A stretch of DNA of 35,460 bases from Pyrinomonadaceae bacterium (GTDB lineage Bacteria; Acidobacteriota; Blastocatellia; Pyrinomonadales; Pyrinomonadaceae). The stretch is taken from NCBI GenBank assembly GCA_023717565.1, contig JAMQPI010000204.1, positions 1 to 35,460 of the forward strand, written 5' to 3'. Positions 1-35,460 of the stretch are shown one piece after another. How positions within the stretch are numbered: position 1 is the stretch's first letter; each line of letters begins with the position of its first letter. The notes below the pieces were generated by a model. It did not search any database and had not been told where the DNA came from. It was given only the letters and a program-made list of their open reading frames with translations. The position numbers were made by a program, and so were the translations under genes.

Positions 1-123
1 GCGGCGTTCGGAGGGGCGGAATGATGCTGGATGAGTACCCTCCAAGTTGAGTTCCGCCCCTCCGAACGCCGCGCCGGTGGGGTTGGGCGTCCACTGCTAT
101 AAACATCTCACCCTTACAGGGTG
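1..123 (-). repeat. Palindromic interspersed repeat, left-edge copy
   Basis: Bases 1-21 and 52-72 form a perfect 21-bp inverted repeat around a 30-nt loop. A second small palindrome (109-123, CACCCTTACAGGGTG) follows after about 36 nt. Read on the minus strand, the block aligns from end to end with 35365-35460: the CACCC...GGGT palindrome, then an AGAT-T-T stretch, then GGACGCC, then TTCGGAGGG-CGGAACTCAACTTG. These are therefore two copies of one element in opposite orientation. It carries no ORF. The element may extend further left than the window. Confidence 0.8.
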
Positions 124-214
124 AAAACGTCATATTCGTCTGATGATGGTCATTGCATGAGGGTGCGAGGCATTGCGAGGATAGTCGATGGCGAAAGTTC
201 AATACTTGGCCCTT

Positions 215-1054
215 TTAGTTTCCCCTTTTGTCGAAAGAGCCTGATCCGTTCGCATGTATGATCGTGCCCACATGCTCTCCCTCCAGCGCGGCCGCAATGC
301 GCTCCGGATGCTGGCCGTTGACAATCTGAAATGATCGCAACAGTCTCGAGTTTTCCAAGAGGTCGAGCAGAATACGCTCGAAGGGGAGGCTCTCAAAGTG
401 GCGCTTCTTGAGTTCAGAGCTGTCAATCTCGCTGATAAAACTTGCCCCGGGGGTTTTCGGATCGCGGTCGTAGAGCCCATCGACGTCTTTTACCAAGGTG
501 AGTGACTGGCAGCCAAAACACTCGGCCAGCAGAAACGATCCCGCGTCGGTACGGTGAGGCGGTATTCGTCCGATTGCAGGCGGATGTTCCCAGAGCGAGT
601 ATGGTGGGACACCGTTGAAGATCACACCGGGAGCGCTGGCAATGAAAAGTGGCAACAGGTGACCCAGAATGTCGGGTGGGATGGCCACGACACCATAAGG
701 AGCCAGTAGTGTACCTAGAATATGCGCGTTGCCCAGAGCATCAGCCATAGCCAACTGCGCCAGGGCGCCGGTGGGAAGTCCCAGATCAATACCGATCGAA
801 AGAACGTGCCTGCTCCGCACACCTCCGCCAGCACCAATGATCAGCTTTTTTGTTTGCAGGCAGCGCGCCAGAACGTCGATCACCGGATAGACTACGTCTC
901 GCCCGGCATCAATGACTGATCGACCACCAATCTTAATCACATGCGCATTGGGAAGCATGCTGAAGACTGGTGTCTCAGTCGATTTCTGGACTTCTTTATC
1001 CAGCAGGCTTTCCCGCATGAGCTTTGAAGTGACGTGGTGACGGCCGTCTTTCAT
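215..1054 (-). CDS. mosA: Molybdenum storage protein alpha-like subunit (amino-acid kinase fold)
   Basis: A 279-aa amino-acid-kinase-fold protein. Visible motifs are VIKIGGRSVIDAG (residues 39-51), the glycine-rich IIGAGGGVRSRH (about 72-83), DLGLPTGALAQLA, the IPPHRTDAGSFLLAE block, VKDVDGLYDRDPK and a C-terminal GEHVGTII. From memory these follow the Azotobacter vinelandii MosA/MosB family. The GVRxRHVxSxGxDLGLP and LPxxRxLLD segments favour the alpha subunit. The characterised protein is a cytoplasmic heterohexamer that uses ATP to store molybdate or tungstate as polyoxometalate clusters. The gene lies 54 bp downstream of the beta-like gene on the same strand and is probably cotranscribed. 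A GAGGA ribosome-binding site precedes the ATG. Whether this copy stores metal is inferred, but the modABC operon 8 kb away supports it. Another amino-acid kinase such as a UMP kinase is less likely. Confidence 0.85.
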   Translation of the reverse strand: MKDGRHHVTSKLMRESLLDKEVQKSTETPVFSMLPNAHVIKIGGRSVIDAGRDVVYPVIDVLARCLQTKKLIIGAGGGVRSRHVLSIGIDLGLPTGALAQLAMADALGNAHILGTLLAPYGVVAIPPDILGHLLPLFIASAPGVIFNGVPPYSLWEHPPAIGRIPPHRTDAGSFLLAECFGCQSLTLVKDVDGLYDRDPKTPGASFISEIDSSELKKRHFESLPFERILLDLLENSRLLRSFQIVNGQHPERIAAALEGEHVGTIIHANGSGSFDKRGN

Positions 1055-1108
1055 TTCAGGATTCCTCGTTGCTGATTTGTTTGAATGGCCCCCGGCGGCG
1101 CACTCCAG

Positions 1109-1924
1109 CTAGTCAGCAGTGATAATGGTACCCACATGTTCTCCATTGAGGGCCCTGGTCAAATTACCTCGCTCCAATCCGTTGATGACCTGGACGGAAC
1201 GCCTGTGAGTGGCATGTCGCATCATTTCGGTAACGCCGCGTTCTAAAACCAAATCCTGCAAGTCAAGCTCCTCTAATTCTGAGACCGTTATTTTGCCTAT
1301 GAATTTGGCTGCTCGATCTTTCTTTGGATCGGCCGTGTACAGACCCTTCTCATCTTTTACAAAGATCATGGACCGGGCGCCAAACACTTCGCTAACCAGG
1401 TAACTGCCGGTATCGGTGCGGTGGGGTGGAATACGGCCCATGGCCGGGTTCCGTTGCCAGTAAATGTAAGGTGGCATGCCGAAAAAGATCACCGCTCCCC
1501 GCTCGGCCAGGTAATGTGGAAGCTGCGCAAACTGGGCGGGCTCAATAAATGGGATCCCGTTCTTGCTGAGAAGAAAATTAAGCATGCGGGCGTTCTGCAT
1601 ACTCACGAAAGTACCCAGCACACTCAGGACACCGGTGGGAAGTCCCAGATCAAGCCCTACGCTGTAAGCATGTCTCGCCCTGGTGCCGGCGCCCGTTCCG
1701 ATGATCATCTTGTGACGACCGAGGTTTTCTACGATCTCCTCAATCATCGGAAAGACCGCTGCTCGGCCTCGATCAATGAAACTCTGGCCGCCAATCTTGA
1801 TCACATTCGCTTCGGGCAGTATTTGGACCGCGGTGGGCCCGTCCGTTTGGGCCATCAAGATCTCGTCGTCCAGAGAACCCGACAGCAGGGACTTGCCTAG
1901 TTCGGTAAGGAGGCCGCTTTGCAT
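1109..1924 (-). CDS. mosB: Molybdenum storage protein beta-like subunit (amino-acid kinase fold)
   Basis: A 271-aa paralogue of the next gene. It matches MosB strongly in remembered landmarks: VIKIGGQSFIDRGRAAV (residues 41-57), IIGTGAGTRARHAYSVG (74-90), FFGMPPYIYW, GRIPPHRTDTGSYL, IFVKDEKGLYTADPKK, VQVINGLERGNLTRAL and the ending GEHVGTIITAD. In the known complex, alpha and beta subunits build a cage that binds ATP and polymolybdate. Here the beta gene comes first and the alpha gene follows after 54 bp. The ATG at 1922-1924 is preferred over the TTG immediately before it, with a weak AGAGAA ribosome-binding site. Two direct repeats of a GAGGA(A)TCAGATA motif lie just upstream (1946-1986). 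Finding both subunits argues for a functional storage complex rather than an orphan kinase. No nitrogenase gene is in the window. Confidence 0.88.
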   Translation of the reverse strand: MQSGLLTELGKSLLSGSLDDEILMAQTDGPTAVQILPEANVIKIGGQSFIDRGRAAVFPMIEEIVENLGRHKMIIGTGAGTRARHAYSVGLDLGLPTGVLSVLGTFVSMQNARMLNFLLSKNGIPFIEPAQFAQLPHYLAERGAVIFFGMPPYIYWQRNPAMGRIPPHRTDTGSYLVSEVFGARSMIFVKDEKGLYTADPKKDRAAKFIGKITVSELEELDLQDLVLERGVTEMMRHATHRRSVQVINGLERGNLTRALNGEHVGTIITAD

Positions 1925-1945
1925 CAATTTATTCTCTTTATTGTT

Positions 1946-1986
1946 GAGGATCAGATATCTCTCACCTGGCCCAGAGGAATCAGATA
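1946..1986 (-). promoter_or_regulatory. Direct repeat upstream of mosB (possible operator)
   Basis: GAGGATCAGATA (1946-1957) and GAGGAATCAGATA (1974-1986) are near-identical direct repeats separated by 16 nt, between the methyltransferase stop and the mosB start. Spacing of about 28 nt from one repeat start to the next is close to three helical turns, as expected for a dimeric regulator. A regulatory role is inferred and no known consensus was matched. Confidence 0.25.
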
Positions 1987-2015
1987 GTCTCCAGAATAGG
2001 TGTGGTGATAGCGCT

Positions 2016-2870
2016 CTACGCTACTGGTATGCGCAAAAATCTGAGTGCGTAGGACTCTTTAGCTTCAAAGTCTCGATCCAATCCGCCGAACTCTTCCTCG
2101 GCCCAGCCTTCCAGTTCGTTGAGGATCTCGTTTCGAGTCTGAGCCGGGACTCGAATGCCACCCAAACCCGTAAGGCAACGCCATGAATCTAATGATTGCC
2201 GGGGACTGGTCGAAACATTCCAACTGGCAACTTCTCGAAATTCCAGGGCCTCCGCGCCGCGACGACGACATGCGTCGACCAGCTTGGGATTCTGTTGCTC
2301 GCCACGACGACCTTCGAACCCACGACGGCGCAGCCGCTCATTCATCTCTTTAGCCATGCGGCTCCGCACGCTATCACGATCGCGTTCAACGCGTCCGAAG
2401 ATGAGGGTGGCACCGTCGGCCGCGGCTACACGAAAGACTTCGCCAGCGACATGCTCGTGATCGATCAGGTGCAATGCTCGCGAACTGAAGATCACGCGCG
2501 CTCTTCCGCTAGCAAGGGGCCAGCTTGAGTTGGCATCAGCCTGAATCAGCGAGCGATTTCCCGCATCGTCGGATAGCCGTCGCTGAGACTCTCTTAACAT
2601 GCCGCCGGAGAGATCGAATCCGACGTAACGAAAGCTTTGATGGAACCACTGAGCGATCTGGCCGGTCCCTGGACCAACTTCGAGTATCAAATCGTCTGGG
2701 CCCATCCGGCCGATTTCAACTACGGTAGTGGCAATGTCGCGGCAATAGTCCGCAGGCAAGCCGGCCCGTTGCTCAAACGCCGTAGCCTGTTCATCGAATA
2801 ACTCCCAGGTAGGGCCATTGGAACGCCGAGGTGATGACCCAGAGTCTTGTTGTTTGGCCGATAATCCCAT
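2016..2870 (-). CDS. Class I SAM-dependent methyltransferase
   Basis: A 284-aa cytoplasmic protein with a Rossmann-type methyltransferase core. Motif I is LILEVGPGTGQ (residues 61-71), followed by the acidic strand YVGFDLSGGML, then a post-motif segment with Gln-Ala-Asp and the motif VIFSSRALHLIDH. This resembles UbiE/type-11 methyltransferases. The substrate cannot be read from the sequence. The ATG at 2868-2870 follows GGTGGAAAC, an acceptable ribosome-binding site. The gene is upstream of mosBA on the same strand with a 91-bp gap, so cotranscription is possible but not shown. It is divergent from the Spy-like gene, 122 bp away. The C-terminal third is rich in Arg and Glu and is not recognised. 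Confidence 0.75.
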   Translation of the reverse strand: MGLSAKQQDSGSSPRRSNGPTWELFDEQATAFEQRAGLPADYCRDIATTVVEIGRMGPDDLILEVGPGTGQIAQWFHQSFRYVGFDLSGGMLRESQRRLSDDAGNRSLIQADANSSWPLASGRARVIFSSRALHLIDHEHVAGEVFRVAAADGATLIFGRVERDRDSVRSRMAKEMNERLRRRGFEGRRGEQQNPKLVDACRRRGAEALEFREVASWNVSTSPRQSLDSWRCLTGLGGIRVPAQTRNEILNELEGWAEEEFGGLDRDFEAKESYALRFLRIPVA

Positions 2871-2992
2871 CTAGTTTCCACCGGGATTTTTCATTGCAGA
2901 GTGAGTGGGCTCGTGATAGGATTTCTGCCCGTAACAACCGAGAAACTGTTCACCAACTATTGGCTGCTAAGTTAGAGGAAGGCGAGTGTACC

Positions 2993-3493
2993 ATGAGTAG
3001 ATGGAAGGCACAACGACCAGTTGCGGTGCAGGGCGCGCCGGGAACTGCGGCAACTGTGGAGACTCAGGTAAGCGGTCCGGATCAGCGAGAAACCGGTCGC
3101 CGCGGATCTGCGAAACAGGTTGGCGGCATAGGCATGTTGCTTCATCACGTTGAGGACTTCGGGCTTAACGATAATCAAGTAGAGCAGCTCAGCAAAATGC
3201 AGCTCGGCTTTGAGTTGGAGAAGGTTGATCTGCAAGCGGCTTTGCAAAAAGCGAAAATCAATTGGCGCGCGCTGGTTCGCGATATCGATGCTGCCGAAAA
3301 AGATGTGATGAAGGCGATTGATAACGTTGCTCAATGCGAGGCCAATCTTCGCAAAATGCGCTACAACCATTTGAAAGCTGCTCGCGGCGTGCTTCAGCCC
3401 AAGCAGCGAAACAATCTCAAGACCTTTCACCTCAAGCAATCTCGGCAAAAGGTCGGCGGCGGCAATCAAGCGGAAGGGCGGCGGACCGCTTAA
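2993..3493 (+). CDS. Spy/CpxP-like small helical protein
   Basis: A 166-aa protein. Residues about 45-150 are predicted to be almost entirely helical: DFGLNDNQVEQLSKMQ, then charged amphipathic helices, then ARGVLQPKQRNNL. The pattern of L-x-x-x-Q near the start and L-x-P-x-Q-x near the end is typical of the Spy/CpxP/CnrX periplasmic chaperone and metal-sensor fold. The ATG at 2993 was chosen for its GAGGAAGGCGAG ribosome-binding site; an in-frame upstream ATG at 2831 would lie inside the divergent methyltransferase. With this start no signal peptide is visible: the first 40 residues are polar and Pro/Gly-rich. That is odd for a periplasmic family. The gene is followed after 349 bp by two copper oxidases, which fits an envelope-metal role, though this is inference. 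Confidence 0.6.
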   Translation: MSRWKAQRPVAVQGAPGTAATVETQVSGPDQRETGRRGSAKQVGGIGMLLHHVEDFGLNDNQVEQLSKMQLGFELEKVDLQAALQKAKINWRALVRDIDAAEKDVMKAIDNVAQCEANLRKMRYNHLKAARGVLQPKQRNNLKTFHLKQSRQKVGGGNQAEGRRTA

Positions 3494-3842
3494 AGACCGT
3501 CTTCAGTACGCGTCAGCATGAGACGACTGGTAAGCCTTCGGTCCTCGCCGAAACGAAGGTTATCCAGTTCTACTTCACGAACAATAACTGAATTGGTCAA
3601 GAGGTCGGTAAACCTGTTCGGCTTGCTTTTTGGATCTTGTCCATTAGGCGGTTTTGCGAACTGCGACTCCTTACTTTCAAATTCTCAGAGCTCAACCCAA
3701 GAACCAAATCGCGTAAGCGTTTCCTTCAGATCGATCATAGGGTGGCTTAGAGGCCTTGCGCTCTAAAAACCGACGGTTAGCGTTCGACAAAAGTTGAACC
3801 ACCTGATTCTCACTTCTTCCGACTCTCAAAGGAGGCTCCCTG
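3494..3842 (+). other. Non-coding interval upstream of the first copper oxidase
   Basis: No convincing gene was found in either strand; the short open frames here lack ribosome-binding sites and family features. The interval ends in a strong AAAGGAGG ribosome-binding site at about 3828-3835, which fixes the start of the next gene. The promoter of the oxidase is expected here, but no clear -35/-10 pair or strong hairpin was identified. Confidence 0.5.
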
Positions 3843-5837
3843 ATGAAACGAAAGAACCGGCTTGGCCCTTCTCGTGAAGGTCTCAAACCAACTGCTAGCG
3901 GCGATCAAGAAACAAAGCCTGATTCCGATCCTAAAAGTGGACTTGGCCGCAGGGGATTTCTGAAGGCCGGTGCCGGCGCGGCGGTAGTAGCGCTCGTTAC
4001 GCCGACTGAATCGGTTGCTGCCCCTGAAGGGGGCGTTCGCGTGCCCCCCCAGAGACCGCCCCGACTCCTCGGGGAATGCAACGATGTGGTGTTCAGCGAG
4101 CCCAAGGCTGTCGTTGCCCGCACGATTGGAGGGAGGAGTGTACTCAACTTGTCCCTAACCGCTGAGCCGTTGAGCTGGACGTATCAGTGCCCCGACGATA
4201 CGCCCGAAACCGGCCTGCAACCGACTTACAACGGGGCGGTGCCCGGTCCCTCGATGTACGTCGATCCCGGAACGAGAATAGAAATCAAGCTTACTAACAA
4301 TCTCGACGCGATGCCGCCGTTTTCGGGTGACAACTGCCCGGGTGGTCATCATACTAGTCCGCCCACCCCGGCGTGCTTTCAACACACTAACCTACACACT
4401 CATGGCCTGCAGGTGTCCCCGTGCAGCATATCCAGCACCGGAGCTAAGCATTGCGGTCCATACGCGATAGACGGTGTTAACCCACCGCTGAGATGCTCAT
4501 CAGACGACGTGCTGATAGACATCTTTCCAGGCCAGAGCAACAAGTACTGTATCGTTCTGCCGAATATGCACGCGCCCGGCACGAATTGGTATCACTCTCA
4601 CCTGCACGGTGCGTCGGCCTATCAGGTTTCCGGCGGCATGGCAGGTGCGCTTATTATTCGTGAGCCTCCTGCTGCGGCCCTGGTTCGCGAAGATTTGGAC
4701 AAGGTTTTCGTGCTGCAAGAGGTCCTTCTAAACCCGACCCCGCTTCCTCCGATACCCCCAGTCTACGGCTCTGTAGGCGCCATGCCCGACACCCAGGTCT
4801 TTGTCAATGGCCTGTGCCGGCCCACGCTGAAGATGTTAGCGGGCCAAACCATGCGCTGGCGTTTTATCAATGCTACGGGAACCCCGCGCGGGCTAATGAA
4901 GCTTAGACTTGTTAAGACCCAGACCTGCAGCAGCACCTTTCCCGCGAATAACAATGACAACCAACTGATGCACCTCATCGCCATAGACGGCATTTCATTC
5001 TACGGCGTCAATCCTCAACCGGTGAGGTATCACCTGATGGGCCCGGGCAGTCGCGCCGATTTCTTGATCAACATCACGGAACCGGGCCTCTACACGCTTT
5101 TGAAGGATGGTTTCCCACTGGAAAGTGTTCTGAATCCCACTTCAACGAATTTCACAAATGCTTCGGCTCAGAGTAAGGACGTGCTTGCGTATATCGACGT
5201 GCAACCCTCGCGTTACCGTGACGTAATCCCGAAGATCATTCCAGGTAAGAAACCCGCGTACCTGAATCCTATCTGGAGGGTGGACTACGTTCGGCCGCAA
5301 CCAATCAAGTTTCAGAATACGGCCCCGGGGACGTTCCAAGTCGACAACGCTTTCTACGATGCGAACGTGCCTATCAAGGCAAAGCTGAACACGGCCGAGG
5401 AATGGACCTTGCAAAACATAGGGTTTGCCGGAGCCCCGCAAACTAATACGCACCCGTTCCACGTCCACATCAATCCATTCCAGATAAATGGCATCGCCTT
5501 CGACTTTGAAGTCGCGGACGCTGATCGCAAGGTGCCTCGGATGAATTGGAGGGACCCGTGTACTTGGCCGTTTTGGGATACTATTCCCATCCCCGCACAG
5601 ATGACGCCCGGTACCAGTCCGCCAGGACAGTTAAAGATTCGCAGCCGGTTCCTGATTTACGACGGCGAGTACGTCACTCATTGCCACATTCTGGTGCACG
5701 AGGACGTGGGAATGATGATCAACGTTAAGCTAATCGGTAGCGGAATCGGACCGAACGTACCCGTACTCGATTATCCGGCTGCTGCTAAGGCTTGCATAAG
5801 ACGAACCAGCCGGTGCCCCGGAGATACAATCGTGTGA
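3843..5837 (+). CDS. Tat-exported multicopper oxidase (laccase-like), first copy
   Basis: A 664-aa three-domain multicopper oxidase. It begins with a long charged n-region and a twin-arginine signal, GRRGFLKAG (RR at 36-37), so it is folded with copper and then exported. The copper-ligand motifs are complete: HTHG (H185, H187), HSHLHG (H251-H255), HPFHVH (H537, H540, H542) and HCHILVHEDVGMM (H613, C614, H615, H619, with M624 as probable axial type-1 ligand). Such enzymes oxidise phenols, metals (Cu(I), Fe(II), Mn(II)) or bilirubin-like substrates and reduce O2 to water. Substrate is not readable here. An AAAGGAGG ribosome-binding site precedes the ATG by 7 nt. The N-terminal domain is unusually Cys-rich (for example DNCPGGHH, HCGPYAID and RCSSDD), suggesting extra disulfides. 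A second oxidase follows after 238 bp. Confidence 0.9.
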   Translation: MKRKNRLGPSREGLKPTASGDQETKPDSDPKSGLGRRGFLKAGAGAAVVALVTPTESVAAPEGGVRVPPQRPPRLLGECNDVVFSEPKAVVARTIGGRSVLNLSLTAEPLSWTYQCPDDTPETGLQPTYNGAVPGPSMYVDPGTRIEIKLTNNLDAMPPFSGDNCPGGHHTSPPTPACFQHTNLHTHGLQVSPCSISSTGAKHCGPYAIDGVNPPLRCSSDDVLIDIFPGQSNKYCIVLPNMHAPGTNWYHSHLHGASAYQVSGGMAGALIIREPPAAALVREDLDKVFVLQEVLLNPTPLPPIPPVYGSVGAMPDTQVFVNGLCRPTLKMLAGQTMRWRFINATGTPRGLMKLRLVKTQTCSSTFPANNNDNQLMHLIAIDGISFYGVNPQPVRYHLMGPGSRADFLINITEPGLYTLLKDGFPLESVLNPTSTNFTNASAQSKDVLAYIDVQPSRYRDVIPKIIPGKKPAYLNPIWRVDYVRPQPIKFQNTAPGTFQVDNAFYDANVPIKAKLNTAEEWTLQNIGFAGAPQTNTHPFHVHINPFQINGIAFDFEVADADRKVPRMNWRDPCTWPFWDTIPIPAQMTPGTSPPGQLKIRSRFLIYDGEYVTHCHILVHEDVGMMINVKLIGSGIGPNVPVLDYPAAAKACIRRTSRCPGDTIV

Positions 5838-5886
5838 GCGAGGAAATGGTGGATCTACTTCATTGATCGACTCGCCATGCACGTCG

Positions 5887-5910
5887 ACAGCCGCGGCCGT
5901 CCGCGGCTGT
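5887..5910 (+). terminator. GC-rich hairpin after the first copper oxidase
   Basis: ACAGCCGCGG (5887-5896), loop CCGT, then CCGCGGCTGT (5901-5910) forms a perfect 10-bp stem 50 nt after the stop codon. There is no T-run after it, so it could attenuate read-through or stabilise mRNA rather than act as a classic intrinsic terminator. Confidence 0.45.
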
Positions 5911-6075
5911 CCGCGTATAGGCATCCGGCAAAAGAATCGAACGGATCGAAAGGTCCGACATCCTTTCAGCTTGTCCTCAGGATTGGCAAGGCTCAAGGTG
6001 CGACGTAAGGGGTGGTATCATCACTTGAGTTCAATAATCTCGACGACAAGCTGAAGCATATCGGACCACTGAGTC

Positions 6076-7686
6076 ATGCCACGGAAAGCCTCCGAGAAAA
6101 ATTCAGGCTTGGGGCGGCGACGATTCCTCACCGGGGGATTAAGTGTCATCGCCGCGGTGGTAGGGCCCTGGGAAAAAGCCTTTCCCCAAAGCCGAAAAGC
6201 AACCAGCACAGCGCCTTCCAGTTTCGAACCTTTTACCCAGCCTGCGGTCCAAATCTCTCAGAACGGCACGCTGCGAACAAACCTACGAGTGGTTGAGGCC
6301 GACGTGTCAATTCGCGATGTTCAGGGAGTGCGGATTGAGCACACTCGCTGCTACAACGGATCCGTGCCTGGTCCGACGTTAAAGCTTCGAGCCGGCGAAG
6401 AATTGAGGATTAAGCTGTCTAATGAACTTCCCTCGCTCAGCGAGCACTGCGGCAAGGAACATCTCAACCGGCCTCACTGCTTTAATACGACCAACATTCA
6501 TACGCATGGCCTCCATGTCTCGCCTGAGGCTCCTTCGGACAACTCTTTTTTGCGAATCGAACCCCAATCTGATTATCAGTATTGCTTTCAACTGCCGGAC
6601 ATGCACCCCGCCGGCACATTTTGGTACCACGCGCATGTTCACGGTTCTACCGGAGTACAGTCCATGAACGGAATGGCCGGAGCGCTGATTATTGAGGACC
6701 CCGACAAAGAAAAACTGGTGCCTGAATCAAGAGACGTCGTTTGGATGATTCAAGAGTTGATGGGAAAAGGTGCAGAAAAGCTCTACTCCTGCGATCATCC
6801 GCATGCTCCCTACACCGTCAATGGAAAATTTCAACCCACGCTTAACTTGCGGCCCGGCGAGGTTCAGCGCTGGCGCTTCATAAATGCTACGGCCACGCCC
6901 GGCGGCTATATGGATCTGCAATTGCTCGATCGAAACAACACCCGACAGGAGTTCATGCTAATCGCAATCGACGGTTACCCGTTGCGTAAAAGGCAGCGAC
7001 GAACATCGTACGTCCTGCCACCAGGAGGGCGCGTTGACTTCCTGGTGCGATTACGCCGCCCGGGAAGATACAAAATGCTGAAGCGTCGATTTCAGGGCCA
7101 GGCGCAAGATCAGGTGCTTGCCTGGATTGACAGCGTTGGAAAACCGCTAAACACGCCTTTGCCAAGAGCGTTGTCGTCACTACCGCCGTTTCTGAACCCG
7201 ATTACTGACGAAGAAATCGTCAAGCGACGGATCATCAGATTTCAAGTCTGTCCGGATCAAGCCCGCGGTGATATCTGCAAGAATTATCCCAGCGCGAAAC
7301 TCTGCAGCGGTGACAAAGGCCACGAACTGCTTGCCAACGTGTTCTTGATTGATGGTAAGCCATACGATCCGGATCGCGTGGATCATTCAATCAGGTTGGG
7401 AACCGCCGAGGAGTGGGAAGTCGTCAATGAGACTGGGGCAGAACATCCGTTTCACATTCACATCAATCACTTTCAGGTGATGCGGCCTGGTGTGGCGCCG
7501 GAGGACTGGGTATGGCAGGACACAGTGAGTCTGCCGGCCGATCGAAGTGTCAAGATCCGGTCGCGCTTTCTCGACTATCCGGGACGTTTCCTCCTACATT
7601 GCCACATCCTCTTGCACTCTGACTTAGGGATGATGCAGAACGTGGAGGTCGTGGGTGATGGCAAGGGGCCTTTGGGGATGGTCTAG
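6076..7686 (+). CDS. Tat-exported multicopper oxidase, second copy
   Basis: A 536-aa paralogue of the preceding oxidase, about 130 residues shorter. It has a compact Tat signal with GRRRFLTGG (Arg 14-16) followed by a hydrophobic run. Copper ligands are intact: HTHG (H142, H144), HAHVHG (H185, H187, H189), HPFHIH (H457, H460, H462) and HCHILLHSDLGMM (H508, C509, H510, H514, M519 as probable axial ligand). It shares family segments such as RWRFINATATPGG and AGALIIEDP with the first copy, pointing to duplication followed by divergence. No strong ribosome-binding site is seen before the ATG, so the start rests on the Tat signal. It is presumably periplasmic and reduces O2 to water with an unknown electron donor. 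Lacking the long n-region and several Cys of the first copy, it may use a different substrate. Confidence 0.88.
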   Translation: MPRKASEKNSGLGRRRFLTGGLSVIAAVVGPWEKAFPQSRKATSTAPSSFEPFTQPAVQISQNGTLRTNLRVVEADVSIRDVQGVRIEHTRCYNGSVPGPTLKLRAGEELRIKLSNELPSLSEHCGKEHLNRPHCFNTTNIHTHGLHVSPEAPSDNSFLRIEPQSDYQYCFQLPDMHPAGTFWYHAHVHGSTGVQSMNGMAGALIIEDPDKEKLVPESRDVVWMIQELMGKGAEKLYSCDHPHAPYTVNGKFQPTLNLRPGEVQRWRFINATATPGGYMDLQLLDRNNTRQEFMLIAIDGYPLRKRQRRTSYVLPPGGRVDFLVRLRRPGRYKMLKRRFQGQAQDQVLAWIDSVGKPLNTPLPRALSSLPPFLNPITDEEIVKRRIIRFQVCPDQARGDICKNYPSAKLCSGDKGHELLANVFLIDGKPYDPDRVDHSIRLGTAEEWEVVNETGAEHPFHIHINHFQVMRPGVAPEDWVWQDTVSLPADRSVKIRSRFLDYPGRFLLHCHILLHSDLGMMQNVEVVGDGKGPLGMV

Positions 7687-7781
7687 CACTTGCTTGTAAT
7701 GCAGATCCCCCGCATTTGTTCGCCCAATAGTGCTAAAGCAATGCGCAATCTAACGTCGCTGTCAAAAAAGAGAACACCGTC

Positions 7782-8492
7782 ATGAAAAGCTTACCCATAT
7801 TCTTCTTAGTTGCTTTGCTCGGAGTGACTATTATCGCTGCGCCGGTTCAATCTGAAACCACGGTCGTCCAAACGGCGGAATTCCAACCTCTCAGGGACGC
7901 CACCCTCATCGAGAGCACCACAGGAGATCTTGCCAGCTCGACTGCTGAAACCATCTTCGTAGGACGCACGGGCCAGGCGGAGAACGGCAAGAGGCGAGGG
8001 CTGATAGCTTTTGACCTTGCCGCAATTCCGGCCCGGTCGCGGATCTTGTCGGTTACGCTAACAATGACTGTGCAAATAAGCGCCGGCGGTCCACAGCCAA
8101 CGCCAATCAGTTTGTATCGAGTTTTGAGCTCCTGGGGAGAGGGGAGTTCTGCAAGTCAGGGCGGCAGAGGTGTGCAAGCCCAGCCCGGCGATCCGACCTG
8201 GATCTATAGCGTCAGTCCAACTCACTGCTGGTCTCGCCCGGGTGGGGACTACGAACGGGTCGTTAGCGGACAGGAGCAGGTCGGAGGCCCGGGAGCCTAC
8301 ACCTGGAAGTCCACACCAGGACTGGTGACCGATGTGCAATCATGGCTGAACTCGCCGAAGGATAATTTTGGCTGGATACTAGTCGGTGATGAATCACGGC
8401 CAGTTACGGCTAAAGTGTTCAAGAGCAGAGAGAGCACTGATGAGGCTGCGCGACCTAAGTTGACTGTGACTTTTAGACCACCTGCAAAATAA
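7782..8492 (+). CDS. Secreted DNRLRE-domain protein
   Basis: A 236-aa protein with a Sec signal peptide (MKSLPIFFLVALLGVTIIAA, cleavage probably near PVQSET). The rest is one DNRLRE domain: an early strand-rich RDATLIESTTGDL, RGLIAFDLAAIPARS, LYRVLSSWGEG, WIYSVSPTHCWSRPGGDYE, then TDVQSWLNSPKDNFGWILVGDES and the closing PKLTVTFRPP. The domain is a jelly-roll fold common on secreted and cell-surface proteins of environmental bacteria. It is probably a binding or structural module rather than an enzyme. It lies 95 bp after the second copper oxidase on the same strand, so it may belong to that transcription unit. The ribosome-binding site is weak (AGAGAAC). Its stop is followed by a hairpin repeat and the convergent end of modC. 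Confidence 0.8.
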   Translation: MKSLPIFFLVALLGVTIIAAPVQSETTVVQTAEFQPLRDATLIESTTGDLASSTAETIFVGRTGQAENGKRRGLIAFDLAAIPARSRILSVTLTMTVQISAGGPQPTPISLYRVLSSWGEGSSASQGGRGVQAQPGDPTWIYSVSPTHCWSRPGGDYERVVSGQEQVGGPGAYTWKSTPGLVTDVQSWLNSPKDNFGWILVGDESRPVTAKVFKSRESTDEAARPKLTVTFRPPAK

Positions 8493-8526
8493 TTGCTTCG
8501 ACTCTCGTCCGGAGAAAACAAATACA

Positions 8527-8577
8527 ATCCACGAAATCACACGAAACGGATGTCTTGTTTCGTGCTATTTCGTGGAT
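8527..8577 (+). repeat. Palindromic repeat between convergent genes (CACGAAAT type)
   Basis: Left arm 8527-8547 (ATCCACGAAAT then CACACGAAAC) and right arm 8557-8577 are reverse complements with two mismatches, around a 9-nt loop. The element sits between the stop codons of the DNRLRE gene and of modC, so it probably works as a bidirectional terminator. Its arms have the internal quasi-repeat CACGAAA seen in simple-sequence palindromes of many environmental genomes. Confidence 0.75.
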
Positions 8578-8594
8578 CGTTTGGTTGAGACTCG

Positions 8595-9323
8595 TTAGGC
8601 GTTCGAAGCTTCCATGACCAGTTGCTTTGTTGGATGTGAGTACACATCGCCCGGAGCGCCGATCCGTTCTATTCTCCCGTCCCGCACCACTGCCAGTCGA
8701 TTACCAACCGTGAACGCGTCTTCCAGATTATGAGTTACATAAATTACGATCAATTCCGCTTCTGCTTGTAACTTCAATAGATCCTGGTGCAGTTGTTTGC
8801 GAATCTCGCTATCAAGGGCGGAAAAAGGTTCATCCATTAGCAAGACGCGCGGTTCCATGGCTAACGCCCGGGCGATTGCCACCCTCTGCTGTTGTCCACC
8901 TGACAGTTCATGTGGGAAGCGGTTCGCCAATTCCACTAGTCGCATCCGTTGGAGCAGGGCTTCAGCACGCGCTCGCGCCTGAGGCTGTCGCCACAAAGCA
9001 TATGACACGTTCTCTAAGGCCGTGAGGTGGGGGAAGAGCGCATATTGTTGAAAGACGTAGCCAACGCCGCGCCTTCGCGCCGGCAGATTGATTGTCTGGC
9101 CATTCCGCGTTTCGCTGGAGGCGCGAAAGAAAACAGCATCGTCAAGAGTAATCTCCCCCGCGTCCGGGGTCACCAGTCCGGCAATCGCGTTTAGCGTCTG
9201 TGTCTTGCCTGCTCCGGACGGTCCGAACAGTACGAGTATTTCCGCGCCAACTTCAATCTGCACGCAAAGATTGAAGTTTGCCAGTCGCTTTTCGATATTC
9301 ACCTTGAGGCGGGGTGCTTTCAT
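8595..9323 (-). CDS. modC: Molybdate ABC transporter ATP-binding protein
   Basis: A 242-aa ABC ATPase. Walker A is GPSGAGKT (residues 34-41), the signature is LSGGQQQR, and Walker B is RVLLMDEPFSALD followed by the switch histidine in YVTHNLEDA. It powers high-affinity molybdate import with ModB and ModA. The start at 9321-9323 (MKAPRLKV) was chosen over an upstream in-frame GTG or ATG that would overlap modB; this leaves an 11-bp gap to modB. The family usually reaches about 350 residues with a C-terminal TOBE/Mop molybdate-binding domain. Here the protein stops soon after the nucleotide-binding domain, so that domain is missing. A stand-alone Mop domain is instead found on the regulator at 14372. 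The sulfate/tungstate branch cannot be excluded from this subunit alone. Confidence 0.87.
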   Translation of the reverse strand: MKAPRLKVNIEKRLANFNLCVQIEVGAEILVLFGPSGAGKTQTLNAIAGLVTPDAGEITLDDAVFFRASSETRNGQTINLPARRRGVGYVFQQYALFPHLTALENVSYALWRQPQARARAEALLQRMRLVELANRFPHELSGGQQQRVAIARALAMEPRVLLMDEPFSALDSEIRKQLHQDLLKLQAEAELIVIYVTHNLEDAFTVGNRLAVVRDGRIERIGAPGDVYSHPTKQLVMEASNA

Positions 9324-9334
9324 TTGACGGTCAC

Positions 9335-10000
9335 TCAACGAAGATCCACTTTCCTGTGATATTGCGGCAGTTCGAGTTGTCGAACGCACCACAAGCCAAC
9401 GAACGCCACCGACGTCATCACGATGACCATTATTCTAGCTTGCTCGTACCTTTGCGCCTGCACCGCATCATAAATAGCAAGCGGTAGTGTCTGAGTTTGT
9501 CCGGGAATGTTGCCCGCGACCATCAAGGTGGCGCCGAATTCGCCCAGCGCGCGCGCGGCACCGAGGATCAATCCGGCGATCACCCCGCGCCGGGCGAGGG
9601 GCAACGTCACCCGCCACAAGATTTCTAACTCTGATGAGCCAAGCGTGCGCGCCGCATTTTCCAGGACATGATCCACACTGGCGATCGCAGCGCGCGCTGA
9701 CTGGACCATCAACGGCAGGCCAACGACAGCCGATGCGATGGCAGCCGATTGCCAGGTAAAGAGCAAACGAACGTGAAACCATTCGACTATCGGGCTGCCC
9801 CGCCCCAACACCAGCAGCAGCAAATACCCAATGACGCTCGGTGGAAGCACTAAGGGCAGAAAGATAGCTGTCTCAATAATGATCTGACCGGGCAATCGAT
9901 ACCGCGCCAACAGCACGCCTAACGCCAGACCGATCACGAAAAGCGTGATCGTCGCGACCGCCGTCACCTGTAGCGAAAGCGTCAGGGCAGACCAATTCAC
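9335..10000 (-). CDS. modB: Molybdate ABC transporter permease
   Basis: A 221-aa integral membrane protein with about five or six hydrophobic segments. The cytoplasmic coupling (EAA-like) loop is NAARTLGSSELEILWRVTLP followed by ARALGEFGATLMVAGNIPG, typical of ModB/CysT permeases. It forms the molybdate channel in the inner membrane. The start is a GTG at 9998-10000 that overlaps the modA stop in the sequence GTGA, a 4-nt overlap implying translational coupling. It is located between modA and modC in the standard order. Length is close to the family norm of about 225 residues. Confidence 0.9.
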   Translation of the reverse strand: MNWSALTLSLQVTAVATITLFVIGLALGVLLARYRLPGQIIIETAIFLPLVLPPSVIGYLLLLVLGRGSPIVEWFHVRLLFTWQSAAIASAVVGLPLMVQSARAAIASVDHVLENAARTLGSSELEILWRVTLPLARRGVIAGLILGAARALGEFGATLMVAGNIPGQTQTLPLAIYDAVQAQRYEQARIMVIVMTSVAFVGLWCVRQLELPQYHRKVDLR

Positions 10001-10806
10001 TTGACTGGCTCCTCTCCCGGCAGAATGAAACCATAGCTTCTCATGATTGGGCGCCCTTGTGGTGAGTTTATGAAGCTGGCGAAGCGTCGCGCCTCAGCTT
10101 CATGTCGCGTGCCTCTAGGGACAGCCAATGCCTGGTTAAGTTGCTTGTGCAATTTCTCTGAAATCAGTACCCAACGTCCATTACTCTTGATACTGAGAGA
10201 AAGGGCGACAATCGCGGCATCGACGTTTCCCGTCTCGGCGTATTGAAGTGTCTGCCTCACATTCTCGCCAAAAACCAGTCTTGAGGATACGCGCTCCCAA
10301 ACGCCGGCGGACTGTAACGCTTCGCGCGCCGCCTGGCCATACGGCGCGTGCTCAGGATTTGCGATAGCTACGTGCCGTACCTCAGATCCGGCGAGGTCCT
10401 CGAGGCGCTCAAGCTTTAAGGGGCTGTCACTACGAGTCCAAAGTGTGATGCGTCCCTGCGCGTAAAGCGCTTTAGTCTCGGGAATGATCAGATTCTTCCG
10501 TTCAAGTTCATCAACGAAGCTGACGTTCGCAGCCGCAAAGAGATCCACTGGCGCTCCCTGCTCAATCTGTTGCGCTAGTTGTCCGGTCGACCCGAAGTTG
10601 AATGTCACTTTGACGCCGCTCTCACGCTCGAATAGACGGCCAATCTCTTCAAATGCGGGCGCGAGATCGGCGGCGGCCGACACCGTCAGCGTCACCGGCG
10701 TTTCCTTCCCTCCGGCCGAGCGTCCACACGAAAGCCCAAAGACCAGCAAGGTCAGGAGAGTGGCGACCGTGATTGTGCGGGCTGACATTGGCAGTCGAAA
10801 GATCAT
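9997..10806 (-). CDS. modA: Molybdate-binding periplasmic protein
   Basis: A 269-aa solute-binding protein. It has a signal peptide with hydrophobic run VATLLTLLVFGLS and a Cys at residue 27 (GLSC), so it may be a lipoprotein although the lipobox is imperfect. The mature part starts VTLTVSAAADLAPAFEEIG and continues FNFGSTGQLAQQIEQGAPVD, the conserved ModA oxyanion-binding layout, with GYxxPG-like C-terminus (YGFILPGEE). It captures molybdate or tungstate in the periplasm and delivers it to ModBC. The ATG at 10804-10806 follows GAGTG; a second in-frame ATG six codons later is possible. It lies 51 bp downstream of a TonB-dependent receptor on the same strand, which is an uncommon mod-operon partner. 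Confidence 0.9.
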   Translation of the reverse strand: MIFRLPMSARTITVATLLTLLVFGLSCGRSAGGKETPVTLTVSAAADLAPAFEEIGRLFERESGVKVTFNFGSTGQLAQQIEQGAPVDLFAAANVSFVDELERKNLIIPETKALYAQGRITLWTRSDSPLKLERLEDLAGSEVRHVAIANPEHAPYGQAAREALQSAGVWERVSSRLVFGENVRQTLQYAETGNVDAAIVALSLSIKSNGRWVLISEKLHKQLNQALAVPRGTRHEAEARRFASFINSPQGRPIMRSYGFILPGEEPVK

Positions 10807-10857
10807 TTGTTCACACTCGGTGGCGACCGGTCGTAGTCGAGCGGCACTCGAATCTCT

Positions 10858-13800
10858 TCAAAAGTTGAGCTTCACACCGAGCTGAATCACACGGGGGTCG
10901 CCAGCCGACGTGATTGAGCCGAACCCCGGCGAGGCGAGCACCACATTTGGAGATCCCAGCGGCGGTGTATTAGTCAGGTTGAAGAACTCGGCGCGAAGCT
11001 CCAGGTTCCTTGCCTCAGCGAACCGAATGCGCTTGATCAAAGCCAGATCGGCGTTTTGATATTTCGGTCCTCGAACTGGATTGCGTGAACTCGTGCCGAG
11101 CCTGAACTGCGAGGCTTGGGTGAATGCCGCCGTATTGAAGAACTGCGCCGTGGTTTGTTGTGATGATGGCAGATTAGGGTTTGCTATTAGATTCGGTCGC
11201 TGCGTTCCGAAACCCGCGAAGGCATTGAAATTCGTAGCCTGCGTTACCGCCAACGGTATTCCTGATTGCAGAGTAACGACACCTGCCAGTTCAAAACCGC
11301 CAAAGATTGCTCCGGCGATCCCGCCCGGATTGAATCGCTTGCCTTTTCCGATCGGTAAATCGTAAGTAAAGCTTGCGACAACGACGTTGGGAATGTCTCC
11401 CGTCGAAAGATCTCGTTCGAGTCTGCGATTAAAGCTATCAGCTACCGGAAAGTTAGCTATGGGACCGGTCAGGATTGAAGCATCGAAGACAGAAGAAGCC
11501 TCATCGATCAGCTTTGACCGAGTGTAGGAGACGAGAAATGAAAGTCCGCGCGAGAACCGTTGTTCCAGCTTGGCCTGAAGTGCGTTGTAGTTCGTATTTC
11601 CCACATTGTTGCGATAGAGACTCACGCCGGTAAATCGCGGAAAAGGTTTCAATAACTGGGCCACCGGAATCGTCGGATCGCCAAGGCTGGACGATCGTGG
11701 GATCTGGCCGAAGAACGGGTTGGGCACGCGCACCAGCAGTGCCGGGCCCATGGCGAGCTGACTGGCAGTGAGTTGGTTGATGTTGGTATCGGGAATGCCA
11801 ACATGAGTGATCTTTGATCCGGCGTAAGCGATCTCCACCACCATGTTCCTGGTGAGTTCACGTTGTACCGCAATGTTCCACTGCTGTGCGTAGCCACTAC
11901 CCAGATTCGCATCGACTGAGAATACGCCCTGGCCCAGGCCGGCATCGGGTGTCAGCGGAATCGGCGCCACCGTGGGGCCAGTCGAAAGCGTGAATGCCGG
12001 AGTGATATTGTCGAGCGTTCGCTGAGAGACGGTCTGAATAAACGGAAACTGAGGAGTGGTAAAAGGGGTTGTGATGCCCGCCATTTCGATCCAGCTTACT
12101 CCGTAGCCGGCCCGCGCCACCGTTTGGTCATTCAGGCGATAGGCAACTCCCAGGCGTGGTCCAAAGTTGAGTTTGTGCAGGCGACGCGCTGATTCGCTAA
12201 ACCCATTCTGACCCAGGTACTCCAGTTGCTGAGTTTGCAGATTGAAGACGGCGCCTTGATTGTTTGCTTCGGTGGAAGGGAAGTTGAGTGTGTACCTCAG
12301 ACCCGCGTTGATAGTCAGACGAGATGAAGCCTTGAAGTCATCCTGCACAAAATACTCCTGGATGTGCGCGCGCGGTTGCAGGACACTCTGCTGGATGTCG
12401 ATCGAGAATGTTTGCACCTGACCAAGCAGAAAACTGGCCAGAGAGTTTCCACTAAAGCTTGCGAGGGCCGAGCCGATAGTAGGAATTGCCTGTGAGTTAG
12501 TGAAGAGAGTGCTGAAGCTGAAATTCCCGGTCGGCGAGGGCGGTTGAATCACATCGAGCCGCTCCCAGCGAAAGTCGAGTCCAAACTTGAGTGAGTGCCG
12601 GCCACGTTGGATCGAAACGGCGTCGAAAACCTGAGTCACGTCGGTGCGGAAATCCGACGCGGTGTTGGCTGATGGACCGAGTTGTTGCAGACCGGCGATC
12701 GTGAAGGTCGGCAGAGTGTTTTCAAAAGCTCCATTCGTGGGTATACCCGGGATGTTCAGGCTCTGCGACGGCGAGGAATCGAGTTGAGTCGCCCGTCGTT
12801 CAACCTTTCTTTTTGTATAGCCAACGCGAAGCTCATTCAACAGTTGAGGACTGAAGACGTGCACATAGTTTCCCGCGAATGACTGGGCCCTGGTGTCCGT
12901 GGGTCCAGTCACCCCGCTGGTGATATTACCGCTGCCGTCGGGTAGTGGCGTTATCGGACTGGTGATGCCCTTGGCGTATGAGTAGCGTCCGAAGACCTGA
13001 TCGTTAGGCGAGAAACGATGATCAAGCCGAATGTCGAACTGGTCCTGATCGTCGGGATCGTTGCCGATGCGAGTAAAGTTGTTAGCCGAACCGCTCGAAG
13101 TTGGAGTCGGATAGCGCTGTAACAGTGATGCCGCCACCGGGTCGAACGTGCTTACCGGGATGAGATTGCCTGGATATGCGCGATGATCCGAAGGCCGGAA
13201 GATTTGGCCCACGCGGGCCTGTATGGTGTTCCCGTTCGTATCCGTGACATTGACCGGAGTAGCGCTGACTGTCGTGCTGATTGAACCGTTTGACTGTAAA
13301 TACAGTAAGGCCCCAAGACTGGCCGAGAAGTTACCTTGCCGTTGCGCCACGGTCGGTACGGTTGAGGTGCGTACTCGCGCCAGCAACTGACGCGTGCCTT
13401 GATAGTCTCCAAAGAAAAAAGTCTTATCCTTGATGATCGGTCCGCCAACTACGAAGCCGAATTGATTGCGTCTGAATACCGGCTTGTTTGGATTTGCAGC
13501 CGTGGCGGGAGCGAACAGGTTGCGAGCATTCAATGCTTCATTTCTGAGGAATTCAAAGGCCGATCCGTGAAAGTTATTGGTTCCTGATTTAGTAGTCAGA
13601 TTAACCACTCCGCCATTGAAACGTCCAAACTCCGCCGGCGGGCTGTTGACTTCCACTTTGAACTCTTGAATCGCTTCGACAATCGGAAAGAAGGCCACCT
13701 GACCCGGTTCAGGCTGCAAGACAGAGATACCGTCAAAAAGATATTCGTTCGTACGCGGCCGGCCACCATTGATGCGCGGAAAGGATGGTCCCGCAGTCGT

Positions 13801-14313
13801 TGGGGGTGGTTGGGCCACGCCGGCAGACAAGGTGACCAATGAAAGAAAATTCCTGCCATTCAGCGGCAGGTCAACGATCTTTTGGTTTCTGATTACCTGA
13901 CCAAGACTGCCGGATTCCGTCCTCAGCAGCGAAGCGTCCTGACTGACGGTTACAGTTTCGGCTACCGCTCCAGGATCCAGCACGACGTCCACCCGAACGC
14001 GCTCGCCGGTAGCCAGTCGCACGCCTTCCCGCACGAACCTTTTGAAACCCGCCGTTTCGACAGTGACGCTATACGTTCCTGGCTTCAGACTGGTGATTGT
14101 GTAGTTACCGCTGTCAGTGACGCTGGAAGAGTACGTTTGAGCGGTGGCGACCTCGGTAGCGACGACTCGGGCTTGAGTAACGATAGCTCCGTTCTGATCG
14201 CGTACTTCGCCGGTTAGTTCTGCTCTGCCGGACTGTGCACTAACCACCGCGACCGAACTTAAGTAAGAAAGGACAGCGAGGCAGACCATGAGGGAACGAG
14301 AGGTTAACCGCAT
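10858..14313 (-). CDS. Oar-like TonB-dependent receptor in the molybdate operon
   Basis: A 1151-aa outer-membrane protein. It has a signal peptide (residues 1-26, ending VVSAQ), a carboxypeptidase-regulatory/CNA-B-like domain (about 30-120, with VRDQNGAIVTQARV and SLKPGTYSVTVETAGFKR), a TonB plug (LPLNGRNFLSLVTLSAGV and INGGRPRTNEYLFDG) and a long beta-barrel ending in IQLGVKLNF, the aromatic terminal residue typical of outer-membrane proteins. The ATG at 14311-14313 has an AAAGGAG ribosome-binding site 7 nt away. Acidobacteria carry many such receptors, usually assigned to glycans. This one lies between the Mop-domain regulator (58 bp) and modA (51 bp), all on one strand, so I infer it may bring molybdate or a molybdate chelate across the outer membrane. 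The sequence alone does not prove the ligand. Confidence 0.85.
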   Translation of the reverse strand: MRLTSRSLMVCLAVLSYLSSVAVVSAQSGRAELTGEVRDQNGAIVTQARVVATEVATAQTYSSSVTDSGNYTITSLKPGTYSVTVETAGFKRFVREGVRLATGERVRVDVVLDPGAVAETVTVSQDASLLRTESGSLGQVIRNQKIVDLPLNGRNFLSLVTLSAGVAQPPPTTAGPSFPRINGGRPRTNEYLFDGISVLQPEPGQVAFFPIVEAIQEFKVEVNSPPAEFGRFNGGVVNLTTKSGTNNFHGSAFEFLRNEALNARNLFAPATAANPNKPVFRRNQFGFVVGGPIIKDKTFFFGDYQGTRQLLARVRTSTVPTVAQRQGNFSASLGALLYLQSNGSISTTVSATPVNVTDTNGNTIQARVGQIFRPSDHRAYPGNLIPVSTFDPVAASLLQRYPTPTSSGSANNFTRIGNDPDDQDQFDIRLDHRFSPNDQVFGRYSYAKGITSPITPLPDGSGNITSGVTGPTDTRAQSFAGNYVHVFSPQLLNELRVGYTKRKVERRATQLDSSPSQSLNIPGIPTNGAFENTLPTFTIAGLQQLGPSANTASDFRTDVTQVFDAVSIQRGRHSLKFGLDFRWERLDVIQPPSPTGNFSFSTLFTNSQAIPTIGSALASFSGNSLASFLLGQVQTFSIDIQQSVLQPRAHIQEYFVQDDFKASSRLTINAGLRYTLNFPSTEANNQGAVFNLQTQQLEYLGQNGFSESARRLHKLNFGPRLGVAYRLNDQTVARAGYGVSWIEMAGITTPFTTPQFPFIQTVSQRTLDNITPAFTLSTGPTVAPIPLTPDAGLGQGVFSVDANLGSGYAQQWNIAVQRELTRNMVVEIAYAGSKITHVGIPDTNINQLTASQLAMGPALLVRVPNPFFGQIPRSSSLGDPTIPVAQLLKPFPRFTGVSLYRNNVGNTNYNALQAKLEQRFSRGLSFLVSYTRSKLIDEASSVFDASILTGPIANFPVADSFNRRLERDLSTGDIPNVVVASFTYDLPIGKGKRFNPGGIAGAIFGGFELAGVVTLQSGIPLAVTQATNFNAFAGFGTQRPNLIANPNLPSSQQTTAQFFNTAAFTQASQFRLGTSSRNPVRGPKYQNADLALIKRIRFAEARNLELRAEFFNLTNTPPLGSPNVVLASPGFGSITSAGDPRVIQLGVKLNF

Positions 14314-14371
14314 TGCGTGAATCTCCTTTGTGAGTGTTGCCTTGCGGCAAAACGGAAATCCAGATCAACAA

Positions 14372-14776
14372 CTAGCCTCGGATCACCATGACTTCCGTAG
14401 CCTTGATCAGAGCGTAAACCTGAACACCTTCTTTCAAATCCAACGCCCGCGCGCTATCACTGGTTATGATCGAAGTAATCTCTTGACCGGCCACGTCTAT
14501 CGTTATCTGGACCAGCAAGCCCTCGTAGCGGATTTCGGTGACCGTCCCACTCAGCTTGTTTCGACCACTGATCGAGTCCAGACCCAGGGGCTTTCCTCTT
14601 TTCGAAAGTTTTCGATTAACTCCCGTCACTCGCTCGATCTCGCTGCGCGCTATTCGGTGATGACCACCAGCAGTTTTGGTCGAACGAATCTTGCCCTGGT
14701 AGATCCACTGCTTCAGCGTTGGGTAACTAACGCCGGCCATCTGGGCTGCGTCCATAGGTTTTAATAGCTCGCTCAT
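14372..14776 (-). CDS. Molybdate-responsive regulator: helix-turn-helix plus Mop/TOBE domain
   Basis: A 134-aa cytoplasmic protein with two parts. Residues 1-52 are an excisionase/MerR-like winged helix (MDAAQMAGVSYPTLKQWIYQ and GGHHRIARSEIERV), a DNA-binding module. Residues about 66-134 are a Mop/TOBE molybdate-binding domain (GRNKLSGTVTEIRYEGLLVQ, IITSDSARALDLKEG and ALIKATEVMVIRG). It is not the classic ModE, which has a LysR-type N-terminus and two Mop domains. It is probably dimeric and represses or activates the operon it heads in response to Mo. The ATG follows AATAGGAACG. An inverted repeat ATTTACC-N5-GGTTAAT overlaps its own promoter region. Confidence 0.85.
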   Translation of the reverse strand: MSELLKPMDAAQMAGVSYPTLKQWIYQGKIRSTKTAGGHHRIARSEIERVTGVNRKLSKRGKPLGLDSISGRNKLSGTVTEIRYEGLLVQITIDVAGQEITSIITSDSARALDLKEGVQVYALIKATEVMVIRG

Positions 14777-14782
14777 CGTTCC

Positions 14783-14810
14783 TATTAACCTTTCTGGTAA
14801 ATTTAGTCAA
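14783..14810 (-). promoter_or_regulatory. Candidate promoter and operator of the molybdate operon
   Basis: On the minus strand, TTGACT (14805-14810) is followed after 16 nt by TTAATA (14783-14788), a fair -35/-10 pair. An inverted repeat with 7-nt arms (14784-14790 and 14796-14802, one mismatch, 5-nt spacer) fills the spacer and the -10. This is the expected size and place for autoregulation by the dimeric helix-turn-helix/Mop protein. The -10 lies so close to the ATG that the transcript would be nearly leaderless, which argues for caution. Confidence 0.35.
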
Positions 14811-14884
14811 CGATATCACTCCATGGATATACGGTTCAATACGCTTTTCCAAAATCAAGGCTCGATCGCGAGGGGAGTCTAAGT

Positions 14885-14966
14885 CAACCACAGAACCATT
14901 TTGCCGTAGCCAATGGATCCTAAGTTCGACCACCTCAAGCACTGCTCAACCACAGAACCATTTGCG
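14885..14966 (-). repeat. Inverted copies of the 61-bp repeat
   Basis: Read on the minus strand, 14885-14923 gives GGATCCATTGGCTACGGC then AAAATGGTTCTGTGGTTGA, the core of the tandem repeat at 15012-15330. A second partial copy (14945-14966) holds only AAATGGTTCTGTGGTTGAGC. The two stretches are oppositely oriented to the tandem array, from which they are separated by about 45 bp. Confidence 0.8.
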
Positions 14967-15011
14967 GACAGCGGCTAATAGCACTTAACTCAGTCTTGAG
15001 TTGCGGTGGGC

Positions 15012-15330
15012 CTGGTTGAACATAGGATCCATTGGCTACGGCAAATGGTTCTGTGGTTGAGCGGTTGCGGGGCTGGTTGAATCTAGCATCCATTGGCTAC
15101 GGCAAATGGTTCTGTGGTTGAGCGGTTGCAGGGCTGGTTGAATCTAGCATCCATTGGCTACGGCAAATGGTTCTGTGGTTGAGCGGTTGCAGCGCTGGTT
15201 GAATCTAGCATCCATTGGCTACGGCAAATGGTTCTGTGGTTGAGCGGTTGCAGGGCTGGTTGAATCTAGCATCCATTGGCTTACGGCAAATGGTTCTGTG
15301 GTTGTGTGGGTTGCAGGGCTGGTTGAATCT
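15012..15330 (+). repeat. Tandem array of a 61-bp repeat, five units plus a partial
   Basis: CTGGTTGAA recurs at 15012, 15073, 15134, 15195 and 15256 (period exactly 61), then at 15319 after a 63-bp unit with two small insertions. Units are nearly identical, so there are no unique spacers and it is not a CRISPR. Each unit contains CCATTGGC-TACG-GCAAATGG, able to form an 8-bp stem with one mismatch, capped by a C(UACG)G tetraloop in RNA. A period of 61 is not a multiple of three, which argues against coding. It lies in the divergent interval between the Mop regulator and the second TonB-dependent receptor. Confidence 0.92.
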
Positions 15331-15464
15331 GCTCGCTTTTTTTGGCAAGGCGGGGTTATGATTTGCCGTCTTCACAGTATCACTCAAGCAGCGTTTTGCT
15401 CACTGCCTCATGTCATCAGCAGTTATCACTAACCCGCCCGTTTTCCTCAGAAAAGGAGTCTGTG

Positions 15465-18400
15465 ATGAAATCAATTCTATTTGTCTTGTTGCTGGTCGGA
15501 GGAGTTGTCGTTCCATCTCAAGGCCAGGTTGCTTCAGCCAGTCTGCTGGGCACGGTCAAGGACCCGCTCGCGGCCAGGGTTTCTGATGCCAGGGTTACGG
15601 CCCGGCATGAGGCAACTGGATTTTCGCGCGAAGTTTCCACCGGTGAAGATGGCAATTACCGCATCATGGAATTGCTGCCAGGCCGGTACTCTGTTTCGGC
15701 TGAAAAGCAAGGCTTCCGCTCGCTGCAGGTGCAAGGGATTGTGCTGGAAGTGAACCAGAAAGCTCAGCTCGATCTGGAATTGCAAGTCGGACTGATGCAG
15801 GAAAACGTCACGATCACAGGGGAGGTTTCACTGGTGCAGGCACACGACGCCTCGCTTGGATACCAGTTGGACTCGACAGCCATGCGTAGCCTGCCGCTCG
15901 ATGGACGAAATGTGATTTCACTGGTCACACTCGGACCGGGTGCCATCCCCAGGCAACTTGGTGGATTCGTTCATGATGGCATCACGGATGTTCAGGAGAA
16001 CAGAGGAGTGGTGGCCTTTAATCCACCCATTAACGGTTCGCGTTCGACTACGAATACCTACTTGCTCGACGGCGGAATGAACACCGATCTCAACACTCGC
16101 GTTATTGCCGTCATGCCGCCGCTCGAGTCGGTCCAGGAATTTCGCATTATCTCGTCCCTGCCCTCCGCGGAGTTTGCCCAGTCCGGTGGTGGCTTAGCCG
16201 ATGTGATAACCAGGTCCGGTAGCCAGAACTTTCATGGCAATCTGTTCGAGTTCTTTCGGAACGATGCGCTGGACGCGCTCCACGTCTTTGCAGATCCCAC
16301 CTTGCCGCGCCCGGTGTTCAGGCAAAATCAGTTTGGCGGATCTTTGGGTGGGCCGATACCGATCCGTGGCACATTCTTCTTCGCTACCTATGAGGGCTTG
16401 CGCGGGGAGGCGGCGAGCACCACCCGCGCGCTGGTTCCCGACGAAACGGTCAGAAGCGGTGATTTTCGCGGGCGTAGCACCATCTTCGATCCGCTGAGAA
16501 CAGACCCGGCGACCGGACGGCGATTACCCTTCGCCAACAACATCATCCCGGCTGATCGTATTGATCCCATCGCTCGGAAGTTTCTGGATCAATTCCAGCC
16601 GCTGCCTAATCGTCCACTAAGTGACTCGGTCAACTTTCTGGATTCGACGCCGAATCAAAACACCAACGACAATGTGTCTGGTCGCGTCGACCACGAGTTT
16701 CGCGATCACAGCCGTCTCTTCGTGCGCTACACGATCAACGATGAGCGCAACCGGCTGGCGGCTTCGTTTCCAACACGGCCCACGCAGGAGCGCGTACGGG
16801 CGCAGTCGGTGGTTCTGGGCCACACGATGAGCGGCACTTCCTGGTCGAACGAAGCGAGGTTTGCTTTTACGCGGCTCAAAGTTCTGGAGCTCCCGGAAAG
16901 CGCTTTTAACACGGACGACACCAGAGACCTTGGCATCAACAGTTTTCCCAGCGATCCATACAACTTTGGCTTACCTGTATTTGCCGTAACCAACTTCAAC
17001 CTGGTTACCGACACGCCGACCAGGCCCCAAACGCAGCGCGATAATCTTTGGCACGTTTCTGAAAACATCACGCTCATCAGGGGTAATCACACCTGGAAAT
17101 TGGGTTTCCAGGGCATTCGATTCGAGTTGAACTATCGGCAGAACGATTCTTCGCGTGGCCGTTATGGTTTCACCGGCGCCTTTACCAGCGATGCCGGCAC
17201 CGCTGGCACTGGCGATCCGTTCGCGGATTTCCTGCTCGGCTTCCCGCAAACGACGAGCCGTAGTGTCGGAGATGCGCAAGCCTATCTGCGACAAAATAGC
17301 TATGCCGGATATGCGCAGGATGACTGGCAAGCTAGTAGTCGGCTCACGCTTAATCTCGGTTTGCGCTATGAATATTTTGCGCCGTTCACCGAGAAGAGAA
17401 ACAACCTGCTCAACCTGGATTATTCGACAATACCGGCGCCGCCGCGATTGGTTCGCTCCAATGAGACGGTACAGCCCGATAAGAACAATTTCGCGCCGCG
17501 CGTGGGTTTAGCATGGCGTCCTCCTATCTCTTTTCTTGAGCGTTGGGACTCCGTGTTGCGCGCAGGTTACGGCGTCTCCTTCACTCCCGAGATTGGCATC
17601 GAGTACTACCAGTTGGTCCGCAACGGCATCAGCAACGAAAACAATACGTCCGCTGGAAACCAAGCTCCGGTGCTCACTTTGGCTAATGGCTTTCCGCAGA
17701 CAGCCAGCACGGGCTTCCCGACTTTATTCGGCCTTGATGGGAACGCTCGCACGCCATATGCCCAACAGTGGAGCTTGACCTTACAACAACAATTCCCTGG
17801 AAAGGTGCTTCTGGAGATCGGCTACGTCGGATCGAAGGGAACAAAGTTGGGCAAGGCCCGAATCTTCAACACCCCCGCGCATATAGAAACCGGCGAGTTT
17901 CTCCCGCCGCGTCCGGGAAATCTGCAATCGCTGAGAACGTGGCCGCAATTGGGCCAGATCATTCAAACCGAACATCTGTCAATTTCCTCTTTCCACTCGA
18001 TGCAGATCAAAGCCGAGCGACGCTTTTCCAGCAACCTCGGTTTTCTGGCGAGCTTCGTATGGTCGAAATCGATAGACGATGGCGATACCACGTTGAGGGG
18101 ACTCGGAAGCAGCGCGACCGCGCAGGATGAACGCAACCTGGCCCTGGAGCGCGGCCTCTCGTTTTTTGATGTTCGACGCCGGCTTAGCGTCGGCTTCGTT
18201 TACAGTCTGCCCTCGCCGGGTTTCGCCAGAGCGGTCCTGAACGACTGGCAAATAAGCGGCATACTGACGATGCAGGACGGCACGCCGTTGAATCCGTTCT
18301 ACTTTTTTACCGACTTTGCCAACAGCGGCACGCCTAACCGGCCCGATGTTGTCGAGGGACAAAGCGTCTCATTACCACGCAGCCAGCGTACGGTCGAACG

Positions 18401-18689
18401 CTGGTTCAACACCGCGGCCTTTCGCGCGCCGGCTCCGTTTACGTTTGGCAATGCCGGACGCAATACCATTCCAGGTCCGGGAAACCTGCTCTTCGACTTC
18501 GCGCTCTATCGCCGCTTCTCGATTAATGAAGGGCGGACTATTGAATTTCGGGCGGAGTCGTTCAATTTGTTCAACCATCCTAACTATGGCATTCCGTTGT
18601 TCTATCCTGACTTTGGTCCTTTCTTCGGCAGGATAGTGGCCAGCGGAGAACCACGCCGAATTCAACTGGGAGTGAGATTCGACTTCTAG
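15465..18689 (+). CDS. Oar-like TonB-dependent receptor, second copy
   Basis: A 1074-aa outer-membrane receptor. A signal peptide (MKSILFVLLLVGGVVVPSQGQ) precedes a carboxypeptidase-regulatory domain (about residues 27-115: VKDPLAARVSDARV and ELLPGRYSVSAEKQGFR), a plug (LPLDGRNVISLVTLGPGA and INGSRSTTNTYLLDGG) and a beta-barrel ending IQLGVRFDF. The ATG at 15465 is chosen for its AAAAGGAG ribosome-binding site and for the signal peptide; the frame is open 41 codons further upstream but that part overlaps non-coding repeat flank. The ligand is unknown. It shares architecture with the receptor at 10858 but is clearly divergent. An MFS exporter follows on the same strand beyond a large inverted repeat. 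A role in glycan or peptide uptake is the usual assumption for the family, not shown here. Confidence 0.87.
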   Translation: MKSILFVLLLVGGVVVPSQGQVASASLLGTVKDPLAARVSDARVTARHEATGFSREVSTGEDGNYRIMELLPGRYSVSAEKQGFRSLQVQGIVLEVNQKAQLDLELQVGLMQENVTITGEVSLVQAHDASLGYQLDSTAMRSLPLDGRNVISLVTLGPGAIPRQLGGFVHDGITDVQENRGVVAFNPPINGSRSTTNTYLLDGGMNTDLNTRVIAVMPPLESVQEFRIISSLPSAEFAQSGGGLADVITRSGSQNFHGNLFEFFRNDALDALHVFADPTLPRPVFRQNQFGGSLGGPIPIRGTFFFATYEGLRGEAASTTRALVPDETVRSGDFRGRSTIFDPLRTDPATGRRLPFANNIIPADRIDPIARKFLDQFQPLPNRPLSDSVNFLDSTPNQNTNDNVSGRVDHEFRDHSRLFVRYTINDERNRLAASFPTRPTQERVRAQSVVLGHTMSGTSWSNEARFAFTRLKVLELPESAFNTDDTRDLGINSFPSDPYNFGLPVFAVTNFNLVTDTPTRPQTQRDNLWHVSENITLIRGNHTWKLGFQGIRFELNYRQNDSSRGRYGFTGAFTSDAGTAGTGDPFADFLLGFPQTTSRSVGDAQAYLRQNSYAGYAQDDWQASSRLTLNLGLRYEYFAPFTEKRNNLLNLDYSTIPAPPRLVRSNETVQPDKNNFAPRVGLAWRPPISFLERWDSVLRAGYGVSFTPEIGIEYYQLVRNGISNENNTSAGNQAPVLTLANGFPQTASTGFPTLFGLDGNARTPYAQQWSLTLQQQFPGKVLLEIGYVGSKGTKLGKARIFNTPAHIETGEFLPPRPGNLQSLRTWPQLGQIIQTEHLSISSFHSMQIKAERRFSSNLGFLASFVWSKSIDDGDTTLRGLGSSATAQDERNLALERGLSFFDVRRRLSVGFVYSLPSPGFARAVLNDWQISGILTMQDGTPLNPFYFFTDFANSGTPNRPDVVEGQSVSLPRSQRTVERWFNTAAFRAPAPFTFGNAGRNTIPGPGNLLFDFALYRRFSINEGRTIEFRAESFNLFNHPNYGIPLFYPDFGPFFGRIVASGEPRRIQLGVRFDF

Positions 18690-18720
18690 AATGCCGCATC
18701 TTGTTTTCGGGGAGGACGGA

Positions 18721-18861
18721 TTTCACGCAAAGACGCAAAGGGGGCAAAGACGCAAAGAAGAACTGAGAATGTTAGAAATTGATTTTAGTGGAGTCACTAA
18801 CTTGCCATTTTTAGTTCTATTCTTCTTTGCGTCTTTGCCCCCTTTGCGTCTTTGCGTGAAA
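18721..18861 (+). repeat. Perfect 41-bp inverted repeat (ACGCAAAG type)
   Basis: Left arm 18721-18761 (TTTCACGCAAAGACGCAAAG, then a G-rich GGGGCAAAGACGCAAAGAAGA) is exactly reverse-complementary to 18821-18861; the loop is 59 nt. The arms contain tandem ACGCAAAG-like words. The right arm ends 5 nt before the GGAGGG ribosome-binding site of the MFS gene, so the hairpin could terminate read-through from the receptor gene or affect translation of the transporter. Confidence 0.9.
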
Positions 18862-18880
18862 CCTTTGGAGGGAGTTCTAG

Positions 18881-20161
18881 ATGGCGGACGAGCAAACAGC
18901 AACTCTCCTGGCTGCTGAAGAGTTGTTGGAAGCCGAAACTGTTTCAGACTCGGCAAGGGGAGTCGCCGGCTGGTGGAAGAGCAAAGGACTAGGCCGGCAG
19001 TTCCTCACCTTCCTGGCAGCCTCGTCCCTGTTCGACTTCGGCATGTCCATGTTCTTTCTGCTCTATAACCTCTACCTCCTGGACCTTGGCTACCGGGAAG
19101 ACTTTCTGGGTTTGATGTCGAGTTTCTCAACCGCTGGTAGCGTAACGGGAACACTGCTTGCCGTCTTCTTGAATCGCCGCGTCGGCCTAAAGCGATCGGT
19201 CATCCTCTGTGTTGCGGGCATGACCTTAACGGCGGCAGTCCGGTCGGTGGTAGTCGGAAAGTTCGGGTTACTTGGTTTTACTTTCGCCTATGGAATGTGC
19301 TTTGGGATTTGGGCCGTTTCGTTCGCCGTTGTCATCGCTCAAATCACGACCCCAGCGCAACGACCGTTTGCATACAGTATCTACATCGCCATCCTGATCG
19401 GATTGGCAATGATTGCCGATCCGATTGCCGGGCGTCTGCCGCGGTGGCTAAATCACCTGTTTGGACCAGTCGGCGCCGCTCAAAGCAAACGATGGGTCTT
19501 GCTCCTGAGCTGCGGGATCGTTGCGCTGGCAGTTTTGCCGGCGCTTCGTTTACAACTTGAAAAGGTAGCAGCCCGTGCGCGCAAGTTCTATCCCCGCAGC
19601 TCTTTCATTGTGCGATTCCTGATCGCGCTGGCACTGTTGCACGTTGCGACCTCTTGCTTTGGTCCTTTTGCCAGCGCCTATTTTGCGCGGTTTCTAAAAC
19701 TGCCAGTAGAGACTATCGGTTTTGTGTTCTCCGGCGCCCAATTGGCCCAGGTCATTGCTATTCTGCTGTCGCCATTAATTCTTAGAAGATTTGGTCTGAT
19801 TTGGGGCGTCGTGATTATGGAAGGTGCTGCGGGCCTTTCGCTCGCAATTTTGGCCACGGGTCCCGCGCCCATAATTGCGGCCTTTGCTTTCGCGGGGTTC
19901 ATGGCATTTCAATACATGGACGAGCCGGCCATGGATACCCTCTTGATGAGTAAGGTCGAAACGCACGAGCGCAGCGGCGCGTCGGCGCTGATGTTCCTGA
20001 CAATTTTCGCGTCGGGCGCTGTGACCGCACCTGTAGCAGGGGTGGCATTGACGCGCTTTGGTTACCGGCCCGTTATCCTGGGGGCCTCGTTGCTATTGTT
20101 GCTGAGCGCATTCTTGTTTGGTGCTCTGCTCCGCGAAAGATCCGGCGAGGCCAGCACATGA
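18881..20161 (+). CDS. MFS transporter
   Basis: A 426-aa inner-membrane protein with about 12 hydrophobic segments after a 40-residue acidic cytoplasmic N-terminus. The first helix block is FLTFLAASSLFDFGMSMFF. The loop 2-3 region has FLNRRVGLKRS, which resembles the MFS motif A. The central loop is basic (KVAARARKFYPRSS). The C-terminus is short and charged (LLRERSGEAST). It is a secondary transporter of unknown substrate, plausibly an efflux pump. The start has a GGAGGG ribosome-binding site 8 nt upstream, just after the 41-bp inverted repeat. It converges on the glycosyltransferase gene. Confidence 0.85.
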   Translation: MADEQTATLLAAEELLEAETVSDSARGVAGWWKSKGLGRQFLTFLAASSLFDFGMSMFFLLYNLYLLDLGYREDFLGLMSSFSTAGSVTGTLLAVFLNRRVGLKRSVILCVAGMTLTAAVRSVVVGKFGLLGFTFAYGMCFGIWAVSFAVVIAQITTPAQRPFAYSIYIAILIGLAMIADPIAGRLPRWLNHLFGPVGAAQSKRWVLLLSCGIVALAVLPALRLQLEKVAARARKFYPRSSFIVRFLIALALLHVATSCFGPFASAYFARFLKLPVETIGFVFSGAQLAQVIAILLSPLILRRFGLIWGVVIMEGAAGLSLAILATGPAPIIAAFAFAGFMAFQYMDEPAMDTLLMSKVETHERSGASALMFLTIFASGAVTAPVAGVALTRFGYRPVILGASLLLLLSAFLFGALLRERSGEAST

Positions 20162-20191
20162 ATGCGCAACAGTTGTAGGGCACCCAAAACC

Positions 20192-20329
20192 GTCCGCCGA
20201 TTATGCAGATCAGAAAAAACGGACTGGCAAAAAAGGGTGATCCGTCATCGCCTGGCTAATCATTGTTTCGTTAGCCTTTACCGTGTGTGCGAGTTTTACT
20301 GCCTTCGCGTTTCTGTGTAATCTGCGGAT
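20192..20329 (+). repeat. Degenerate palindromic repeat between convergent genes (GCAGATTA type)
   Basis: GTCCGCCGATTATGCAGATCAGAAAAAAC (split as 20192-20205 and 20206-20220) and TTTCTGTGTAATCTGCGGAT (20310-20329) are imperfect reverse complements, about 90 nt apart. The arms look like decayed versions of the common simple-sequence palindrome built from CGCAGATTA words. The element fills the interval between the MFS stop and the glycosyltransferase stop. Nothing else was seen in that interval. Confidence 0.5.
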
Positions 20330-20347
20330 GACATTGGGGCGCCCACT

Positions 20348-21529
20348 CTACAATGGAGCCGCTGCCAGACACTTTCGATATTCCTGATTCAAACGCTCGG
20401 CTTGATGTGCAAGCGTCAGTTTTTCAATGACTGTCTTCCGTGCGTTCTGTCCAAGTCGCGCTCGGAGCGAAGCGCTTTCCAAAAGCGTTGAAAGCGCCTG
20501 AACCATCTCATCCGGATTGTCAGGCCCGACCAACCAACCATTCTCGCCATGCCGAATGATCCCGTCGATACCCTGTCCGCGACAGGCAATGACAGGTTTA
20601 GCCGTGGCCATGGCCTCGAGATAAACGCAGCCCAGCGCTTCGTTGCGACTTGGCAGGGCAAACACGGTGCAGCGCTTCATTGCTGCGGCTATGTCACGAC
20701 GGCTCTTGCGCCCAAGAAACTCGACCCGCTCGTCGATCTTCAATTCGCGGGAGAGCTCGAGCAAGCGCGAGCGGTCGCGTCCGTCGCCGATACTCTCGTA
20801 ACGAAGGTTCGGGTATTGCTTAATCAACTCCGGAATCGCGCGAAGCATCACCTCTTGTCCCTTGTCGGGCACCAATCGACCCACGCTCAGAATGGTAGGA
20901 GTCGAAGATTCTTCTCCGCGGGCCGGTGGGGCAAAAAGATTGATGTCCACGCCATTGTGCACGACCGTGGCCTTGACCGTGCTAAGCCCGTTGACCAATG
21001 CCCGGTGGACAGCTTCGCTGACACAGATATTCTGGTTCGCCTTTTCATAGACCAGCCGCGAGGATCGCCCGCACCAGCGTCCGGCAAGACCTTTTAGGGT
21101 CTTGCAAAAAACATCCAGACCGTGACTTGTGACAACTAAGGGAATTCCCAGGCTCCGGGAAAGGATCGCTGCGGGCTGTCCGCAAGGTACGGCGCAGTGC
21201 GCGTGGATAAGATCAATCTTGTGTTGTTGGTGCAACCGCCTGACAAGGAGCGCCAATCGCGCATAAATCGACAATCCCCAGCCAGCCCAACCGGCTCTGG
21301 TGGGCAGATATGGGAACCGCACCCAGATGGCTTTTGGGGCTCGATCGCTGACTTTGTATGTTGACAAAGACCACGGCTTGACCGAAATGATAGTGACGTC
21401 GATGTTAAGTTTCGATAGACACTCAACTGATTCGGCAACAAAGCACCCATCCGCTTCATCACCTTGAGATGGGTAAAACGGCACGATCATCAGCACATGT
21501 AAACGGTGAGATTCACCGGTAAGGACCAT
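20348..21529 (-). CDS. Glycosyltransferase family 4
   Basis: A 393-aa GT-B glycosyltransferase. The N-terminal domain (HVLMIVPFYPSQGDEADGCF and LIHAHCAVPCG) is the acceptor side. The C-terminal donor domain has ILSVGRLVPDKGQEVMLRAI, VEFLGRKSRRDIAA and the retaining E-x7-E motif in NEALGCVYLEAMATAKPVIA. It would transfer a sugar from a nucleotide donor to a glycan or lipid acceptor at the cytoplasmic face. The start at 21527-21529 was chosen because the 43 extra upstream residues overlap the divergent SelO-like gene; an ATG 13 codons further in is also possible. No clear ribosome-binding site precedes either. The glycan product is unknown. Confidence 0.87.
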   Translation of the reverse strand: MVLTGESHRLHVLMIVPFYPSQGDEADGCFVAESVECLSKLNIDVTIISVKPWSLSTYKVSDRAPKAIWVRFPYLPTRAGWAGWGLSIYARLALLVRRLHQQHKIDLIHAHCAVPCGQPAAILSRSLGIPLVVTSHGLDVFCKTLKGLAGRWCGRSSRLVYEKANQNICVSEAVHRALVNGLSTVKATVVHNGVDINLFAPPARGEESSTPTILSVGRLVPDKGQEVMLRAIPELIKQYPNLRYESIGDGRDRSRLLELSRELKIDERVEFLGRKSRRDIAAAMKRCTVFALPSRNEALGCVYLEAMATAKPVIACRGQGIDGIIRHGENGWLVGPDNPDEMVQALSTLLESASLRARLGQNARKTVIEKLTLAHQAERLNQEYRKCLAAAPL

Positions 21530-21545
21530 GGAGTCAGAATAGTCG

Positions 21546-23678
21546 ATGGCCGGATCATTTATCAATTTGCAAGCATCTCGAATACTCGAGATCCTGGGAC
21601 CAGATTGGTTTGCGCCGTTTACGGCGCTAAAGACCCCGGGCAAGGTGCTCTGGTGCAACTTTGAGTTGGCCCGTGCTCTGGGCTTTGAGGTGCCTTCTTC
21701 AAACCGGATGACGTCACGCTTTCATCGACTACTCATCAACGCGCTCTCGTACCGAGCTTTACCGCCCAACTCTAAGATCGGGAAGCGGAATACGATTACA
21801 CTGCATGCCGATAAATATGGTGGAGACGGGCTGGGGCCGGCGCTGGGAGCCGGCCGATCCGGTTTTCTTCCGTATGGGAACCTCTACATCAAGGGAGTGG
21901 GCTTCACGCCGCTCTTCCGGCACGATGATCCTGATGACCTGGCTCACTCTCATGGGGGTGTCCAGATGAATGACTGCCTCGCCGAGGCAGTCTTCGGAGA
22001 AGTAAACCAACATCTGTTTACGCATGGCTCAACGCGCATCCTTGCCGTCATTGATCAGGGTGAGAACGTAACTTACCCCTACCGAACGGTGCCTATCGCG
22101 CTCGCAATTCGCAGCGGGAGGCAGCTACGGCCTGGTCATCTTCTAGCTCAGAACATTCGGCGCCGTAGTTCGTTGCTGGAGATCTTCACAAAGATGACGC
22201 GAGAGACGGGACAGCTCGTTACCCATCTCGAAGCAACGACCAGCAAAGAGCTGCCTGATATACACGCGACGATGATTCGCATTGTTCATGACCACGCGAG
22301 GACAACCGCCGAGCAATTTCGTTGGCGTATGACGCACGGAGCCGTGACTCCCTCAAATTTGGAAATAAGTGCCGCCATGATCGACCTGACGACGCAAACG
22401 GGGCAGCCACGCACCGCGCCGGTCTGTTTCGCCCTTGATGATGAATCGTTCTTTGGCCTTGAGCACATTGGTTGTGCTAAGCAGTTGCGAACAACTTACC
22501 AGGCACTCATCAAGGCCATCCCCTCGTTGCAGCGCCGGCGGCTCAACGCGAAATCGTTGAATATTAGGGTTGAGATGGAGAGGGCTTACGATCAGCAGCT
22601 TCAACTGCAACTGCTTGTTGCGACCGGGCTAAAGATGGAATTGGCGGAGCGTATTCGAACAGAGCATCCCCGGCTGGCGCGTCGATTCAAAGAGATAATC
22701 ATGATGATGTGTGAGCTAAGGAACCCGGGCAACGTCGAGATGGCCAGGCAAGTGGTTGAAGATGTCTCGGTGCTGGACGTCTTCAATCTTCTTCGAGAAT
22801 TTCCTCGAGCTTACTTTGCGCATCCTCGCGCCAATCACACAAAAGAGATTCGCGTTGCCCTTCGTCCAGTCTTTAAAGGAAACCGAACTCGGATCGCAAA
22901 AAATCAGGCGCTGGTAAGTGCGCTCATCAGGAAGTTTGACCGCATTTACCGCGAGTTAATGAGCACCGCTGAGACCGGGTTACGAGACTACTACGGCAAT
23001 AAAGCAACCATGCGTCGTTCCATCTCGGCGCGCGCGGCGTTTGAGAATGATCCAATCGACCTCTATCGAACCACACTCTTTAAAGAATTCGACGAGGCCA
23101 TCGATAGTTACAGATCGACCGGCAACGCTGAACTCATTTGCCAAATTGTTGAGAGGAAAGTTTCCAGCTCAGTCCGCAAGGTTGATTCACTGTTGGTCCA
23201 GGGAAATTCCCGGCGCCTGAGCGATGGAGGATTTGAACTTGAGATGCAAACCCTGGACGGCGTCGACTATTCGATTAGGGCCTGGAATGATCGAAGGCAA
23301 AGACCGTGTTTACACGTCAGCGTGGCAATTGAGCGCCTCGGTAAACACTTTGAAACGCCTCTGCCAGGCCTTCCTCGGTTAACACCAAGACAAATCAGCT
23401 CGCTCCGATACCGATTTACGACTGATGCGTGGGTAACCTCTCACATCGTCGGTACCCACATGGAAAAGGACCACGCGGGTCACTCGAGGATTAGTTGTGA
23501 AGACATTCTGGATCTTCCGATCGTTGGTCGTTTGCAAGGCGTCTTCTGTTTGGCGGAGACTCGAAATTCACCGCTCGCTAATGACGAAGGATATGGCACG
23601 GTTTACACATTTGCCGTTCCAGACAAACAAGAACTGACGAGACTGATAGACGGCGGAAGGGGGAAGGATGAAGGATGA
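21546..23678 (+). CDS. Divergent SelO-like pseudokinase/AMPylase-family protein
   Basis: A 710-aa cytoplasmic protein. I place it in the SelO (YdiU, protein adenylyltransferase) family by motif order: an N-terminal KVLWCNFELARALGF; a glycine-rich GAGRSG; IKGVGFTPL with K116, matching the family's ATP-binding LKGxGxTPxSR lysine; GGVQMNDCLAEAVFGEVN; and THGAVTPSNLEISAAMID (263-280), which aligns residue for residue with the family HGVxNTDNMSIxGLTID. The two metal-ligand positions (N271, D280) are kept, but the catalytic-base Asp is Ser270. The C-terminal 430 residues are unrecognised and largely helical. The ATG is fixed by a TAG two codons upstream. The final residues and the stop are supplied by a repeat element. 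Catalysis is uncertain. Confidence 0.65.
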   Translation: MAGSFINLQASRILEILGPDWFAPFTALKTPGKVLWCNFELARALGFEVPSSNRMTSRFHRLLINALSYRALPPNSKIGKRNTITLHADKYGGDGLGPALGAGRSGFLPYGNLYIKGVGFTPLFRHDDPDDLAHSHGGVQMNDCLAEAVFGEVNQHLFTHGSTRILAVIDQGENVTYPYRTVPIALAIRSGRQLRPGHLLAQNIRRRSSLLEIFTKMTRETGQLVTHLEATTSKELPDIHATMIRIVHDHARTTAEQFRWRMTHGAVTPSNLEISAAMIDLTTQTGQPRTAPVCFALDDESFFGLEHIGCAKQLRTTYQALIKAIPSLQRRRLNAKSLNIRVEMERAYDQQLQLQLLVATGLKMELAERIRTEHPRLARRFKEIIMMMCELRNPGNVEMARQVVEDVSVLDVFNLLREFPRAYFAHPRANHTKEIRVALRPVFKGNRTRIAKNQALVSALIRKFDRIYRELMSTAETGLRDYYGNKATMRRSISARAAFENDPIDLYRTTLFKEFDEAIDSYRSTGNAELICQIVERKVSSSVRKVDSLLVQGNSRRLSDGGFELEMQTLDGVDYSIRAWNDRRQRPCLHVSVAIERLGKHFETPLPGLPRLTPRQISSLRYRFTTDAWVTSHIVGTHMEKDHAGHSRISCEDILDLPIVGRLQGVFCLAETRNSPLANDEGYGTVYTFAVPDKQELTRLIDGGRGKDEG

Positions 23679-23788
23679 AGGCGGAAGGATGAAGGCGGAA
23701 GCATGAACTCTAGGTTTGAAGTCAAGGCTTTCATCCTTCATCCTTCATCCTTCCGCCTTCATCCTTCACTTTCATCCTTCATCCTTCG
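23652..23788 (+). repeat. Palindromic repeat between convergent genes (GAAGGATGAAGG type)
   Basis: 23652-23706 is built from GAAGGATGAAGGCG-like words, and 23730-23788 is the reverse-complement set (TTCATCCTTCATCCTTC and TTCCGCCTTCATCC), with a loop of about 23 nt. It is flanked by the stop of the SelO-like gene and that of the GNAT gene, and overlaps the last codons of the former. It probably folds into a long hairpin in either transcript. Confidence 0.85.
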
Positions 23789-24820
23789 TCACAGCTCGAG
23801 GCGATATATCCGTCGACCACCGTTCGCCCAGCCCAACTTATATTTCTCGGTCCCGCGCAGCAGGTCATATTCTTTGAATCCCAGCGCACAGCTCTGCTTG
23901 ACTCCGGCATCAATCAGAAGCCAGCCGGGCGACCAGCCTCCAGCTTCGGCCAAAAAGCCGCCGTTCCAGTAGCAGAGACTTTCGACACCAACCATGCAGA
24001 GATTGATTGCCACCATTCTTTCTGCTTCAAAGACTGAGAAGACTCGCAGTCTACGTTTGGCAAAAAGACTGGGGAGAACTTCATTGATAAAGGATTGGGC
24101 CGGCTCGCGTGTAAAGCAACTCTCCGCAGGGAGACGGTTCAAGTGCAAAGAGAGGAAGGCGTCGGGTAATTGACTCGCTGGAAAAGTTGTTGGCTCGAGC
24201 TCTTTAACCATCAGATCATTTCGAACGGCTTTACGCTGCACGCGCTTGAGTTTCGTGCGGAATGCCTTGCTTCTCGTTTGCAAGTACTCGTCGTAAGTCG
24301 AGGGGAGGCAAATGCGGGGACAAAGCGCATAGACTTGAAGGAGTTGCTCTGATTCATCAGCGGTCTTGATCAGCGGCAGCGCGCGGGCGCAATTCGAATC
24401 CCGTCGGAGGTCGGTGAGAACGAGCTTGTCATGACCGCGTGTGTGTGAAAGCACGTGATTCAGCAGGCCGGCAGTCACAACCAGATCTTCGGGCGCTGCA
24501 ATGATGTCATTGTAGTCGGCGAGGTGGGTTGCGAAGGTTAGCGTTGCGCCTTCACGCGTTAGGGCCAGAGGGAAGATTCCGGCGAGGCTTAGACCTCGTC
24601 GCGCGACCACAACACTAGGAGAGATGTCAGGATTGCTGCGACAAGCGGCGAGGTACCAATCCGGTGAACTGAATGAACGATTGCAAAGCGAACGCTCTAA
24701 CAATGCTTCCCATTCGGCCGAGATGGCTTCAACCAGGCCTAATTCCGTTAGGACATCGTAAGCGATTTCAGTTGGAGCGGGTTCGGCACTGTGCATGGGA
24801 CTGTTAGTCGTGCGAATCAT
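23789..24820 (-). CDS. CelD/BcsL-like GNAT acyltransferase
   Basis: A 343-aa protein with a FemAB/CelD-type double GNAT fold. The N-terminal half has NRSFSSPDWYLAACRSNPD and an ISPSVVVARRGLSLAGIFPL segment. The C-terminal half has YDEYLQTRSKAFRTKLKRVQRKA, RRLRVFSVFEAERMVAIN and the ending GFKEYDLLRGTEKYKLGWA, which is characteristic of this family. Members are linked to acylation steps in cellulose, exopolysaccharide or cell-surface glycan synthesis. It overlaps the upstream GINT1-like gene by 17 bp, so the two are coupled. It is convergent with the SelO-like gene. The acyl donor and acceptor are not readable. Confidence 0.75.
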   Translation of the reverse strand: MIRTTNSPMHSAEPAPTEIAYDVLTELGLVEAISAEWEALLERSLCNRSFSSPDWYLAACRSNPDISPSVVVARRGLSLAGIFPLALTREGATLTFATHLADYNDIIAAPEDLVVTAGLLNHVLSHTRGHDKLVLTDLRRDSNCARALPLIKTADESEQLLQVYALCPRICLPSTYDEYLQTRSKAFRTKLKRVQRKAVRNDLMVKELEPTTFPASQLPDAFLSLHLNRLPAESCFTREPAQSFINEVLPSLFAKRRLRVFSVFEAERMVAINLCMVGVESLCYWNGGFLAEAGGWSPGWLLIDAGVKQSCALGFKEYDLLRGTEKYKLGWANGGRRIYRLEL

Positions 24821-25706
24821 TCAGGCACAGGCCATCGACGCAGGCGATCCACCTTCCGTCACTCAATTGGTGCGGATCGACGTGGTGCATTCCTATTGCG
24901 TTCCACCCAGTACCATTAGGGCCCATGATCGGGCTAAGAGCACACTCGCTTTCTTGGTAGGTCGACGGCGTTAGTTCCGAAATCTCAAAGGCTCTGACTT
25001 CTGTCCCGTAAATGGGAAAGCAGTTCTGCGCATGGCGAATGACCTTGTCGTCCAGGACTAAGACTCTGCCGGCCGGGCGGGCGATACGATTATTACCTTC
25101 CACGATTGGGCTGCAGGGATGTTCGATCCAGGGGCCCATCAATTCGTCCGCAAAGTACAGACGAAGGCTGTCATGTTCCTGGGGAGTTGAACAGGCAAAC
25201 ATCCACCACCGATCTTCAAAGCGAAAGATCGAAGGGTCGGCACACTCTCTTTCCACAAGTTTGCCAACGGGGGACCATTTGGTTGGGAAAGTCTCCGCCC
25301 GGTATAGCTGAATGGCTTTGAGGTCCAGCGTCTCCGGAACCATGTAGTACTCCCCCTGCCACGCGAACACGTATGGGTAGGAGAGGTGAAACGACTCTTT
25401 GAGCACTATCTGTTGATATTCCCAAACCCAGCCATCTTTGCTCGTCGCCAAGCCAATCTCGCCTCTGAAGGTCTGATGATTGAAGACTTCGAAAAACATG
25501 TACCAGCCTTCGCTACCTGGCACCATGAACGGATCGGCCACGAAAGCTGCGACGATGTCGGTTACGTCCTGATACGTCAATACTGGATTCTGGACATGTG
25601 GGCCAGGCCGGAGTGTGAAGGGCGAGTCCCCGGCGTAAATGCCAATGGACCATAGAGAAGGGAACACGTAGCCAGCGTCTAACTTTGGGACTGGGGTTTC
25701 ATTCAT
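24804..25706 (-). CDS. GINT1-like five-bladed propeller protein (glycan enzyme)
   Basis: A 300-aa protein with the beta-propeller pattern of glycoside hydrolase family 43-like folds: VADPFMVPGSEGWYMFFEVF, SYPYVFAWQGEYYMVPET, DPSIFRFEDRWWMFACST, RIARPAGRVLVLDDKVIRH and AQNCFPIYGTEVRAFEI. This matches the N-terminal domain known from glucosamine inositolphosphorylceramide transferase-like proteins in bacterial glycan clusters. Catalytic chemistry is unproven. The ATG at 25704-25706 is preferred to a TTG two codons upstream. The gene is in operon with the GNAT gene through a 17-bp overlap. With the nearby glycosyltransferase it suggests assembly or decoration of a surface glycan or glycolipid. 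Confidence 0.7.
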   Translation of the reverse strand: MNETPVPKLDAGYVFPSLWSIGIYAGDSPFTLRPGPHVQNPVLTYQDVTDIVAAFVADPFMVPGSEGWYMFFEVFNHQTFRGEIGLATSKDGWVWEYQQIVLKESFHLSYPYVFAWQGEYYMVPETLDLKAIQLYRAETFPTKWSPVGKLVERECADPSIFRFEDRWWMFACSTPQEHDSLRLYFADELMGPWIEHPCSPIVEGNNRIARPAGRVLVLDDKVIRHAQNCFPIYGTEVRAFEISELTPSTYQESECALSPIMGPNGTGWNAIGMHHVDPHQLSDGRWIACVDGLCLNDSHD

Positions 25707-25879
25707 ATTCAATGCTCAAAAGTATGACGCCAGGATTTTGTTTCTTGATGAAGTTATGTTGATAATGCCGTCTTGACAAGCCCTGGCGGACCCAGATGTT
25801 TGGACTCTGCCGGCGCCAAACAGAAGTCTCACGTCCTACGATAGGAGAAACCACTCACGCCCCACCAAAGGAGAAACCA

Positions 25880-27631
25880 ATGGACAAAAGAAAGAAAGGC
25901 CTGACCCGAAGGAGCTTTTTAGAGCGAGTCGGATTGGCGGGAGGATCTGCGGCCCTTTACGAGACGATGACAGCGCTCGGGATGATCAATCTTCCCGAAG
26001 CATGGGCCGGGCCGCCTCAGCTTCCCGCTGGTTCAGGAAACGGCAAGACCGTCGTCATACTGGGCGCCGGTATCGGCGGGTTGACCGCGGCTTACGAACT
26101 ATCACGTGCCGGATACGACTGTCAGATAATCGAATTGACCGAGCGACCCGGCGGCCGCAACCACAGCGCGCGGCGCGGGACGGTCCTAACGGAAAAGAGA
26201 GCGGACGGTACCACTATTCAACAAGTCTGCAACTTCGATGAGGGCCTCTACCTGAATCTGGGACCGGGGCGTCTCCCTTACCATCACCGGCGCGCGCTTC
26301 ACTATTGCCAGGAACTAGGCGTGGCTCTGGAGATTTACGTTATGGAGACGATGGCCAATTTGTTCCAAAGCGACAAGGCTTTCGGCGGCAAGGCCCAGGT
26401 CAGGCGTCGCATCGCCAACGATACACAAGGCTATATCTCAGAGATGTTGGCCAAGGCGGTGAACCAAAACGCCCTCAAACTGGAACTGGATGAGGGAGAC
26501 CGAATAAACCTCCTCTGTCTGTTGAAGAACTTTGGTGATCTCGGGGAGAACGAGTTGTGCAGTTCATGCGGCCAAACGAAGTGTAAGAATTGCAATGCGA
26601 GTTGTCAGGACTGCGTCAGATGCAGCAAGGAATGCGTCACCTGCTTCGAGTACAGCGGCTCAACGCGCGATGGCTGCTCGATCACGGTTCACGAGCCTTG
26701 CGAGCCCGGGACCAAGCTGGCACTGAAGGAACTACTCAGTTCCGAGTTCTGGCGCTACCGCTTTTTCCAGTCGTTTGAATACGAATGGCAGCCGACGCTT
26801 TTCCAGCCGGTCGGCGGGATGGACAAGATTGTGGACGGCTTTGTGCGAAAGATTGGCAGCCTAATTCAGTACGAGATGGAAGTGCTAAACATCGAGACAG
26901 GGGGCGACGGCGTGACCATTGCCCTCAAGGACCGCAAGACCGGCGCACGGAGCAGCATCAAGAGGGACTACTGCATTAGCAACATTCCCTTGCCATTGCT
27001 AAGCAAGATCCAAAACAACTTCGCGGCCGATTTCAGCGCGGCCGTGTCGCTGTGTGTCTATGATCCTACTTGCAAGCTGGGCTGGCAGGCGAACCAACGT
27101 TTCTGGGAAAACGACAAAAATCAGATCTACGGCGGCATCAGCTACACGGACGATCCGATCACGCAGATGTGGTATCCGTCGTACGACTACTTCACCAAAA
27201 ACGGAACGCTGACAGGTGTCTATAACTACGACAAAGATGCCATCGCCTTTGGCAACATGAATCCTGAACAACGGATCGAGACGGCGCGGAAAGGCGCCGT
27301 CAAGTTTCATCCTGAGTTTGCAGATACGCGCCTTGTCCCCTCAGATAAGGCCATCTCGATCGCCTGGCAGAATATTCCCAACGAAGGTGGCGGTTGGGCC
27401 AACTGGGACCCCAGCAGCGGGGATCATACAAAGGCCTATGCGCGCCTGCTGTCGCCAGATCGTCGTTTCTTCGTAGTGGGAGATCAAGTTTCCCAACTGC
27501 CGGGCTGGCAGGAGGGAGCGATGATGTCTGCTCAACATGTGGTCGAACAGATAGGCGGGCGTCGCCTGCTTACCGTGCCTAAGGTCAGGCGTGCACCGAA
27601 TACACGACGCCTGATTCATGGTCGCACCTAG
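25880..27631 (+). CDS. Tat-exported flavin amine oxidase with a Cys-rich insertion
   Basis: A 583-aa FAD-dependent amine oxidase. It has a twin-arginine signal (RRSFLE, Arg10-11), then the dinucleotide-binding motif VVILGAGIGGLTAAYELS (58-75), the GG-doublet continuation TERPGGRNHSARRG, a substrate-domain segment LFQPVGGMDKIVDGF and a C-terminal FAD motif FFVVGDQVSQLPGWQEGAMMSA. It resembles L-amino-acid oxidases and would convert an amine or amino acid to imine plus H2O2 in the periplasm. Residues 227-274 hold an unusual insertion with 11 Cys, nine of them at 227-255 in a CxxC-x4-CxxC-x3-CxxCxxC-x3-CxxC series, suitable for Zn, Fe-S or disulfides. The ATG is chosen by its AAAGGAG site. Substrate is unknown. 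Confidence 0.85.
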   Translation: MDKRKKGLTRRSFLERVGLAGGSAALYETMTALGMINLPEAWAGPPQLPAGSGNGKTVVILGAGIGGLTAAYELSRAGYDCQIIELTERPGGRNHSARRGTVLTEKRADGTTIQQVCNFDEGLYLNLGPGRLPYHHRRALHYCQELGVALEIYVMETMANLFQSDKAFGGKAQVRRRIANDTQGYISEMLAKAVNQNALKLELDEGDRINLLCLLKNFGDLGENELCSSCGQTKCKNCNASCQDCVRCSKECVTCFEYSGSTRDGCSITVHEPCEPGTKLALKELLSSEFWRYRFFQSFEYEWQPTLFQPVGGMDKIVDGFVRKIGSLIQYEMEVLNIETGGDGVTIALKDRKTGARSSIKRDYCISNIPLPLLSKIQNNFAADFSAAVSLCVYDPTCKLGWQANQRFWENDKNQIYGGISYTDDPITQMWYPSYDYFTKNGTLTGVYNYDKDAIAFGNMNPEQRIETARKGAVKFHPEFADTRLVPSDKAISIAWQNIPNEGGGWANWDPSSGDHTKAYARLLSPDRRFFVVGDQVSQLPGWQEGAMMSAQHVVEQIGGRRLLTVPKVRRAPNTRRLIHGRT

Positions 27632-27657
27632 ACGTATTTGGCAGTCGGGCTGATGTC

Positions 27658-27686
27658 GAGGAGTCCGTTCGCTGGACGGATTCCTC
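27658..27686 (+). terminator. Hairpin after the amine oxidase
   Basis: GAGGAGTCCG (27658-27667) pairs with CGGATTCCTC (27677-27686) with one G-T wobble, around a 9-nt loop, 27 nt after the stop. There is no T-run, so the assignment as a terminator is tentative. Confidence 0.4.
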
Positions 27687-27903
27687 AATCAGCCGGGAGC
27701 AACCGAACGGGTAGCACTGCGGGCTTTCTCTCGTTGGATGGGAAACTTCCCGCATCGCAGGTCGTTCGAATAACATATTTCACCCATAAAGCCCAATAGA
27801 ATAGCGAACAAGCACAGGATCTCGCTCGGCACGGGCGTTGCAGATTGTTAGTGGGTTATTTCCATGGTCCATAAGATAAAGGACCCGTGCAAAGGAGATC
27901 ATC

Positions 27904-28338
27904 ATGAAGAGTCTGCTATTGTTTATCGCGTTTCTTTGTGCCCTAACTCTAACCACCAGTTCGGCGCCACCTGTTACCAACGCGGCCAATGCTGCACAGA
28001 GGGAACGGGCGGTGGTGCAATTTACCGAGCCGGTAACACTCATGGGCGAGACGCTGAAGGGTGAGTATCTATTCGTTCACGACGATGCAGCGATGGTGCG
28101 CGGAGACGCCTGCACTTACATCTATCAAGGCAACTCGGACGTTCCGGAAAGGCTAGTCGTTTCTTTTCACTGCATTCCGGTGCCGCGCAGAACGGTCGCC
28201 CGCTTTACGGTGCGCACAATGCCGATATCGCCCGGGCTATCGGTGGTAACAGAGTACCAGTTTGTCGGAAGCAGCGAGGCGCATCTGGTGCCCGGAAGCC
28301 CACACATTGCGCACGTGCCCATCGTGCCACTGGATTAG
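27904..28338 (+). CDS. Small secreted hypothetical protein
   Basis: A 144-aa protein not recognised as a named family. It has a clear Sec signal peptide (MKSLLLFIAFLCALTLTTSS, cleavage probably near SSA or TNA). The mature part is rich in beta-strand and has two Cys (GDACTYIY and SFHCIPVP) that could form a disulfide. The segment VVQFTEPVTLMGETLKGEYLFVHDDAAMVRG is striking and could be a small beta-sandwich. A good AAAGGAG ribosome-binding site lies 7 nt before the ATG. It is downstream of the amine oxidase by 272 bp, with a hairpin between, so it is probably a separate transcription unit. Confidence 0.7.
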   Translation: MKSLLLFIAFLCALTLTTSSAPPVTNAANAAQRERAVVQFTEPVTLMGETLKGEYLFVHDDAAMVRGDACTYIYQGNSDVPERLVVSFHCIPVPRRTVARFTVRTMPISPGLSVVTEYQFVGSSEAHLVPGSPHIAHVPIVPLD

Positions 28339-28500
28339 GCGAGATAGCCGAAATCAGCTTCCCTGCCTCCGGTGTGGCACGTGACGAGAAATCTACGGGT
28401 TTTGGGGCGCGCCGTTATGGTGTTGTAAAAGTAGAGCTTGGGCTTTGTCGGGTCCGTCAATATACTGCCTCCCTAGTTTGAGACTCAGCTTGGACGCTGC

Positions 28501-29523
28501 ATGGCCCGACTGGACATCAAGAAAATACCTGGCGCGCGCAAGGCTCCCATGCCCAGGTTCGTTTCACCTCAGCTGGCCACCCTCGTCAACGAACCGCCCT
28601 CAGGCGAGAAGTGGCTTCATGAACTGAAGTTTGACGGCTATCGAATGCTTTGCCACGTCGATCGCGGCAAAGTCCAAGTCTGGAGTCGCAATGAAAAAGA
28701 TTGGACAGAGAAATTCCTTGGTGTCGCTGAGGCCGTGAAGTCTCTACCGGTCACCAGTGCAATCCTCGATGGTGAGATCGTGGTTGTCGACGCACAGGGG
28801 CGCGCCAGTTTCCAAAAGCTTCAGCGATCAATGGGCACGAGAGTTACTAGCGGCTTAGTTTACCAGGTCTTCGACATTATTTATCTTGACGGATTCAATC
28901 TCACAAAGACCCCCCTGCGACAAAGGAAGTCACTCTTGGAGAATGTGTGTAAAGCTAACTCCAGCCACAGCCTGGTACAATACAGCGAACACTTTGAGGG
29001 AAGTGGAGATGCGTTCTTCAGGCAGGCTTGCGAGTATGGGATCGAAGGGATCGTTTCCAAACTCGCGGATTCACCCTACGAGTCAACTCGCAGTCGAAAT
29101 TGGCTGAAGATCAAATGCATTAAGCGGCAAGAGTTCGTCATCGCCGGTTACACACCGTCATCAAAAAGCCTGCCCGGTTTTGGCGCGTTAATTCTGGGCG
29201 TTTATGAAAAGGGTAAACTGGTTCACACCGGGCGAGTTGGCACGGGCTTCACCTTCAAGCAGCGGAGTGAGTTAAAGAAAAAACTCGACACGCTTGCTCG
29301 CAAGACATCGCCGTTCGCGGTCATCCCCAAAGATCCGGGTTTGCGAGAAGCCCATTGGACTGAGCCAAAACTAATCGCCGAAGTGGCCTTCGCTGAATGG
29401 ACTTCCGACGGCTCGGTCAGGCATCCATCCTTTCAAGGATTGCGCGAGGACAAAGATCCGAAAGAAGTCGTCCGGGAAGCGCCGAACAACCCACCAAACA
29501 CTCGCAAAAAGAAACCAGTCTGA
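28501..29523 (+). CDS. ATP-dependent DNA ligase, LigD-type ligase domain
   Basis: A 340-aa stand-alone ligase. The nucleotidyltransferase motif is KFDGYR (K43 to R48), the lysine that is adenylated. Further motifs are ILDGEIVVVD, VFDIIYLDG, GIEGIVSKLADSPYES and NWLKIKC. An OB-fold C-terminal part follows (FVIAGYTPSSKSLPGFGALILGVY and VAFAEWTSDGSVRHPSF). It seals nicks using ATP, with Ku, in bacterial non-homologous end joining. The polymerase and nuclease domains found in full LigD are absent and no ku gene is in the window. The ATG lacks a strong ribosome-binding site; an earlier start is not supported. It converges on the AraC gene. Confidence 0.88.
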   Translation: MARLDIKKIPGARKAPMPRFVSPQLATLVNEPPSGEKWLHELKFDGYRMLCHVDRGKVQVWSRNEKDWTEKFLGVAEAVKSLPVTSAILDGEIVVVDAQGRASFQKLQRSMGTRVTSGLVYQVFDIIYLDGFNLTKTPLRQRKSLLENVCKANSSHSLVQYSEHFEGSGDAFFRQACEYGIEGIVSKLADSPYESTRSRNWLKIKCIKRQEFVIAGYTPSSKSLPGFGALILGVYEKGKLVHTGRVGTGFTFKQRSELKKKLDTLARKTSPFAVIPKDPGLREAHWTEPKLIAEVAFAEWTSDGSVRHPSFQGLREDKDPKEVVREAPNNPPNTRKKKPV

Positions 29524-29527
29524 CTAG

Positions 29528-29551
29528 ATAAACATCTCATCCCTGCGGGAT
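29528..29551 (-). repeat. Short palindromic head of the window-edge repeat, between convergent genes
   Basis: Read on the minus strand, this 24-bp stretch (ATCCCGCAGGGATGAGATGTTTAT) matches the start of the left-edge element (CACCCTGTAAGGGTGAGATG followed by TTTAT). It contains the palindrome ATCCC-GCA-GGGAT. It fills most of the 49 bp between the ligase and AraC stop codons, where it may serve as a terminator. Confidence 0.6.
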
Positions 29552-29572
29552 TCGCGTGCGATCAATACAAGA

Positions 29573-30556
29573 CTAGCCTGCCTGTGACTGCTGAGTTGAG
29601 GCGTGACGCTGGCGACGGAACTGAGCCGGAGGACAATCGAACTCCCGCTTGAACGCGCGGTTGAATGCCGCTTCTGAGCCATAGCCGACTGCCGCAGCAA
29701 CCTCCGCGACGCTGTCCTCAGTCGACTGCAGAATCTCCGCGCCTAGTTTTAGACGCCATTGTGCCAGGTAGGCTATCGGAGACTCGCCCAGGAAATGGCG
29801 GAACCGCTCGGCAAATCGCGTACGTGATAGACCAATGCGCCGGGCCAGATTCGCGACAGTCCATGGATGCGCAGGCTCCTTGTGCAGGAGCGCGAGAGCT
29901 TGTCCGATGATGGGGTCACGTGCGCCTGCGAGCCATCCGGTCTGGTCGGGCGGCAGTGAGTTGATGTAGCGCCGCAAGGTCTCCACGAACAGTAGTTCAG
30001 AAAGTCTGGCGAGCACCAGTCCGCTGCCGGCATCCGATCCGTCCTCTTCGCCGACGGAGAATCGAATTGAATTTTCGAGCCATTGCCCTGACGGTTCGTT
30101 TGCGACATGCACTTTTAGTATCTTCGGCAAACCTGCCAGTAAGACCTCGCTCAGCCGTGGCTCGCAGGTCATGAATCCGCACACGAATTTGGTGATCTCG
30201 CCGCCGCCACCAAAGCGGGCGAATTTGAGCCCCTGAGTTAGATTTTTCGCAAACATCTGCACGGCGTCCAGAGGTTCTTCGGGTGCGCCGTTACCCAACA
30301 GATGGGCATCTCCGTGCGGAAAGACTACGATGTCGCCGGCGGTCAGCTCCTCAACCCGTCCTTCCGGCAACCTCGCATACGCCCGACCCTCAGTTAGGAA
30401 GTGATAGAGGATTAGGTGGCCCGCTTGAGGAGAAAGATAGGGAACTATGGCGGTTGATCGGGGTTCGCTGATGCACCACGGAGCGGAAAACTCCCCATTG
30501 AAGAAAAGCGCTCCCTCAAGCCTAACGACTCTCAAGACCTCGGAAAGCACATCCAT
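29573..30556 (-). CDS. AraC-family transcriptional regulator with N-terminal cupin
   Basis: A 327-aa regulator. The N-terminal part is a cupin_6-like ligand-binding domain (HLILYHFLTEGRAYARLPEG and GDIVVFPHGDAHLLG). The C-terminal part is the double helix-turn-helix AraC domain (PWTVANLARRIGLSRTRFAE, FLGESPIAYLAQWRLKLGAE, and VAAAVGYGSEAAFNRAFKRE). The start at 30554-30556 is chosen for its GTGAGG site and removes 21 upstream residues. It is divergent from a methyltransferase/AhpD pair across 139 bp. By position it probably controls that pair, as is common for this class. The inducer is unknown. Confidence 0.88.
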   Translation of the reverse strand: MDVLSEVLRVVRLEGALFFNGEFSAPWCISEPRSTAIVPYLSPQAGHLILYHFLTEGRAYARLPEGRVEELTAGDIVVFPHGDAHLLGNGAPEEPLDAVQMFAKNLTQGLKFARFGGGGEITKFVCGFMTCEPRLSEVLLAGLPKILKVHVANEPSGQWLENSIRFSVGEEDGSDAGSGLVLARLSELLFVETLRRYINSLPPDQTGWLAGARDPIIGQALALLHKEPAHPWTVANLARRIGLSRTRFAERFRHFLGESPIAYLAQWRLKLGAEILQSTEDSVAEVAAAVGYGSEAAFNRAFKREFDCPPAQFRRQRHASTQQSQAG

Positions 30557-30695
30557 CGTAGTAGCCTCACGGAATTGGCGTCTGGGCAAAGAATACGGGA
30601 CGATCGAACAAGTATTCAAGACTCGGTTGGGCGTACATCAATATCGGATCGCGAGGAGCTCGCATCCAAAGACAATTGAATAGAAGGAGAACAGC

Positions 30696-31550
30696 ATGAG
30701 CGCGACAGCGAAAGTGACAGAGACAAACAAAGAAATTGACGAACTTAAGACTCGTCTGAAAACGACCTGGATGACCGGAGACTACGACCGCTTCTCTCGT
30801 TTTATGGAGCAGGGCGCGGAGCAGTTTTTCCGGCGACTGGGAATCACACCAGGGACCCGCCTCCTCGACGTTGGTTGCGGCGCCGGACAACTCGCCCTGA
30901 TTGCGGCCCGGGCGGGCGCACAGGTTACTGGTTGCGACATTGCCACGAACTGGGTCGAGAAAGCTCAGGCCCGCGCCATCGCCGAGGGACTCGAGATCAC
31001 CTTTGAAGAGGGGGATGCCGAATCGCTGCCGTATCAAGATGCTCAGTTTGACGCCGTCATCAGTTTGATCGGAGCGATGTTTGCGCCTCGTCCGGATCTG
31101 GTCGCGGCTGAGCTAACCCGCGTGTGCCGGCCAGGTGGAATGATTGCCATGGCGAATTGGACACCTGGTGGGTTCATCGGGCAAATGTTTAAGGTGATTT
31201 CCAATCATATCGCTCCCTCCGGCATGCCCTCGCCGGTGCTCTGGGGCGATGCCGACGTTGTTCGCGATCGTCTTCGAGTCGGAATTTCCCGGCTAGAGTG
31301 TGCCCGTAACTTCTATCACTTTGACTATCCATTTCCACCGGACGCGGTAGTGGAATTCTTCCGCACCAACTACGGCCCAATGTCACGCGCGTTCGCATCG
31401 CTCGACGTGAACGGGCAGGAGAAACTGCGGAGTGAACTGGTTAGCTTATGGTCCGCACATAACAAAGCGGTGGACGATAGCACCAAGGTCGATGCGGAAT
31501 ATCTTGAGGTTATTGCGACGCGCGCCGGTGTCATAGCCGGTCGCAACTGA
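30696..31550 (+). CDS. Class I SAM-dependent methyltransferase
   Basis: A 284-aa type-11 methyltransferase. Motif I is RLLDVGCGAGQ (55-65), then the acidic strand GCDIATNWVEKAQ, then EEGDAESLPYQDAQFDAVIS with the conserved SLPY-DAQFD, and VCRPGGMIAMANWTP. The C-terminal half has FPPDAVVEFFRTNYGPMSRAF, which resembles methyltransferases found beside AraC regulators. The acceptor is unknown. It has an AGAAGGAGA ribosome-binding site and is followed after 15 bp by the AhpD-like gene, so the two form an operon. It is a different protein from the methyltransferase at 2016. Confidence 0.87.
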   Translation: MSATAKVTETNKEIDELKTRLKTTWMTGDYDRFSRFMEQGAEQFFRRLGITPGTRLLDVGCGAGQLALIAARAGAQVTGCDIATNWVEKAQARAIAEGLEITFEEGDAESLPYQDAQFDAVISLIGAMFAPRPDLVAAELTRVCRPGGMIAMANWTPGGFIGQMFKVISNHIAPSGMPSPVLWGDADVVRDRLRVGISRLECARNFYHFDYPFPPDAVVEFFRTNYGPMSRAFASLDVNGQEKLRSELVSLWSAHNKAVDDSTKVDAEYLEVIATRAGVIAGRN

Positions 31551-31565
31551 AAGGAAGAGTAAATC

Positions 31566-31871
31566 ATGTATTCGAAAGACAATCTTAGTAAGCTACCCAG
31601 GATGGGCGAGCTAGCACCAGAGGCAATGACAACTTTCCGCGCCTATGACAAGGCTGCGCTTGCCGGTGGAGCGATCCCAAAGAAGTACAAGGAGCTCATG
31701 GCTATCGCCGTGGCTCTCACCACGCAGTGTCCCTATTGCATTGAAGTGCATCGGAAGGAGGCCATCAAGGCAGGAGTAACTGAGCAAGAGCTTGCCGAAA
31801 CGGTTCACGTCACCGCAGCTCTTCGTGCCGGCGGCGCTATCACCCATGGCACTCATTTGTTCGAAGGCTGA
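31566..31871 (+). CDS. AhpD-like carboxymuconolactone decarboxylase-family protein
   Basis: A 101-aa single-domain protein of the AhpD/CMD fold. The redox-active motif is QCPYCIEVH with C55, C58 and H62, as in AhpD-type peroxidase-linked disulfide reductases. Helix segments PKKYKELMAIAVALTTQ and GVTEQELAETVHVTAALRAGGA are typical. It is likely cytoplasmic and handles peroxide or an electrophile by a Cys-Cys relay. It follows the methyltransferase by 15 bp with its own GAAAGGAAG site. The AraC-methyltransferase-AhpD set suggests an inducible detoxification module (inference). Confidence 0.88.
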   Translation: MYSKDNLSKLPRMGELAPEAMTTFRAYDKAALAGGAIPKKYKELMAIAVALTTQCPYCIEVHRKEAIKAGVTEQELAETVHVTAALRAGGAITHGTHLFEG

Positions 31872-32542
31872 GGCGTAGGAAACGACGGGGGCAAAACGCT
31901 GTCCGCCGCGCCATCGGGAAACAGTGTCACTTGCACAATCCCACCAACGGAGACTGTATCAATGCTCAGATGAGAAGCCCGACGTTGCCCGACGTGTGTC
32001 ATGTTTAGGACAAGCTTGGCTTCACCCCGCGAGGGGTGCCGCTCGTGCCGCAAATGGTTCCGCGCGTGGGCTTGGACCTAGTCGAACACCAAGATGCATG
32101 GCTACCGCAAACGAGTAGTTGAGTGGTGCTGGAGCTGGTTGAGTTTAGGATCCATTGGCTACGGCAAACGGTTCTGTGGTTGAGCGGCGCTGGCGCTGGT
32201 TGAATTGGGGGATCCATTGCGCTACGGCGCGACACTGCTGAAGATGGTAACAATAGTGGACGGTGTGTAGACATATATTCACATCAGCTCCTACCAACGT
32301 TGAGAGTTCTAGCGAAACTGACTGAACCTCTCCACAGTCGAAACGGCACGCAAATTGTAACAATTCAACGAATGCGTGGTTGTTGTACGTGAACCACGTC
32401 ATTTCCCGAGATCAAATCTGAAAGGCAGCTGTGGAGTTGGGCACGCTCAATGAGCGCGCTGGTTCAAGTCCCTGGGGCTTGGTTGCTACCTTCAATCGTC
32501 AAAACCGTGGATGGCGTTTTTCAGCCCGGGGCAGGAACAGTG
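31872..32542 (+). other. Long non-coding interval before the response regulator
   Basis: About 670 bp with no supported gene. The middle (32098-32225) holds decayed copies of the 61-bp repeat. The remainder has no gene-like open frame with a ribosome-binding site. The last 100 bp before 32543 probably hold the promoter, but no clear box pair was identified. A segment at about 32456-32471 resembles a tRNA T-loop but does not fold as one. Confidence 0.5.
32098..32225 (+). repeat. Second locus of the 61-bp repeat, decayed copies
   Basis: Units starting with CTGGTTGA occur at 32134 and 32193. The first holds ATCCATTGGCTACGGCAAACG and GTTCTGTGGTTGAGCGG like the array at 15012; the second loses its TACG core after GATCCATTGCGCTACGGCG. 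A more decayed unit (GGCTACCGCAAACGAG) precedes them. The locus is 17 kb from the array, in the same orientation, in the interval between the AhpD-like and the response-regulator genes. Confidence 0.8.
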
Positions 32543-32908
32543 ATGACTCGAATCCTGGTGATCGATGACGACGCAAACATACGCGAGATTATCGTGGAGA
32601 TGCTGACGGACGCGGGTTACGAAGTTGTAGCAGCGGGTAGCGGCACCAACGGCATTAGACTGTTCAGACAGGCACCCTTCGATCTTGTGGTTACCGATCT
32701 CATAATGCCCGACAAAGACGGTCTGGAAGTTGTCATGGAATTGCGCAAAGATTTTCCTGGAGTGAAGATCATCACACTTTCCGGAAACCCGTTTGGCCGT
32801 TCATCCCTGGAGACTTCCAGGGCTCTGGGCGCAGCGCGCACGCTCGGGAAACCCTTTTCCGAAGATCAGTTGTTGGAGGCTGTGCGAGATGTCCTTGAAT
32901 CGAATTGA
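32543..32908 (+). CDS. Single-domain response regulator (CheY-like)
   Basis: A 121-aa receiver domain with no output domain. Acidic pocket D8-D9-D10, phospho-acceptor D52 (VVTDLIMPDKDG), S80 (TLSG) and the switch lysine K103 (LGKPF) are all present. It would accept phosphate from a histidine kinase, but no kinase is in the window, so it is probably an orphan or a phosphorelay intermediate. The ATG at 32543 is chosen because upstream in-frame sequence lacks receiver features, with AGGAACAG as a weak ribosome-binding site. Confidence 0.9.
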   Translation: MTRILVIDDDANIREIIVEMLTDAGYEVVAAGSGTNGIRLFRQAPFDLVVTDLIMPDKDGLEVVMELRKDFPGVKIITLSGNPFGRSSLETSRALGAARTLGKPFSEDQLLEAVRDVLESN

Positions 32909-33162
32909 AGATGACCATGCTCTGACAGCCACTAAGAATATACCCAGTCGGTCTCGATTCCCAATTCGCCCGGTGATAGAGCCAGCTCGTCCTCAACTTC
33001 ATCCGGTTCATCCCTTCAATCTCAGCAAATCAACGCACTTGAGTTAACCTAGTTCGTCAACAGACGATTCCACTGCCGGGTTTTGAACTCGCTCGGCTCC
33101 CAGGTAGCACGCTTGAAACCATCAGCGGAGTTATCACTCGACCGCGATAAGGAGAGAAAACC

Positions 33163-33876
33163 GTGGGGAAAGCAACACGTCGAGATTTTCTACAGCGCAC
33201 TGCTCTAGGATTGGCTGGGGTTAGCGCAGCCGGATTCGTTCTACGCAATGACGCTCAACCCACGCTCGCCACTGTCAGCGGTGATGAAGCAAATCGCGTT
33301 CTGATTCAGATGGGCTCGATCCCAAGGGAAGAGACCCCGGCAAAAGGTGAGTTAAAACGGGTTACGCCCGTGTCTTTTGGCCCCTGGTACAAAACTGGGG
33401 CGCCTTTCCGGGCAAAACTCTCGTTGCCCGGTGAACCGGGAACCACTTTCGTCCTGTCCGGCCGCGCCTGGGCGTTTGAGACCAAGCGTCCACTCGCCGG
33501 GGTAGTTCTTGATTTCTGGCACGTTGATATGCAGGAGAAGTATTCAGACGGTGTGAGTGACTTCCGGAATAGAGGACGGTTGGTGTCCTCAGAGACTGGC
33601 TATTATGAACTGGAAAGCATTCGCCCGATCCCTTACCGACCCAATCCGTCGGGGTCACCGAATTTCTGGCGTTGTGCGCATTTTCATCTGTTAGCTGTTT
33701 GTCCGGGTTATAAGCCGCTCGTCACTGAGATTCACTTCAAGGAAGACCCAAAGATGTCAGACTCGATGTATCGACCTGAGAACGCCATCGCTCCGGAAAA
33801 GCGCACTGTAAACGGCCTGAGTTTTGAGACTGGGGTGTTTGATATTGTGCTGGAGCGCGAAACCGTCTCGAAGTGA
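33163..33876 (+). CDS. Tat-exported intradiol dioxygenase-like protein
   Basis: A 237-aa protein with a GTG start, supported by an AAGGAGAG ribosome-binding site and by a twin-arginine signal right after it (ATRRDFLQRTALGLAG, Arg6-7). The mature part has the intradiol (protocatechuate/catechol) dioxygenase core: LAGVVLDFWHVDMQEKYSD, RPIPYRPNPSG and WRCAHFHLLAVCPGYKPL. The Fe(III) ligands would be Y127, Y158, H173 and H175, which are all present. Such exported members are seen in soil bacteria and are thought to act on catechols or lignin-like phenols outside the cytoplasm. The substrate is not known. It is preceded by a 254-bp interval with no other feature. Confidence 0.82.
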   Translation: MGKATRRDFLQRTALGLAGVSAAGFVLRNDAQPTLATVSGDEANRVLIQMGSIPREETPAKGELKRVTPVSFGPWYKTGAPFRAKLSLPGEPGTTFVLSGRAWAFETKRPLAGVVLDFWHVDMQEKYSDGVSDFRNRGRLVSSETGYYELESIRPIPYRPNPSGSPNFWRCAHFHLLAVCPGYKPLVTEIHFKEDPKMSDSMYRPENAIAPEKRTVNGLSFETGVFDIVLERETVSK

Positions 33877-34054
33877 CCGCGGCTCTCCTTCTAGACCATA
33901 TCGTCTATCGCTGAATCAAATCGTTTCTCGAAGATTCGAAAGCTCGCTCCTTCCTCTGCATTTCGACGATGGAATGCCGGTTGCGATAGTGTGGACCGTC
34001 GACCCCTCTCTCCACACGCACTCTCCGCCGTACCTTAACTAGAAGGGGATTCTG

Positions 34055-35296
34055 ATGAACGGAAGTTTTCTAAAACAGGTTGCCGTGTCGGCTACGATTC
34101 TCGTCGCACTTCCTGGTGTTACGGGCCTTGTTAATGCTCAAGGGCGACGTGGTCGAGGTGAGGAGAACCAGGCCCAGCGCGAACAACGAGCGCGACCAAG
34201 CCCCCGCGAAGCCGGACGCGAAGAACGACAGACCGCGACGCCATCTCAACAGGCACAACGACGAAGCGAACAGCCGGTGCAACCGCAGCAGCGCCGGCAA
34301 GTGCCACAACGTGACAGCCAGGAACGTCAACAGCGTTGGGAACAACAACGCCAACAGCAACAGCAAGACAGCCAGCAACGTCAGCAGCGCTGGGAACAGC
34401 AGCGACAACGCGACCAGCAATCTCAGGAACAGCGTCGCAACGTCGAGCGTCAGAATCAGGAGCGTCAGCGTTCCGAGCAACAACGTCAGGAACAGATTCG
34501 CCAATCCCAGGAACGCGAACAGCGTTGGCAACAACAACGCCAGGAGCAGGTACGTCAGTCTCAGGAGCGTGCGCAGCGCTCGCAGCAGCAAACAAATCGG
34601 GACTCAGAACAACGCCGCCGGCTTGAGCAGCAGCAAGACGCCTCCCGTCGGCAACAGTGGGAACGTGGACAGGGTGGCGGAAGAGCCGGCGCCGATCGCG
34701 TTGATCGAGATCGCGACAGCAACTGGCGGCAGCGAAACTGGCAGCAGGAGCAACAACAGCGCGTAGCAAATTATCGCCAGGACTGGCAGCGTCGCCAGAA
34801 CTTCGCAGGTCAGCGTCAACGTTTGCTCGAACAGCAGCGACGTCGTTACCAGTTGCGATATCAGCAGCGGTATCTCGAGCAACTGCGTCGCGATCAGCTA
34901 CGGCTGCAACAGTGGCGCTACAGCGACTACGGCCCTTACAACTATCGTTATCGACGAGGCGGCAGCTACTACGAAACAAATCGATACGGCGCGGAGATGT
35001 TGCGACGGGCAGTGAACGATGGTTATCGCGAGGGCTTTCAGGCCGGGCAGGCCGACCGTGAGGACGGTTGGGGATCCAATCCTCAGGACGCCTATGGCTA
35101 TCAGGATGCCAGCTACGGTTACGACGGATACTACGTAGATCTAAACGAGTATCAGTACTACTTCCGGGAAGGCTTTCGCCGGGGTTACGAAGATGGATAT
35201 TACAGCCGTTCGCAGTACGGCAGCTATTCCAACGGTGGAAACAGCATCCTCGGCGCAATTCTTGAGGGGATTCTCGGCCTCCAGTTGTTGGATTAA
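34055..35296 (+). CDS. Secreted Gln/Arg-rich coiled-coil protein
   Basis: A 413-aa protein of unrecognised family. A signal peptide (residues 1-29, ending VNAQG) is followed by about 250 residues dominated by Gln, Arg and Glu, with imperfect heptad-like repeats of QQRWEQQR and ERQRSEQQRQEQIRQSQ; this should be disordered or form a long coiled coil. The C-terminal 120 residues are Tyr/Gly-rich with two copies of a Y-x-R-E-G-F-x-x-G motif (YREGFQAGQ at 324-332 and YFREGFRRGYEDG at about 369-381) and an apolar tail (GAILEGILGLQLLD). A GGGGA ribosome-binding site precedes the ATG. A long antisense ORF (34131-35300) is an artefact of the codon bias. A structural or envelope role is a guess. Confidence 0.6.
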   Translation: MNGSFLKQVAVSATILVALPGVTGLVNAQGRRGRGEENQAQREQRARPSPREAGREERQTATPSQQAQRRSEQPVQPQQRRQVPQRDSQERQQRWEQQRQQQQQDSQQRQQRWEQQRQRDQQSQEQRRNVERQNQERQRSEQQRQEQIRQSQEREQRWQQQRQEQVRQSQERAQRSQQQTNRDSEQRRRLEQQQDASRRQQWERGQGGGRAGADRVDRDRDSNWRQRNWQQEQQQRVANYRQDWQRRQNFAGQRQRLLEQQRRRYQLRYQQRYLEQLRRDQLRLQQWRYSDYGPYNYRYRRGGSYYETNRYGAEMLRRAVNDGYREGFQAGQADREDGWGSNPQDAYGYQDASYGYDGYYVDLNEYQYYFREGFRRGYEDGYYSRSQYGSYSNGGNSILGAILEGILGLQLLD

Positions 35297-35320
35297 GCAC
35301 TAAGGAGAGACGAAATCAGA

Positions 35321-35352
35321 CGAGCGCGATGGATCAACTTCCGGCGCGCTCG
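35321..35352 (+). terminator. Hairpin after the Gln/Arg-rich gene
   Basis: CGAGCGCG (35321-35328) and CGCGCTCG (35345-35352) form a perfect 8-bp GC-rich stem with a 16-nt loop, 25 nt after the stop. There is no T-run, so its role as terminator is tentative. Confidence 0.4.
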
Positions 35353-35364
35353 CTCTGTTGTTGT

Positions 35365-35460
35365 CACCCCTTAACGGGTTAGATTTCTAATGGCAAACGG
35401 ACGCCGGACCACACCCCTGTCGCCGTTTCGGAGGGCGGAACTCAACTTGACCGGTACTCA
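35365..35460 (+). repeat. Palindromic interspersed repeat, right-edge copy (truncated by window)
   Basis: This copy aligns with the reverse complement of 1-123 along its whole length, with substitutions and small indels. Shared segments include CACCC...GGGT, AGAT-T-T, GGACGCC and TTCGGAGGG-CGGAACTCAACTTG. The right half of its large palindrome falls beyond the window end. Confidence 0.8.

Follow-up and report, generated by a model that had tools for sequence, protein, structure and literature searches.

A molybdenum storage protein-like gene pair with altered cluster-ligand residues neighbors methyltransferase, multicopper oxidase and molybdate-uptake genes in a Pyrinomonadaceae bacterium

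To our knowledge, no storage protein other than the molybdenum storage protein (MoSto) has been shown to assemble polyoxometalate clusters. It is discussed in the context of nitrogen fixers, at least in the relevant passages of two papers (PMC6448029, PMC11980592). In the Azotobacter protein, Glu129 and His156 of the alpha subunit are reported as covalent octamolybdate ligands, and a tungstate cluster is held by three symmetry-related histidines at the threefold axis (sections of PMC4504029). The Mop/Tub proteins (molbindins), storage proteins with a TOBE domain, have been proposed to buffer molybdenum or tungsten inside the cell (a passage of PMC11980592).

The locus studied here lies in a window of 35,460 nucleotides (the whole stretch of DNA analyzed) from the genome of a soil acidobacterium (Pyrinomonadaceae), 89% complete and spread over 735 contigs. 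A methyltransferase gene precedes the MoSto-like pair, and the genome yielded no nif gene. The window contains the following features:

215-1054, minus strand: second subunit (MosA position), 279 aa, amino-acid-kinase fold; MoSto match
1109-1927, minus strand: first subunit MosB, 272 aa; phmmer 295 bits to MoSto beta
2016-2870, minus strand: class I SAM-dependent methyltransferase; Pfam PF13649/PF08241
2831-3493, plus strand: ORF with sub-threshold LTXXQ/Metal_resist similarity; weak signal, below cut-off
3843-5837, plus strand: multicopper oxidase 1, 664 aa, RR-type leader; PF07731/PF07732 and Cu-ligand motif scan
6076-7686, plus strand: multicopper oxidase 2, 536 aa, RR-type leader; PF07731/PF07732 and Cu-ligand motif scan
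7782-8492, plus strand: probably secreted protein; no Pfam match up to E = 1
8595-9392, minus strand: ModC-type ATPase without TOBE match; TIGR02142 210.5 bits (cut-off 285.05), Pfam
9335-10000, minus strand: modB permease; TIGR02141 225.7 bits (cut-off 182.6)
9997-10806, minus strand: modA molybdate-binding protein; TIGR01256 208 bits (cut-off 62.5)
10858-14313, minus strand: TonB-dependent receptor, 1151 aa, carboxypeptidase-regulatory domain and OMP_b-brl_4 barrel; PF25183 780 bits, PF13620
14372-14776, minus strand: HTH_17 + TOBE (Mop) regulator; PF12728, PF03459, TIGR00638 68 bits (cut-off 55)

A first-pass annotation had placed a kinase-fold pair at 215-1924, about 7 kb from modABC with a Mop-domain regulator. 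All of these genes are real, and the mosBA and mod groups form two separate units 6.7 kb apart; both minus-strand ORFs of the pair exist, the second ending at 1927 and not 1924. Three opposite-strand genes had been called copper or hydrolase-type: two are multicopper oxidases with Cu-ligand motifs, but no hydrolase family was matched. The methyltransferase and receptor genes had been overlooked. Rfam and tRNA scans of the window gave no hits, and the regions upstream of both transcription units share short words only, with no convincing operator-like site or palindrome.

The tandem ORFs code for two unlike, paralogous subunits, and membership in the MoSto family is confirmed by sequence for both and by fold for the second. 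The 215-1054 and 1109-1927 products match MoSto with 233 and 295 bits, respectively, and UMP kinases with at most 36. MosB is 56% identical to A. vinelandii MosB (AvMosB), and the monomer model of the second subunit is closer to MoSto than to UMP kinase or other amino-acid kinases. The earlier preference for MoSto over UMP kinase is thus borne out. A UMP kinase (PyrH) identity was rejected, as both subunits fall far under the equivalog cut-offs (57.8 and 61.4 bits for TIGR02076, cut-off 158.05; 30.8 bits for MosB with TIGR02075, cut-off 243.9) and match MoSto much more strongly. A further difference from bacterial and archaeal PyrH is that the window genes form a tandem pair of unlike subunits.

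Motifs common to MoSto are present in the alignment, namely the Lys of VIKIGG, a Gly-rich loop, RTD and VKDxxGLY; AvMosA itself differs from AvMosB at RTD and VKD. The lysine matching AvMosB position 42, the residue mutated in PDB entry 6ris (Kb42S, per its title), is retained in both subunits (K44 and K41). In a tree of 83 of the 158 rows (unrooted, midpoint drawing), all B rows split from all A rows with 100/99 support, and the A rows form three groups whose branching order is unsettled. Matching subgroups appear on the B and A sides, the pattern expected of co-inherited subunits. On the reading we favor, the window pair would assemble into an (alpha-beta)3 cage and accumulate molybdenum or tungsten with ATP.

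The residues at the cluster-ligand positions differ from those of A. vinelandii MosAB (PDB 2ogx, 4f6t). Glu129, His140 and His156-158 are replaced in the alpha-like subunit, where P126, F137, S153, L154 and W155 occupy the AvMosA Glu129, His140, His156, His157 and His158 columns. The threefold-axis histidine, which we take to be alpha His140, is therefore not retained (Phe137). Overall, the second subunit is nearer AvMosB than AvMosA. Glu129 and His156 are present in AvMosA and absent from AvMosB at those numbers; the window's MosB has Glu129 at the AvMosA Glu129 column, and its partner has a conserved histidine (H157) in the same loop, four columns past His156. The first-pass annotation had tied its storage proposal to family placement and to the cage-lining residues, and the latter half fails in the alpha-like subunit. 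With Glu129, His140 and His156-158 missing, the Azotobacter storage function cannot be transferred unchanged, and without the covalent ligands the window protein might not nucleate clusters. We know of no metal analysis for any family member with window-type residues.

To place these differences, we used 80 fetched loci, the best 80 of at least 425 confirmed relatives, which are biased toward the window's type, span 12 phyla (assigned by hand) and include many MAG contigs. Among the 73 other second subunits from this best 80, His156 is retained in one, Glu129 in 13 and His140 in eight; the counts leave out the window itself, and the MosB of L066 is too short for them. The scarcity of His156 and Glu129 marks the window pair as part of a divergent subfamily. 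Seven loci are unclassified, with no second subunit inside the distance and length limits; one is visible in L049, L070, L073 and L079 (partial). Within the same best 80 of at least 425, type III, the window's type, has a modA/B match in 29 of 53 loci and is the one type in which such matches are frequent. Type IV, comprising Acidobacteriaceae, Rhizobiales, Acetobacteraceae and others, has a methyltransferase in 11 of 12 loci, a multicopper oxidase in 11 of 12 and modA/B in one of 12. MosB occurs in 5 of 297 Acidobacteriota genomes and is thus an accessory trait; in Pseudomonadota, a MosA-type subunit was found in 1 of 398 genomes, that one being the seed genome.

The methyltransferase gene shares the strand of mosBA and lies upstream, 88 bp from mosB. 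Its AF2 model (pLDDT 88.5) is nearest to TTHA0223 (PDB 2yqz; 26% identity, TM-score 0.77 by query length), itself titled hypothetical and with no molybdenum link known to us. The next nearest solved folds include small-molecule methyltransferases. PADLOC gives the protein a weak match, with no sign of a defence locus. With a same-strand hit counted as upstream when its end is no more than 1.5 kb from mosB, the gene is present at 47 of the best 80 loci (of at least 425 relatives) and in 10 of 12 phyla; at 40 of the 47 it is within 150 bp of mosB or overlaps it, the farthest being L009 at 1.4 kb. It is absent from 29 of the 76 loci in this best 80 with upstream room, among them all five type II loci with room and the single type I locus; the remaining four have neither room nor gene. 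It was not found at the mos loci of three Azospirillum plasmids. In Acidobacteriota, with at most eight candidates scored per genome, a methyltransferase is upstream in 3 of 5 MosB-positive and 1 of 292 MosB-negative genomes (Fisher p 9e-6). A chance neighbor was rejected; six family hits had been listed outside the adjacency window, of which those in L055, L056 and L071 are actually adjacent (overlapping hits) and that in L021 lies 2 kb upstream of mosB. The methyltransferase is a recurrent third member of the mos unit, and its role would be an accessory one.

Multicopper oxidases occur in 24 of the best 80 mos loci (of at least 425 relatives), and in 11 loci of this set an oxidase, the methyltransferase and mosB are contiguous on one strand. 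Compared with background, 20 of 50 loci have an oxidase against about 0.60 expected, a rough ratio because the two detectors differ: the locus profile was built from these same loci, and the background is 177 PF07731 matches, some genes counted twice. The window's oxidases are probably periplasmic, judging by their RR-type leaders. An ABC-2 permease follows in 17 of the best 80 loci (of at least 425). For the 'export-linked redox chemistry' suggested at first pass, support is contextual only and comes from these oxidase and permease neighbors in relatives. The ORF at 2831-3493, which shares its first 40 bases with the methyltransferase ORF, has similar ORFs at L003 and L063; the 7782-8492 product has them at mos loci L005, L010, L016, L031 and L032 (tblastn).

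In the mod group, ModA and ModB exceed the TIGR molybdate equivalog cut-offs, both falling under narrower PRK models. ModC is short and under the ModC equivalog cut-off, and other ABC ATPase families score equally high. A ModE identity was rejected for the regulator (25.8 bits with PRK10676, cut-off 369), which has an HTH_17+Mop architecture instead; whereas the TOBE domain forms storage proteins in Mop/Tub, here it sits on a DNA-binding regulator. Between this gene and modA, on the same strand and 51 bp before modA, sits the TonB-dependent receptor, and the regulator is presumed to be the first gene of a regulator-receptor-modABC operon. The pairing resembles a described TonB receptor beside molybdate ABC genes, but there nif genes adjoin and here none was found. 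Among 29 short modA loci and 8 longer regions from Acidobacteriota, there is one clear receptor-modA case, a single genome in both sets (L113/L142) where receptor and modA are divergently oriented. We regard the receptor as a lead rather than a conserved component. Near mos, the window's ModA or ModB finds a match in 34 of the best 80 loci (of at least 425 relatives), where ModB-type matches may include related transporters; the other 46 have none at the threshold used, and many contigs are short. In the close relative L004, methyltransferase, mosB, mosA, modA, modB and modC form a contiguous run on one strand.

On balance, we think it probable that the locus combines molybdate (or tungstate) acquisition with an ATP-driven Mo/W store for molybdopterin enzymes, built with altered cluster ligands. 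The Mop-domain regulator would control the receptor-modABC operon that imports the oxyanion, and the two MoSto-family subunits would together form a heteromeric kinase-fold cage, driven by ATP, that sequesters it; the genes of each unit may be co-transcribed. MosB E129 and second-subunit H157 are candidate substitutes for the replaced polyoxomolybdate ligands of the Azotobacter alpha subunit. The methyltransferase and multicopper oxidases could be accessories that act on an organic ligand carrying or competing for molybdenum or, alternatively, affect the state in which the metal is stored. Molybdopterin enzymes, suggested as clients at first pass, are possible ones, since one CO dehydrogenase large subunit (CoxL) and two alpha subunits of formate dehydrogenase score above curated cut-offs in the genome. 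CO dehydrogenase as a dedicated client was rejected: just 7 of 51 genomes, counting the window's own, have a CoxL above cut-off, so this client is not general.

A canonical MoSto that feeds nitrogenase, its nif genes lost from the assembly, is disfavored and seems to us highly improbable. The genome is just 89% complete and nifD occurs in six of the 80 relatives' genomes (best 80 of at least 425), but the first-pass remark that no nif gene is seen holds genome-wide (PF00148, no match at that completeness). Nor was nifD found in the other 74 of this best 80, many of them MAGs of unstated completeness, and the six diazotrophic relatives carry window-type alpha residues (PFSLW or PFSIW), which indicates that diazotrophy as such needs no Azotobacter residue pattern. 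The non-nitrogenase setting is not peculiar to the window locus, and similar arrangements in several phyla suggest that MoSto-type cages often serve something besides nitrogenase. Formate dehydrogenases may use molybdenum or tungsten, and either metal would suit the two encoded here. A. vinelandii MoSto can also accumulate tungsten (PMC6448029), ModABC is said to transport molybdate and tungstate alike, and sequence does not reveal which metal a TOBE protein binds (PMC11980592), as portions of these papers have it. Still, with ModA and ModB over molybdate cut-offs and an aerobic Mo-type CO dehydrogenase in the genome, we consider tungstate unlikely to be the physiological metal in place of molybdate.

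Less easily set aside, though we still doubt it, is the idea that the pair derives from MoSto but has given up molybdenum storage to act as a kinase or oxyanion-binding enzyme, joining the methyltransferase and multicopper oxidases in a small-molecule pathway (for example, for a phenolic metallophore), with the molybdate genes adjacent for another reason. The missing ligands of the second subunit, the linkage to the methyltransferase, oxidases and ABC-2 permease, and the composition of type IV loci all point this way. Against it stand the modA/modB matches near mos, including the single run in L004, and the retention of both subunits as a co-inherited pair. In addition, no conserved small peptide (RiPP-like precursor) was found near mosB, and no further biosynthetic enzyme was identified among the main recurrent families, identities having been assigned to these and to a minority of the minor ORF clusters.

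An extension of the storage reading is tentative, at best a one-in-several prospect. Azotobacter MoSto may be an offshoot, the common form being a metal-oxide cage unconnected with nitrogenase and widespread among phyla, whose cluster ligands have moved, the Glu now in the B subunit and the His at a later point of the alpha loop. Working with a SAM methyltransferase devoted to it and a multicopper oxidase in the periplasm, it could constitute an unrecognised pathway of molybdenum or oxyanion acquisition, in which, for example, oxidation and O-methylation free molybdenum from phenolic or catechol complexes before storage. Should the altered form, with its linked methyltransferase, prove to store metal through different ligands, it would amount to a natural experiment in cluster chemistry and raise anew the question of the MoSto family's purpose. 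The locus offers the methyltransferase, multicopper oxidase and ABC-2 permease as candidate functional partners. MoSto members can also hide under misleading names: those on Azospirillum plasmids carry names such as uridine kinase.

The window belongs to an acidobacterial genome of 735 contigs totalling 6.9 Mb (89% complete), and its mos and mod genes lie in two minus-strand units:

2870-2016, minus: class I SAM methyltransferase, first in the direction of transcription
1927-1109, minus: mosB, 88 bp after the methyltransferase
1054-215, minus: second mos subunit, 54 bp after mosB
2831-8492, plus: the stretch separating mos from mod, with an unassigned ORF, two multicopper oxidases and an unassigned protein that looks secreted
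14776-8595, minus: regulator, TonB-dependent receptor, modA, modB and modC; the first two junctions are gaps (58 and 51 bp), the last two overlaps (4 and 58 bp)
15342-18689: second TonB-dependent receptor gene

We confirmed relatives in at least 425 stretches among at least 594 pattern matches. The best 80 of these, a set biased toward the window's type, cover 12 phyla by record title. A 2025 paper places a cage-like Mo storage protein in some N2-fixing organisms (PMC11980592); nifD (TIGR01282) occurs in 6 of these 80 genomes. Among the matches listed, the closest MosB relatives come from three MAGs, two of Pyrinomonadaceae (85 and 84% identity) and one of Acidobacteriota (82%). MosB is rare in Acidobacteriota: of 297 genomes sampled, 5 carry it, one of them the window's own, and none of the 18 other listed members of the window's family in that sample matched; two Pyrinomonadaceae MAGs of another collection do carry it. 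The family is already known to databases: K00947 appears as mosAB in a 2026 metagenome study (PMC13188454). On two Azospirillum plasmids (L101 and L102), the annotation calls MosB a uridine or uridine monophosphate kinase, whereas the adjoining gene bears the name "molybdenum storage protein subunit alpha"; no member of the mos-linked methyltransferase family lies beside them.

According to a crystal-structure review, His156 and Glu129 are the covalent octamolybdate ligands in the storage protein, and three symmetry-related histidines hold a tungstate cluster (PMC4504029). In the PDB sequences, Glu129 and His156 are present in chain A and absent from chain B, and we therefore assign them to the alpha subunit. 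At the columns of Glu129, His140, His156, His157 and His158, the window's second subunit aligns Pro126, Phe137, Ser153, Leu154 and Trp155. These five residues are retained in 13, 8, 1, 1 and 6 of 73 other second subunits, respectively. The full Azotobacter pattern appears once, in an Acidimicrobiia MAG (L076) in whose genome we found no nifD. By our own residue-based scheme, which leaves 7 of the 80 loci unclassified, type III (the window's, mostly PF-x-L/I-W) accounts for 53 loci, type IV (EM...) for 12, type II (His140 retained) for 7 and type I for 1. All six nifD-bearing relatives (four cyanobacteria and two Bradyrhizobium) carry the window's type, so ligand loss does not follow diazotrophy. 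Of 79 other MosB sequences, 66 have a glutamate at the Glu129 column; of 73 other second subunits, 64 have a histidine in the same alpha loop. Judging from the alignment, these residues are possible substitute ligands.

In 47 of the 80 loci (76 with room for it), a member of the methyltransferase family precedes mosB on the same strand; in 40 of the 47 the two overlap or are 150 bp or less apart. This arrangement is seen in 10 of the 12 phyla. Among the 297 Acidobacteriota, it occurs in 3 of 5 MosB-positive versus 1 of 292 MosB-negative genomes (Fisher p = 9e-6). The exception (L104) is an orphan gene at 5331-6020, cut by a contig end; neither its 6-kb contig nor its genome contains a MosB match. 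The predicted structure has a class I fold (pLDDT 88.5). Of the solved structures, the closest is TTHA0223 (2yqz), itself uncharacterised; the next, some way behind, are various methyltransferases, including small-molecule ones. Besides the SAM-binding glycines, the invariant positions of the alignment include a tryptophan, W217. Across 45 members, no cysteine reaches 85% conservation, which would argue against arsenite-type chemistry. In open-licence literature containing the phrase "molybdenum storage protein", no title takes a mosB-methyltransferase operon as its topic, and only a metagenome survey pairs the phrase with "methyltransferase".

Multicopper oxidases occur in 24 of the 80 loci. 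They were seen in 20 of 50 loci against about 0.60 expected from genome-wide PF07731 density, a rough ratio because the two counts come from different detectors. In 11 loci, oxidase, methyltransferase and mosB are contiguous on one strand (gaps of 2-112 bp). Both enzymes are linked to mos too often to disregard; that they act in ligand processing is a guess, proposed mainly as a testable idea. In 17 of 80 loci, an ABC-2 permease lies no more than 3 kb beyond mosA; the permease family was identified through one member (PF01061, L041), and at L018 an ABC ATPase (PF00005) lies between the two genes. Of the 80 loci, 34 contain a match to the window's ModA or ModB, and one locus (L004) preserves the unbroken order methyltransferase-mosB-mosA-modA-modB-modC. 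Another oxyanion link is a chromate-type transporter (PF02417) after mosA in a Chloroflexota MAG (L082:7130-8404). For the receptor within the mod operon, Azotobacter chroococcum offers a precedent (PMC4465626), but the pairing recurs little among the loci examined here.

For the observed family membership, gene pair, residue differences and linkages, the simplest fitting account is uptake and cage storage for molybdopterin enzymes. ModABC would import the oxyanion under the Mop-type regulator, a MoSto-like cage with changed ligands would sequester it at the expense of ATP, and the store would serve those enzymes. In a client scan of the host genome, covering 10 of 11 loci, two alpha subunits of formate dehydrogenase and one large subunit of aerobic CO dehydrogenase scored above curated cut-offs, and further xanthine-dehydrogenase-family proteins below them. 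Of five PF00384 matches, one scores as NuoG and two others fall below every cut-off. CoxL occurs in 7 of 51 mos genomes, so CO dehydrogenase is not general among them.

Elsewhere in the window, a 61-bp unit is repeated in tandem directly before the second receptor gene (15012-15330; 5.2 copies, 96% match). Two long ORFs overlap on opposite strands (34055-35296, plus; 34131-35300, minus), neither with a Pfam match. A glycan-type cluster (20348-25712) encodes a group 1 glycosyltransferase, a 710-aa protein with no Pfam match and a GNAT_6 acetyltransferase; a protein of this cluster matches PF24793 (214 bits), the N-terminal domain of glucosamine inositolphosphorylceramide transferase, an unexpected name in a bacterium. 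A stand-alone ATP-dependent DNA ligase (PF01068 and PF04679) lies at 28501-29523.
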